Positions 1 through 64,000 of a stretch of DNA of 64,000 bases are shown here, one piece after another. Each line of letters starts with the position of its first letter. The first letter of the stretch is position 1. The translations under genes and the position numbers were made by a program. The notes beneath the pieces were generated by a model. It did no database searches. It was given only the letters and a program-made list of their open reading frames with translations, and was not told the DNA's origin. Origin of the DNA: Fragum whitleyi (taxonomy: Eukaryota > Mollusca > Bivalvia > Cardiida > Cardiidae); the NCBI GenBank assembly GCA_948146395.1, contig OX411559.1:25126010-25190009 (forward strand). Reading direction: 5' to 3'.

Positions 1-490
1 AGGAAGGATTTTACGGTTCATTGATTTTTGCCTAAGTTATGCCCCTTAAAACTTAGTCTCTGGGTCCACTTTTCTTGTCAACGCAACTCCTCCTAAGTTT
101 CCGGCTGGATCTTCTTGAAACTTGGTCAATGTTATCACCTCAATTGGTAGATGTGCATGAAGGAAGGATTTTATGGTTTGTTGATTTTTGCCTGAGTTAT
201 GCCCCTTAAAAACTTAGTATCTAGGGCTCATTGAAATTGCAGCCTTTTGAACACAAATCCTCCTTACTTTTTGTCTTTATTTAAATGAAACTTGGTCAAT
301 GTCATCACCATAATTTGAAGATGTACATGGATCAAGGATTTTATGGCTCATTTATTTCCCTGAATTATGCCCCCTTAAAACTTAGTGCCTGGGGCTTATT
401 GAAATTGCAGCCATGTGAAGGCAACTCCTCCTAACTTTTTGTCTTGATTTAAATGAAACTTGGTCATTTTCAATTTGGTTCTGTCAAAAT
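1..490. repeat. Tandem repeat remnant cut by window edge
   Basis: Three diverged units of roughly 165 bp follow one another, each containing GTTATGCCCCTTAAAACTTAG or a close variant (near 37, 199 and 366) and then 'gcaactcctcct...gaaacttggtcaatg'. The left part lies outside the window. The unit style matches the internal arrays of the Helentron-like elements elsewhere in the window, but neither terminus is visible. Confidence 0.6.
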
Positions 491-574
491 AAGTAGTGTC
501 TACAATTATTTCTGTGAAACAGCAGCAATGTGGCGGCGTATTTTGTGACGATGGCACTCTTGTTCACAGGTAGA

Positions 575-725
575 ATTTGTGGGAAAGGGTGTACTCAGAA
601 TTTACAGTTGAAGTCTTGAGGCAAGTTCATTATATGAAGACTTTGGGAACATGAATTTGTAGGAAAGGGTGTACTGTAAATGTATATATTAAGGTATACT
701 TAATGACACTAGTCCATTACATGTA
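575..725 (+). pseudogene. Decayed C2H2 finger-2 fragment, two tandem copies
   Basis: At 577-601 the bases read in one frame as ICGKGCTQ, matching the start of finger 2 in the exon at 7337 ([13 protein letters not shown]). A second copy about 85 bp on (652-680) has a stop inside it. Frames are lost after the match and there is no splice acceptor directly upstream. I read this as the eroded tail of a further terminal exon, like the decayed copies behind exons 1-3. It suggests the exon array continues upstream of the window. The match is short, so confidence is moderate. Confidence 0.5.
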
Positions 726-1389
726 GACTTTGGAAAAAAAAATAATCAGAGATTACATCTGAAATAGCATATCAAGGTTAAGCTTAAACATATTGTAATT
801 ATATTGGTACTTTCGATAGATTTGCACTGACGGTATAATGTGAATTACTTAGATAATTAGAAGATACATAGCATTTGAATAGTTTTTTAGACATCCATTT
901 TCTAATGGCAATGTGACACCAAATGGTAGAATAGAATGATCCTGAAACTAAACAGTTCTGGAAAATGATTTCATTCTCAAATTTGTTAAACTTTTTCTTG
1001 ATAATACAAGATTCTTGATAATACAAGAGGTGCTTTTAATATCTATGATACATAGATATAAAAAATCTAGCATCAAGACTTTGGCATGTAACGAAGAGGA
1101 TATATTACTAAAGCATCACTAAAGTATCCAGCTCAGAATAATCTTTCACAATTTCATCACAACTTCTGTCAAGCCATTTTTGAAACGAATTCCTAGAATA
1201 CTTAAAGGCCGTGATCACTGTTTAAGTTCTCAAGTTAAAAATAAGCCTTTCTGGAACATGCATGTAGCTCCTACTTCTCAAAATATATTTATGGATATTG
1301 AATTGAGCTCATGGAATACTGAATTGATAAACAAGTCATACGTTTGTGTAATTGATGAAAATATTTGTCCTTATAGAAGTCAAACAGGC

Positions 1390-3207
1390 TATATATTGCT
1401 TTGCACTAATCTTGTCAGTCAGTTGTCCCTCAGTCTGTCGGTAGAACTTTTTTTGTCTGGAGCATATTGCTAAAAGTAATGTATGCTAGAAACATGAAAC
1501 TTCACAGGTGGATTGATCTCACTAAGGAGAAGCGCAGTGCACAAGAACCATAACTCTACTCATCATATTTTTAGCTCACCTGAGCACGAAGTGCTCAAGG
1601 TGAGCTTTTGTGGTTAGGTGGATGTCCGTCGTCCGTCGTCAGTCGTCCGTCGTGCGTCGTGCGTCGTCCGTCGTCAACATTTGCCTTGTATGCACTCTAG
1701 AGGCCACATTTTTTGCCCGATCGACTTAAAATTTGGTCAGAATGATTGTCTTGATCAAATCTCGGTTGAGTTCGAAATTGGGTCAAGTGAGGTCAAAAAC
1801 TAGGTCACAGGGTCAAATAATAGAAAAACCTTGTATGCACTCTAGGGGAGTTATTTTTTGCCCAATCAACCTGAATTTTGGTCAGAATGATTGTTTTGAT
1901 GAAATCTTGGACGAGTTCGAAATTGGGTCAACTGGGGTCAAAAACTAGGTCACAGGGTCAATTCATAGAAAAACCTTGTATGCACTCTAGAGGCCACATT
2001 TTTTTCCCAATCAACCTGAAATTTGGTCAGAATGAATGTCTTGATGTAATCTCGGACGAGTTCGAAATTGGGTCAACTGGGGTCAAAAACTAGGTCACTG
2101 GGTCAAATCATAGAAAAACCTTGTATGCACTCTAGAGGCCACATTTTTTGCCCTATCAACCCGAATTTTGGTCAGAATGATTGTCTTGATCAAATCTCGG
2201 ATGAGTTCTAAATTGGGTCAACTGGGGTCAAAAACTAGGTAACAGGGTCAAATAATAGAAAAACCTTGTATGCACTCTAGAAGCCACATTTTTTGCCCAA
2301 TCAACCTGAAATTTGGTCAGAAATGATGGTCTTGATGCAATTCTTCATGAGTATTAAATTGGGTCAACAGGGGTCAAAAACTAGGTCACATGGTCAAATC
2401 TTAGAAAAACCTTGTATGCACTCTAGAGGCCACATTTTTTGCTGGATTAACCTGAAATTCGGTCAGAATGATTGTCTTGATGAAATCTCTGAAGAGTTCA
2501 AAATCGGGTCAACTTGGATCACAAACTAGGTCACGGCATCAAATCTTATAAAAACCTTGTATGCACTCTAGATTCAACAATTTTTGCCCAATCAACCTGA
2601 AATTTGGTCAGAAAGAATGTCTCGATGAAATCTGGGATGATTTCGATATTGGGTCAACTAGGGTAAAAAACTAGGTCACATAGTCGATTTCTTAGAAAAC
2701 CTTGTATGCACTCTAGAGGCCACATTTTTTGCTGGATCAACCTGAAATTTGATCAGTATGATTATCTTGATGAACTCTAAGACGAGTTCGAAATTGGGTC
2801 AACTGGGGTCAAAAAATATGTCTTGGGGTCAAATCTTAGAAAAACCTTGTATGCATTCTAGAGGCCACTTTTTTTGTTCAATCAACATGAAATTTCGTCA
2901 GAATGATTGAATTGATGCAATTTTTGATGAGTATGAAATTGGGTCAACTGGGGTCAAAAACTAGGTCACGGAATCAAATAATAGAAAATCCTTGTAAGTC
3001 AACCTGAAAATTGTAAAAAAGGTATTATCAGGTTGTACAGAGGCAGAAGAATATTGAAAAAAATTAGACAGTTCATTCAGGTGAGCGATTAAGGGCCACT
3101 ATGGCCCTCTTGTTTGAGTTACTGCCATTTGTTGAATGACAAAGAGTAGGCCATTGATCTGCATTATTGGGGAGCATGCATCTTTTACAAACAGTGCTTG
3201 TTTTAGA
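1390..3207 (+). mobile_element. Repeat family J, split by a later insertion
   Basis: Bases 1390-1571 (from 'tatattgctttgcact' to 'aaccataactctactcatc') and 3116-3207 ('gagttactgccatttg...cagtgcttgtttt') together match the uninterrupted relatives at 54112-54385 and 57750-58028. The element at 1573-3115 sits inside it. The copy lacks the G-rich/C-rich head hairpin seen in the other copies. Confidence 0.6.
1573..3115 (+). mobile_element. HINE/pearl-like element A1 with nine 145-bp tandem units
   Basis: The head palindrome AGCTCACCTGAGCAC/GTGCTCAAGGTGAGCT (1573-1606) is followed by a GTCCGTCGT microsatellite, then units spaced exactly 145 bp (CCTTGTATGCACTCTAG at 1684, 1829, 1974, 2119, 2264 and onward), and a tail hairpin GGGCCACTATGGCCC followed by TCTTGTTT (3093-3115). 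No open transposase frame is present. The architecture fits non-autonomous Helentron-type elements. The short apparent ORFs here are repeats of the same unit read through. Confidence 0.75.
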
Positions 3208-3349
3208 CAGACTCCAGTAGCGAAGTTGAATATTAATATCTTAACCCTTTGCTGTTTGATCCCTGCTTTTTACGTGTCTGTGATTTTATGATTGAGAAAA
3301 CATTGTGAAAAAAGAAGAAATTGCTTATGACAAGCAATTTCTTCTTTTT

Positions 3350-5544
3350 AGTCCCCTACCGGTGTTCACACTGGAGGGGACTATAGGTTTGCCCTCCGTC
3401 TGTCCGTCCGTCTGTCCGTCCGTCCGTCTGTCCGCTCAAATCTGGATCCCGCGATAACTTAATAACTAAGCAAGCGTTTTTGATGAAAGTTGGTATATGA
3501 CTAGATGGCAATGTGTAGATTATGCACATCATTTCATTTTTGTTTTTAGCTCCACTGGCTGAAAGCCACTGGGGCTATTGTCATGGCGTTGTGTCCGTCG
3601 TGCGTCCGTCCGTCCGTCCGTCCGTCCGTGCGTGCGTCCGGTCGTAAACTTTTCTTTAAAAATCTTCTCCTCAGAAACTACTGGATGGATTTCAACCAAA
3701 CTTCACAGGAATGATCCTTGGGTGACCCTCTTTCAAAGTTGTTCAAGAAATTTTGATCCAATGAAAAACATGGATTTAATGGGCGTGGCTTATTTCCAAA
3801 TATGGTAAAAAGTGAGTTTTCTCAGATTCTAATCAATGGATACCAATTAAATTTTACATGAATAATCCTTGGGTGACCCTTTATCAGTTTACAAAAAATC
3901 TTTGTGATCTGATGGAAAATATGCATTTTATGGGCGGAGGTCATTTCTCTATATGTTATATAATGGAAACTTTGAAAATCATTTTCTCTTAATCTAACTG
4001 ATGGATATCAACCAAATTTCACTTGAATGATCCTTGAGTGACCCTTTATCAGTTTACAAAAAATCATTGTGATTGGATGAAAAACATGCATTTTATGGGC
4101 GGAGGTCATTTCTCTATAAGTTATATAGTGGAAACTTTGAAAATCATTTTCTCAGAATGTAACTGATGGATATCAACCAAATTTCACTGGAATGATCCTT
4201 GAGTAACACTTTATCAATTTACCAAAAATTATTTTGATTGGATGAAAAATATGCATTTTATGGGCAGAGGTCATTTCTCTATATGCTATATAGTGGAAAC
4301 TTTGAAAATCATTTTCTCAGAATTTGATTTTTGGATATCAATTAAATTTCACTGGAATGATACTTGAGTGACCCTTTATCAGTGTACCAAAAATTTTTTT
4401 GATTGGATGAAAAATATACATTTTATGGGTGGAGGTCAATTCTCAATATGTTAAATAGTGGAAACTATGAAAAACATTTTCTCAGAATGTGAATGATGGA
4501 TATCAATCAAACATTTTTTGGTATGATCTTTGGGTGACCCATTATCATGCAGTCAAAAATTATTTTGATTTGATGAAAAATATGTCTTTTAATAGCAGAG
4601 GTCATTTCTCTATCTGTTATATAGTTGAAACTTTGAAAATCATTTTCAACATCAGTAGAACCCCAAATATCTAAAAATCTAGTCAAAACATTTATTTGCT
4701 TTTACAAGAATTTCAAGTCTGTGGAGCGACTCAAGCCATTCATGGCTTTCTAGTTCGACTTAAATTGAGGTTGCTATGGTTACAGAAATAGTGAAAATAT
4801 GGCCAAAAATGGGATCCTGCAATAAGATAATAACTAAGCAAGCTAGTTTGATGAGACTTGGTATATGACTAGATGGCAATGTGTAGATTATGCACATCAT
4901 TTTATTTTTGTTTTTAGACTAAAATTGTTGTTGCTATGGTTACGGAAATAGTGAAAATATGGCAAAAAATATTGGATCCTGCGATAAGTTAATAAGTAAG
5001 CAAGCTAATTTGATGAGACTTGGTATATGACTAGATGGCAATGTGTAGATTATGCACATCATTTTATCTTTGTTCTTTGACAAAAAGTGCGGTTGCTATG
5101 GTAACGGAAATAGTGAAAATATGGCAAAAAATGGATCCTGCAATAACTTAATAACTAAGCAAGCTAACTTGATGAAACCTGTTTTAAAATGTAAAAAAAT
5201 TTATAAGCCATGTTAGTCAGGGTGGTGATGCAGCAGTATTAATCACCTCCAGTGAAAGTTCTCATTTCTTACCAACAAGACTGAAGAAAAACATCTTGGA
5301 TCAGACAAGGTAACTGTTATTGATACTATTTCTTGCATCTGTCTATTGCTTGCATGAATTGTATAGTGGGCACAGCAGAGACAACAACTCATGTAAGTCT
5401 TGTTTAACCCTTTCCAAAACAAGACCTGATTTTGACGTTCCTGATAGAATTGGCGTGGGAAAACATTGAGACAAAAGACCATAATGAGTCAATGTGAAGC
5501 CGGTAGGGGACTTTATGTGTTGCATACAACACCAGATACTTGTT
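3350..5544 (+). mobile_element. HINE-like element C, itself interrupted by element B1
   Basis: It starts with the hairpin GTCCCCTACCGG...GGAGGGGAC (3351-3387), followed by a CCGTCTGTCCGTCC run and tandem units of about 120-200 bp containing ACTTGGTATATGACTAGATG. It ends with CCGGTAGGGGAC (5500-5511), complementary to the head, then a TGTTGCATACAACA palindrome and ACTTGTT. The flanks are the two halves of MITE D, which fixes both borders within a T tract. Confidence 0.7.
3548..4754 (+). mobile_element. HINE-like element B1 (AGCTCCACTGGC family)
   Basis: The head palindrome AGCTCCACTGGC...GCCACTGGGGCT (3548-3576) is followed by a CGTCCGTCC microsatellite and units of about 165 bp ('gatccttgagtgaccctttatcag...'). 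The tail hairpin AAGCCATTCATGGCTT is followed by TCTAGTT. It lies inside element C: the interrupted C unit continues at 4755, as shown by comparison with the next C unit at about 4918. A second full copy lies at 41896-42652. Confidence 0.7.
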
Positions 5545-5744
5545 CCACACTATTTTCTACCAAACTGAACGATTATTTTTCAAATTAAATCCACTTTAAA
5601 TTTTTGTCTGCAAAACCTTTGAATTTGGACAGGTCCAAAATTTTGTAAAACAGGAAAGGGTTAAGCTTTTTGTAGGCACGACAATTAGGGTATTAATGAA
5701 CTGTAGATAAATTTGTTTCCATCTTTGATCTAACACATGACAAA

Positions 5745-5820
5745 GGTTTAGCGTAAGGCTGTGCTAGGCGTGTTTATATATACATTGTATATACACTTAG
5801 TACAGTATTGCACTGAACCC
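5745..5820. repeat. Foldback hairpin, family R (GGTTTAGYGCAA ends)
   Basis: A 76-bp imperfect inverted repeat runs from GGTTTAGCGTAA to TTGCACTGAACC, with a TATATACATTGTATATA core. Relatives lie at 20513-20584, 29434-29483, 41591-41659 and 49195-49265. They share the ends but have different cores. Confidence 0.6.
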
Positions 5821-5920
5821 TCAAATTGAGTAAATGTTCTGATCGTTATATTATATCAAATGCAGAGTTTTAGTGTCACATCAACAAAATGACTTAATTA
5901 AGACTCAAAGGGGTCCTTGC

Positions 5921-6159
5921 TTAACCCTAGTCATACTGAATTAAAATCCTCTTTCAAAATTGCACTCATATCAAAGAACTGAAAGCCCCAGAATGGAAGA
6001 TGATTTTTCTTTATGAAGAAATTGATTAACAACTCTGCCTTGAAAGAGGACAGACATGTGGTGTTGACTAAGATCAGACTGCACATAGGTGTAGGCTGAT
6101 CTCTGTCTATACCTCCTGTCAAAACAAGAATATTCCAGGTTCAGCATGACAAGGGTTAA
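5921..6159. mobile_element. TTAA-flanked MITE family E, copy 1
   Basis: TTAA-CCCTAGTCATACTGAA at the left is complementary to TTCAGCATGACAAGGG-TTAA at the right. The length is 239 bp with no coding capacity. The TTAA duplication and C-rich ends are piggyBac-like. Confidence 0.75.
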
Positions 6160-6235
6160 GTTTTGGGAGTTTCTGCTTTAAAAGTTGGCCATCTTCATTT
6201 GAGCTATTCTCATTTGTATAGACATGTACTTTAGT

Positions 6236-6608
6236 ATCAACTACAGAGAAGAATTGAAGACAGTTTTAAAAAATTCTTCAATTCATCTCTGAAGTTGATC
6301 CTCAGAGGCTTGGTCCTTAAGACTGTTGTATTAAAACGTTTTGAGGGTCCTGGCCACTTGTTTAACCCTTGTCATGCTGAATAAATTGTGGCTAAAAATT
6401 TTCATCAAAATCAAAGGGCAAAAAGCACTGAAAGTATCAACTGTAGGTCAGTTTTTATTTGAAAAACTAAATCTATTGACAATTCGGGTTTGAAAGTGAG
6501 AAACAGGTGGTGTAGACTAACATCAAGCTGCACATATGTGCAGGCTGATGTTTGTCTATAGCTCCTGCCAAGGCAGGAATATTCTGGGATCATCATGACA
6601 AGAGTTAA
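6236..6608. mobile_element. Foldback sequence followed by MITE E copy 2
   Basis: Bases 6236-6300 form an inverted repeat around AAGAATTGAAGAC/AATTCTTCAATTC. MITE E (6362-6608, TTAA flanked) follows the sequence GGTCCTGGCCACTTG. The same foldback, spacer and TTAA site recur at 8262-8632, where the MITE is in the opposite orientation. Confidence 0.65.
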
Positions 6609-6685
6609 GACTCTCATACTGGCTAAACCTGTGCCCCTTTTAACCTTGCAAATAAATATAAGTGACAAACTAAAAGTGTTAATCA

Positions 6686-7006
6686 AGGGTTCCGTATGTT
6701 TTCACTGGAAAGGATTTACATTGTGAAAGATAATGAGTTCCGAAATGTTGTAGCAGAACCATTACTGACCCACTACCTTAACCCTTTGCTGTTTAAAACC
6801 TGCTTTTTACGTGCCTGTGATTTTATGATTGAGAAAACATTGTGAAAAAAGAAGAAATTGCTTCTGACAAGCAATTTCTTCTTTTTCTACAGTATTTTCT
6901 ACCCTACTGAATGGTTGTTTTTCAAATTAACTCCACTTTAAATTTTCGTCTGCAAAGCCTTTGAATTTGGACAGGTCCAAAATTTTGTAAAACAGGAAAG
7001 GGTTAA
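6686..7006. mobile_element. MITE F fragment abutted by MITE D copy 2
   Basis: Bases 6686-6779 match the right part of MITE F (GATAATGAGTTCCGAAATG...CCACTACCTTA). MITE D occupies 6778-7006, with TTAA at both ends and a perfect central hairpin AGAAGAAATTGCTT/AAGCAATTTCTTCT. This is the intact 229-bp reference copy of family D. Confidence 0.7.
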
Positions 7007-7336
7007 AACAGTATATGAAAGTGAATTATTGTGAACTATTTCTCAACATTATACCACTTTTTAAAAACATCATGTAGAAATGTTAACATGTTGTTGTAAA
7101 TAAAAGATTTTATTGAATCTTCTGCTTTTATATGTTGTCCTTACTTGCTAAGATGTCCGATAGACGGTTTAGCTCTGTATCATCCTTTGACTTTCTAAAT
7201 GCCAAGTCTAGATTGAAATCTCAAAACAAATGTTTCTGTTGTGAGGACATGACTCAAGTATAGAGAACATGATTTAGATTTCAAACATGTAATGCAAATA
7301 GTAATGGTAAAAATTATAACCTGTTCTCATTTTCAG

Positions 7337-7527
7337 AGGGAATGCCCAAGTTCTACCCCTGCAGGTTTTGCCGAAAGTTGTTCCCAAGTCGGGGACTATT
7401 AGCAAGGCACGAAAGAATACATACTGGTGAAAAACCATACGTTTGTAAGATTTGTGGAAAAGGATGTACACAGAAAGGAAACTTGCTAACTCATATGGCA
7501 ACAGTTCATAATGTTTATGATAATTGA
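7337..7527 (+). CDS. Alternative 3'-terminal exon 1: two C2H2 zinc fingers
   Basis: The acceptor is TCATTTTCAG ending at 7336. The exon opens with two bases (AG) that complete a codon, then reads GMPKFYPC and encodes two C2H2 fingers joined by HTGEKPY, ending VYDN and a stop. Finger 1 is C-x2-C-x12-H-x3-H with helix SRGLLAR. Finger 2 is [17 protein letters not shown] with H-x4-H spacing and Cys in place of the usual core Phe. The ATG at 7342 is codon 2 of the exon and a poor candidate for a start. Such a domain alone would be too short for a regulator, so I infer a spliced C-terminal DNA-binding module of a larger protein, probably nuclear. Decayed tandem copies of finger 2 follow immediately. 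It is most like exons 2 and 3. The finger identification is secure; the alternative-exon role is inferred from the array. Confidence 0.88.
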
Positions 7528-7539
7528 TAATTACACTCG

Positions 7540-8200
7540 TATAAAGCCATTATGATGTTTGTGAAATTTGTGGGAAAGGATGGACACAGAAATGACACTT
7601 GCTTACACATTATGGCTACAATTCACAATGTTTATGATAACTGATAACAGTGGTCATTAAAACATAGTATTACATTATGTATGATTTGTTGATAAGGATG
7701 TATACAGAAAGGACACTTGCTAACACATATGACAAAAATTCATAATGTTTATGATAACTGATTACCATGGTCATTAAAACATACATTTTGTATGATTTTG
7801 TTGATAAAGGACACTTGCTTACACATATGACAACAATTTATAATGTTTATGATAACTGATAACCATGGTCATTAAAACATACATTTGTATGATATGTTGA
7901 TAGGATGTACACAGAAAAGACACTTGCTTACACTTTTGGTTACTGTTCATGATGTTTATGCTAACTGATAACAATTGTAACTAAAACTATACATTTGTTG
8001 AATAAGTGTAAAAGAATTACACTAAAGAACACTAAGTCTTGTTATTAGATATAACAACATATCAAAATGTTTATGATAACTGAAAACCATGGTCGGTAAA
8101 AACTATACAATAATAGAAAAAATTACAATCCAAGGAACTTGCTTACTCTTAGCAACAGTTCATGTTTATGTTAAAAGAAAACCATGGCACTGATTTGGCA
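7540..8200 (+). pseudogene. Tandem decayed copies of finger 2 plus 3'UTR of exon 1
   Basis: Five or six units of about 105-115 bp repeat the end of exon 1 and what follows it: 'atttgtgggaaaggatg..acacagaaa..acacttgcttacaca..atg..aca..ttcataatgtttatgataactgata' (starting near 7558, 7678, 7788, 7885 and weaker after 8000). All carry stops or frameshifts. They are probably untranslated and part of the 3' end of the transcript or just downstream. Confidence 0.7.
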
Positions 8201-8261
8201 ATGTTGTTATATGTGGCAACTGATATCCCCATTAATAATACATCAAAATTAATATTTTTAG

Positions 8262-8632
8262 TATCAACTTAAGAAAAGAACTGAAGACCGTTTTCATTTA
8301 TTCTTCAATTCATCTCCAAAGTGATGGCAAGAGGGTCGGTCCTATAGACTCGCATTAAAAAGTTTTGAGAGTACTGGCCACTTATTTAATCATTGTCATG
8401 CTGAGCCAGGAATATTCCTGCTTTGGCAGGAGCTATAGACAAACATCAGCCTGCACATATGTGCAGTCTGATGTTAGCCTACACCACCTGTTTCTGACTT
8501 TCAAACCAGAATTGTCAATAGATTTAATTTTTCAAACAAAAATTAACCTTTAGTTGATAATTTCAGTGCTTTTTTCCCTATGATTTTGATGAAAATTTAT
8601 AGCCAAAAATTAATTAGCATGACAAGGGTTAA
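8262..8632. mobile_element. Foldback sequence followed by MITE E copy 3 (inverted)
   Basis: This repeats the arrangement at 6236-6608: an inverted repeat (8262-8323), then GAGTACTGGCCACTT, then a TTAA-flanked MITE E (8386-8632). Here the MITE runs in the other orientation (CCAGGAATATTCC near the left end). Confidence 0.65.
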
Positions 8633-8689
8633 CTGTCAAATTTTGAGAAAAAAAGTCATACACATCAAGCATTTAACTTGATTGGTAAG

Positions 8690-9300
8690 TGATGTTGCCT
8701 TCATATCTCACATGACGATTGCTTTGGACAAGACCTTTCTGATGGTACCATCTTCAAGGTCATCGGTCAAGCTCAAGTTCATTTTCTAAGGTCAAATTTT
8801 TGTAAAATTAAGATAAGCCATAACTTTGGATAGGTAAGGCCTTGAAATTTCATATACATGTGCATTGCTTGTGACAAGACCTTCACATGGAAATCAATGT
8901 CAAAGTCATAGGTCAAGGTCATTCAGTGGATGTCACTCATTTATGACATAAAAACATTTTGCTTAAACTTTTGATTGGTAAAGGCACTTACTGTATATAA
9001 GTGGTAAAAAGCAACATCTTTATATTGGCTGTTTGGAGAAAACCAGAAATATTATAGTCACTTCTGTGTTGTTTGTGTTGGTGTTTGCTTTGGCCTTGAT
9101 TTTGGGTGTTGGTTTGACAAAATTTAACCTTAGTTATATCTCTGTTGCTATTCGATATATCTTCTTGAAACTTGGCATGTTGTTTCACCATCACAAGAAC
9201 GAACCAGACTGTCAAGGCAGATAATTCTGGAAGCTTTTTTCTAAGAGTTATGCCCCTTTATCAACTTATAATTGTTGCATTATCCAGCATCTACAGGGGA
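8690..9300. repeat. Degenerate tandem repeats rich in 'caaggtcat'
   Basis: This stretch between exons 1 and 2 has diverged repeats ('gacaagacctt', 'aaggtcat.ggtcaag', 'gttatgcccctttatcaactta'). They resemble the internal units of the elements at 1-490 and 58722-59690. No termini are visible, and overlapping ORFs on both strands are chance readings. Confidence 0.45.
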
Positions 9301-9356
9301 GTGTTACACTCGTAGGTGGTGCTCTTATTTGACATTCTTACAACATAGGATCTACA

Positions 9357-9707
9357 TACAGTTAAACTTGTGTTAAGCAACCACTTAAGGGACCACCAAA
9401 AAGCGGTCGTTAATGGGAATGGCCGCTTTATACGAAATGACATAATGAATGGGATAGTTCATTTTGATAGCATTTATCGATTGTTGGTCAAGTTATACTG
9501 AATCTTATGATGTTCGAACCTATTAGAATTGTCTTATTGAGACGATTTAATGGGTTCCAACAACATAAGACTCAACAATAGCCAATTTTCCTTTAAAAAT
9601 GTGCTCTTTTGCATAGATTTTGCTTACAATGAGGGGACTTTTTATGGTGGTTGCTTAATAAAATTGGTCCCTTGATAGACTTAGTCGCGCGATCTATATC
9701 GACTGTA
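9357..9707. mobile_element. Inverted-repeat MITE family G, copy 1
   Basis: It begins TACAGTTAAACTTGTG followed by TTAAGCAACCACTTAAGGGACCACC and ends ATATCGACTGTA. Related copies lie at 37308-37563 and 54424-55016, with a 5' fragment at 51738-51830. The ends are TACAGT/ACTGTA and are probably flanked by TA. No coding capacity. Confidence 0.6.
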
Positions 9708-9817
9708 TTTATGAATGAAACCCTTTACAGAAAAAATTGGCAGTCACAGAGGCATTGGTGTTAAACAAACACATCTTGTTATCTTCTAATTATGGCATAC
9801 AATGGGAGACTTTTGTG

Positions 9818-10156
9818 TGTTATCTCCCTTGTTTTTCTGTGGATCAAATCAAAGGTGCTCCAAAATCGTTAGCAATCCTTTAAGAAATTTTCCTTGGATT
9901 TTATCCGTGGTTTCTATGGGGAAGTTATGAATTTTATTGTTGTAAATGCAAAATACTTATTCATGGAATTTGTATTTTATGTTAAAGTTTTGAAAAGTAA
10001 AGTAGAAAATTAATATTTATTTTACATTAAACATATCTTATAAATTGCGCAATATTTGATTTAGAGCTTATCTTTAAATCTTACAGTGAAAAGGAAATAA
10101 GGTAACCACTGATTTGGACCCTTTCTCCTTTGGGAGTATTTCAAGGGAGATAATCA
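9818..10156. mobile_element. MITE family H, copy 1 (TTATCTCCCTTG ends)
   Basis: GTTATCTCCCTTG near 9818 is complementary to CAAGGGAGATAATC near 10143-10156. The interior matches the second copy at 58182-58480 ('ccttggattttatccgtggtttctatgggg..gtt.tgaattttatt'). It ends about 100 bp before the exon 2 acceptor, so it lies in the intron close to the splice site. Confidence 0.55.
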
Positions 10157-10259
10157 ACCGATATTCCTCATCTGGTGACAAAGCTTTATTAGGGGAGCAT
10201 AATCTATCTCCTACAGCTTGTTTTTCTTTTCACTGACTGTGCACCTTCCTTGTTTTCAG

Positions 10260-10459
10260 ACAAAGGTATGCCAAAGTTGTTTTCTTGTGGATACTGTGGA
10301 AAAAGATTCCCAAGAAAAGGACAGCTGACAACACATGAGCTTATTCATACTGGCGAGAAACTGTTTGTTTGCAAGATATGTGGAAAAGCCTGTACACAGA
10401 AGGGAAATTTGCTTACACATATGGCAACAGTTCACAATGTGTATGATTTGGGAAAATGA
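10260..10459 (+). CDS. Alternative 3'-terminal exon 2: two C2H2 zinc fingers
   Basis: A long pyrimidine tract and TTGTTTTCAG (ending 10259) precede it. Two bases (AC) complete the incoming codon; it then reads KGMPKLFSC. Finger 1 is [18 protein letters not shown]3-H with helix RKGQLTT. The linker is HTGEKLF, a variant of TGEKPF. Finger 2 is [22 protein letters not shown], with Cys replacing the core Phe and H-x4-H spacing, identical in kind to exons 1 and 3. The exon ends VYDLGK and a stop. ATG at 10268 is internal to the shared GMPK motif and is not a credible start. An AATAAA lies at about 10624. The sequence is close to exon 3, including 3' flanks, so the two are duplicates. Role inferred as a C-terminal DNA-binding module of the shared upstream gene. 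Confidence 0.88.
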
Positions 10460-10461
10460 TA

Positions 10462-10740
10462 TATATCAGCTGAGGATGTACAAACAAGGGAAATTTGCTA
10501 ACAGATGTGGCAACTGTTCAGAATATATATGATTTTTGAAAATGGTCTGTTTTAGTTGATGTGGAAAGCTTAAAGGAAACTTGCTTACAAATCAGAACTT
10601 TACACAATGAGACTGATAAGTGACAATAAACAATATTGAGCAAAATTGTGCACAAAGAGGGACACTAGCTACAGTGAATTCTTTGTGAGAAGATTGGCAA
10701 CTTAGGTTTAACTCATGTGCAAGCTTGTAATATTTTGAAA
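10462..10740 (+). pseudogene. Decayed finger-2/3'UTR copies behind exon 2
   Basis: Segments such as 'gaggatgtacaaacaagggaaatttgctaacagatgtggcaactgttcagaatatatatgat' (10472-10533) and weaker copies to about 10700 repeat the [18 protein letters not shown] coding stretch with frameshifts and stops. They parallel the tails of exons 1 and 3. Confidence 0.6.
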
Positions 10741-11200
10741 AAAAAAAAATGCATTTAAATATAAATTGGTTTTGGTAGCCTTGTTCAACAAAGTGTTCAG
10801 GTTCCTGTGCTGTCTATATACTATTTGAAAATAAGATCACAGTTATTAACTATCACATTTTGAGAAAAAGTCATAGACATACAAATTTTAGTAATGAGAA
10901 CTTACTTGTTAACCCTTGTCACACTGAATAACAAACTTTGGCAAAGTTTTTTTTTTAAATCAAAGCACTGAAAGCTCTGGTAGAAGGCCACTGGGGCTTT
11001 TGTCATGGTGCTGTGTCCATTGTGTGTCAGGTCATTATCCTTTCTCTAAAAATCTCAGATTCTCACAAATTACTGGATGAATTTTAACAAAACTTTACAG
11101 GAATGATACTTTGATGGCCTCTCTCGAATATGTTCAAGGTTGTTTTTGCCAATCATTACATCAAGCTGTGTGATGGGTGTATCTTGTGACAATTTGGCAC
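10740..11200. repeat. Duplicated exon flank, truncated MITE E and a family-B fragment
   Basis: Bases 10780-10895 ('caggttcctgtgctgtctatatac...attttgagaaaaagtcatagacatacaaatt') match the flank behind exon 3 at 15435-15530 and partly 8632-8675. At 10909 a TTAA-CCCTTGTCAC MITE E start is cut at about 10972. A 5'-truncated element B follows (GAAGGCCACTGGGGCT at 10983, then 'ttactggatgaattttaac'). Confidence 0.6.
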
Positions 11201-11509
11201 CTTGTTCTGTTTGGGGACAATCTTGATTCTCAAATATATCTTATTTACTTGTTTGTTATTGTGTTGATCTTTATCCAAAAAATTGCATAGGTTTATTGTA
11301 TGACATTCAAATAGAAGAATATTGCTGATTAAAAAAAAATGTTGATTTGTCTATGATTTCTTTATTTTCTGACGTCATTTTCCACCATTTTGTTCAAAAC
11401 ATATTCATTCATGGGGGACTCAAGTTTGTATCTACTAGTCTGGACAAACTGTATTTATTTAGGTGGCCACCATCCATTTCCTTTTTGTTACATGTCCATA
11501 ACCACATAC

Positions 11510-11960
11510 AGTTAACAACATTTTGAAATTTACAAGGTGAATAATTTAGGAATGAAATTGAATGAGTGTGTGAAGTGAGTTTTGAGTGAATTTGATAGGA
11601 AGTAATCCTATATTGCAAATTTTGTTCAGGATGAACAAAATTAGCAATATTTATTACCTCCCTTTAACAAAATATGCATACAAGTTGTATAGGTAGCTTC
11701 CTATCTCTTCAAGAACCCATGAGACACAAACGCAATTTTTCTATATCAAAATTTATTTTGAATGAAGTTGCTGATTCTATAATTTTCAATAGGTTTGAGT
11801 GTTTTTGAATGGTTTGTGTGAGTGTTCGGAATGAATGAATGAAGCGCTGAGTGAGCGATTTAGAATGGTTTTGATTGAGGTGAATGTCAATTTCACAATG
11901 TAATTAACTGTATAATTAATCATCATGTTGAAACCTTTAAAATAACAAGATTCAATCTGG
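11510..11960 (-). repeat. Interspersed repeat S, reverse orientation
   Basis: Read on the minus strand it matches 24880-25340 and 47985-48245, with shared stretches such as 'cgctcactcagcgctccattcattcatt' spread over short blocks and 'tttcactcaaaactcgct'. No termini were identified. Short ORFs in it on either strand are not genes. Confidence 0.55.
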
Positions 11961-12114
11961 TAATGCATGGAAAGAAAGACCTATATCCCTGAATTTAGAG
12001 AAATTCATTCTGAAAAATAAAGCAACTACTAACGCCTAAAAAATAATTCTTCAATTTTAAGCCAACTATTTATGCATGTGCGTTTGCATTTCCAAATGTA
12101 AGAAAAAGTTTGTA

Positions 12115-13195
12115 TTTTCATTTGCCCAAAGGGTCATATTATGTTATGGCCTCGGTCATCCGTCTGTCCATCCGTTAGCAACTTTTTGTGTGCACAACTC
12201 CTAAACTATCAATAGGAATGGGCTGAAACTTGGTACAATTACTCCCTATGATGTCTAGTTGTGCATTAGACCTTTGAAATTCAAGTCGCTCCAGTTATTC
12301 CGGAGAAATCTTGAATTATCTGCCCTTGAATTAAACGAAAACCACTGTTTTTTGTGTGCGCAACTCCTCCTAAACTATCTATGGGAATGAGCTGAAACTA
12401 CACACAATTACTCTCTATGATGTCTAGTTGTGCATAAGACCTTTAAAATCCAAATCACTCCTGTCATTCCTGAGAAATCTTGAATTATCTGCCCTTGAAT
12501 TTAACGAAAATCACTGTATTTTGTGTGCAACTCCTCCTTAACTATCAATTGAAATGAGCTGAAACTACACACAATTACTCTCTATGATGTCTAGTTTTGC
12601 ATAAGACTTTTCAATCCAAAGTGCTCCAGTCATTCTAGAGTTTTCTTGGATTATCTTTCCTTGAGTTGATGAAAAACAAAATTTCTTTTCAGCTCATTTT
12701 GTCCTACATTTTGGATGGGAATGAAAGGAAACTTGCCATAATGACTGTAGGTTGTCTATTTGTGCTTAGGACTAAATATATTTTCATATTAAAAGTAGTT
12801 CCTGATTTATCTGCCATTTACTTCACAAAATAGTTTAAATTTACAGATTTTTTTTTTGTGTGTGTGTGCACAACTCCTACAAATTCAATTGGATTGAAAT
12901 GAATCTAGCCATGATGTAACCCTGATATTTGGTTTAGCATAAGACTTCAGAAATTCAAAAAGCTTGGGTCTTTCATGTATTATCTGCCCTTGAATTGATT
13001 CAAATTCACTATATTTCTTTTGTGAGCAACTCGTCACACTTTGAATTGGAATGAACTGAAACTTACAAAATACAATGTAACTGTTTGGCATATAGTTGTG
13101 CATAAAATCATTATCAATTAACACTCAAAGGGTCATACTATGTTATGGCACCAGTTGTCTGTCTGTCTGTTTGCAATATTTTTAGCTATCATTTA
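12115..13195 (+). repeat. Tandem-unit element O
   Basis: The head 'aaagggtcatattatgttatggc' (12129) is followed by CCGTCTGTCCATCCG and about five diverged units near 170 bp ('gtgcacaactcctaaactatc...gaaatcttgaattatctgcccttga'). A second head copy lies at 13127-13175 with a GTCTGTCTGTCTG run. The layout (head, CCGTC run, tandem units) is that of the HINE-like families, but the tail is not recognisable. Confidence 0.5.
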
Positions 13196-13781
13196 AGCTC
13201 ACGTTTCTGACAAGCCAAGGTTACTGACAAGCCCCATAGGGCGTATATGCATGGTCCAAAGAATCCACTTGTCCGCTCGTATTTACGAGTAAGAAATCAC
13301 GGAGGACGAGTGGAAATTCTAAGATAGTAGTCCGCCCGGAGGAGTGAAGAATTAATGGCACTAAATAACAATGCCTAGTGTCTGAGTAAATACGGATAAA
13401 AGACAGAAAAGGGGCTCTCAAACAATTAAATGATGATAGAAGTTCACTACAACTCAAACTGTAGACAGTCATGTACTTTGATTTCTAAAAATAAACTTCC
13501 GGTATTGGAATGACCACAATTAATGCCTGTTTTTCATGAAACTGTCACTGTATGTAATTAATATTCACAAGGAAGGTTTCTTCCAAAAATGGGCCTCTTG
13601 TAATTTATTATGACTGCTTATGATAGGTTGACCTATATGCAGAATAGGAGATTGTTTTCATGAATGAAATGGGGTATTGCTCAAGATATTATTGGACAGA
13701 TCAAATTAGTCATAAGAAATGATTTTGTTTCTTTATTTGAACTGAGTTTTTTTGACTGTTTGTATACCTTCCTTATTTCAG
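13196..13781. other. Intron upstream of exon 3, no recognised content
   Basis: AT-rich with no clear repeat termini. A strong pyrimidine-rich stretch (TTTTTTTGACTG...CCTTATTTCAG) leads into exon 3. Apparent ORFs running through the acceptor are intron read-through. Confidence 0.4.
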
Positions 13782-13981
13782 ACAATGGTATGCCTAAGTT
13801 GTATTTTTGTGGATACTGTGGAAAAAGATTCCCGAGTAAAGCAAAGCTGACAACACATGAGCGTATTCATACTGGCGAGAAACCGTATGTTTGTAAGATA
13901 TGTGGAAAAGCCTGTACACAGAAGGGAAATTTGCTTACACATATGGCAACAGTTCATAATGTGTATGATTTGGGAAAATAA
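13782..13981 (+). CDS. Alternative 3'-terminal exon 3: two C2H2 zinc fingers
   Basis: The acceptor CCTTATTTCAG ends at 13781. Bases AC complete the incoming codon, then NGMPKLYFC. Finger 1 is [18 protein letters not shown]3-H (helix SKAKLTT). The linker is a canonical HTGEKPY. Finger 2 is [22 protein letters not shown], the same as in exon 2, ending VYDLGK and a stop. The reading frame is open back to 13664 across the acceptor, but that part shows no domain and is best read as intron. Exons 2 and 3 are the closest pair in the array and differ mainly in finger 1 (RKGQ versus SKAK), where DNA contacts lie. Decayed finger-2 copies follow to about 14500. Confidence 0.88.
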
Positions 13982-13989
13982 TATATCTT

Positions 13990-14510
13990 GATTATTGATG
14001 AATGCTAAAAGGAAACTTGCTTACACATTGAAATTTTATTCACACATATGGCAACAGTGCATAATGTATATGATATTGGAAAATGATCTATTTTGATTGT
14101 GGATTTACACAAAAAGGAAACATGCTTACATAATGAAATTTTATTCACACATTTGGCAACAGTTCAAAATGTGTATGATGTGGGAAAATGATTTATCTTG
14201 ATTATGGGTGTACGCTAAAAGGAAACTTGCTTACACATTGAAATTTTATTCACACATTTTGCAACAGTTCATAATGTGTATGATTTGTGAAAATGGCCTA
14301 GTGGTTGAGTATGTACACAGAAGGGAAATTTTCTTACAGATATACCAACTGTTTATAATGTGTACGATAAATTAGTGAAAATGATGTGTATCTGTTGATG
14401 TTGTATGCTAAATAACTTGCTTACACATCGAAAATTTTCACATATTTGGCAACTATTGAAAAAGTGTATGAATTGTGAAAATGATCTAAACCAATTAGTG
14501 ATAGTTACAA
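13990..14510 (+). pseudogene. Four or five decayed finger-2/3'UTR copies behind exon 3
   Basis: Units of about 90-120 bp repeat 'aaaaggaaacttgcttacacat..gaaattttattcacacat.tggcaacagttcataatgtgtatgat.tgggaaaatga'. They derive from the exon 3 coding end plus its 3'UTR. All are broken. A more distant copy lies at 15025-15160, beyond an inserted inverted repeat. Confidence 0.7.
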
Positions 14511-14599
14511 AATGAAAACTCGCTTGTGAAAATGACACATGTCCAAAATTATAATGAACAATATATAGAGGATAATTGTTTGTTTCAGTGTTCTTGATT

Positions 14600-15020
14600 T
14601 TTATTTCATTGAGTGAACAACAAAAGCTCTATTTTCACGAGTGGCAGAGCCACAAGAGCACAAGAGTTAGTGAAATTATAGCTTTTGTTGTTCATGAATT
14701 TGAAATATTAATCGATCTTACTCGAAAACAAACGATTATTCTATTTCTTTAATGCAAAAATGAAACAAAATGTGAAATTTCTAAGACATATTTTTGTAAA
14801 GTGCATCATTTTGCATGTGATTGCTATGCAACGTTCATTGAAACGTCAATTATTTGGCCCTGGATAGATGACGTCAAATAGGATGAAATGCTCAAAAGCA
14901 GGGTATAAATTTTTGATAATTTCACTGCTTTTGCGGTGAGATTGTCTACCGTTATTTCTCGATAAACCACGGAAAAAGCACTAAAGAAGATTTGTGTAAT
15001 CAATATTGGTAGAGGATGAA
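14600..15020. repeat. Inverted repeat with AACAACAAAAGCT arms
   Basis: GAACAACAAAAGCTCTATTTTCAC (14612-14639, in blocks) is complementary to 14668-14693 (GTGAAATTATAGCTTTTGTTGTTC). A TGACGTCA palindrome lies at 14869-14876. It separates two runs of finger-2 remnants, so it looks inserted after they arose. Confidence 0.4.
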
Positions 15021-15630
15021 CAAAGAAGGAAAATTTTTATTACAGATATGGCAACTGTTAATAATGTGTATTTTTTATGTAAATGATGTGTATTGGTTGA
15101 TGTGGTATGCTAAAAGGAAACTTGATTACACATGAAAATTTTCACCAATTTCACTAATATGACTTGTGACAATAATAGATATGCTTGAGAATTTGCACAG
15201 GGAGGAAGCTTACAGATACAGCCACTGGTCACAACGTATTCATTGTGACAAGATTCATGTTAAAGGGCTGAAACAATCGCCTATTTGTTAAAGCTTTGCA
15301 GATGTAAAGACATCATTCGCTCTTCTAGGAGGTACTATAGCAGTGGACAAGACAACTTGATTTTCATGCATTTCTGAGCTTATAATTATTTTTTTTTTTT
15401 TTTTTTCAAAAAAAGAAAAAGACAGCCTAGTATGATTTAATATAGTTCCTGTGCTATCTGTTTTATACTTGAAAAAATATCACAATTATTGATCATCAAG
15501 TTTTAAGAAATCATGCACATACAAATTAAAATAGAAAATAAAAAGTTTGGCAAAGCTATGTTAAAATCAAATTGCTGTATTTCTTAATAATGTGAGTCAG
15601 CATGATTTGGTTTCAATCTTTTGTGGTTGT

Positions 15631-16855
15631 TAGTTCCACTGGCGGAAGGCCACTTGGGCTAATGTCATGGTGCTGTGTCTCTCTTGCCTCGGTTCATCTG
15701 TGTGTCCATCCAAGCATAAGGCTGTTAACTTTTTAGCTCAATTGAGCACATCATGCTCAAGATGAGCTTTTGTGATCATTGAATGTATGTCGTCTGTCGT
15801 GCGTCATACAGCCTCAACAATTTAATTGTTTACACTCTAGAGGCCACAAATATGATCCAATCTTCATGAAACTTGGTCAGAATGTTGGTCAGGTCACACT
15901 TAAGATCTACAATTTTTTACTTGTGAATAAAGTCTTTAAGTATTTTTTTCTTAGTATTTTGCCCTCTTGTTATGATCCCTGAAGGGAGAGCATATAGACG
16001 TAATTCTGTCCGTCCCCAGCAATTTCTCCATAACCCTTTGGCCAAATTTAATAAAACTTACCATGTGAACTTCCTAAGATATAGTGTTGATGCATCTGTC
16101 TCGGTTTTTGGATTTGAGGCTTGTCATGGGAAAAGGGGACTTATGGTAAAATAGTTTTTCAAATTTCTCCTAGTCTAATGAATTTAATGAAATTTCATAT
16201 TTGAGTAGCAAATCAGATGCCCTTCACTTTAACCAATTTGAAATTTTCATACATGAAATTTATCATGGAAAAAGGGGGCTAAATGTTTGTTACCTTCACC
16301 TAAGCTTTTAAAAAAACACTTATTTTTTCAATTCTCCTAGTCTTATGGTCAGAATTTGATAAAATTTCACATTTGAGTAGCAAATCAGATGCCCTTTACC
16401 ATAAACTATTTGAAATTTGTGTCTAAAAATATTTCATACAAAAAGGGGGTTTAATGTTTGTTACCTTATGTTAGCTCTCCATGTCTCATATTAAAGTACT
16501 TTCTCCATATCCCTTTGGCTTTATCAAATGAAACTTGCCATGTGAACTTCCTATGATACAATGCTGATCTGTCTTTCCCAGTTTTTAGATTTGTGGCATT
16601 TAAACAATTTGAAATTTTCATACAAAAATATATATCATGGAAAAAGGGGGGCTAAATGTTTGTTACTTTTTTCTTTCACTTGTCCTGATCATATGTTCAG
16701 AATTTGATTACATTTCATATTTGAGTAGCAAATCAGATGCCATTGACCATAAACTATTTGAAATTTTTGCCTGATGGGTCACAATTCCCATTAGCCAATC
16801 CCAAAACCTATAGAAGCAATCAACAGCTAATGTTTTCCATTGATTGCATACATTT
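15631..16855 (+). repeat. Family-B 5' fragment, short A-type element and diverged tandem units
   Basis: Bases 15631-15734 are a head of family B (TCCACTGGCGGAAGGCCACTTGGGCT). A truncated A-type element follows at 15735-15972 (GCTCAATTGAGC...GCTCAAGATGAGC head, one 'ctctagaggccacaaatatgatccaatcttcatgaaacttggtcag' unit in blocks, tail CCCTCTTGTT). Bases 15975-16770 hold diverged repeats of 'catgtgaacttcctaagatatagtgttgatg' and 'atttgagtagcaaatcagatgcc'. Confidence 0.5.
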
Positions 16856-16857
16856 TT

Positions 16858-17970
16858 AGCTCACCTGAGCACATCGTGCTCAAGGTGAGCTTTTGTGATC
16901 ATTGAATGTGCGTCGTGCGTCGTCATGCGTCAACAATTGAAGTGTTTACACTCTAGAGGCCACAAATATTGTCCAATCTTCTTGAAACTTGGACAGAATG
17001 TTTGTCAGGTCACAAGGATGAACCCTATCGAAAATGGGAAGGATCCATACCATATCACGGGAAAAGGGGCCTTAAGAACAATTTTCTTGTTTACACTCTA
17101 GAGGCCACAAATATGGTCCAATCTTCATGAAACTTGGTCATAATGTTGGTAAGGTCACAAGGATGAACCCTATTGAAAATGGGAAGGATCCATGCCATAT
17201 CACGGGAAAAGGGGCCTTAATGACAATTTTCTTGTTTACACTCTAGAGGCAACAAATATGATCCAATCTTCATGAAACTTAGTCAGAATGTTTGTCAGGT
17301 CACAAGGATGAATCCTATTGAAAATGGGAAGGATCCATATCATATCACGGGAAAAGGGGCCTTAATGACATTTTTTTGTTTACTCTCTAACAGCCACAAA
17401 TATGGTCCAATCATCATGAAACTTGGTCAGAATGTTTAAGTCATAAGGATGAACTCTTTTGAAAATGGGAAGGATCCATGTCATATCACAGGAAAAGGGG
17501 CCTTAATGACATTTTTTTTGTTCACACTCTAGTAGCCACAAATATGGTCCAATTATCATGAAACTTGGTCAGAATGTTTGTTAGGTCATGAGGATGAACT
17601 CTTTTGAAAATTGGAAGGATCCATGCCATATCATGGGAATAGGAGCCTTTATGACAATTTTCTTTTAAGAGCTCCAGACGCCACAAATATGGTCCAATCT
17701 TCATGATTCTTGGTCAAAACGTTCGCCAGGGCACAAGAATGAACTCTGTTGAAAATGGGAAGGATTCATTTCATATCACAGGAAAAGGAGTCTTAATGAT
17801 TATTTACTTGAAATAACTCTAATGGCCACAAATATGGCCCAAACGTAGTGAAACTTGGTTTTATGTAGAAATTATCTTCTTAATGACATCTGCTTTTTAA
17901 CTTGATGTGATGTCAAAGTGATCAAAGAGAGTCAGGTGAGCGATCTTGGACCATCATGGTCCTCTTGTTT
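16858..17970 (+). mobile_element. HINE/pearl-like element A2
   Basis: The head palindrome AGCTCACCTGAGCACATC/GTGCTCAAGGTGAGCT is followed by a short CGTCGTGCGTCG run, about six 145-bp units (GTTTACACTCTAGAGGCC at 16944, 17089, 17234 and on), and a tail hairpin GGACCATCATGGTCC followed by TCTTGTTT ending at 17970. No coding frame. Confidence 0.75.
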
Positions 17971-18024
17971 CTGTCACAATGCCTTATTCGCGGAGAATAA
18001 TCCATCTCTGACGACTTTTTTTAA

Positions 18025-19680
18025 AGCTCACCTGAGCACATCGTGCTCAAGGTGAGCTTTTGTGATCATTGAATGTCCGTCGTGCGTCGTCTGTCGTCAG
18101 TCGTCTGTCGTCCGTCGTCCGTCATCAACAATCTTAGTGTTTACACTCTAGAGGCCACAAATATGACCCAATCTTCATGAAACTTGGTCTGAATGTTGGC
18201 CAGGTCACAAGGATGAAACCTATTGAAAATGGGAAGGATCCGTGCCATATTACGGGAAAAGGGGCCTTGATGACAATTTTCTTGTTTACACTCTAGCAGC
18301 CTCAAATATGGCCCAATCTTTATGAAATTTGGTCAGAAGATTGGCCAAGCCACAAGGATGATCCCTATTGAAAATGGGAAGGATCTGTGCCATATCATGG
18401 GAAAAGTGGCCTTAATGACAATTTTCTTGTTAACACTCTAGAGGCCACAAATTTGGCCAGATCTTAATGTAATTTGGTCAGAAGGTTAGCCAGGTCACAA
18501 GGATGAACCCTATCGAAAATGGGAAGGATCTTTGCTATATCACAGGAAAAGGGGCCTTAATGACAATTTCCTTGTTAACACTCTAGAGGCCACAAAAATG
18601 GCCTAATCTTTATGAAATTTGGTCAGAAGATTGGCCAAGCCACAAGGATGATCCCTATTGAAAATGGGAAGGATCTGTGCCATATCATGGGAAAAGGGGC
18701 CTTAATGACAATTTTCTTGTTTACACTCTAGAGGCCACAAATTTGGTCAGATCTTAATGTAATTTGGTCAGAAGGTTAGCCAGGTCACAAGGATGGACCC
18801 TATCGAAAATGGGAAGGATCTTTGCCATATCACAGGAAAAGGGGCCTTAATGACAATTTTCTTGTTAACACTCTAGAGGCCACAAAAATGGCCTAATCTT
18901 TATGAAATTTGGTCAGAAGGTTGGCCAGGTCATAAGGATGAACCCTGTCGAAAATGGGAAGGATCTTTGCCATATCACAGGAAAAGGGGCCTTAATGACA
19001 ATTTTCTTGTTTACACTCTAGAGGCCACAAATATGGCCCAATCTTTATGTAATTTGGTCAGAAGATTTGCCAAGCCATAAGGATGATCCCTATTGAAAAT
19101 GGGAAGGATCTGTGCCATATTATGGGAAAAGGGGCCTAAATGACAATTTTTTTGTTTACACTCTAGAGGCCACAAATATGGCCCAATCTTCACGAAACTT
19201 GATCAGAATGCTGGCCAGGTCACAAGGATGAACCCTATTGAAAATTGGAAGGATCCATGCCATATCAAGGGAAAAGGGGCCTTAATGACAATTTTCTTGT
19301 TTATGCACTAGAAGCCACAAATATAATTCAATTTTCATGAAACATGGTCAGAATAATGGCTAGATCACAAGAATGAACCCTATTTAAAATTGGAAAGATC
19401 CATGTCATATCACAGGAAAAGGGGCCTAAATGACTATTTTATTTTTAGAGGCTACAAATAAGGCCCAATCTTCATGAAACTTGGTCAGAATGTTGGCCAG
19501 GTCACATGAAACTTGTTTAGAAAAGGCTAGAAATTTATGCAGCAATCATAGAAATAGAGTAATGTCTTTCTTTGAAATATTTAATGATCATTTAATGATC
19601 TTTTAAGTATTTAATTTTGCTAAGGGAGAAGTCAAAGAGACGAAGGTGAGCGATATAGGACCATCATGGTCCTCTTGTTT
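18025..19680 (+). mobile_element. HINE/pearl-like element A3
   Basis: Same head as A2 with a longer CGTCGTCCGTCGT microsatellite (18078-18125), about ten units near 145 bp, and the same GGACCATCATGGTCC tail and TCTTGTTT end. Adjacent units alternate in similarity (18420/18700, 18560/18850), so pairs of units were duplicated together. It lies 55 bp from A2 in the same orientation. Confidence 0.75.
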
Positions 19681-20512
19681 TAACTGTGTTTGCAATTTCG
19701 CTTTTGTGTAAAAACATGATTGTCTCGATACATGTTTGTGTTGGTATCCTATTCCGAAATGCCACAATAGAATGTTATTGTATTTTAATTGTAAAGAGAA
19801 ATAAAGGCTTATAATGCAGATTTCAGTCACTGTGGTTGTCCAAAAGTACTGATCACTGTACCTCATTAGATATCTAGAGTCTTTTATGCTCCTGGTTGAA
19901 GGATTTTGGGACAATTCTCTGGGTGTTGTTTCCATCTCTCCTGAATCTGTTCCCTGTTTTTGAGATATTTTGTGTAAATGTTATTGGAAGTGAAAATACA
20001 ATTCATTGTAATGGAAAGATTCAAGAATTCAACCCATTAATAAATGAATGATTAGTATGAGCGTAGTAAGTGTATTGGAAAAGTAGAAGATATTCAATAA
20101 GTGGTCATTGAATACCAAATAATAAACTAGTCATCTATAAATAGATAAAAACAAGGCTTTGTCAAATTTAAGATGACGAGTTTAATACATTCATTTTTTA
20201 TTAGCATAAATTTAATATTCTTTTATAATTTGGCCTGGGTTTATGCCATAGATTGAGGAAATACTGAAGTAAAGAGATTCAAGGTGTTCTGCGAATCATA
20301 TATATCTGTTTGTTTTCAAGTGCATTTTGACATCATTTTCTCAACACAAATATATAACGATGCTATATTTTCGTAGCTCATTTGCATAGTTATTCTACTA
20401 CTGATATAACTCCCTTGTAATACTATAAACAATCAACAGGGTTATTTCTTTCATGCAACATAGGTCCTATTATAAAAATGTTTACTGAACCCCAATCGTG
20501 TGCATGTAATTT
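19681..20512. other. AT-rich intron stretch, nothing recognised
   Basis: No inverted termini, no tandem array and no splice-flanked open frame were found. The 110-codon minus-strand frame at 19603-19935 starts inside element A3 and has no domain. Confidence 0.35.
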
Positions 20513-20584
20513 GATAGTCCAGCACAAAACAGTTGCGACTGCTTATGTGTTTATAGGGAATTACAACTGTTTCATGCTGAGCCA
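20513..20584. repeat. Family R hairpin directly upstream of a splice acceptor
   Basis: The pair 'agcacaaaacagtt.c.actgc' / 'aattacaactgtttcatgct' forms an inverted repeat with the family's ends. It stops 18 bases before the acceptor AG of the basic exon at 20603, so it occupies the region where a branch point would be expected. Confidence 0.5.
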
Positions 20585-20602
20585 TCAAATTTTGTTTTAT
20601 AG

Positions 20603-20871
20603 GAGTGCCTTTGACCACAGCTGAAAGACAGCGAAGATGGCGGAAAAAACGTGATGCTGATGTCACAAAACGTCTCCAATATCTCGAGAAAGGAAAGGAG
20701 AGATATCAAAAAGATAAGGCTGAAGGAAAACAGAAAAGCATTAAAGATATGAATGATAAAGAAAAGCAAAAGATAAGAATTGCTTGGCGTTTACAAAAGA
20801 GAAAGGAAAGACAAAAGAGAAAAGGAATTAAACGAGAAAGAAATGCATATACCTTATCGAGTGGAAAATGA
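20603..20871 (+). CDS. Alternative 3'-terminal exon: basic PLT-A-RQR module without zinc fingers
   Basis: The acceptor TTTTGTTTTATAG ends at 20602. Two bases (GA) complete the incoming codon, the same phase as every finger exon here. It then reads VPLTTAERQRRWRKKRDAD, a KERYQKDKAEGK stretch, MNDKEKQKIRIAWRLQKRK and a run of K/R, ending LSSGK and a stop. It is about 89 codons, extremely rich in Lys/Arg/Glu, with no Cys/His pairs. The pattern is two basic helices, each like a nuclear-localising or DNA-contacting segment. I do not recognise a named family; similar A-E-R-Q-R-R segments exist, from memory, in uncharacterised invertebrate and fish proteins. The GTG at 20605 is not a start. AATAAA lies at 20890. 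Position, orientation and phase make it a non-finger alternative ending of the same gene. Function is unknown; nucleic-acid binding is inferred only from charge. Confidence 0.75.
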
Positions 20872-21742
20872 TACTTTGTAGAAACGAAAAATAAAACAAT
20901 CAGAAGCTAAGAAAACATGATAAAGAAATAGATGAAAAATCTAAGAGATTAATGACATTAACGACATCTTTGAATGTTAATTGGAGAATCCTAAATTATG
21001 AAATTATGCCCCTTTTTGAAAAAGAGGGGGTATATTGCTTTGCACTTGACTTTCTTTAAATTTTTAGGGTTATTTTAATAAAGCAAAAAAAAAGGTTGCA
21101 GATTAAATAGAATCACATGTTAGTGTCTTAAAATATCAATTTTATTTTGTCTTGGCAGTGAGAATTTATCATGACTCGACAAAGCCTTGTCATGCTAAAT
21201 TCTCCCAAACTTGACCATATAAATTTGATATTTTAAGACCTTAACATGTTATTCTCTTAAAATCAGTTGCAAGATCCGCTCTTTGACCAGCTTTGCTCTA
21301 CTTATGACTGATCGAGGGCTGCCCAATAACTTTGCTGAATATGGTGTCATCTGGCCGCGTGATTCATAAAAAAAGTTTTTCCAATATACATAAATTGTCA
21401 ATTCGGCTTCAATAGACTATTGTCGTTAATTTTTTGTGTCCGTCCTGCATCCTTATACATTTACTTTGATAACCTTCTAAGAACCCCTTTTAATGAGGTC
21501 AACAAAATTTCTCTCTCTGAATAATTCTTTGGTGACTTTTCTTGCTAAATTTGAGGAAAAAAAAAATCGGATGAAAATATTACAAAATTCTGGACATTGT
21601 TGCAATATATAGTGAAATGTGATCTTTCTAAGAATTTTTGCATCATTTCTGCGTTTGAACTTAATTTCACAGATGTATTCCTTAATCATTTCTGATGGCT
21701 GTGGTCGTTTCCACAAATTGAGGGTTCAGTGCAGGCTTTATT
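20872..21742. repeat. 3' flank with poly(A) signal, J fragment and a foldback
   Basis: AATAAA at 20890-20895 may end the transcript. Bases 21005-21050 ('tgcccctttttgaaaaagagggggtatattgctttgcac' in blocks) are a truncated family-J head. Bases 21114-21250 form an inverted repeat: 'acatgttagtgtcttaaaata' pairs with 'tattttaagaccttaacatgt'. The remainder holds nothing recognised. Confidence 0.5.
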
Positions 21743-22885
21743 ATCCCCCGCCGTTTTTCGGCGAAGGGGATATAGTAATGCTCTCCGTCATTCCGTCATT
21801 CCGGTTCCGTCATTCCATCATTCCGTCCTTCTGTCACTAAACTTGTCCGGAGCATATCTCCTAAAGTATAATAGCTATCAACTTGAAACTTTATGGGTAG
21901 ATAGATCTCATGGAGGAGAAGCGCAGTGCACAAGAACTACAACTCTTGCTTGCATAATTTTGGAGTTATTGCCCTTTGTTATTTTAAAGACTTAGATTTT
22001 GTCCGGAGCATATCTCCTAAAGTATAATAGCTATCAACTTGAAACTTTTTGGGTGGATAGATCTCAGGGAGGAGAAGCGCAGTGCACAAGAACTACAACT
22101 CTTGCTTGCATAATTTTGGAGTTATTGCCCTTTGTTATTTTAAAGACTTAGATTTTGTCCGGAGCATATCTCCTAAAGTATAATAGCTATCAACTTGAAA
22201 TTTTATGGGTGGATAGATCTCATGAAGGAGAAGTGCAGTGCACAAGAACTACAACTCTTGCTTGCATAATTTTGGAGTTATTGCCCTTTGTTATTTTTAA
22301 GACTTAGATTTTGTCCGGAGCATATCTCTCCTAAAGTATAATAGCTATCAACTTGAAACTTTATGGGTGGATAGATCTCATGTAGGAGAAGTGCAGAGCA
22401 CAAGAACTACAACTCTTGCTTGCATAATTTTGGAGTTATTGCCCTTTGTTATTTTAAAGACTAAGACTTTGTCCGGAGCATATCTCCTAAAGTATAATAG
22501 CTATCAACTTGAAACTTTATGGGTGGATAGATCTCATGAAGGAGAAGTGCAGTGCACAAGAACTACAACTCTTGCTTGCATAATTTTGGAGTTATTGCCC
22601 TTTGTTATTTTAAAGACTAAGATTTTGTCCGGAGCATATCTCCTAAAGTATTTTAGCTATCAACTTGAAACTTTATGGGTAGATAGATCTCATGGAAGAG
22701 GAGTGCAGTGCACAAGAACTATAACTCTGGCTAGCATAATTTTGGAGTTATTGCCCTTTGTTATTTTAAAGACTTAGATTTTGCAGGGGCTTAATTTCTT
22801 AAAGAACCCTTAATCTATTAGGCTTCAGTTTACTATCAAGCTTTCTCGGCGGGGGATGGCCATGTCCGACATGGCTCTTGTTGTC
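21743..22885 (+). mobile_element. HINE-like element L with 156-bp tandem units
   Basis: The head hairpin CCCCCGCCGTTTTTCGGCGAAGGGG is followed by a CCGTCATTCCGTCATTCC run, six units spaced 156 bp (TTGTCCGGAGCATATCTCC at 21843, 21999, 22155 and on), then CGGCGGGGGATGGCCATG...CATGGCTCTTGTTG. The tail reuses CGGCGGGGG, complementary to the head. 156 is a multiple of 3, so the units stay open as a 136-codon frame, which I do not consider a gene. Confidence 0.7.
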
Positions 22886-23084
22886 TAAGCATTTTGTAAA
22901 CACTTTGTACAGTTGGGCTGAACCATTGAACTGATATATGGTAAAACTTTTGATTATTGTCATTGACCTATTTAACCCAAATTTTCTGAAGAAAAATAAT
23001 AGTAATATAATAATAATAAATCAGTGATACTAGAAGTCTCTATCATGTGAAATGATGAAAATTCTTTTTTTATATACAAAAAGA

Positions 23085-23775
23085 AGTAACATTTTTTTTT
23101 TAATCGGGCATATGAATGATTGACCCCAAAAACAGGCAAGGCTAGACAGGGCTTATTTTGAGCCGAAATCTTTACATGTCTTCTCCTCAGTAACCAATGG
23201 GTTGATTTCAACCAAACTTGACAGAAATGTTCCTTGAGTGATCGTCTTCAAAACTTGTTTGTGGAATTCTGATTGACCCCCAAATATGGGTGTGGCAGGA
23301 TGGGGATTATTTTGAGCCCGAAATCTTTAATTGTCTTCTTCTCGGTAACCAATGGACGGATTTCAACATATTTTGGCAAAAATGTTCTTGGGTGACCCTT
23401 CTCAAAACTTGTTCATGGATTTTTGATTGACCCCCTAATATGTTCGTAACTGGATGGGGCCTATTTTAAGCCTGAAATCTTTTAAAATCTTCTCAGTAAC
23501 CAACAGGCCAATTTCAGGCAAACTTCGCAGAACTTTTCTTTGTGAGGCCCTTTTCATTATTTGTTTGTGGAATTTTCATTAAATCCAAAAATGGGCATGG
23601 CAGGGTGGGCTTATTTTGAGCCTGAAATCCTAAAACATTCCTCCTTGGTAACCAATGTGTTGATTTCAACCAAATTTGGCAGAAATACTCATCGGGTGAC
23701 CCTTCTCAAATCTTAATTGTGAAATTTTGATTGACCCACCCCATTTATTGAGCCATTCCGATCCTCTTGTTGAAA
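23085..23775 (+). mobile_element. 5'-truncated HINE-like element U
   Basis: About four units near 160 bp ('gggcttattttgagcc.gaaatctt...aaccaatggg.tgatttcaacc') end in 'attgagccattccgatcctcttgtt', the tail of this element class. The units are relatives of those in element A4 (25908-27072). No head palindrome is present. Confidence 0.55.
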
Positions 23776-23844
23776 AGTGGTTTGTGTGTTGTGCTGTCCT
23801 GTGTTCAATGCCAAATGGCGGCACTCATTCTTTCCATCTTTATT

Positions 23845-24005
23845 ACTCCCACCAATGTATTGATAATCATATACCTTTGTGGGATAACAGCTGAAGGCTA
23901 GGAAGGGATGTAATAGTGTGAGAGACCAGGACTTCATTGTTAGGTGCTCCATCCACTGAAATATGATTGCAAGACTGTTAAGACTAGTATCAAACCCCAA
24001 AGAAA
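23845..24005 (+). mobile_element. SINE copy (3' body)
   Basis: 'actcccaccaatg.attgat.atcat..acctttgtgggataacagctgaaggctaggaa' and 'gttaggtgctccatcc' match the SINE bodies at 39936-40180 and 40414-40592. The tRNA-like head is missing. Confidence 0.55.
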
Positions 24006-24011
24006 AAACTA

Positions 24012-24830
24012 ATTTTTAAGTTGGAATGCGGAGCAATTCCAACTTAGATTTAACAAAACCGCAAAATGAACACAAGATAAATTCATTTCGGGTTTTTTGA
24101 GAACACACATCACGTGAACAGGATGTGATTACACTTCGGCCTATCTTGTATATCTCAACTTGATATAGACATACAGTTAATTTCATCAAAAGAAAATAAT
24201 CCTGTACAATTACACAACTATCACTTCATGTATATTATTAACACGCTAATTCATGATTAAAACGATATTTATTGAAATTTGCGTACAAATTTACTAGTAT
24301 CACATGTTTACATTACTATATTTGGAAATCATATGATAAGTAAAGTCAATTAGGTCAGCTGTTGAAAATAGCACTAGCCAATCACGTGATCTGCTTATTT
24401 GGCAATGTCGCAATCTGGTTTCTCAGTATTGTGGCTATAGCACAGGCCAATCACGTGATCTGCTTATTTGGTAATGTCGCGACCTATTTTCGTAGAATTA
24501 TGTTATAGATTCTTTTAAAGGTATAGTTTCTCTTTCTGAACGACCTTATCACACATTTAACTTATGACAAATTGTTATATTGTACATTTCTGTCTACAGT
24601 TACGAAATAAAAATATTTAGTTTTTCTTGAAGTGAAGATACACTTTTAAAAATAATAAATATTTTTGCAACATATTGTCGTTTGTTTTCCGTCATGTTGC
24701 AGTTATCTACATGAATGTTTCATTGTCAAAGCCCAAAATTCATCAAATAAAATTCTGGCCACCACATCCAAAATGGAATTGTGAATGTTTTGGCATTCCA
24801 TTACCAAAATAACTTGCCATTTGAAACAGA
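24012..24830. repeat. Element P: hairpin AGTTGGAATGC...GCAATTCCAACT and diverged interior
   Basis: A hairpin at 24018-24046 opens the stretch. A 73-bp-spaced duplicate 'gccaatcacgtgatctgctta' lies at 24375 and 24448 (CACGTG inside). Bases 24765-24815 repeat 'aaaatggaattgtgaatgttttggcattccatta', partly complementary to the head. Its class is uncertain. Confidence 0.4.
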
Positions 24831-24879
24831 CCTACTAGTTAAACTTGTTTTCTTCACATTCTTGCACATCAACACGTTA

Positions 24880-25340
24880 AATAGCACTATCATACAGTTA
24901 GTTACATCGTGAAATTTACATTCATCTCAATCAAAAACATTCTTAATCGCTCACTCAGCGCTCCATTCATTCATTTCAAACACTCACTCAAACCATTCAA
25001 AACTCTCAAAATCACTCAATAAATAAGACCAACTTGTACATTCAAAATGAATAAAGCATTTTAGAACCAAATCGCGATTTCACGGACATAATTTAAATTT
25101 AAAGCGTCTGATTGGTTCTTGGTGAAATATAAAGATATTGGTGGAACTTTCATACATTTTTTATTAAATGGAGGTTTTACATTTCGCTAATTTTGTTAAC
25201 CCTGAAAAAATAAGCGACCTTGGATTCCCTTTCTTAAATTTCACTCAAAACTCGCTCCGGTCACTCATTCAACATCATTCCTAAATCACTCCAAAACCGT
25301 TCACCTAATTAATTTTACGATGTTATTAACTACATCCCCA
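24880..25340 (+). repeat. Interspersed repeat S, forward copy
   Basis: Matches the minus strand of 11510-11960 and 47985-48245, with 'cactca'-rich blocks and 'acgatgtt.ttaact' near its end. No termini recognised. Confidence 0.55.
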
Positions 25341-25907
25341 ACTCAGAAGTAGAGGAGCACATATTGATTTCGTCATGTCTGTCTGTCAGTCCATTGACCT
25401 TTTGCTTTCCGCTAGCTAAACGTAGAAGCAATTGACCAGCAGTAACGAAACTTTACACAAATATTGCCCATGACCCAAAGAAATACCCTATTGTTTCGGG
25501 GTCATACATGTCACGGTCATAAGTTACCTTGAACTGTTAACAGTTTCCACTCCAACTGAACAACCAATTGATCCAAATCATAAAACTTGACTCAAATGTT
25601 GTCAATGACCCAAGAAAGTGCCAAATTTTGGAGTCACGAAGGTCGAAGTTACAATTGAACTTCGTCCAAGAATTGTCTGCGATTCCAACTCAAGAAGTAA
25701 AAGACTTCCCTGCGAAAAAAGCTTTTCATCAAGGACAAAGCGCTTGTTGAGGTCCACTTTGCGACAATTCTAATTAAAAATGTAATTGATAACTCAACTG
25801 GAGCAGAAGTCATTTGAAAAATAACAAAGAAACTGTTTTGAGTGTATAAGTGTCCGCCTCTGCGTCCATTAGCCGGCTGTAAAGGCAAAATCATTTTCTT
25901 CCTTTTT
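25341..25907. other. Diverged repeat-like stretch between S and A4
   Basis: A GTCTGTCTGTCAGTCC run at 25377 and repeated phrases ('aatgttg.c.atgaccca.gaaa', 'gtcac..aggtc') suggest an old tandem element. No gene is seen; overlapping ORFs on both strands lack domains. Confidence 0.35.
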
Positions 25908-27072
25908 AGCTCACCTGATCACTACGTGCTCAAGGGGAGCTTTTAGGATCACTCTGACTCCGACGTCCGTCGACCGTCGTGTGTGGTCAACTTTCTTAAA
26001 ACTCTTTCTTCTCCTAAACCGCTGGGCCGATTTCAATAAAATTTTGACAGAATGTTCCCTGGGTGACCTTCTTCAAAAAATCTTCGCCAAATTCTGATTA
26101 TCCACAAAAATGGGCGTGGTAGGGCGGGGCTTATTTTGAGCCAGAAATCTTTGAACGACATCTCCTCCTGAACCACTGGGCCGATTTCAATGAAAATTTA
26201 CCAGAATTTTCCCTGGGTGACCCTCTTCAAAAACTCTTCGCTAAATTCTAATAATCCACAAATATGGGCATGGTAGGGCGGGGCTTATTTTGAGCCAGAA
26301 ATCTTTGAACGACATCTCCTCCTGAACCACTGGGCCGATCTCAATGAAAATTTACCAGAATTTTCCCTGGGTGACCCTTTTATACTAATTGTTTGTGAAA
26401 TTGTGAATGGCCCATTAATATGGGCGTAGCAAAGCGGGGCTTATTTTGATCCTGAATTTTTTTAACAACATCTCCTCCTTAACCAATGGGCCCATTTCAA
26501 TGAAACTTTTCCAGAATGTTCCTAGGGTGACCCTTTTTAAAAATTGTTTGCAAGATTTTGCCCATAAATACTGATGTGACAGTGCGGGCCTGAAATCTTT
26601 GAATGAAATCTCCTCTTGAACCACTGGGCCAATGTCTGTGAAACTTTACCTGAATGTTCCCCGGGTATCGCTTTTGGCAAATTGTTCACGAAATTTTGAT
26701 TGGTCCATAAATATTGGTATGGCAGGGCGGGGCTTATTTAAGCCCAGAAACTTTGAACGACATCTCCTCCTGAACCACTTGGCCGATTTCAATGAAACTT
26801 TACCAGAACGTTCCTTTGGAGACCATCTTCAAAATTTGTTCGCAAAGTTTTGAATAGCCCATAAATATGGGCGTGACAGGCCAGGGCTAATTTTGAGTCT
26901 CCTCTGTAAATAGTGGGTGGGCAGGGTCTATCATCACTGTTTATTCTTCGAATTTCCTTTCAACAATTAGGCAAATTTGAATGAAACTTCGCTAGAAAGT
27001 TTCTTGGATGAGATCCACTGGACAAATCGGATTCAGGAAAGCGGTTTAGGACCATTTTGGCCCTCTTGTTAT
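25908..27072 (+). mobile_element. HINE/pearl-like element A4
   Basis: The head AGCTCACCTGATCACTAC/GTGCTCAAGGGGAGCT is followed by a CGTCCGTCGACCGTCG run, about six units near 155 bp ('acgacatctcctcctgaaccactgggccgatttcaatgaaa' in blocks, 'gggcggggcttattttgagcc') and a tail AGGACCATTTTGGCCCTCTTGTT. Its units are unrelated to those of A1-A3 despite the same head, so heads and tandem cores assort independently. Confidence 0.7.
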
Positions 27073-27259
27073 CATTTTTCTTCCGTCAGTTGCAGACCTG
27101 TATAGCGAATCAGGGGTTTAAGCGTCTGTCGATGTTGACTTACACTGATTTCTATACGCCCGTCAAAAGACGAGATGTATTATCTGATCACGCGGGAGGC
27201 GTGAGCTTCGTTATTGGCTCGAAGTCACCGTCTCTTGAACGCATTCCAACTTATTAGTA

Positions 27260-28486
<1,227 letters not shown>

Positions 28487-28616
28487 TTCCTTAAATGAAG
28501 GATTATTGGAATGCTTGGGAATTGCACAATTTCTGTTATAAACATGTATATAAAAGACAATGGACATTTCCTTTTATAGTGACCTATGTGATGTTATTCT
28601 GCGTTATAATTCAACT

Positions 28617-28945
28617 GGCAGGGTGTGGCTAAGGTGTGACATACTTTGGCTTGTTTAGGTTTAAATATTTTGGCGTCTTTCAAAAGTTAGTCCTAAATTA
28701 TCATTAATGCTTGCAAGTAATTGCACCCTAAATTCAAAAGGATGTGTGTGCTTCAAGAAGGTGTGAACACAAGCCTTTTCACTTCAGCTTGGACAAGCTG
28801 AAGTTTAGTAACCAACCTGCAATTTAAGGACTTGCTGGATTATTTATGTCCATTATGTATGGAAGTAAGTAATTGTAAATAAAACTTTAAAAAAATTTAC
28901 CTTAACCTTAAGTGCAATGACCAGTTAGTAAGGCTCCATCCTGCC
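28617..28945. mobile_element. MITE family Q, copy 1 (GGCAGGG ends)
   Basis: GGCAGGGTGTGGCTAAG at the left pairs with TAAGGCTCCATCCTGCC at the right. An internal hairpin CTTCAGCTTGGACAAGCTGAAG lies near 28783 (two blocks). The same structure recurs at 63624-63969. It starts 130 bp after the exon 4 stop and probably lies in or near its 3'UTR. Confidence 0.6.
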
Positions 28946-29433
28946 AGAGCAATAATCATGGATCATAAATATGTATATATGAGAACATTTTAAAACACTT
29001 AAAATGAATAGAAGTTTTCTCAACTAATAACAATTTCATGATTGTGTGTGGATGTGAGGATAATTAAAAATCTGTGCGGTAGACTTTTGCTAAAAAGTCC
29101 AATGAACAAAACAGGACACACTGAACTGAGAATAGAATTATACAAATATAGAACATCTGTTCTCTCTAATCGCTTGGTATCAAGATCTGACGCTTTTTGT
29201 TTTGTTGTGAGCTTTGTGTTTGTCAGTGCCTGTTCAATTGTAATTCAGAAAACTGTAAAACTTCACTAAATTATTGAAGAAACCTATAGTTCATTATGGA
29301 TTTGATAGCATCACTATTGCCTAGTAATTTGTTACAAAATTATGTTGTTATTTAGGTGATTTTGTATGTTAATTCTGCTGTGAGTTTCAGATCAAGTTTG
29401 ATGATGAACACAAGCAAATATTGATGGTATTGA

Positions 29434-29483
29434 TGGCTCAGCGCGAAAAAATGTAACAAATAACATTTTTTTGCGCAAAGCCA
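29434..29483. repeat. Family R hairpin
   Basis: GGCTCAGCGCGAAAAAATGT pairs with ACATTTTTTTGCGCAAAGCC; a short member of the GGTTTAGYGCAA-ended foldback family. Confidence 0.5.
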
Positions 29484-30504
29484 CTAATATTGAGTTGTTG
29501 CTAGATTGTGGTTCTACCATAGTTACTCTTCTATAAAATTTTGACTTTATTGAGCAAATATATTTAGTTTGGTGTTGCAGACTTTCTCAAAGCTTCAGAA
29601 AGAGTGCATATTTTAGATTGTGGATCAAAATATTTCAGTCAAAAAAGTCAAAGCTGCAGATAGAGGGGGTATTTTGCATTTCAAATAAGATTATTTCAAC
29701 TTTACTGTCACGCATCCTATGTTGTGGGTACTCATTTGAATTTTCTTGTCAAGGTAATTCTAATGAGTAACTACAACATAAGATTTTATAGAGAAATAAA
29801 GATTTTAGTCTGCCTTTACCCTTTCTTACCTGTACCTTTGTATAGTGCAAACCCTTTGTTGTTGGTACTTTTTGGCATTGTCTCATTGATATTTGATGAT
29901 TGTATCACAACATAATGTTTAATTGATAAATAACAATTTTAGACTTGCTTTACCCTTTCTTATATTTACCTCTGGGATACCACAAATGTGAGCTTGAGAT
30001 AAAATTTTGTAAATTGTTCTTGGATTTGTTAACCAGAAAACAGGGGTACTTGAATATTTTCACAATGAGTCAAGACTGGATTGATTCAGTTGGACAAATT
30101 TAAGCTGTTTTTTGCATACATACACATTATACACATTTTTCTTGTATCAGAAGGCCATTGGTTATATTGTTATGGTTTTGTGTCCGTCCGTCACAGTCTT
30201 CATATTGGGCTCATGAGATAGATCAATATCTGACTTCTACCCTTCTGCCTGTCTGTTAAGCTTATTGTCAAACTTTTTACTTTGAGGTATATCCCCAAAA
30301 TTAATGTCATATTTTAACCCAAATTCACAGATATGATCCTCCCTTAATGTTTATTAGGCCCTTGGTTAAAGAAAATCTGTCATGAAAATGTACTCCATTT
30401 TTCAATTAAATCTATAATCTGACACCAGAGTGTCTTGGCAGCACAAATTCACTTGTATACAAACCTTTGAAAATTCATTGAGTTCCTTTTCTTAATTATT
30501 TCAG
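29484..30504. other. Intron between exons 4 and 5
   Basis: AT-rich. It holds a diverged duplicate pair ('aacataagattttatagagaaataaagattttagtctgcctttaccctttctt' near 29775 and 'aattgataaataacaattttagacttgctttaccctttctt' near 29920, each in blocks) and a decayed family-B head at 30150-30190 (AGAAGGCCATTGG, GTCCGTCCGTC). Nothing coding. Confidence 0.4.
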
Positions 30505-30719
30505 AAGGCAGTAAACTAAAAGGGAACAGTTGCGATATTTGTGGTAAGAAATTTCCAAGCCACTCCCACCTACAGATGCATGTGAGGGTTCACACAGGGG
30601 AGAGGCCCTTTTCCTGTCAAATGTGTGGAAAAAGATTTACACAAAAGGGGCATATGAAAGCCCATATAGTAGTTCATCTAAAGGATATGGACCCATCCTT
30701 GTATGAGAATTTCCCATAA
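30505..30719 (+). CDS. Alternative 3'-terminal exon 5: two C2H2 zinc fingers
   Basis: The acceptor TTCTTAATTATTTCAG ends at 30504. AA completes the incoming codon, then GSKLKGNSC. Finger 1 is [18 protein letters not shown]3-H (helix SHSHLQM). The linker is HTGERPF. Finger 2 is [18 protein letters not shown]3-H (helix QKGHMKA). The tail [13 protein letters not shown] is the longest of the array. As in exon 4, no ATG precedes the fingers, so it must be spliced to upstream coding sequence. Exons 4 and 5 share the lead-in pattern and linker context and are probably tandem duplicates. Both fingers contain all zinc ligands and the core Phe and Leu, so both should fold. Confidence 0.88.
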
Positions 30720-31122
30720 TGCATTGGATTGATGTAATTATCTCAATGTAAGAAAATATTGGAGCTGTTTTGTAAAAAAAGTTTTCTGTGTTATAAAACT
30801 TATAAATACCATAGCAGTTGCTTTTTGTGACTGATCAGTGATTGTTGCATTATAATTTGACGATAGTATTAGTGCTCATATTGCTTAAGGCCATTCAGTT
30901 AAGGACTGAAAAGATATTACAGACTGAATTTAGAATATGGATGTGAAAAATATGAAGCATTTCAGCAACAACACTAATAATTATGTTTTATAACTTGAGT
31001 CATTAGATCATATAACTTTCCCTGTAATTTTCTGCTGTTTAGGACTTCATTGGTAAACAAAGAATATTAACATTGAAATTATCAAAGATACATTGCTCAT
31101 TTTTGCATGACAGTTCCTTTTT

Positions 31123-34100
31123 AGCTCACCTGAGCACGAAGTGCTCATGTGAGCTATTGTGATCACCTTTCGTCCGGCGTCCGTCCGGCGGTCGTCGTCC
31201 GGCGTCCGTCAACAATTTCTTTAAACGACATCTCCTCCTAAACTACTAGGTCAATTAACACCAAATTTTACAGAAATGTTGCTTAGGTGGTTCAAAAATA
31301 GCTAAAAGAATTGAAATCCATGAAAAACTCTGGTTACTATGGCAACAAAAGGTGAAATTTTAAGAAAATCTTTAAAATTCTTCTTCTTCTCAACCAGTAG
31401 TCCTACAGACTTAAAACTTGGCATGGATGATCAGTTCATAGACCTTAATAAAAATAGCTAAAATCATATCTTTTGGGCAACCAGGTGCGGAGCACCAGGG
31501 GGGAGGGGGTAGTACTTTGGGTAAATTTTGTAATCTTTAAGCTTCTTCTTCTTTGGAACAAGGAGCCCTACAGACTTGAAAATCGGCATGGATGATCAGC
31601 TCATAGACTTGAATAAGAATAGCTAAAATCATATCTGTTAGGCTGCCAGGTGCGGAGCACCAGGGGGGAGGGGGTAGTACTTTTGTGAAAATTTTGTAAT
31701 CTTTAACCTTCTTCTTCTTCTGAAGCAGGAGCCTGTCAGATTTGAATATTGGCATGGATGATCAGCATATGGACCTTAATATAAATAGCTAAAATCATGA
31801 CTGTAGATACACCAGGTGCGGAGCACCAGGGGGTAGAGGGTAGTACTTTTGTGAAAATTTTGTAATCTTTAACCTTCTTCTTCTTCTGAAGCAGGAGCCT
31901 GACAGAGTTGATTATTGGCATGGATGATCAGCATATGGACCTTAATATAAATAGCAAAAATCATAACTGTAGATTCATCAGGTGCGGAGCACCAGGGGGA
32001 AGAGGGTGGTACTTTTGTGAAAATTTTGTAATCTTTAACCTTCTTCTTCTTCTGAACCACAAGCCCTACAGACTTGAAAATTGGCATGTAGGATCCGCTC
32101 ATAGACCTTAATATAAATAGCTAAACTCATATCTTTTGGTCAACCAGGTGCGGAGCACCAGGGGGGAGGGGGTAGTACTTTGGGTAAATTTTGTAATCTT
32201 TAAGCTTCTTCTTCTTCGGAACCAAGAACCCTACAGACTTGAAAATTGGCATGGATGATCAGCTCATAGACCTTAATAAAATTAGCTAAAATCATATCTG
32301 TTAGGCTGCCAGGTGCGGAGCACCAGGGGGGAGGGGGTAGTACTTTGGGTAAATTTTGTAATCTTTAACCTTCATCCTTTAATGAACCAGGAGCCTGACA
32401 GAGTTGAATATTGGCATGGATGATCAGCATATGGACCTTAATATAAATAGCTAAAATCATAACTGTAGATTCATCAGGTGCGGAGCACCAGGGGGGGAGA
32501 GGGTGGTACTTTTGTGAAAATTTTGTAATCTTTATCCTTCTTCTTCTTCTGAACCACAAGCCCTACAGACTTGAAAATTGGCATGTAGGATCCGCTGATG
32601 GACCTTAATATAAATAGCTAAACTCATATCTTTTGGTTGACCAGGTGCGAAGCACCAGGGGGGAGGGGGTAGTACTTTGGGTAAATTTTGTAATCTTTAA
32701 GCTTCTTCTTCTTCGGAACCAAGAACCCTACAGACTTGAAAATTGGCATGGATGATCAGCTCATAGACCTTAATAAAATTAGCTAAAATCATATCTGTTA
32801 GGCTGCCAGGTTGGGAGCACCAGGGGGGAGGGGGTAGTACTTTGGGTAAATTTTGTAATCTTTAACCTTCATCCTTTAATGAACCAGGAGCCTGACAGAG
32901 TTGAATATTGGCATGGATGATCAGCATATGGACCTTAATATAAATAGCTAAAATCATAACTGTAGATTCATCAGGTGCGGAGCACCAGGGGGGGGAGAGG
33001 GTGGTACTTTTGTGAAAATTTTGTAATCTTTAACCTTCTTCTTCTTCTGAAGCAGGAGCCTGTCAGATTTGAATATTGGCATGGATGATCAGCATATGGA
33101 CCTTAATATAAATAGCTAAAATCATGACTGTAGATACACCAGGTGCGGAGCACCAGGGGGTAGAGGGTAGTACTTTTGTGAAAATTTTGTAATCTTTAAC
33201 CTTCTTCTTCTTCTGAAGCAGGAGCCTGACAGAGTTGATTATTGGCATGGATGATCAGCATATGGACCTTAATATAAATAGCAAAAATCATAACTGTAGA
33301 TTCATCAGGTGCGGAGCACCAGGGGGAAGAGGGTGGTACTTTTGTGAAAATTTTGTAATCTTTAACCTTCTTCTTCTTCTGAACCACAAGCCCTACAGAC
33401 TTGAAAATTGGCATGTAGGATCTGCTCATAGACCTTAATATAGATAGCTAAAATCATATCTTTTGGTCAACCAGGTGCGGAGCACCAGGGGGGAGGGGGT
33501 AGTACTTTGGGTAAATTTTGTAATCTTTAAGCTTCTTCTTCTTCGGAACCAAGAACCCTACAGACTTGAAAATTGGCATGGATGATCAGCTCATAGACCT
33601 TAATAAAATTAGCTAAAATCATATCTGTTAGGCTGCCAGGTGCGGAGCACCAGGGGGGAGGGGGTAGTACTTTGGGTAAATTTTGTAATCTTTAACCTTC
33701 ATCCTTTAATGAACCAGGAGCCTGACAGAGTTGAATATTGGCATGGATGATCAGCATATGGACCTTAATATAAATAGCTAAAATCATAACTGTAGATTCA
33801 TCAGGTGCGGAGCACCAGGGGGGGAGAGGGTGGTACTTTTGTGAAAGTTTTGTAATCTTTATCCTTCTTCTTCTTCTGAACCACAAGCCCTACAGACTTG
33901 AAAATTGGCATGTAGGATCCGCTGATGGACCTTAATATAAATAGCTAAACTCATATCTTTTGGTTGACCAGGTGCGAAGCACCAGGGGGGAGGGGGTAGT
34001 ACTTTGGGTAAATTTTGTAATCTTTAAGCTTCTTCTTCTTCGGAACCAAGAACCCTACAGACTTGAAAATTGGCATGGATGATCAGCTCATAGACCTTAA

Positions 34101-36115
34101 TAAAATTAGCTAAAATCATATCTGTTAGGCTGCCAGGTGGGGAGCACCAGGGGGGAGGGGGTAGTACTTTGGGTAAATTTTGTAATCTTTAACCTTCATC
34201 CTTTAATGAACCAGGAGCCTGACAGAGTTGAATTTTGGCATGGATGATCAGCATATGGACCTTAATGTAAATAGCTAAAATCATAACTGTAGATTCATCA
34301 GGTGCGGAGCACCAAGGGGGGAGAGGGTGGTACTTTTGTGAAAATTTTGTAATCTTTAACCTTCTTCTATTTCTGAACCACAAGCCCTACAGACTTGAAA
34401 ATTGGCATGTAGGATCCGCTCATGGACCTTAATATAAATAGCCAAACTCATATCTTTTGGTCAACCAGGTGCGGAGCACCAGGGGGGAGGGGGTAGTACT
34501 TTGGGTAAATTTTGTAATCTTTAAGCTTCTTCTTCGGAACCAAGAACCCTACAGTCTTGAAAATTGGCATGGATGATCAGCTCATAGACCTTAATAAAAT
34601 TAGCTAAAATCATATCTGTTAGGCTGCCAGGTGCGGAGCACCAGGGGTTAGGGGGTAGTACTTTGGGTAAATTTTGTAATCTTTAACCTTTATCCTTTAA
34701 TGAACCAGGAGCCTGACAGAGTTGAATATTGGCATGGATGATCAGCATATGGACCTTAATATAAATAGCTAAAATCATAACTGTAGATTCATCAGGTGCG
34801 GAGAACCAGGGGGAGAGGGTGGTACTTTTGTGAAAATTTTGAAATCTTTAACCTTCTTCTTCTTCTGAACCACAAGCCCTACAGACTTGAAAATTGGCAC
34901 GTAGGATCCGCTCATAGACCTTAATATAAATAGCTAAACTCATATCTTTTGGTCGACCAGGTGCGGAGCACCAGGGGGGAGGGGGTAGTACTTTGGGTAA
35001 ATTTTGTAATCTTTAAGCTTCTTCTTCTTCGGAACCAAGAACCCTACAGACTTGAAAATTGGCATGGATGATCAGCTCATAGACCTAAATAAAAATAGCT
35101 AAAATCATATCTGTTGGGCTGCCAGGTGCGGAGCACCAGGGGGGGAGAGGGTAGTACTTTTGTGAAAATTTTGTAATCTTTAACCTTCTTCTTCTTCTGA
35201 ACCACAAGCCCTACAGATTTGAATATTGGCATGGATGATCAGCTCATAGACCTTAATATAAATAGCTGAAATCATATCTGTTGGGCTGCCAGGTGCGGAG
35301 CACCAGGGGGGAGAGGGTAGTACTTTTGTGAAAATTTTGTAATCTTTAACCTTCTTCTTCTTCTGAACCAGGAGCCTGACAGATTTGAAAATTGGCATGG
35401 AGGATCTGCTCATAGACCTTAATAAAAATAGCTAAACTCATATCTTTTGGGCAACCAGGTGCGGAGCACCAGGGGGGAGGGGGTAGTACTTTGGGTAAAT
35501 TTTGTAATCTTTAAGCTTCTTCTTCTTCGGAACCAAGAGCCCTACAGACTTGAAAATTGGCATGGAGGATCAGCTCATAGACCTTAATAAATATAGCTAA
35601 AATCATGACTGTAATGCCACCAAGTGCAGAGCACCAGGGGAGAGGGGGTAGTACTTTTATGAAAATTTTGTAACTTTAACCTTCATCCTTTAATGAACCA
35701 GGAGCCCTACAGACTTCAATATTGGCATGGATGATAAGCATATGGACATTAATTGAATGAGCTAAGATCATGACTGTAGATTCACCAGGTGCAGAGCATC
35801 TTGGGGGGGGGGGTGCTTTGTTGAGAATTTTGAATCCCTACAGCCTTTATATTTGACATGGATTGATCAACTCATTAAAGAAAACTTTAAAAGTCTCAGA
35901 CTCAGCCTGTATATCTGGCATAGATTAGCTGATCACAGACCTTTTATGAAAAAAGCTTAAATAAATAATGACCAAGGGAGGAGCAGAGGGGGGAGGATTA
36001 TTTCAAATGTTATCGTATTGAATAAGTGAAAATCTCTTTTTCTGTGGTTGCATGGACATACCTAGGTAATGAAGCTTTTTTCTAAGGTGACCCAGGGCCA
36101 ACGGCCCTCTTGTTT
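31123..36115 (+). mobile_element. 5-kb HINE/pearl-like element A5 with about 27 units of 166 bp
   Basis: The head AGCTCACCTGAGCAC/GTGCTCATGTGAGCT is followed by GTCCGGCGTCCG repeats, a lead of about 280 bp, then units each holding the palindrome GGTGCGGAGCACC (31484, 31649, 31815, 31981 and on to about 35787), followed by AGGGGGGAGGGGG and a pyrimidine CTTCTTCTTCTTC. The tail is GGGCCAACGGCCC then TCTTGTTT. A block of eight units is repeated almost exactly 1327 bp downstream, so the array has higher-order structure. No gene; all small ORFs here are the unit read through. Confidence 0.8.
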
Positions 36116-37307
36116 ACATATGTATCTGTTTATAAAGATGGAAAATTCTTTTTGACCTCTTGTATTGTTAAAACAGGTCATAACATATCACAGCTAAGTT
36201 ATATCACTATTGCAGACTGTGAGGACTGACTATGTTAAACATATGCAAATAATTATGTTTGTGACATCTTTTAGTTAACTTCGAGAGCTACATTTAAGAA
36301 TTTGTTTCGGATTTAATATTCTAAAATATTCTAAAAATTAATTGTTCTAATAAAACCTGTTGTGTGTATTTATTCAAGACAAAATGAGTACCAACGACAG
36401 AGTTTGATTGTGAAAATAAAAATTTAAGACAAGTTTTACCCCTCATATTGGTTCCACCCTTGGGTAATCAATAGGTAGTGCACCTTAGTGGGCTGAGCAG
36501 CTGCCGACTCGAATGAATGTTGTGGTTGAACTGGTGTTAGAAATGATAGGATGACCTTTATAAGGTGCATCAGTAGCTTTGATATAGCTGCATTAATATT
36601 TAAAGTGATGTTAAACCCGATATATACAAACCAAAAAAAAGCCCTTCTCATCTTCCCCTCTGTATTATTGCGATTTTCATTTAAACTTTTGAAATTAAAC
36701 AGTGGCAGATATTTAGGTTATGTTGGATTTTTGGATCAACTAACATTGGTTTCAACTCAAAGATTGACTGTGATTCTTGTCCTTTCTTTACACACGTTGA
36801 AAGATGCAATGTAAAAAGTGATCACCTGTGGTGTCCAGTGGGTGGGTGGCATCTGCTTCTCTGTCTGGAGTATAACTCTGTTACCTGATGGCCAACAACT
36901 TGAAGCTTGGCAGTTTTGGCAGATTACGGATTACAGTGATATGAACTGTTACTCTGCCTAGCTTAATTTTTAGTTTTTCCCCTTCATTGTTTTTCGAAAT
37001 TGGATATTGAGTAGTGTGACGGGTGTATCTTGTAACAGTTTACCAACTTGTTTAATTTGCTTAATTTGAAATCAGATCATTTACATGCATCGAAATTTCT
37101 AAAAAAAATTTTGAAAAATTACATACTTTTTCTTTTGTTCCTTTGGCGTAAAGGCTATTAGGTTATTGAATGGTGTTTTGTCTGTCCAAATTTGGTATTT
37201 TAGACTGCTAGTGGTAAGTCAAGCTATGTTGCAAGAGCATTTTAAATGCCATGTCCATTCATTTCGGAGAGTCTTTTCTATTAAACAGTCATATTTTGAT
37301 ACTTTAG
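36116..37307. repeat. Intergenic/intron stretch with a possible SINE relative
   Basis: Bases 36440-36645 ('aggtagtgcacc...tgggctgagcagctgccgac...ttaaagtgatgttaaaccc') end like the SINE tail in this window ('gttgaaagtggcgtaaaaccc'), but the match is weak. The rest shows no clear features; ORFs on both strands lack domains. Confidence 0.3.
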
Positions 37308-37563
37308 ACACAGTAAAACTTGTGTTAAGCGACCACTTAGAGCACCACCAAAAAGCAGTCATTTATGGGAAAGGTCGCTTAAAACAAAATATCATGATAA
37401 ATGTGACAGGTCATTTTGATAGAATTTATAGAAAGTCTGTCAAGACGTTAAGAAAGTCCTCTTTTTCAGAGAGTTTGCTTACTGTGAAGGGACTTTCTAT
37501 GGTGGTTGTTTTATAAAAGAAGTTATTTAATAGATGTGGTTGCTCGATTAATATCGACTATTA
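37308..37563. mobile_element. MITE family G, copy 2
   Basis: ACAGTAAAACTTGTG, TTAAGCGACCACTTAGAGCACC and the GGTGGTTG...ATATCGACTA end match the copy at 9357-9707. The right end is decayed. A 116-codon frame crossing it is a chance ORF. Confidence 0.55.
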
Positions 37564-38072
37564 ACTACTTACGATTTTTTCAGTGGAAATTGTAAGTATT
37601 GTATTGAATTCAGACTGAGTTTGTTTTAACATTGTCTTGTAAGTAAAGTATTGTCTTTGAAATGAAAAAAATCTTTGTGTTGATTTTTTGAACATTTGAA
37701 ATTAGCCTGTGCGTGACATTTCCAACAATTTGAAGTGTGCGTGAGGGGCAAACATTGAGTAGTATAGACAGTCACATACTGCACATATAATCTTACCTGA
37801 TTGTCTACAGATATTTTGAGATCTTATCTATCTAATAATCGCATAGTGAAAAATCTGATCAGACTGTGCGGATGCACAGGATGGTCAGAGTCTTTGCTTT
37901 GTGGATATTTGAAATTGTTGGAAATCTCACACACAGGCTCAAATTAAATACAAACATAAAAGGTGGTGTTGTAATGCTTTGTGTTGTAATTGCATGGCGT
38001 TTGCATGATAGACTAAGAGATACAGGAATTGGTTCAAAGCCCTCAATCTCATTTGATGATGATTTCTTTCAG

Positions 38073-38272
38073 TCATTGTGAAGAACGCCGAGTTTGTAGG
38101 TTGTAGAGATGTCCCCTGTAAGATATGTGGAAAACAGTTTCCAAGCAACTCGGCAAGACTCACACACGAAAGGACACATACAGGAGAGAAGCCATTTGAG
38201 TGTGACGTATGTGGGAAACGGTTCAGTCAGAAAGGGAACATGAAGTCACATAGGATTACACACTTGAAATAA
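38073..38272 (+). CDS. Alternative 3'-terminal exon 6: two C2H2 zinc fingers
   Basis: The acceptor GATTTCTTTCAG ends at 38072. TC completes the incoming codon (a Val, Ile, Leu or Phe codon), then [15 protein letters not shown]. Finger 1 is [18 protein letters not shown]3-H; the position that normally holds the helix Leu is Arg, and Leu lies one residue later, so the helix may be shifted. The linker is HTGEKPF. Finger 2, [18 protein letters not shown]3-H, is fully canonical. The exon ends HLK and a stop. The extra Cys in the lead-in (VGC) is unique in the array. The GTG at 38078 is not a start. Nothing after the stop shows tandem finger-2 copies, unlike exons 1-3, 7 and 9. Confidence 0.88.
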
Positions 38273-38540
38273 TGAGAAAGCTAGGCAGCATGGTGTGTCA
38301 CACAGGATCATCCATTCGGAACACCACTCAGCCAATCTCACAATCGACCTCGGATGTACATAGACAGACTATTTTTTCAAAATTACAGGAACCTTTGGAA
38401 AGACTCGATGACGTCAGTAAAAATGGTGTGAGCCCTCAAAACTGCGAGTGAAAACATTCGACGTCGTCAATGCTACTCGTTTAAGTCACTGACATGAGAC
38501 CATCGTATCCTTATATGAATATCTTTAGATTCTTAATTAT

Positions 38541-38602
38541 CGGCTAAAAAATTTTAATTTTTGAGAATGATTGGTCATTCTCAAAAATTAAGATTTTTCA
38601 GC
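38541..38602. repeat. Foldback hairpin
   Basis: 'ggctaaaaaattttaatttttgagaatga' pairs with 'tcattctcaaaaattaagatttttcagcc' around GGTCAT-like loop bases. It is about 60 bp in all, 270 bp after the exon 6 stop, and could form a stable RNA hairpin if transcribed. Confidence 0.55.
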
Positions 38603-38933
38603 CGTTATTTACTGTAAAAGATATAAATCTACAGTGCTAGTTTTTCTTACAGTGTTTCTGCCAAACAATGCAGGATTTTGTTACATACCCAACCGCCTTA
38701 CATACATCCAAGGTCTGTTGCAGTTAATGGAAATGGCCGAGTGATTTTCTGAATGGGGATCATCATCACACAAAATCAACAAAGATGGGAACATGAACCT
38801 AGAAAGATTTTACATGAATTCTTAATTCAAAAAGGAATTTTGAAGATAAAAAGTATTGTCATGTTCAATTATCAGTGATAAACTGAAAGGTCACTTTAAT
38901 TCTTGCAGCATTATTCATTTTTAGCTTGACTAT

Positions 38934-39748
38934 TCGAAGAATAGGGGGGCTATTCCAGTCACCCGGGCGTCGGCGTCAGCGTCGGCGTAATGCTTTGGTT
39001 AAGTTTTTACGTGCAAGTGTTTAAAATCTCTGTTTCTTTTAAAGCTATTGCTTTGAAACTTTGCACATGCTTCTGTGACCATAATATCAGCATCTAGACA
39101 AAGATTCATTACTCTGATTTTGAATTTAGTGGAATTTTAACCCTTTTCGGACTTAGAAATCTTGGTTAAGTTTTTAAGTGCAAATGTTGGTTATCTGAGA
39201 TATTTCTGTTTGTATAAAAGCTGTTGCTTTGAAACTTTACACATGCTTCTGTGGCCATAATATCAGCATCTAGACAAAGATTCATTACTCTGATATTGAA
39301 TTTAATGGAATTTTAACCCTTTTCGGACTTAGAAAATCTTGGTTAAGTTTTTACATGCAAATGTTGTATTTCTGTAATATCTCTATTTCTACTATAGCTG
39401 TTGCTTGGAAACTTTACACATACTTCTTTGACCATAATATTAGCCCACAGAAAAAGATTCATTACTCTGATATTCAATTTTGTGGAATTTTAACCCTTTT
39501 CGGCCTTAAAAATCTTGGTTATGTTTTTATGTGCAACTGTTTTATGTTAGTTGTATCTCTGTTCCTACTAAAGCTATTGCTTTGAAACTCTGCACATACT
39601 TCTGTGACCATTATATCAGCCTCTAGACAAAGATTCTTTTCTCTTGACTTTCTTTATATTGAATTTCCAATGTCGATATTGATTTGCTGTTACTATCCAG
39701 CACTAGGAATAGTCGAGCTTTGCTGTCCTCCGACAGCTCTTGTTTTTT
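38934..39748 (+). mobile_element. HINE-like element M
   Basis: The head AGCTTGACTATTCGAAGAATAG with GGGGGGC is followed by GGCGTCGGCGTCAGCGTCGGCG, four units of about 175 bp ('ttttaacccttttcgg.cttagaaatcttggttaagttttta' in blocks) and a tail AGGAATAGTCGAGCT then GCTGTCCTCCGACAGCTCTTGTTT in blocks. The tail AATAGTCGAGCT is complementary to the head. Same class as L, C and K. Confidence 0.65.
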
Positions 39749-39935
39749 TGAATGGCGTATAATTGTTTAAGTTAAAGTATAGGTAAGAAAAATAATGTGA
39801 ATAATTCATAAGGAATTGTGTCGGAAATAGCAATTCGGATAGGATTGTTAAAAGTAACCGTAACTTTGTCACATAGGTTTGTATATATGGTCATGTCAGA
39901 ATTAACATACAGAGTCTAATTGTTGTGTTTGTTGG

Positions 39936-40180
39936 GGCCGCCGTCATAGCGCAGTTGGTAGTGCATCGGACTGTCATTCTAGTCACTCATTCTTTCAGAC
40001 TATTTGTCTCCCACCAATGGATCGATCATCTTAGACCTATGTGAGATAGCAGGTAGAGGATAGGAAAGAATGTGATAGTAGTACTGGTGTGAGAAATACC
40101 AGGAATCTGTTGTTAGGCGCTCCAGCCACAGCAATATAACTGAAAGATTGTTGAAAGCGGTGTAAAATCACATACAATCA
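39936..40180 (+). mobile_element. tRNA-derived SINE, full-length-like copy
   Basis: 'gccgtcaTAGCGCAGTTGGtagtgcatcggactgtc' (39938 onward, in blocks) has a good tRNA/Pol III A box, but no proper acceptor stem or B box is seen, so it is not a tRNA gene. The body 'ccaccaatgg.tcgat.atct.agacctatgtgagatagcag' matches two other copies in the window. Confidence 0.6.
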
Positions 40181-40321
40181 ATTGTTCTTTCTAGTTTGGA
40201 TTGTCCATGAGACATACGGTTTATTTTGGGGTGACAGAACTACTAGAAAAGATTTTATTGAATTCTGTTCAGATACAAAGACAACAAGAAGCAGCAATGC
40301 TAAGTTTGAATAAAACCATTT

Positions 40322-40662
40322 AAGGTAGTGGACCCGTAATATCTGATCAACATTTCATAACAGTGTTAACCCTGGTTTCATAAAGATTTCATCAGGAAAC
40401 CTTGATTAACACTTGGTTCTCTCACCAATGGGTCGAAAATCATAGGCCTATGTGGGATAGCAGCTGGAGGCTAGGAAAAGTTGTAATGGTAGTACTGGTG
40501 TAGAAATGCCAGGAGTCCATTGTTAGGTGCTCCAGCCCCCACGATATAGCTGAAAGATTGTTGAAAGTGGCGTAAAACCCCATTCTAACAAAGAAACTTT
40601 GATTAACACTGAAAGATCACGAGTTCCGAAATGTTGTGGAACTGTTAAGGGACCACTACCTT
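40322..40662 (+). mobile_element. MITE F carrying a SINE with an 18-bp target duplication
   Basis: MITE F ends are AAGGTAGTGGACCCGTAAT (40322) and GGGACCACTACCTT (40662). The SINE body lies at 40414-40592, flanked by GAAACCTTGATTAACACT (40396-40413) and GAAACTTTGATTAACACT (40593-40610), 17 of 18 identical. This is a clean retroposition footprint and shows where the 5'-truncated SINE starts. An uninterrupted 156-bp MITE F lies at 53516-53671. Confidence 0.75.
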
Positions 40663-40720
40663 TGGGGTGAACACAATGAAGTGTCACAGAGAAATCTACT
40701 GGGAAATTATCAAAATCATC

Positions 40721-40949
40721 TTAACCCTTTCCTGTTTTACAAAATTTTGGACCTGTCCAAATTCAAAGGTTTTGCAGACGAAAATTTAAAGTGGATTTAA
40801 TTTGAAAAATAACCATTCAGTAGGGTAGAAAATAGTGTGGAAAAAGAAGAAATTGCTTGTCAGAAGCAATTTCTTCTTTTTTTACAATGTTTTCTCCATC
40901 ATAAAATCACAGGCATGTAAAAAGCAGGGATTAAACAGCAAAGGGTTAA
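40721..40949 (-). mobile_element. MITE family D, copy 3 (inverted)
   Basis: TTAA at both ends, CCCTTTCCTGTTTTAC left and AAACAGCAAAGGG right, with central hairpin AGAAGAAATTGCTT/AAGCAATTTCTTCT. It is the same 229-bp length as the other copies and lies in reverse orientation. Confidence 0.75.
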
Positions 40950-41895
40950 GAAAAATTTTTCATGAGTGATGATGACACTTCACTGATGCAAATCATATGA
41001 TCATTGATAATAATATTGATCTATGGAAAAATGACACAATCCATGTGTTAAAAAAACCCCAACTAATATACTGTAAAAAAAGTGACACATTTTGTGACCT
41101 GTCACACAAAAGGGACTATCTGGGAACTTTGTAAAATAAATATTTGTGAAAGAGATTGGTTCTAGAACAGGCCAACCAATGGTTGCATTTCAAAAATTCT
41201 CTCAGAGGAAAGTAGATTGATTATTCTAGATTTAGAAAATAAGTTAAGTGGCAAAAGTTTCAACTCTAGGCAGTCTGCACAATCTGTGCAGACTGACAAG
41301 GGTCGACACTTCAGCACTTCCCAGATGGTCACATTTGAAAATAGACTGGTCCAAATTAAAAGAGTGGACAACAATGAAAAGTTTGTGCAATATGGAGTTA
41401 GTTAAACCATATCATCATTTGTGTGTAGAAATTATTGTGAGAAAAGGAGATATGGCTTGTAGTATGTATAAGCAAATAATTTCTCTTTCCATATCTTATG
41501 TTGGTTGTTAAATCTTAAAAATGAAACGGAAAGGTTAAAACTGTAAACTTTGAAGGAATCTCTTAGATACCACAAAATATCCGTATTGATGGTTTAGCAC
41601 AAAACAGTTATAACTGCCTATATGTTCATAGGCAGTTACAATTTTTTTGCACTAAGCCAGCAGTATAGAGAAAGAACCAAATTGATTTACTAGAACAAAA
41701 TGTGATGGGACCTTTCAGTCCCTTAATCAATTCAAGGTTACATTAATTTTGTAAATAAAGATGTAAAAACGAATATTTCTCGGTAATATTTGTCAACTCT
41801 GCTTGCTATGATTGAGATATTGTTGACATGTGACTATGACTAGAAGGTGAATATGTGTTAGTGTGTGCACCTTTCTGGTTTTGTTTGTAGCATTA
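40950..41895. repeat. Intron stretch with a family R hairpin at 41591-41659
   Basis: GGTTTAGCACAAAACAGT...GCACTAAGCC with core 'actgcctatatg'/'cataggcagt' is a family R foldback. A short palindrome GTCTGCACAATCTGTGCAGAC lies at 41273-41293. Nothing coding; the overlapping ORFs at 41162-41511 lack splice signals and domains. Confidence 0.5.
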
Positions 41896-42652
41896 TTAGC
41901 TCCTCTGGCCAAAGGCCACTGGGGCTTATAATTGTCATGGCAATGTGTCTGTTGTATGTCCATGCGTCCAGTCGTAAACTTTTTCTTTAAAAATCTTCTC
42001 CTCAGATACTACTGGATGAATTTCAACCAAACTTCACCTGAATGATCCTTGGGTGAACCTCTTTCAAAGTTGTTTAAGAAATTTTGATCGAATGAAAACA
42101 TTGATTTAATGAGCGTGGCTAATTTCCAAATATGGTAAAAAGTGAGTTTTCTCATATTCTATTTATACGATACGAATTAAATTTTACATGAATGATCCTT
42201 GGATGACCCTTGATCAGTCTACAAAAAAATTATTGTGATCAGATGAAAAATATGTATTTTATGGGCAGAGGTCATTTCTCTATATGGTATATAGTTGAAA
42301 CTTTTAAAATCATTTTCTCAGAATCAAATGGATGGATATCAACCAAATTTCACAGGAAGGATCCTTGAGTGACCCTTAATCAGTCTACCAAAATTGATGG
42401 ATATTAATCATTGGTATGATCCTGGGGTGACCCATTATCATACAGCCAAAATTATTGTGATTGGATGAAAAATAATTATGTCTTTTATGGGTGGAGGTCA
42501 TTTCTCTTAATGTTATATAGTGGAAACTTTGAAAATCATTTTCAACATCAGTATAACCCAAAATATCTAAACATCTAGTCAAAACTTTGATATGCCTTTA
42601 CAAGAATTTCAAGCCTGTTGAGCAATTCAAGCCATTCATGGCTTTCTAGTTA
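41896..42652 (+). mobile_element. HINE-like element B2
   Basis: The head AGCTCCTCTGGCCAAAGGCCACTGGGGCT (in two blocks) is followed by a weak GTCCATGCGTCC run, about four units near 165 bp as in B1, and a tail AAGCCATTCATGGCTT then TCTAGTT. Same family and borders as B1 at 3548-4754, with fewer units. Confidence 0.65.
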
Positions 42653-43107
42653 TGTTTATGGATGGACTTTAAAATTACTTCATCAGGAGGAGAGGTATCA
42701 TTAAGACAACTCTTAGTTAAATGTAAAAGCTGAAAGTTACACTTCAAATTTAAGCTTTCTAGAGCATATATGCTACACAAATTGATGGATTTCTCCATAT
42801 TTTGGCCAAAATAATCCCTTTAATCAATAGGTGTGAAATAAATAAGATCCTTCAAAGGTCAAGGTGAGGTCAATTTAAGGTCAAGGTGATATTCAAACTT
42901 TAGTGGGCTTGAAAGCAGTTTTCCTTGGACAATCATATTTAATCGAATGTTCTCGAAAGAAGTAAAAAGAAAAGTTTTTCTTGCATGCCTGATTGTGAAA
43001 CCTTATCAAACCTGAAAAATCTTAACATCACCACCAGAAAACTCAAAAAAAGCCTGTAATTTGCACTCGAAATCTTTATACTGTGTCTGACTGGACGCTG
43101 AGCTAGC

Positions 43108-43158
43108 TTTAAGCAAGTAATGGATTTTGTTCTGCAAAATCCGTTACTTGCTTTAAGG
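43108..43158. repeat. Perfect-looking foldback hairpin
   Basis: CTTTAAGCAAGTAATGGATT pairs with AATCCGTTACTTGCTTTAAG around a short TTGTTCTGCAA loop, about 23 bp per arm. It lies in otherwise unremarkable sequence 42653-43229. Confidence 0.6.
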
Positions 43159-43229
43159 TAGTAGAGCAATTATAATTCCATCATAATTACAATAGTTTAT
43201 ATCATCAAACATGTCTTTGGGATGACATA

Positions 43230-43751
43230 CACTGCCCTCCAAAAGATCCTTCACACACATTTCATTTATAAGATTTTCAGCTTTAATCTTTTTAAACAAA
43301 GTTATAGATTAGTTTTTATTACTTTAAATCTGATTATTCCCATTTGAACGCTACTTTAGACGACAAAATGACTGTTGATAAAGATACTATTTTAGAACAA
43401 TGTATAACAGAAAATATTGAGACAAAAGGAGAAAATGCTGATTATCAGTGGAACGTTGTGAGAGACTTGTAAATAGCATGCCTAGATGCATGTTCAGGCT
43501 GTCTTACCTGCTAATGGAGCCTACACTAAATATTGACAGAAGTTGATCCCCTTGATAGAAAATTTGGCAAAATGGTGAACTATTCTGATTTTGTCGATTT
43601 TACATGATTTTGCCATTTCTGGTATTGCTTCTTAATTGATACATTGCAATAAAGATTTTATTAATAAAAATAATACAAAACTTTGTTTTAAATTACTTAA
43701 GCTAAAGATCTTTAAAAGAAGTGTGTGTGAAGAAACTTTTGGAGGGCAGTG
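43230..43751. mobile_element. TA-flanked MITE with CACTGCCCTCCAAAAG ends
   Basis: CACTGCCCTCCAAAAGATCC at the left pairs with CTTTTGGAGGGCAGTG at the right, flanked by TA on both sides. It is 522 bp with no transposase frame. A TA duplication and C-A-C/G-T-G ends fit a non-autonomous Tc1/mariner-type element. Confidence 0.65.
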
Positions 43752-43807
43752 TATTTAAAGAAAGAAAAGGAATTTTGACAAAAATAGCCTGTATTTATGC
43801 TTACTTT

Positions 43808-45175
43808 TAGCTCCTCTATTTTAGGAGAACACTCAAGGTATTGCTATAACCTTGGTGTTCCTTGTTGTGAAGATACTCTAGGGGCCGCAAATTCGGCTCA
43901 ATCAACATGAAAATTGGTCTGATTGATAATCTTAATTAAATCTTGCTCAATTTGGAAATTGGGTCGAGTGAGGTCAAAAATGAAGTAAAGAGGTCAAAAA
44001 CATTGTAGACACTCTAGAGGCTATTTTTAGCTCCACTGGCCGAAGACCAGCAAGCTATTATCAAGGCGGAGTGTCCATCTTGGGTTACTGCGTCTCTGTA
44101 TAAATGTTTTTTTTAAATGAAATCTTCTCCTGAACCACTGGGTCGATTTCAATGAAACTTTACTGGAATATTCCTTGTGTGACCCTCTTACAAATTTGTT
44201 CAAGAAATTTGGATTGACCAACAAATATGGGCTTGGCAGGGCAGGGCTTATTTTTAGCCCGAAATCTTTGAACGACATTTCCTGAACTATTGGACCGATT
44301 TCAATGAAACTTAACCAGAATATTTCTTGGGTGACCCTCTTCTAAAATTGTTCAAGAAATTTGGATTGACACTTAAATATGGCCATGGAAGGGCAAGGCT
44401 TATTTTAAGCTGGAAATCCTTGAATGACATCTGATCCATTGGCCCGATTTATATGAAACTTTACCAGTATGTTGCTTGGGTGACCTTTTTAGCTCACTTG
44501 AGCACAACATGCTCAAGGGGAGCTTTTAGGATTACCCTGAGTCTGTCGTGCGTTGTTTGTCATCTGCAGTCAACAAACTTTTTTTCTCCTGAACCACCAG
44601 GCCGATTTCAATGAAACTTTACCAGAATATTCCTTTGGTGACTGTTTTGAAAACTTGTTTGCAAAATATTGATTGGCCCATAAATGCAGACTTATTTTGA
44701 GCCAGAATTTTCCTTGGGTGACCCTTCTCAAAGATTTTTCGCGAACTTTGATAGGCCCATGAATATGGGCCCGGAAGGGCAGGCCTAATTTTGAGCCTGA
44801 AATCTTTGAAGGACATCTTGTCCTGAACCACTGGGTGGATTTCAATGAAACTTTACCAGAATGTTCCTTGGGTGAAGATCTCTAAAAATTGCTTACAAAA
44901 TTTTGATTGGCCCATAAAGGGCTGGGTTGTTTTTAGCCCAAAATCTATGAAAGACATCTCCTCTTGAACCTATTGTTTTAATAAGATTGGTAAAGGGATG
45001 CAGGTTCATGTTGATTGAGTATTTGTGCAATGTGGGCCAGACCCAGTTGATCATTATAACATAGGTCTGTGGAGATGTTAGAGTGTCGTTTTCATTTAAA
45101 GTAATCTTTTTTTAATGAAAGTCTAAAGATGTTAAAGCCAGTTGAGCAATACAGGCCCTCCTCTGCCTCTTATTT
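43808..45175 (+). mobile_element. Stack of three nested HINE-like elements
   Basis: An outer head AGCTCCTCTATTTTAGGAGAAC (43808, in blocks) has one A1-type unit ('actctaggggccgcaaattcggctcaat'). At 44029 a B-type head AGCTCCACTGGCC starts, followed by 'aaccactgggtcgatttcaatgaaact' units. At 44491 an A-type head AGCTCACTTGAGC/GCTCAAGGGGAGCT starts with the same kind of units and runs to GCCTCTTATTT near 45172. The inner tails are decayed. Confidence 0.5.
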
Positions 45176-45194
45176 ATTTTTTTTTTTTTGTAGA

Positions 45195-45236
45195 CAAACC
45201 AAGCAAAACATCGAGTTCAATCTCTCAGCAATAGAT
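45195..45236 (+). other. Possible extra short 3' exon (very weak)
   Basis: A run of about 14 T and GTAG ends at 45194. The next bases read in the array's phase as (AC)KPSKTSSSISQQ and a stop. There is no domain, and the T-run may be just repeat tail. Listed only because acceptor, phase and strand match the array. Confidence 0.12.
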
Positions 45237-45737
45237 TTATGCTTTTCTGTTACTCCCATGGTGACTGTACAATAATGGTCCAGCCCTATCACTGTTCTGT
45301 TGATGATTTGAGTGACTTTCTTTGAATTGTTTAAGTACTCAAGCAAAGTGATAAACTGTCAAAAATCAGACTGAATCTAGCCCGTAGAGCGAGGTTTACA
45401 AATGTTGTCTTCTGTTGCCTATATGTCCATTAAAATCTGTTAAGTATTAAGTTCTTCTCTTAAAAAAAATGCAAATTAAGATGAAACATGGTTCGTTTAT
45501 GTAAAGCTCCACAAATTTCTTACAAGATATCATTTAAGAAATTTTAATGCTGTGAAATTGCATATTTCAACTTTTAGTGCCACTTCAACATCCAGCAGTG
45601 AAACGGGCCCATCTTGGAACTATTTGCTTATTTAATGATGAATTTTTCAAGGCAGGCTTACAGGCCTTCTTGAGGGACAGTCTTTACTGAAACACAATTC
45701 ATAAATCAACATGAATTCCCTGCGTTTTCTGTTTAAG

Positions 45738-46048
45738 GAAATGCGCCACTGACAAATGCACAGAGGCAGAAAGCTTATAGGGAAAAGAAAAAGAGAATCG
45801 ATCCAAGTTATGTAAGATGAGAGAGGGAACGTGCAAAATTAAATAGAAAGTCGGCAGTAGAGCTATCTGGCGAGGAATACCAGAAAAGACTAGCCCAAAA
45901 TAGGCTATACACACGAAGATATAGACTGAGAAAGAAGATGGTAGATCAGGCAAAAGAAGATAGAAAAGTTAAATCTCAGACAATCCAAGAATATGATATA
46001 TCTCTAATACCAAATACCCCTGGATCAATTAAACAGGAACCGAAATGA
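45738..46048 (+). pseudogene. Second basic PLT-A-RQ alternative exon, with an in-frame TGA
   Basis: The acceptor GCGTTTTCTGTTTAAG ends at 45737. GA completes the incoming codon, then NAPLTNAQRQKAYREKKKR, IDPSYVR and TGA at 45818-45820. The same frame stays open for another 75 codons to TGA at 46046, reading a KLNRKSAVELSGEEYQKR segment, NRLYTRRYRLRKK and ending SIKQEPK. It aligns with the exon at 20603 in both halves: PLT-x-A-x-RQ at the start and E-x-QK-x10-R-x-RLRKK later. Either the TGA (one transition from CGA) has recently broken it, or the gene makes a short ending of 26 residues. Phase and orientation match the array. SIKQEP resembles a sumoylation-type motif. Function unknown. Confidence 0.6.
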
Positions 46049-46415
46049 ACATCTTTTCTTAGGCACAGCCACATGACAGTGTATCTGCATTTTTGGAGCC
46101 TGCATTGACATATCAAAAGAAGGCATTTTTCTTTGCTAAAAATCCTTGTCAATAATTTTTCAAACAATTTCGAGATTAACTGTTTCTAAAAATGTGTCAA
46201 TGAGATACATGTACGCTTTTGTCAAGCTTCGCTGTAAAATTAAGTGTGAATTCTTTACATATATTTTATTAACTTCCAAAAGACACAAAGAGGTCAACTA
46301 GTGAAATAAAAAATCAAAATGAAGGCTACAGGATAGTTGCATTCACTTTTCTTGATAGATTTTTTTCTTGTGACACTTTTTATTGCAAAATTTTAATATT
46401 CTATTTCTTGTTTTT

Positions 46416-47316
46416 AGCTCACCTGAGTACAAAGTGCTCAAGGTGAGCTATTGTGATCGTACAATGTCCGGCGTTGGTCATCAGTAGTGCGACGTGCGTC
46501 GTCCGTCATCCGCAATTTCTTTGGGCCAATCTTGATGAAACTTGGCAGGGATGATCCTTGGGTCAAGCTCTACCAAAGTTGTTCAAATAAATGAAATCCA
46601 CCCTTAACTTTCCTTTTACCCTTAACAAAAAGGGTGAAAAAATGAAAATCTTCAAAAATCTTTTTCTCTGAAACCAGAAGGCAGACAGCTTTCATATTTG
46701 GTATGTAGCATCATCAAGAGTACCTCTACCAAGTTTGTTCATATCAAGACCCTAGGGTCATATTTGGGCTCAGAGCGGGCACATCCAGTTGAGCTCATCT
46801 GAGCATGATGGTTGAAAAAAGGAAAATCTTCAAAAATCTTCTTCTGAAACCAGATGGCAGATGGCTTGTATATTTGGTATGTTGCATCATCAAGAGGGCC
46901 TCTACCAAGTTTGTTCATATCAAACCCTGGAGTGATATATAAGCTTCACCGGGGCACATCCCTTTTAGCTCATCTGAGCACAATCGGTTAAAATCTTCAA
47001 AAATTGTCTTCTCTGAAACCAGAAGGCAGACAGCTTTCATATTTAGTATGTAGCAGAATCTAGTGGACCTCTACCAAGCTTTTCATATCAAGACCCTGGG
47101 GTCACATTTGGGCTCCACCTGGGGCACATCTCTCTTTATATAGAATCAAAGAGAGAAAAGGCATATTTTTCTTGCTCTTGGCTGAAAACCTTCCATGGTA
47201 TTGATCTTCTGTAGAAATTATCTCCTTGTTAACATCTGCCTATTTGATTAATGTGATGCCCCAGAGGTCAAAGAGAATCAGGTGAGAGATCTAGGACCAT
47301 CATGGTCCTCTTGTTT
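46416..47316 (+). mobile_element. HINE/pearl-like element A7
   Basis: The head AGCTCACCTGAGTACAAA/GTGCTCAAGGTGAGCT, a GTGCGACGTGCGTCGTCCG run, about three units of 165 bp ('ctctgaaaccagaaggcagacagctttcatattt' in blocks) and a tail GGACCATCATGGTCC then TCTTGTTT at 47316. A third unit core unlike those of A1-A3 or A4. Confidence 0.75.
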
Positions 47317-48250
47317 TGAAGTTCCATTTAGATTTGTTCAAGCAAATCATTAAACTTTAATTCCTTGATCAAGACCTTATTCTCTTACGTCAGACATTGA
47401 TTGAAGATTTGTCATAATGCCCCTTTGCACTTGTCAGTAGGTCAGTTGCTCGTTCCGTAGACCTTTTATTCGCCCGGAGCATATTTCATAAGGTTTGGGA
47501 GTTAGTATCATGAAACTTCACAGGTGGATAGATCTCTTTGAGAAATCAATCAAAACTGTTCAAAATCACCAGAACAACGCCCCAATCATTTATTCTAAGA
47601 ATTCACCAAAATGGCTCAAACAATTTCTGAAAATGTCCAAAAGTTCTTTGAAAGCGGAAAAAAAAATTTCCATGAAGACAGAAATTCTGAGAAAGACGTA
47701 GATTTTATTCAAGTACGGAAAAAAATTGCTAATTTTGTCCTATATGATGAAATAATTGATCATGTTTTACCTCCCTTGAAAACCGTTCATAACTCTCTCA
47801 TCTCACCGATTCAATATCATTCTAAAATCATTCAACTGGCCAATTTAAGGATGTTTCGAACTTTAAGCGAAAAAAAAAAAAATCAAGAAATAAAAATCAA
47901 GAAAAAAAAAGTCGGAAGAACATTGTTCTTTCATTTTCTGTATTTTTTTATGAGTTAATAGCTCTATAAGCAAGCCATTACAGTGAAAAACATTGTGAAA
48001 CTGACACTCATTCTGATCACATGCACTCAGCGCTCCATTCATTCATACCAAAAACTCGGTCAAATCGATCTAAAAACAGTCTGTTATCATTACAAGGTAT
48101 ATCGTAATCGTTCAGCAAAGTTAGCGATAGTGGATTACCTTTCTTTAATTTCACTCAAGACTTGCTCCACACAATCATTCTGTTTCATTCCAAAATCATT
48201 CATCTTGTCATTTCACGATGTTCTTAACTTTATCGTGGTGTTGAGTCCTT
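47317..48250. repeat. Family J fragment and repeat S copy 3
   Basis: Bases 47417-47545 ('cataatgcccctttgcactt...gaaacttcacaggtggatagatctc') are a J fragment. Bases 47985-48245 match repeat S. The 115-codon frame at 47611-47958 lies between them in A-rich, S-like sequence (poly-K stretches) and shows no domain, so I do not call it a gene. Confidence 0.5.
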
Positions 48251-48269
48251 TGTTCGACCCACAATATGA

Positions 48270-48755
48270 GGTTTGATTAAGCATTTTGAGGGTCTCTGCA
48301 AATATTTACGGCTGAAAGAACGTGAAATGACGCTATTATTGCATGAAAAGAAGGTTTAGCATTTATTAAAAAAGAAATTGCAAAATCTTTGGAACGTTTA
48401 CAACTTGCATTATGCATTGTGCCATCGCTTTTGTATATACCGACGTTGCTTGGTAAATTAATGACGTCATAAAAATGAAAGCGGGAATAGGATCGACGTT
48501 TTTATTTATACTCTATTTAAATGTTTTAAATAAACAACAACAAATAAACTGATGATGTGATATTAAAGTAAAGAAAACCCGGTGTTAACGGCACATGAAT
48601 TTACTTATTAATCCACGTTTTCTCCCGTTAACGCAAGGTTTTACCATTAACGTTTGCCTATGACGACCTAAAATGAACATGCTATGCAATAATAATGAAT
48701 AATGAAATGTTGACACTGCGATTGTTTTTAAGACACTTTGTTCCTTTTGTATATT
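48270..48755 (+). repeat. Intron flank of exon 7, duplicated at 52390-52870
   Basis: Shared blocks run in the same order in both copies: 'gcattttgagg', 'tgacgctattattgcat', 'tttattt..ctctat', 'aatgacgtcat', 'ggtgttaa', 'tttacttatta..cca.gttttct'. A TGACGTCA palindrome is at 48462-48469 and its counterpart at 52585-52592. Confidence 0.65.
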
Positions 48756-48759
48756 ACAG

Positions 48760-48953
48760 CGGCCAGTCCCGTCTGGCAATGTTCATATTGCGGTAAACCG
48801 TTTCCCACCAAATCCGCAGTAACCATGCATACACGCACTCATACAGGAGAAAAGCCATTCGGATGTGAAGTTTGTGGGAAAAGATTCTCTCAGAAAGGAA
48901 CGCTGAAAACCCACATGATAGTACATCTACAGAAACGGAATAAGGCTGACTGA
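48760..48953 (+). CDS. Alternative 3'-terminal exon 7: two C2H2 zinc fingers
   Basis: The acceptor TTGTATATTACAG ends at 48759. CG completes the incoming codon, then ASPVWQC. Finger 1 is CSYCGKPFPTKSAVTMH-x3-H (helix TKSAVTM, with Val in the Leu position). The linker is HTGEKPF. Finger 2 is [18 protein letters not shown]3-H. The tail is LQKRNKAD and a stop. Both fingers have complete zinc ligands. Four tandem copies of the last codons plus 3'UTR follow directly, and three decayed relatives lie at 51180-51740. The upstream frame from 48738 has no ATG and crosses the acceptor, so it is not the true start. Confidence 0.88.
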
Positions 48954-49175
48954 AAATGTTATATAGCTGAAATCATAGTGTACATCTACAGAAACTGAAC
49001 AGGGCTGACTGAAAATGTATTATAGCTGAAATCATAGTGTACATCTACAGAACTGAAAAAGGCTGACTGAAAATGTATTAAAGCTGAAATCATAGTGTAC
49101 ATCTACAGAACTGAAAAAGGCTGACTGAAAATGTATACAAAACTAAAACCATAGTAATACATCTACAGAACTGAA
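48925..49175 (+). repeat. Tandem 57-59-bp repeats of exon 7 end plus 3'UTR
   Basis: 'gtacatctacagaaac.gaa.aaggctgactgaaaatgt' and 'agctgaaatcatagt' repeat four to five times, starting with the exon's own last codons. Later units are out of frame or after the stop. The unit contains the exon's TGA in the phrase GGCTGACTGAAAATG. Confidence 0.75.
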
Positions 49176-49194
49176 AAACTTCACATTTATCGAT

Positions 49195-49265
49195 GGTTTA
49201 GTGCAAGACTTTACTGTGTGTCTATACATTGTATAGACACACAATACAGTCTTGCACTTAACCCC
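49195..49265. repeat. Family R hairpin
   Basis: GGTTTAGTGCAAGACT...AGTCTTGCACTTAACC with core GTGTCTATACATTGTATAGACAC in blocks. This is the cleanest member of the family and lies 240 bp after the exon 7 stop. Confidence 0.6.
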
Positions 49266-49773
49266 TGTTGCATCTCTGTAAACTAGGTTTCTATTGGAAT
49301 TAAAACAAATGTGACTTGAAATATATGAAAGAAACTGAAAAGTGACGAAAAACATGTGACGTATGCTTAAAAGGGATGAGTAAAAATGCATACAAAATTG
49401 AAATCATTATCACTGAAAACAGTGTACATTTACAGAACTGAAAGAAGAATATGTATCTTGACTAGTTATATATTGAAATAAGTGACTGAAAAATGAAGCA
49501 AAAATTGAACAAAAGGTGAAACGGTGACTGAAACTATGTGACAGAAAGCAGATACTGGAATATTAAGAGAAACAGGCAAGCTACAACAACCTAGAATAGG
49601 AACTGAAAATGTGACAGAAAACCTACAATTGAAACTAAGGATATGACGTCAACATAAACCAACTGAAAGGAAGTTGGCAAACGTCTGCAAAAAACAATGA
49701 GTTATTTTAAACTTATGTGCATCATAGCTAAGCTGGTTTTGTAAATGTGTTTACTAAACTGACGAGCATGTAT

Positions 49774-50000
49774 TTAACCCTTTGCTGTTAATCCCTGCTT
49801 TTACGTGCCTGTGATTTTATAATTGAGAAAACATTGTGAAAAAAGAAGAAATTGCTTACAACAAGCAATTTCTTCTTTTTCCTCACTATTTTCTACCCTA
49901 CTGAATGGTTATTTTTCAATTTAAATCCACTTTAAATTTTCGTCTGCAAAACCTTTGAGTTTGGACAGGTCCAAAATTTTGTAAAACGGGAAAGGGTTAA
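49774..50000 (+). mobile_element. MITE family D, copy 4
   Basis: TTAA-CCCTTTGCTGTTA at the left, AAACGGGAAAGGG-TTAA at the right, with central hairpin AGAAGAAATTGCTT/AAGCAATTTCTTCT. Confidence 0.75.
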
Positions 50001-51170
50001 ACAGCATAGATAGACCTATAGAAATTGTGTAGAATAAATTGGTAAATTTCAAGAATTTTTGTAGATTTTTTTCGCAAAAATTGGCGTAATATTATTAAAG
50101 AAAAATTCTTGTATTATCAATGTTAGCTCTATTGACTGTAGATGAGAACAGCTGTAGCGATGGCTTGTCCCGTCTGGAGGCCTTCCATCTGCCGTCCTTT
50201 AATGTTTGGTTGTTTACTCTCTAGAGTCCACAGTTTTGTCAGATTTTCTTTTAATTAGGACAGAATGTTGTTCCATCGAAAGAATTGTTCTTTTTGATCC
50301 TTAAACATCAGGGAAAAAAGGGCTTAATCAAAATTTGATTAAAAAACCCTTGTTGACACTCTTAATAACTTGCCTAGAATTATTGTAACATTATAAAGGA
50401 TTGTTACGTTTGAAAATGATTCCTGTCCGTAAAGCCTCACGGCAAATGGGCTTTCTTATAGAAATTTATAACAAAAATACTTTTAGACTCTTTTTCAGTT
50501 TTCTGAAAAGTTTTCTTCGAACTTGATTCATCAATTGCACTTGAAATTTGCCAGATGAAACTGAAAATATAAAACCTCCTGAACACTTCTTCATTTATGC
50601 ACATGAAACTTTCATATAACGTTCTTCACAATGATTCTTCATGATGGTATGTCTGGCAATTTAGGAAAATGGCCTTAGTGTTTTGTGACTATTAATTAGA
50701 GAGATTTGTATAAATCTTTTATGGAATTATCCTCACCATAAAATCTTAGCAACTTAAGGTGGGTTATTTCTTTGAAATCTCGTGTTCCATATTATGTACC
50801 GCAATAGACAAAAGACTTATAACTCAAGTTATTTATTTATTTATTTATTTTTAAATTTTTATGAATTGAAAACATGTTATATACCAAAAGAATTTCATCC
50901 ACTGATGGATTTATGCTGAAAACATAGATGAAAAGGGAGAGGTTGCTTGTAACAAGCAATTTCTCCCTTTGGCTCAATGTTTTCTACAAAATTTTACAGC
51001 CTCGTCAATTTCAATCTATTTTTTATCAATTTGTCTGCAACCTCTTTATTTAAAAGTCTAAATTTCGTGGGTTTTGTGGTAGCTGTTAAAAGAGAACTGA
51101 AATTACCAAGTGACGACATATAGGCAGGATTTCTGGATAACAGATCATTGCCTGGTAATGTTCTTACTGC
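50001..51170. other. Intron with weak repeat remnants and one hairpin
   Basis: A degraded A-type unit ('ttactctctagagtccacagttttgtcag') lies near 50213. A hairpin AAAGGGAGAGGTTGCTTGT/AACAAGCAATTTCTCCCTTT at 50933-50970 is flanked by AAAACAT/ATGTTTT and recalls the core of MITE D. An (ATTT)n run is at 50827-50850. No gene. Confidence 0.4.
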
Positions 51171-51174
51171 GATT

Positions 51175-51745
51175 AACCTTTCCCTAACAGAGTGTCTCTT
51201 ACCACACACATCCGCACTCAAACAGGGGAGAAGCCATTCGGATGAGAGTTGTGTGGGAAAAAGTTCTCTTGTAAAGTATCGGTGAAATCCCACATTATCG
51301 TTCATCTACAGAAAATAAAAAAAAGTTCATAATAGAAACTGAAAAAGAGGATGAAATACATCAACGAAATAAAAACATTGTTGTTTTTTTTAGTAAAAGA
51401 TACTTATTAGACGCATACTTGTAAGGATGGTTAAACTGCCATTCGGATGTAAGTTGTGTGGGAGAAAGTTCTATTTTAAAGGCTCGGTGAAAACCTGATC
51501 GTTCATCTACAGCAAGTGAAGAAAAAAGTTGACAGAAAACATGAATGGTACTGAAAAACACTGACAGATTAAAAGCAGATAAAATACGTCTACGATAACC
51601 AAAAGATGAGTTTCCCAATACATTGTGCATTATTATTAACGAACACACTCCCAATTTGATCATACACCTTTCATTCAAGTGTGAGTTGGAAAAAAGTTCT
51701 CTTGTAAATGGTCCATGAAATACCACATATATATATAGTTCAGTA
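51175..51745 (+). pseudogene. Three decayed relatives of exon 7
   Basis: 51185-51310 retains 'cgcactcaaacaggggagaagccattcggatg.gagttgtgtgggaaaaa' and 'gtgaaatcccacattatcgttcatctacag', with a stop just after the linker region. 51430-51510 and 51665-51735 repeat shorter parts ('ccattcggatgtaagttgtgtgggagaaagttc', 'aagtgtgagttggaaaaaagttctcttgtaaatgg'). Spacing is about 240 bp. Zinc ligands and frames are lost, so these are dead copies of the HTGEKPF-finger 2 half. Confidence 0.75.
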
Positions 51746-51830
51746 AAACATGTATTAAGCGACAACTTACGGGCCGACAAAAACCGGTCATTAAGGAGAA
51801 TGGTGGCTTAGTACACATTTTGTTTACAAA
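51738..51830. mobile_element. MITE family G, 5' fragment
   Basis: 'cagtaaaacatgtattaagcgacaacttacgggccgacaaaaaccggtcattaa' matches the start of the family at 9357 and 37308. The right half is absent. Confidence 0.45.
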
Positions 51831-51934
51831 TACAAAACAAAATTTTGATTGAATGTATATTTAAAGGCAAATTTCTCAATAATCCAAAGAAAAACGACTT
51901 AAATGACAGAAAATGAATTACTAAAAAAAGAAGA

Positions 51935-51988
51935 TTATTTGTTTCCGAAGATGTGTGTTATCAGATAACACTCATCTTCGGAAACAAA
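51935..51988. repeat. Foldback hairpin
   Basis: TTGTTTCCGAAGATG and TGTGTTATC pair with GATAACACTCATCTTCGGAAACAA around AGA; arms of about 24 bp. Confidence 0.55.
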
Positions 51989-52389
51989 GTGAATGTTATC
52001 ACTGGAAAGTTTTGTCTACTCTTAAACACATATTATTTGAATGTATAGCCGTAGAAATACTGTTAGGAACATCGTGACTGATAACTTATGAACTGAAAAC
52101 AATATGGTTTAATATGGTGAACAGCTTCAAAAACTGATGAATAGCGTGATTGAAAACGTATGAATAACTGATAAAAATCATGGTGGAAAAAATGTTCTAC
52201 AGCTGAAGGAAGTAAATAAAGACTTGTGAAAAAAGATTGTGAATATGAAAGAAACTTATAAATGAGTTGAAACTGTAGTAGGGAAACTGATAAAGGTGTA
52301 TGAAGGCAACACACATTTAAAAGTAATGTAGAATAGATGAAAACTGTAAATAAGAAATGAATAAAGCAGCTATCAAAGTACGAGAGAGA

Positions 52390-52870
52390 TAAAGCATTTT
52401 GAGGGGATCTACAAGTGTCAACTCTTGAAAAAGGGGCTTTGACGCTATTATTGCATAAAAAGAAAGTCCAGTATTTATTTGAACAAAAATTGCAAAATAA
52501 TTTATTGGAACATTTAAAACTAGCTCCAAAGGTGATAACGTGCTGGAAAAATCCAGTATGCATTAACATTGCTTTGTAAATCAATGACGTCATTAAGATT
52601 AATGCAGGAAAATGGTCGACCTCTTTATTTATGCTCTATATGATTGTTAGACAAAGAAACTGACAAAGTGGATAGGTCCAGACTGAGGGTATTTAAGTGA
52701 AGAAAGCTGGGTGTTAATAACACATGATTTTACTTATTATTCCAAGTTTTCTTCTGTAAACGCCCGGGTTGTGTCTGTTAACGGGTTGTGTCTGTTAACG
52801 TATACATGCCTGTAACCACCCAAAAACGCACAAACTTCGCAATAATTCAGAATGATTAGCGATTTTTTAA
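52390..52870 (+). repeat. Duplicate of the exon 7 upstream flank, without an exon
   Basis: Colinear with 48270-48720 (see that entry), including a TGACGTCA palindrome at 52585-52592. At the place where exon 7 would follow (about 52870-52930) there is no acceptor or finger. A 17-bp tandem 'ggttgtgtctgttaacg' has arisen at 52765-52798. The next finger exon is 8, about 400 bp on. Confidence 0.6.
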
Positions 52871-53265
52871 GTCAGATTTTACGAGTGTGTGTGCATGCAT
52901 CCGTAATCCTACTCTGAGAAATATATAATTAATGAATATAACGTTATTTTAACCATTTATCTCTGAGATTGTTCATTCCTAAAAGAAATTTTGATCAGAA
53001 TGATAGGGAAAAACGGTTGTTGTTTTTCCTTAACTACCTATAAGAATTTTTTTAAGGGAAGTGGTCTCAGAAATTAGTTATGAGTTGAACCTATAGTTTG
53101 ATGAAATGAATTGTAAAATAAGGATTGAAGCACATCTGCAATTGTTGATGCATTTCTGTTCATCATAATGAGTTGAAGATATTGTAGGCCTGCACTAAAT
53201 GACAACAGTTAGAAAAAAGAGAAACAAAAACAACCGACAGTATGATATCATTTTTCTGTTTTCAG

Positions 53266-53477
53266 CTGTACTCAACCCAACAACAGGTCGCCAGAAGAAT
53301 GTTCCTCAATGTGACGTTTGTGGTAGGATTGCGGCAGATAATTGGGCCCTTAAAGTACATTATAGAATACATACTGGGGAGAGACCATTTACCTGCGAAG
53401 TTTGTGGAAAAAAGTTTAAGAGAAAAGGAGATTTGAGGAATCACATGATCGTGCATATAAATAAAGCTGTCTTTTAA
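53266..53477 (+). CDS. Alternative 3'-terminal exon 8: two C2H2 zinc fingers, odd first finger
   Basis: The acceptor TTTTTCTGTTTTCAG ends at 53265. CT completes the incoming codon, then VLNPTTGRQKNVPQC. Finger 1 is CDVCGRIAADNWALKVH-x3-H: the zinc ligands are right, but the conserved core Phe is Ala. The linker is HTGERPF. Finger 2 is CEVCGKKFKRKGDLRNH-x3-H, whose helix starts R-K-G rather than the Q-K-G of most exons. The tail is INKAVF and a stop. The frame runs open upstream to 53199 through intron. A 156-bp MITE begins 38 bases after the stop. Confidence 0.87.
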
Positions 53478-53515
53478 GCTATGAAAAACCACGTGGTCGA
53501 ACAGATCACTATTTG

Positions 53516-53671
53516 AAGGTAGTGGATCCGTAATAATTTGGCAACCTCTCGGAAGTCGGAAGTATTGTACATTTAAGAGTGTTAAGCGAAGTTTCATTAC
53601 GAAACCTCGGTCAACATAGCGAAAGATAATGTGTTCCGAAATGTTGTGGAACTATTACGGGTCCACTACCT
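53516..53671. mobile_element. MITE family F, intact 156-bp copy
   Basis: AAGGTAGTGGATCCGTAATA at the left pairs with TATTACGGGTCCACTACCT at the right. Related to 40322-40662 and the fragment at 6686. It probably lies in the 3'UTR of exon 8. Confidence 0.65.
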
Positions 53672-53699
53672 AAATAGTGTTTGCTTTTGGAGAATCCTC

Positions 53700-53802
53700 G
53701 GAATGAATTTATATATATGTTAAATATATATATATATATAAAAGAAGACTTATTGACCTATATATATATATATATATATAAGAAGACTTATTGACCGTGA
53801 GA
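53700..53802. repeat. TA microsatellite within a tandem duplicate
   Basis: Two (TA)n runs (53718-53740 and 53761-53780), each followed by AAGAAGACTTATTGACC, so a unit of about 42-45 bp including the TA run has been duplicated. Confidence 0.65.
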
Positions 53803-54111
53803 TTTCATGGTCTCGTACTTATTGGTTCTCTACTAGATTAAACTCAATTCTTGCAGAGGGAAAAAGAGAAAACATTGGGTATATATGCCTTAATTTAGTT
53901 GGTCCTGTTTCTGTATTCTTATGCTTGCTTCTTGGACCAGCACTATTTTACCAGACATGTCGTTTGGCCGATTGTTCACAAAGTCTTCAAATTTGTAAGT
54001 CTTTTGGGACATGAGGAATGACATGGTCGTACATATAGCTTCAGTTTTGAGAAATTTTGTGACACTTAAACTGTGGAATGCCTTGGTTGTATACATCAAT
54101 AGATTATTATT

Positions 54112-54385
54112 ATGCCCTTCGAAGAAAAGGATGTATATTGCTTTGCACTTGTTGATTGGTCCGTCTGTAGACAGTTTTTTTTTGTCTTGAGCATATCCCA
54201 AATAAGTATGCAAACTGAAATCATGAAACTTCACAGGTGGATAGATGTCATTATGGAGAAGTGCAGAACACAAGAACCATAACTCTACTCATAAGTGAGT
54301 TTTTGCCCTTTTTTGATTGACAAAGAATAGGCAATCGACCTGCTTTTATTGGGGACATAAATGTTTTGCAAACATCTCTTGTTCA
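54112..54385 (+). mobile_element. Repeat family J, copy 2
   Basis: 'ttatgcccttcgaagaaaaggatgtatattgctttgcactt', a GTCCGTCTGTAG trace, 'gaaacttcacaggtggatag', and an end 'ttgcaaacatctcttgtt'. It shares the CTCTTGTT end with the HINE-like families, but has only one internal unit. Confidence 0.55.
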
Positions 54386-54423
54386 AAATGATGACGAACA
54401 ACAAGACTCTTTTCCTGTTTATC

Positions 54424-55016
54424 TACAGTTAATCTTGCTCGAGCGACCACTTCTGTAGAGGGACCATTTTTATCACGCGACCGTTTTCAAAATCCTCTTT
54501 TTTAAATTTGAAATATCAAAAAAGTATCACTGGTATGAAATTTTACTGTAAATAAATCCGATTTTGTTAATACTCACCAGAAGAGTCTTAATAAGAAGAT
54601 TCTGTTAAGTTCTTACAGCATAGGATTATTAAGAATTTCGTAATGATATACATATTCAGTCAAAATCGTCTTTCTAATTTATGAGCAAAACGTGTAACAT
54701 GCGACCGTTTTCTTAAACGACCGCTTTTTGATGGTCCTGTTCAAGATAATTTAACCCTTGTCATGCTGAATAAATTTTGGCTAAAATTTTACAACAGAAT
54801 CAAAGGGCAAAAAGCACTGAAAGTTCCAACTGTAAGTCAATTTTTACTTGAAAAACTAAATCTATTGACCATTCTGGTTTGAAAGTGAGAAACAGGTGGT
54901 GTAGACATACATCAGACTGCACGTTATTTACAAGCTGATGTTTGTCTATAGCTCCTGCCAAATCAGGAATATTCCGGGTTCAGCATGACAAGGGTTTTAA
55001 TACAAGTTTTACTGTA
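54424..55016. mobile_element. MITE G copy 3 with MITE E copy 5 inserted
   Basis: G runs from TACAGTTAATCTTGCTCGAG (54424) to ACAAGTTTTACTGTA (55016). MITE E lies at 54751-55000 with TTAA-CCCTTGTCATGCTGAA and TTCAGCATGACAAGGG ends. The outer G halves are contiguous when E is set aside, which dates E as the later insertion. Confidence 0.65.
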
Positions 55017-55097
55017 TTTGTGAATTGTCCTGTAATCAGGATGTAATGATAGTTCTTTTTTTTTTAACTACCAGGAATCAGTCGGTTGTACATACCA

Positions 55098-55842
55098 ATA
55101 ATTGCAATCCAATAAAATAAAGAAATTTGATTGGTTTAAATCGCATCACGTGGGAAAATCCATTGCACTTTATTTCTGTATAAAATGCAATAGGTCTTTC
55201 GGGAAACCCCCGAAATTCTGCAAGTCCTGTGTTGTAGGAACTCGAAGTAAACTAGATTCCGATCATCAACGGAACAATGCTATTCGAACTGTTATGAATT
55301 AATATAGTTTCGAAAGAATTTACGATTACAAGCATGCAGTTCTGATTCTGAGCCGACCTAAACTTAGAAAACAGCGAGTCGGCGAAGACCTTCAAGCAAG
55401 CCTCTCAACTAAGACCGACCACACCGTTTTCGTTTAAAAATACAGACTAACTTGGCAGAAACAAGCTTTTTTGTCATAAGTACCTCTACGAATTTCAATG
55501 TTGTTTTTTCTTTGTGTATCATTTGTTTAACTATATGACATTTCACTTCGATAGCGAGATAAACAATACGCGATCTAAAAATAGATCCTGTAATTTATAC
55601 GCGCAGAAAGTAGACTTGAAGCTTAAATGTTTGGCTGAGTATTTCAATAGTTTCTTCGATCTAGATGATTGCAATTATAAGGGACGAGTGTCTTTTTTCC
55701 ACTGCGTTTATTGGGGTATAAAGTGCAATTGCCTGAGCACATGGCTTAATCATAACGCTCTACGGGCGTTTTTTGCCATGTGCTAAGGCAATTGCACTTT
55801 ATACCCCAATAAACACAGGGAAAAAGACACTCATCCCTATAA
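55098..55842 (+). repeat. Repeat X copy 1 with a long terminal hairpin
   Basis: It opens 'ataaagaaatttgattggtttaaatcgcatcac' and contains 'gcactttatttctgtat' and 'cagcgagtcggcgaagaccttcaagcaa'. It closes with a 64-bp-arm hairpin (55682-55745 / 55774-55837). The second copy is at 61322-62155. The frames at 55102 and 55514 have no support beyond being open; a CIKC...CKSC pattern in the first is noted but unpersuasive. Confidence 0.6.
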
Positions 55843-57749
55843 TAAATTCTTGTGAACCTTGAAGAACCAATTTTACTAGATAAATTATGATCATCATCTT
55901 AATGAAAGCATCAAGATCTGTATTATCACGGGCACACTTTGTTCTTGTGCGAGTCAAATGTCGTCCTTGAATGTCAGTTATTTCATTCCACTGCCAATCA
56001 TGGAAACGTTCAACCCAAATTAGCGATTAGTGTATGTGCATTTGCATATAGATGATCGGTTCTGGAAGTTATTGTTTATGGTTTCATTTCATAAAAGATA
56101 TGCATAAGTTATTAAAAGGTCTTTTGTTCAAATAAGAAAGGTCTAGACTGTTGTTTATATCAGTAAATAAGAATGTAGATATATTTTAGTATCTGTTTGA
56201 TAACAGTAAGTCGGAAAATGAATTCATAGCGCCTTTTTTTTAGTCTGTGTGTGTGTATCGAGATGGGGCATTCTCTTCCGTGGCATCACTTGCCAAGGGT
56301 TGTCCCTATAAGGTCAAGGTCACGACCGAATGGTATACGGGCCACGGATGAAAATCAAGTGTTGACTGTGGCATCTTTATCTGAGATACAATTCTAGCAT
56401 TTTGATATGTTTCACTTGTACAGAATTAATCAAACTTGGAATAAAATAGCTTAGAACATTTGATTGGTGTATAGCTATTTTTGGTAAACGGTCTGTGTTT
56501 CGAAAATTTACGTGAATTACACCTGATCCCATATACTGAATTGCCGTTTTGTCTTATTTTACATCAATAGACCATGTACCTGGTCAGTTTGAAATGTATG
56601 TCAGTCCGCATTTTATTCAAGTAAAGCGTGTCTGCCGGGGGACCAGGAGGCCGCTTTACTATACTTCTTAGGAAAAAAAGTAACTGTAAGTCAAAATCAC
56701 AAATCGTATCTGGTGTTTTTATTTGTTTTTAGATTCTGTCTTGCAATATATCATTGGAATCGTCTGAAGGAGACGATTCCAATGAAACAATGCATGGCAG
56801 AATTCCATGTTTAGTTACTACTGAAGAAGCAACTCTAAATTTTGACTTACTCAAAAAATATATAATGTGTAAGATGTTTAGTAAAACAGAGCCCTGAGAT
56901 CTATTTAACTAAACATCCTACAATATTTTTTTGAGTAAGTCAAAATTAAAGTGGTTTTGATTATTATTTACTATCCTTTCTAAATAACGAGCAGATTCAA
57001 AGAACGGGAGAATGAAATATTTTTTACGATAGATTATAGAAAAAGGAAAAGTTACCAAAATAATGAAAAAGAAAACATAAAAAAAATCTGCTGGTAAACA
57101 GTTACTGTTGATAAACAGCGTGATTTTTTCCCTTTCTCAATATGTTCTGTTTGAAATCAACCAGTAATGACATATGTTTAAATAGCTCTTTAAAGAGAAC
57201 TTTACACTTAGGGAAACATAAATAAGTAGGTCTTTATTGATTTTCAGAATGGCAGAAATTCAAAACTCAAGTGTTACCTGTCATACACACATGCGTAACT
57301 AGGGTTTTTAAATTTATATATACTCAGAAGGCGTCCATCATAGAATATACAGGATAAAGGTGATATGTTGGCTGTGACAAAAGATGAATGTCCTCCGTTA
57401 CGTCTGCTCCCTTTTTCTTTGATTTGAGCGTTGGCAAATAGTCAAAACATCGTACCTACAGCTTGAATAAGCTGTAGTTTCGATGTTATGACTATTCATC
57501 AACGATGTTTTTCGAAAGGATATTTATTTCTTTTACGTACTTGCGTAATGTGCGTAATGTTAGGTACGACCTTGAAGGAAATCGGACATGGACCTTTAAC
57601 TTGCAAAATAATGTTTTAAATTAGTTGAAGGCAAGATTGACTTTTTCATGGCGTTGTGTTCGTCGTGAGACTGTTTGAAAACCTGTTAAACCATGGAAAG
57701 ACCGTAGTGCCTATTTATTGTCAAAAACCGGTTTGGTATAGTATTTGAT
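55843..57749. other. Intergenic/intron stretch with two foldbacks
   Basis: 56836-56950: ATTTTGACTTACTCAAAAAA and AAGATGTTTAGT pair with ACTAAACATCCT and TTTTTTGAGTAAGTCAAAAT. 57464-57492: ACTACAGCTTATTC-type palindrome (CTACAGCTTGAATAAGCTGTAG) within CATCG...CGATG. A decayed MITE G-like fragment lies at 56622-56675. No exon is recognised. Confidence 0.45.
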
Positions 57750-58028
57750 ATGCCCCCCCCCCCTTTCGAAGAATAGGGGGTATATGGCTTATCGGTCGAT
57801 CCGCCCATCCGTAGGCCGTTTTTGCCCGGAGAATATATCAAAAAGTATGCAAGCTAGAATTATAAAACTTCACAGATGGATATATCTGATTTAGGAGAAG
57901 TGCACAAGAACCATAACACTATTCATCACATTTTGTAAGTTATTGCCATTTGTTGATTAACAAAGAATATGCTAATGGCCTGCTTTTATTGGGGGCATAA
58001 TTTTTTTTAACTAACATCTCTTGTTTAG
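57750..58028 (+). mobile_element. Repeat family J, copy 3
   Basis: The head 'ccccccctttcgaagaataggggg' is a CCCC/GGGG hairpin, followed by 'tatatggcttatcggtcgatccgcccatccg', one unit ('acttcacagatggatatatctgatttagg') and an end 'aacatctcttgttt'. It gives the head missing from copies 1 and 2. Confidence 0.55.
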
Positions 58029-58181
58029 AATAATTCTATTCACAACAAATAAAATCACATCACTAAACTTTATTAAATTGAATGTACTTGTCGGTTGGAT
58101 CGTGGGGTGCATTTTTGCCGAGCTTGGGTTGTAGTATTGCTTTATAACCAACTGTTTATCCAATGGGAGACTTTTTTTGTG

Positions 58182-58480
58182 TTATCCCCCTTGTTTGTTC
58201 TGTGGATTTAATCAGAGTTACTCCAAAAATCATAAGCGGTCCTATTAGAATTTTTCCTTGGATTTTATGCATGGTTCCTATGGGGATGTTGTGAATTTTA
58301 TTTTCAAAAGTGTAATGGAAAATAAATATTTATTTTAAATCAAATATATCTTACAATTGCGCAATATTTGATTAAGAGCTTATCGTTAAGTCTGATAGTG
58401 AATAGGAAATGAGGATAAAACCCAAGGTACCACCAAAAAGGATTCTTCCTCCTTTTGAAGTATTTCAAGGGAAATAACCA
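58182..58480. mobile_element. MITE family H, copy 2
   Basis: GTTATCCCCCTTGTTTG left and CAAGGGAAATAACC right. The interior is similar to 9818-10156 ('ccttggattttat.c.tggtt.ctatgggga'). Confidence 0.5.
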
Positions 58481-58721
58481 ACCCATATGCCTCATTCGTG
58501 AAACTTTATATAAGCGTTGCCGAACACCATAGGCGTCCGATTGTCTGTAAGTTATAGTGTTTCAATCGGGAACCTTTGGCAATTCTACAGAATGGACCTC
58601 GAGAATAATGAGGGTGCAGACATGAAAGCGCGTCTTATAGCATGTGGTTAATGTGACGTCACAAATATTTCTAAGAATGAAGTTGCAAAATACAAAATCA
58701 ACAAAAGGATAAATTGGACAT

Positions 58722-59690
58722 TTTTATGCCCCGTTATCGAAAGATCGGGGGCATATTGTTTTAGGGTTGTCCGTCTGTCTGTCTGTCCGTCCGTCCGTCC
58801 GTCTGTCTGTCTGTCTGTCTGCAAAACTTAACCAAAAACTTAACATTGCCAATATCGTCAAGCCTTTTCAAGATACAAGGCTCATATTTGGCATGATGAT
58901 AGATCTCAATGATATGCATCTGCTGATACCAAAGTCAAGGTCATGTGACAAGGTCAAGGTCATCTGTCCAGGTAAAATAACTCAAAAACTTAACAAAAAA
59001 ACTTAACATTGCCAATATCTTCAAGCCTATTCAAGATACAAGGCTCATATTTGGTATGATGATAGATATCAATGATACGCGTCTGCTGAAAGATAAGTCA
59101 AGGTCATGTGACAAGGTGAAGTTCATCTGTCAAGGTCAAATAACGCAAAACCTTAACAAAAAACTTAACATTGCCAAAATCTTCAAGCCCTTTCCAGATA
59201 CAAGGCTCATATTTGGTATGATGACAAATCTCAATGATTTGCATCTTCTGATACCAAAGTCAAGGTCATGTGACAAGGTCAAGGTCATCTCTCAAGGTCA
59301 AATAGCTCAAAATACTCAACTAAAAAACTTAGAATTGCCAAAATCTTAAAGCCTACCCAAGATACAAGGCTAATATTTGGCATGATGATAGATCTCAATG
59401 ATATGCGTCTGCATGTACCAAAGTCAAGGTCAAGGTCATCTGTCAAGGTCAAACTTCATAAAAACATTACCAAAAAACTTTCATTGTTCAGATTATTTAA
59501 GCATATTATAGATACCCTGTCTCATAATTGGCATGATGAAAGATCTCAGTGATGTACATTTCAACGGTAGGTATCAAAGTCAAGGTCGAGGTCATCTTAA
59601 AGGGTCAACGTCATCTGTCAAGGTTAATATTTTGAAAAAAGAAGTGCTATTATGGGGGGATTTGTGTTTCACAAACACATCTTGTTTAAT
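58722..59690 (+). mobile_element. HINE-like element K with about 150-bp units
   Basis: The head TGCCCCGTTATCGAAAGATCGGGGGCA is split as TGCCCCG...CGGGGGCA, followed by GTCTGTCTGTCCGTCCGTCC, five units ('cttaacattgccaatatcttcaagcc', 'caaggtcatgtgacaaggtcaaggtcat' in blocks) and a tail TGTGTTTCACAAACACATCTTGTTT in blocks. Short plus-strand ORFs here are repeat units. Confidence 0.7.
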
Positions 59691-60101
59691 TTGATAACCA
59701 AGCGCAGTGTTTTACTGCGTTTTGTCATCAAATTATTATTTGTCCAAAAGGTTTCCAGAGATGATAAAAAAGAATTTACAATTTTTTTTTTCTTCAAGTA
59801 TATTTAATGTCCGACCGAAGTGCCACCAGAAGCAGAATTACCTAAAAATGACCCCAAATTACTACATTTACGTCCGAGGTACTTTCCACTTAACAGAAAA
59901 GTCAGAGCAACTTTCCGAATGATTTAAAGTACTTCCTTTTACCTAGATTTATTCATCATTATATGAACAAAAGTTCTTGTTAAATGGGTGTTATTGAGAT
60001 TGTTATAATTAATGAACGATTTGGGCACAAATTATCGTTAACTAAGCCGAAGTTACAAGGTTTTTTCTTGCGGACTGACAAACTAAATATTTCCATTTCA
60101 G
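59691..60101. other. Intron before exon 9
   Basis: A palindrome AACCAAGCGCAGTGTTTTACTGCGTTTTG lies at 59696-59724 (in blocks). Otherwise no feature. A frame open from 59984 crosses the exon 9 acceptor and is intron read-through. Confidence 0.35.
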
Positions 60102-60301
60102 ACCAGGGCGCCATCCCTAAATTAAAGATGTTTGCATGCGATGTATGTGGTAAAATCCAACAGAGTAAATTCGCCCTCGACACACATACACGTATACATA
60201 CAGGCGAAAAACCATACAAATGTTCTGTATGTGGAAAAGGATTCGCTGCAAAGGGAAACATGAGAACACATACACTGGTACATATACAGAAACAGTCATA
60301 A
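60102..60301 (+). CDS. Alternative 3'-terminal exon 9: two C2H2 zinc fingers, odd first finger
   Basis: The acceptor ATTTCCATTTCAG ends at 60101. AC completes the incoming codon, then QGAIPKLKMFAC, whose IPKLKMF recalls GMPKLYF of exons 1-3. Finger 1 is CDVCGKIQQSKFALDTH-x3-H: zinc ligands intact, core Phe replaced by Gln, as in exon 8 where it is Ala. The linker is HTGEKPY. Finger 2 is CSVCGKGFAAKGNMRTH-x3-H (helix AKGNMRT). The tail is IQKQS and a stop. At least two nearly exact 85-bp copies of the finger-2 end plus 3'UTR follow. The last recognised exon in the window. Confidence 0.88.
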
Positions 60302-60800
60302 GGGATTTTGTAAAGACTGACAAGGATTCGCTGCAAAGGGAATCATGAGAACACATACACTGGTACATATACAGAAACAGTCATAAGGGATTTTGTAAAG
60401 ACTGACAAGGATTCGCTGCAAAGGGAATCATGAGAACACATACACTGGTACATATACAGAAACAGTCATAAGGGATTTGACAAAGACTGATAAGGATTTG
60501 TTGCGAAAAGAAACATGAAAATACATAAATATGTGATTATACAGACACAAACATAAGGGATTCGACAGAGACGAAAATTCGCCTCTTGAGAAACATGACA
60601 AAAACAATACCACATTTACCATAAAACATATACAAAGATAAGGAATACTCAGAGACAAAGAATTTGCTTGCCAAAGAAAACATAGAGTCACAAACAGAAA
60701 CACGTATACAGAAACGAAGAAAAGGGATTTGACATACAGGGATCTGCTACTAAAGAAATGAAGATACATACTCACATACAGAAAGAAGAATGAAACTAAA
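60236..60800 (+). repeat. 85-bp tandem copies of exon 9 finger-2 end plus 3'UTR, decaying downstream
   Basis: ATTCGCTGCAAAGGGAA occurs at 60241 (exon), 60326, 60411 and, diverged, 60495. The first two extra copies differ from the exon by one base over most of the unit (AAACATG to AATCATG). Further down, 60560-60790, 'gaaacatga' and 'catatacaga' echoes fade. The unit spans part of finger 2, the stop and about 25 bp of 3'UTR. Confidence 0.8.
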
Positions 60801-60807
60801 AACCTAA

Positions 60808-60860
60808 TCACACTCATGTATGAATCCGCTTCGCGTATTCATCAAGTGTGGTTATGATTA
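60808..60860. repeat. Foldback hairpin
   Basis: CTAATCACACTCATG, ATGAATCCGC pair with GCGTATTCATCAAGTGTGGTTATG; about 23-bp arms with mismatches, 500 bp after the exon 9 stop. Confidence 0.45.
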
Positions 60861-61321
60861 AGTCCATACCTCAATGAAATCAACATATACTCTCTTCATC
60901 GCTTAAATATAGGAATAAGCTAGTGAAAAAAAAAGAAGTCACGTGATTCGAAACACACATGGTGCTTAGTTTCTGCGAAATGTTCTCTTTGCATTTCAAT
61001 CTTTTGGGTTTAAATAATGTTGTGTATTATTTGAATGCTTGTTTGTGCAGATTAAGATGATTCTAAGTAAGACTTACTTAATTATACCGTGGTTTATTTG
61101 CCCTGAACTTGACCCCTGTCGTTTAGATGACTTAAAAACTTAAAAATTCCCATTCCACTTTACGCGTGCTTTCACAGGGTTTAATTACAAACGTCATTGA
61201 AAGTAATATTTATTTCTTAAAATGATAAAAAAAAGTGTCAGTTATTTATATTTAAGCATTTCGTACATACCAGTTTAGTTCGAGTTAAATAAACCAAGGT
61301 ATAGGTGTCAGTGAGTGTCTT

Positions 61322-62160
61322 ATAATTGAATTTCAATATAATAAAGAAATTTGACTGGTTTAAATCGTATCAGTGAAGAAATCAAGTGCACTTTATTCTG
61401 TACAAAATGAAATGCGAATTTTGAAAAAAAGCCCGACCTCCAATCTGCAAGATCATTATTTATTAACTAAATAACAACATCCCCTTCCAGGACCCATCAT
61501 TGATACCTGATCTGTTAATAGATAGACTATTTTCGGAAGAATTATTTATAACAATCAAACATTTCTGGGCCCCATTTTACTAACAATCTTACGGCCACGT
61601 TTTTTGGTATAAACAATGTAACAAGACATCTGATTGCACAATAAATCAGATTGGACCAATCAGGTTTGTTGTTGCAAGTAATTACACAAAAGAATAATTA
61701 AAAAAATAAGAACGTTCGTTAGTAAAACAGGGCCCTGATTCGGAGCTGCCGCTTATAGCGAGTCGAAGAAGACCATCAAGCAACTCTCTCTCAACAAAAT
61801 CAGATGCCACCCCCCGATTTGTGTAATTTTATGTGAAGAAAATCACAATCTTTGATGGCGAGATAACAATACACAAGATTATGAGGGTCTAAAATTAGTT
61901 TTGTATTCATCAGAACAGAAAATAGCCTCGTTTTAGATAGACAAATATTTTGGTTGTTTCTTGGATCTAAATGATTGCAATTTTAAGGGCCCGGTGCCTA
62001 TTTGATTGTGTTTATCAAAGTATAATCAGTAATTTCCTTAACACATGGCTCAAGCATAACGGCGTCACTTGCCATGTGTCAAGGAAATTGCAGTTTTATG
62101 TGTCAAGGAAATTGCAGTTTTGAATTTGACAAAGCAATCAAAGTAACACTCATCCCTAAA
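61322..62160 (+). repeat. Repeat X copy 2
   Basis: Colinear with 55098-55842: 'ataaagaaatttgactggtttaaatcgtatca', 'gcactttattctgta', 'agcgagtcgaagaagaccatcaagcaa', and the closing hairpin, where one arm has an extra tandem 'atgtgtcaaggaaattgcagtttt'. An insertion or divergence near 61450-61740 makes it longer than copy 1. Confidence 0.55.
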
Positions 62161-63293
62161 ATGGTGTTCCACAGAGGAAATATGTGTAGTCGCTGCATAA
62201 TCTGAATTTTTGTGAGCTAGACAGTTTGAAATTTCCCAAATATTAGCAGTTTGTTTGAAACAAAATATAAAATCAACAATGTAAAACTTACTTGATCAGT
62301 TAGGCATATAGATCCAATTTGGACTGGATCTAGTGGGTAAACAGCCGAGTAGTCAGGCGTTCAGGATATAAATCAAAGTGCTGTAAGCACTGTAATTGTG
62401 CGGTACTGAATGACTGAACTGCTTATTGTTGTTTCAGCAGTTTATGTATATATAGCATTGAAACAAAAAATAAATAAATAGACAAAAAATCCAAACCAAG
62501 TTATTGTTGCAGATATAGTCAAACCATACATGCCATTTTTAAAGTTAGCCCAAAAACTTGTGGGAAACGTTCATTAGACAAATATTCTATTAAGGACGTT
62601 TTCAAAATTAATTCAACATCTAACTGCCAAATATAAGAAATGGAATTTGCTTCACTCATAGTTTTAGGTTTGAATATACACGGGAATATATCTCCATTCT
62701 TTTGATGCTAAAAAGCTCCTTGTAAAACACGCCAAGCATTCAGTATTGTAGGTCTTTGGAAAATTTATCTCGTGCCACCTCCTGAAGAGTTGTAGTAACA
62801 AGTTTTCAGAAATGTACATGTAGATAAATCACAGGCAGACATAGACAAATACACCAAGATAAAGCTATAGAGTGAAGAGTGACACAATGCACTTACACTT
62901 TGTAAATAGTAAAGAGGTTAATAGGTGAATTATAAGGGGTTATTCCAAAGAGAGGGTATTAGGTAATTCATCCCAGAATCCATCTCTGTAGCCTTTTCCC
63001 TCATAGGTACGAAGTGCAACTTTACAACTGCATTTTAGTAAACTAATGTTAATATTCTATTATTAAGCTAAATTAATGAACTATTAATTCCTTCATGGAA
63101 TGCACTGTAAATAAAACACTTATTAACAGCCAGAGAAAATAAGAAGCTCAATTTATGCCAGCAATTTTCGAAACAAACTGTTTACAAAATTGATATGAGT
63201 TGGAAAAAAGGTTATTTTGTAATTTTTTCATTAGATACAACCCGGGCAGAACCACTCTAATTGTGCTTCCGCACAATTAAAAAATGCGAACAT
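62161..63293. other. AT-rich stretch, nothing recognised
   Basis: No array, terminal repeat or exon was identified, apart from a short hairpin TAATTGTGC...GCACAATTA at 63259-63279. Confidence 0.35.
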
Positions 63294-63522
63294 TTAACCC
63301 TTTGCTGTTTAATTCCTGCTTTTTATGTGCCTGTGATTTTATGATTGAGAAAACATTGTGAAAAAAGGAGAAATTGCTTATGACAAGCAATTTCTTCTTT
63401 TTCCACACTATTTTCTCCCCTACTGAATGGTTATTTTTCAATTTAAACCCACTTTAAATTTTCGTCTGCAAAACCTTTGAATTCGGACAGGTCCAAGATT
63501 TTGTAAAACAGAAAAGGGTTAA
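63294..63522 (+). mobile_element. MITE family D, copy 5
   Basis: TTAA-CCCTTTGCTGTTT left, AAACAGAAAAGGG-TTAA right, 229 bp, with the central AGGAGAAATTGCTT/AAGCAATTTCTTCT hairpin. Confidence 0.75.
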
Positions 63523-63623
63523 GTTCTGAATGCAGGGCGAGCTCGTGAACCATATAGTCTCAATGTTTAGAAGCATAAAATTTATGACCATAAAGCTTAG
63601 GTATTCTGCGTAATTAATGAACT

Positions 63624-63969
63624 GGCAGGGCGGGGCTTAACAGTGACGTAATTTGGCGAGTTTATTTTTCAATAGTTTTGGTTCTTTCGAAATTGAGTCG
63701 GTAATCATCGTTAACGCGTGCAAATAACTGTATCCTAAAACCTAAAGGATTCACGTGCTTTGAGAGAGTGAACACATTTCGTCGTTTGTAACCAAATCCT
63801 CGTAACTTCAGCTTGATTAAGCTGAATTTACGAGGATTTGGTTACCAATCTACGATTTATGGTCTCGAGTTTTTTATGTCAACTCTTTTTAGAAGTAGGT
63901 TATTTTAGATAAAAGCTGATTTACCTTAACCTTAAGTACAACGACCCGTTACTTAGGCTCCGCCCTGCC
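63624..63969. mobile_element. MITE family Q, copy 2
   Basis: GGCAGGGCGGGGCTTA left pairs with TAGGCTCCGCCCTGCC right. The internal hairpin CTTCAGCTTGATTAAGCTGAA is extended by AACCAAATCCTCGTAA/TTACGAGGATTTGGTT. It is homologous to 28617-28945, which lies behind exon 4. Confidence 0.65.
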
Positions 63970-64000
63970 AGGGCATTAATCTTGGATAATAATGATACGA

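What the first reader, a model, noticed from the sequence alone, without database searches (positions are those of the whole stretch)
7337..60301. An array of eleven same-strand, same-phase 3'-terminal exons: a probable lola-like alternative-ending locus in a mollusc
Seen: nine two-finger C2H2 exons and two basic exons over 53 kb, all on the + strand, each with an acceptor, no credible start and a stop soon after the module. All eleven begin with two bases completing a codon. If phases were random, eleven sharing one phase would be expected about once in 59,000 (3 to the 10th). Known: Drosophila lola, tramtrack, broad and mod(mdg4) join a common BTB-bearing 5' part to one of many alternative C-terminal exons. 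Inference: this is such a gene in a bivalve-like genome, with the common part upstream of position 1. I am not aware of a described molluscan example but cannot search.
Basis: partly seen in the sequence, partly recalled or inferred. Interest (0 to 1): 0.92.

Follow-up and report, generated by a model that had tools for sequence, protein, structure and literature searches.

The report
Zinc-finger gene with swappable endings
The window is a slice of a long row of alternative gene endings, most coding a different DNA-reading tip, that a shared front part lying upstream can probably be spliced to, so that one gene could make many different regulators.

Summary
In detail: eleven + strand modules at the stated acceptors, nine two-finger C2H2 and two basic, in one phase. 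The shared front part lies 38-43 kb upstream: three coding exons, the last ending A|GTAAGT with one base left over, as all eleven acceptors need. It shows no BTB and no Pfam match. Gene B, to which the window belongs, has at least 23 endings over 127 kb, one interrupted by a stop; tandem paralogue gene A has 16. All 36 strict two-finger frames in 314 kb are on the + strand; the top acceptor has this phase in 35. Front-part exon 2 occurs at 36 genome places (E<=1e-3), 29 with exon 1 upstream. Of 50 short-frame finger matches in a capped list, 31 lie within 200 kb downstream of such a head on its strand, against 2 of 100 long-frame ones. No transcript was available; splicing is inferred. I read it as a non-BTB variant of the lola design in a family of about 30 genes.

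The parts
7337..7527 (+). ending, two C2H2 fingers, 62 aa, stop TGA (its front part lies OUTSIDE the window: gene B exon 1 C17:25083057-25083146, exon 2 25084671-25084827, exon 3 25087096-25087809, i.e. 42952 to 38200 bases before window base 0)
10260..10459 (+). ending, two C2H2 fingers, 65 aa, stop TGA
13782..13981 (+). ending, two C2H2 fingers, 65 aa, stop TAA
20603..20871 (+). ending, basic module, 88 aa, stop TGA
   Evidence: no Pfam family above its cut-off
28296..28486 (+). ending, two C2H2 fingers, 62 aa, stop TAA
30505..30719 (+). ending, two C2H2 fingers, 70 aa, stop TAA
38073..38272 (+). ending, two C2H2 fingers, 65 aa, stop TAA
45738..46048 (+). basic ending whose frame is interrupted by an in-frame TGA at 45818-45820 (26 aa before it); next stop 46046-46048
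48760..48953 (+). ending, two C2H2 fingers, 63 aa, stop TGA
51140..51330 (+). decayed two-finger module with in-frame stops
53266..53477 (+). ending, two C2H2 fingers, 69 aa, stop TAA
60102..60301 (+). ending, two C2H2 fingers, 65 aa, stop TAA

Best explanation
The window holds the middle of the variable region of one gene (gene B). Three constant exons upstream encode a conserved N-terminal module of about 85 aa, a basic stretch and a linker with sumoylation-like sites. The third constant exon ends in A|GTAAGT, one base into a codon. That donor is spliced to one of at least 23 downstream terminal exons, each of which brings two bases, a module (mostly two C2H2 fingers), a stop and presumably its own poly(A) site. 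Choosing the terminal exon chooses the DNA-binding specificity, while the N-terminal part, which probably recruits partners or oligomerises, stays the same. Shown: exons, phases, donor and acceptors, paralogy, constraint. Inferred: that the junctions are used, how the ending is chosen, and what the proteins do. Gene A next door has the same front and its own 16 endings; about 27 further heads with exons 1 and 2 exist in the genome.
For: Donor and eleven acceptors fit in phase. Gene A repeats the layout: same three exons, same intron phases, same left-over A, own endings. 36 of 36 strict two-finger frames in 314 kb on one strand; top acceptor in this phase in 35, in the top two in 36. With left-over T, 9 of 39 endings (first bases AA, AG or GA) would open with a stop; with the A found none does. 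37 of 37 exon-1 matches lie within 15 kb upstream of an exon-2 match on its strand. 31 of 50 short-frame finger matches lie within 200 kb downstream of a head on its strand, 2 of 100 long-frame ones do, none with strands flipped. Close pairs of endings and the front part are under purifying selection.
Against: No transcript was seen. Only genes A and B were read through to exon 3; the linkers and left-over bases of other heads were not read. The phase is common among finger exons in general (5 of 9 usable controls). Poly(A) signals after the stops are no commoner than chance (33 of 39 against 30.5), and no shared selector sequence was found. Three finger frames of the 314 kb do not fit the simple pattern: 24957370 (degenerate), 25101702 (phase 0, read here as the second exon of a two-exon ending) and 25231848 (phase 0, many fingers, unexplained). 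19 of 50 short-frame matches lie behind no head.
Confidence: 0.86

Rival explanations
1. A cluster of separate small zinc-finger genes, each with its own promoter and 5' exons, as in tandem ZNF clusters.
For: Tandem duplication of neighbouring modules; four finger exons of the window have an in-frame ATG before finger 1.
Against: One shared phase and strand, a matching common donor upstream of each of two groups, and the scan for acceptor-led frames listed no other front exons of clear coding character between the head and the endings (best 130 rows; weak exons could be missed).
Confidence: 0.05
2. The endings are joined to the front part by trans-splicing, or are shared between neighbouring heads, rather than by ordinary cis splicing within one transcript.
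For: Genes A and B leave the same base and phase, so their endings are interchangeable; trans-splicing is reported for lola and mod(mdg4) (PMC11426971, passages).
Against: All strict two-finger frames of the region lie on the strand of the two heads, so nothing requires it.
Confidence: 0.08
3. It is a true lola- or tramtrack-type BTB gene, with the BTB exon not yet found.
For: Same layout of many two-finger endings behind one common part (PMC5127561, passages).
Against: No Pfam BTB in the common region, none by pattern or tblastn; in-frame stop before the start Met of gene A; the lola-type (TTK) BTB was not found in Mollusca by those who looked (PMC11426971, passages), if the animal is a mollusc.
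Confidence: 0.01

Closest known systems
Drosophila lola (longitudinals lacking)
   Same: A common 5' part joined to one of many terminal exons; 17 of 20 isoforms have C2H2 fingers, most isoforms have two (PMC5127561, passages; PMC11426971, passages).
   Different: lola's common part carries a TTK-type BTB, here there is an unrelated module without Pfam match; lola is one locus, here 29 heads have the exon pair.
Drosophila mod(mdg4)
   Same: A BTB gene with at least 30 isoforms that differ at the C-terminus (PMC11426971, passages).
   Different: Most of its isoforms have FLYWCH modules and trans-splicing is involved (same passages); here C2H2 pairs on the strand of the head.
KRAB and FiNZ zinc-finger gene families
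   Same: A lineage-limited N-terminal module joined to diverging fingers, clustered in the genome (PMC10547256, passages).
   Different: There each gene has its own N-terminal module; here one front part seems to serve many two-finger endings. That paper counted frames with at least five fingers, so endings like these would not be counted.

Membership tests
lola/tramtrack-type BTB-zinc-finger genes | BTB domain in the common N-terminal part | tested here: not met
   Pfam: no match for either common region; patterns and tblastn negative; genome-wide BTB search unanswered
lola/tramtrack-type BTB-zinc-finger genes | array of alternative terminal exons in one phase, with a matching common donor | tested here: met
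lola/tramtrack-type BTB-zinc-finger genes | transcripts that join one donor to many endings | not testable with these tools
   no RNA data
lola/tramtrack-type BTB-zinc-finger genes | trans-splicing of some endings | not testable with these tools
   no RNA data; all strict two-finger frames lie on the strand of the heads
KRAB/FiNZ-type ZNF gene clusters | known N-terminal module such as KRAB | tested here: not met
   no Pfam match; FiNZ itself was not compared
KRAB/FiNZ-type ZNF gene clusters | each gene carries its own N-terminal module | tested here: not met
   two front parts against 39 endings in 314 kb

The most novel reading that the evidence does not exclude
A genome-wide modular transcription-factor system: about 30 heads that share an undescribed N-terminal domain, about half of them on one chromosome, each followed by its own same-strand array of alternative, mostly two-finger, endings. 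Together they would offer hundreds of spliced DNA-binding specificities, more than the alternative-ending genes that I know of, and endings might be shared between neighbouring heads because the phases are interchangeable.
Probability: 0.55. Interest if true: 0.92.

Novelty: new variant of a known kind. Interest (0 to 1): 0.82.

Why it matters
Alternative-ending transcription factors are known from Drosophila BTB genes. The same design with an unrelated front part, multiplied into a family, would suggest that it evolved independently and can be scaled up. It would explain why short C2H2 exons without starts are so dense on this chromosome, exons that gene finders may call as many genes or miss, and it makes testable whether swapping two-finger tips on one front part is a general way to diversify regulators.

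Tried and rejected
BTB in the front part: sought with Pfam, with a lax tblastn and with motif patterns; none found. Solved-structure relatives of the N-terminal module: only chance-level matches (best E 0.13). NCBIfam: best E 0.0058, 16 bits against a cut-off of 288, rejected. Poly(A) signals and a shared selector or docking sequence before acceptors: poly(A) no commoner than chance, no 9- or 10-base word shared by four or more of the 39 upstream stretches. Other exons of this phase: a codon-bias scan of acceptor-led frames of at least 45 codons showed no further clear candidates in its best 130 rows; its top row is a low-complexity frame in another phase, and several known endings score low, so weak exons could be missed. 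Tandem repeats overlap endings hardly more often than chance (10 of 38 against 8.1). Literature: no described molluscan case appeared in the listings of the nine answered searches; most subscription journals are not held, so this is weak evidence of absence. The PF00651 genome search did not complete, nor the two-finger protein search.

Dropped rows: from the 16 phase controls I dropped L054 and L059 (behind a head on C4) and five without an acceptor scoring above 5 (L055, L056, L062, L063, L069). L005, added to the same script, gave no output; it too lies behind a head. From the two-finger count of the 314 kb I left out the frames at 24957370 (first finger degenerate), 25099569 (finger spacing outside the strict pattern), 25101702 (three fingers) and 25231848 (many fingers); one search used 38 endings, without 25099569.
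Full report
Observation. Nine modules are pairs of C2H2 fingers on the + strand (five of the nine were scanned with Pfam and all five match C2H2 families). Two are basic and match no Pfam family above its cut-off. The second basic module (45738) has a TGA after 26 codons in a frame otherwise open to the stop at 46046-46048. A decayed finger module lies at about 51140-51330.

Where it lies. The window is C17:25126010-25190009 of its own assembly, 1.22 Gb in 38 contigs. No tool names the species. I fetched 200 kb upstream and 50 kb downstream. In these 314 kb there are 36 strict two-finger frames, all on the + strand. The top-scoring acceptor has the window's phase in 35, and one of the top two in all 36 (a simple score of my own). 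Sixteen belong to an upstream group (24.960-25.022 Mb) and twenty to the group that holds the window (25.107-25.227 Mb), nine of them in the window. The second group also has the two basic endings and what looks like a two-exon ending with five fingers (acceptor 25099569, donor AAT|GTAAGT at 25099769, then acceptor 25101702). That gives 23 endings over 127 kb, one of them the interrupted 45738. The downstream limit was not reached.

The front part. Two long frames without fingers stand before the two groups. Comparing the frames upstream of each group showed three paralogous exons. Gene A: 24930904-24931002, 24935828-24935984, 24939494-24940144. Gene B: 25083057-25083146, 25084671-25084827, 25087096-25087809. 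Between A and B exon 1 is 88% and exon 2 85% identical over the aligned residues. Intron phases are 0, 1 and 1 in both, read from the sequence. Both third exons end in A followed by GTAAGT, so one base is left over and the endings bring the other two. The first 80 shared codons have dN 0.11 with synonymous sites saturated. The linker is much less conserved but keeps VK[IL]E, IK[IV]E and LEITGVEPG; that such sites are sumoylation-like is recalled. None of it matches Pfam and no BTB was found, although the genome-wide BTB search did not complete. An in-frame TAA stands six codons before the start Met of gene A and 38 codons before that of gene B.

The family. Exon 2 has 44 matches in the genome, 36 at E<=1e-3, 15 of the 36 on C17. 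Exon 1 has 37 matches. All 37 lie within 15 kb upstream of an exon-2 match on its strand; 29 of the 36 exon-2 places (30 of all 44) have an exon 1, and 14 of these 29 are on C17. In five other heads that I read, exon 2 has the same phases at both ends. Of the 150 finger matches listed (the best of 4274 candidates, so a sample), 50 lie in open frames of at most 150 codons, 26 of these on C17, which is 42.2 of 1224.6 Mb (counted). Thirty-one of the 50 lie within 200 kb downstream of a head on its strand: 26 of 26 on C17, 3 of 3 on C4, 2 of 4 on C12, none of 17 elsewhere. Only 2 of the 100 long-frame matches do. With strands flipped none of the 50 does (one within 300 kb); six lie upstream of a same-strand head, as happens where heads stand in tandem. 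I read 19 of the 24 short-frame C17 places outside this region and one long-frame place (L053). The top acceptor had the window's phase in 17 of these 20 and the second-best in the other three.

Evolution. In a tree of 55 two-finger cores neighbours tend to pair (10260 with 13782; B17 with B18; A11 with A12; A1 with A2; A6 with A7), as local duplication would give; support values were not examined. One type of ending (A13, B1 and L037 at 35.13 Mb) groups across three arrays, which suggests that arrays were copied with some endings in place. Of the 22 closest pairs, ten give a dN/dS: nine between 0.04 and 0.25, most of them at high dS, and 0.53 for the pair 10260 and 13782; eleven are saturated and one is identical. 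Each of 36 endings has its own combination of the eight base-contact positions (positions assigned from the recalled finger scheme).

How it most likely works. Transcription starts before exon 1 and runs through the array. The donor of exon 3 is joined to one ending, which supplies module, stop and 3' end. The choice of ending sets DNA specificity; the N-terminal module and the linker stay constant. Shown: the parts, their phases, their paralogy and their constraint. Inferred: use of the junctions, the rule of choice, and function. I found no selector sequence, and poly(A) signals are uninformative in this A+T-rich DNA. With a left-over A no two-base start can make a stop codon; with T, 9 of 39 endings would.

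Calibration. Nine usable control exons gave 5 with this phase and 4 with another, so eleven alike would be about 0.003, and endings that arose by duplication share their phase by descent anyway. The found donor, its repeat in gene A and the association of heads with endings carry the case.

What it is not. It does not meet the defining feature of a lola-type gene: no BTB was found, and the lola-type BTB was not found in Mollusca by those who looked (PMC11426971, passages). It works like lola: most lola isoforms have two fingers, and 17 of 20 have fingers (PMC5127561, passages). Nine literature searches listed no described molluscan case, but the library is partial, and the protein database that could show relatives was off. 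Whether the family is known under some annotation name in other species I could not test.

Noticed in passing
7443-7784, 13927-14296, 48920-49179, 60238-60563, and at six endings outside the window (25006936, 25014854, 25115631, 25124767, 25204438, 25211954): Tandem repeats start in, or within seven bases of, finger 2 of ten endings and run past the stop into the 3' part, with periods from 54 to 144 bases. Their number is hardly above chance (10 of 38 against 8.1), but the shared starting place is unexplained.
   Followed up: partly
C17:24673356-24674579 (-), C19:24580243-24580752 (+), C17:14686502 and 14687843 (+): Some heads have tandem copies of exon 1: five, three and two (one of the two with an in-frame TGA), which might be alternative first exons.
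   Followed up: no
45818-45820: A single in-frame TGA cuts an otherwise open basic ending; it could be a fixed loss, a polymorphism or an assembly error.
   Followed up: no
L033, C17:25231848-25232484 (+): A many-finger frame with a phase-0 acceptor follows the last two-finger ending; it may be the second exon of another ending or a separate gene.
   Followed up: no
L045 and L046 (C17:14730245-14731045 and 14738847-14739647): The two-finger cores of two endings 8.6 kb apart are identical at the DNA level, a very recent duplication or gene conversion.
   Followed up: no
L017, C17:25040505-25041341 (+): A frame that looks like a membrane transporter lies between the endings of gene A and the head of gene B (likeness judged by eye).
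   Followed up: no
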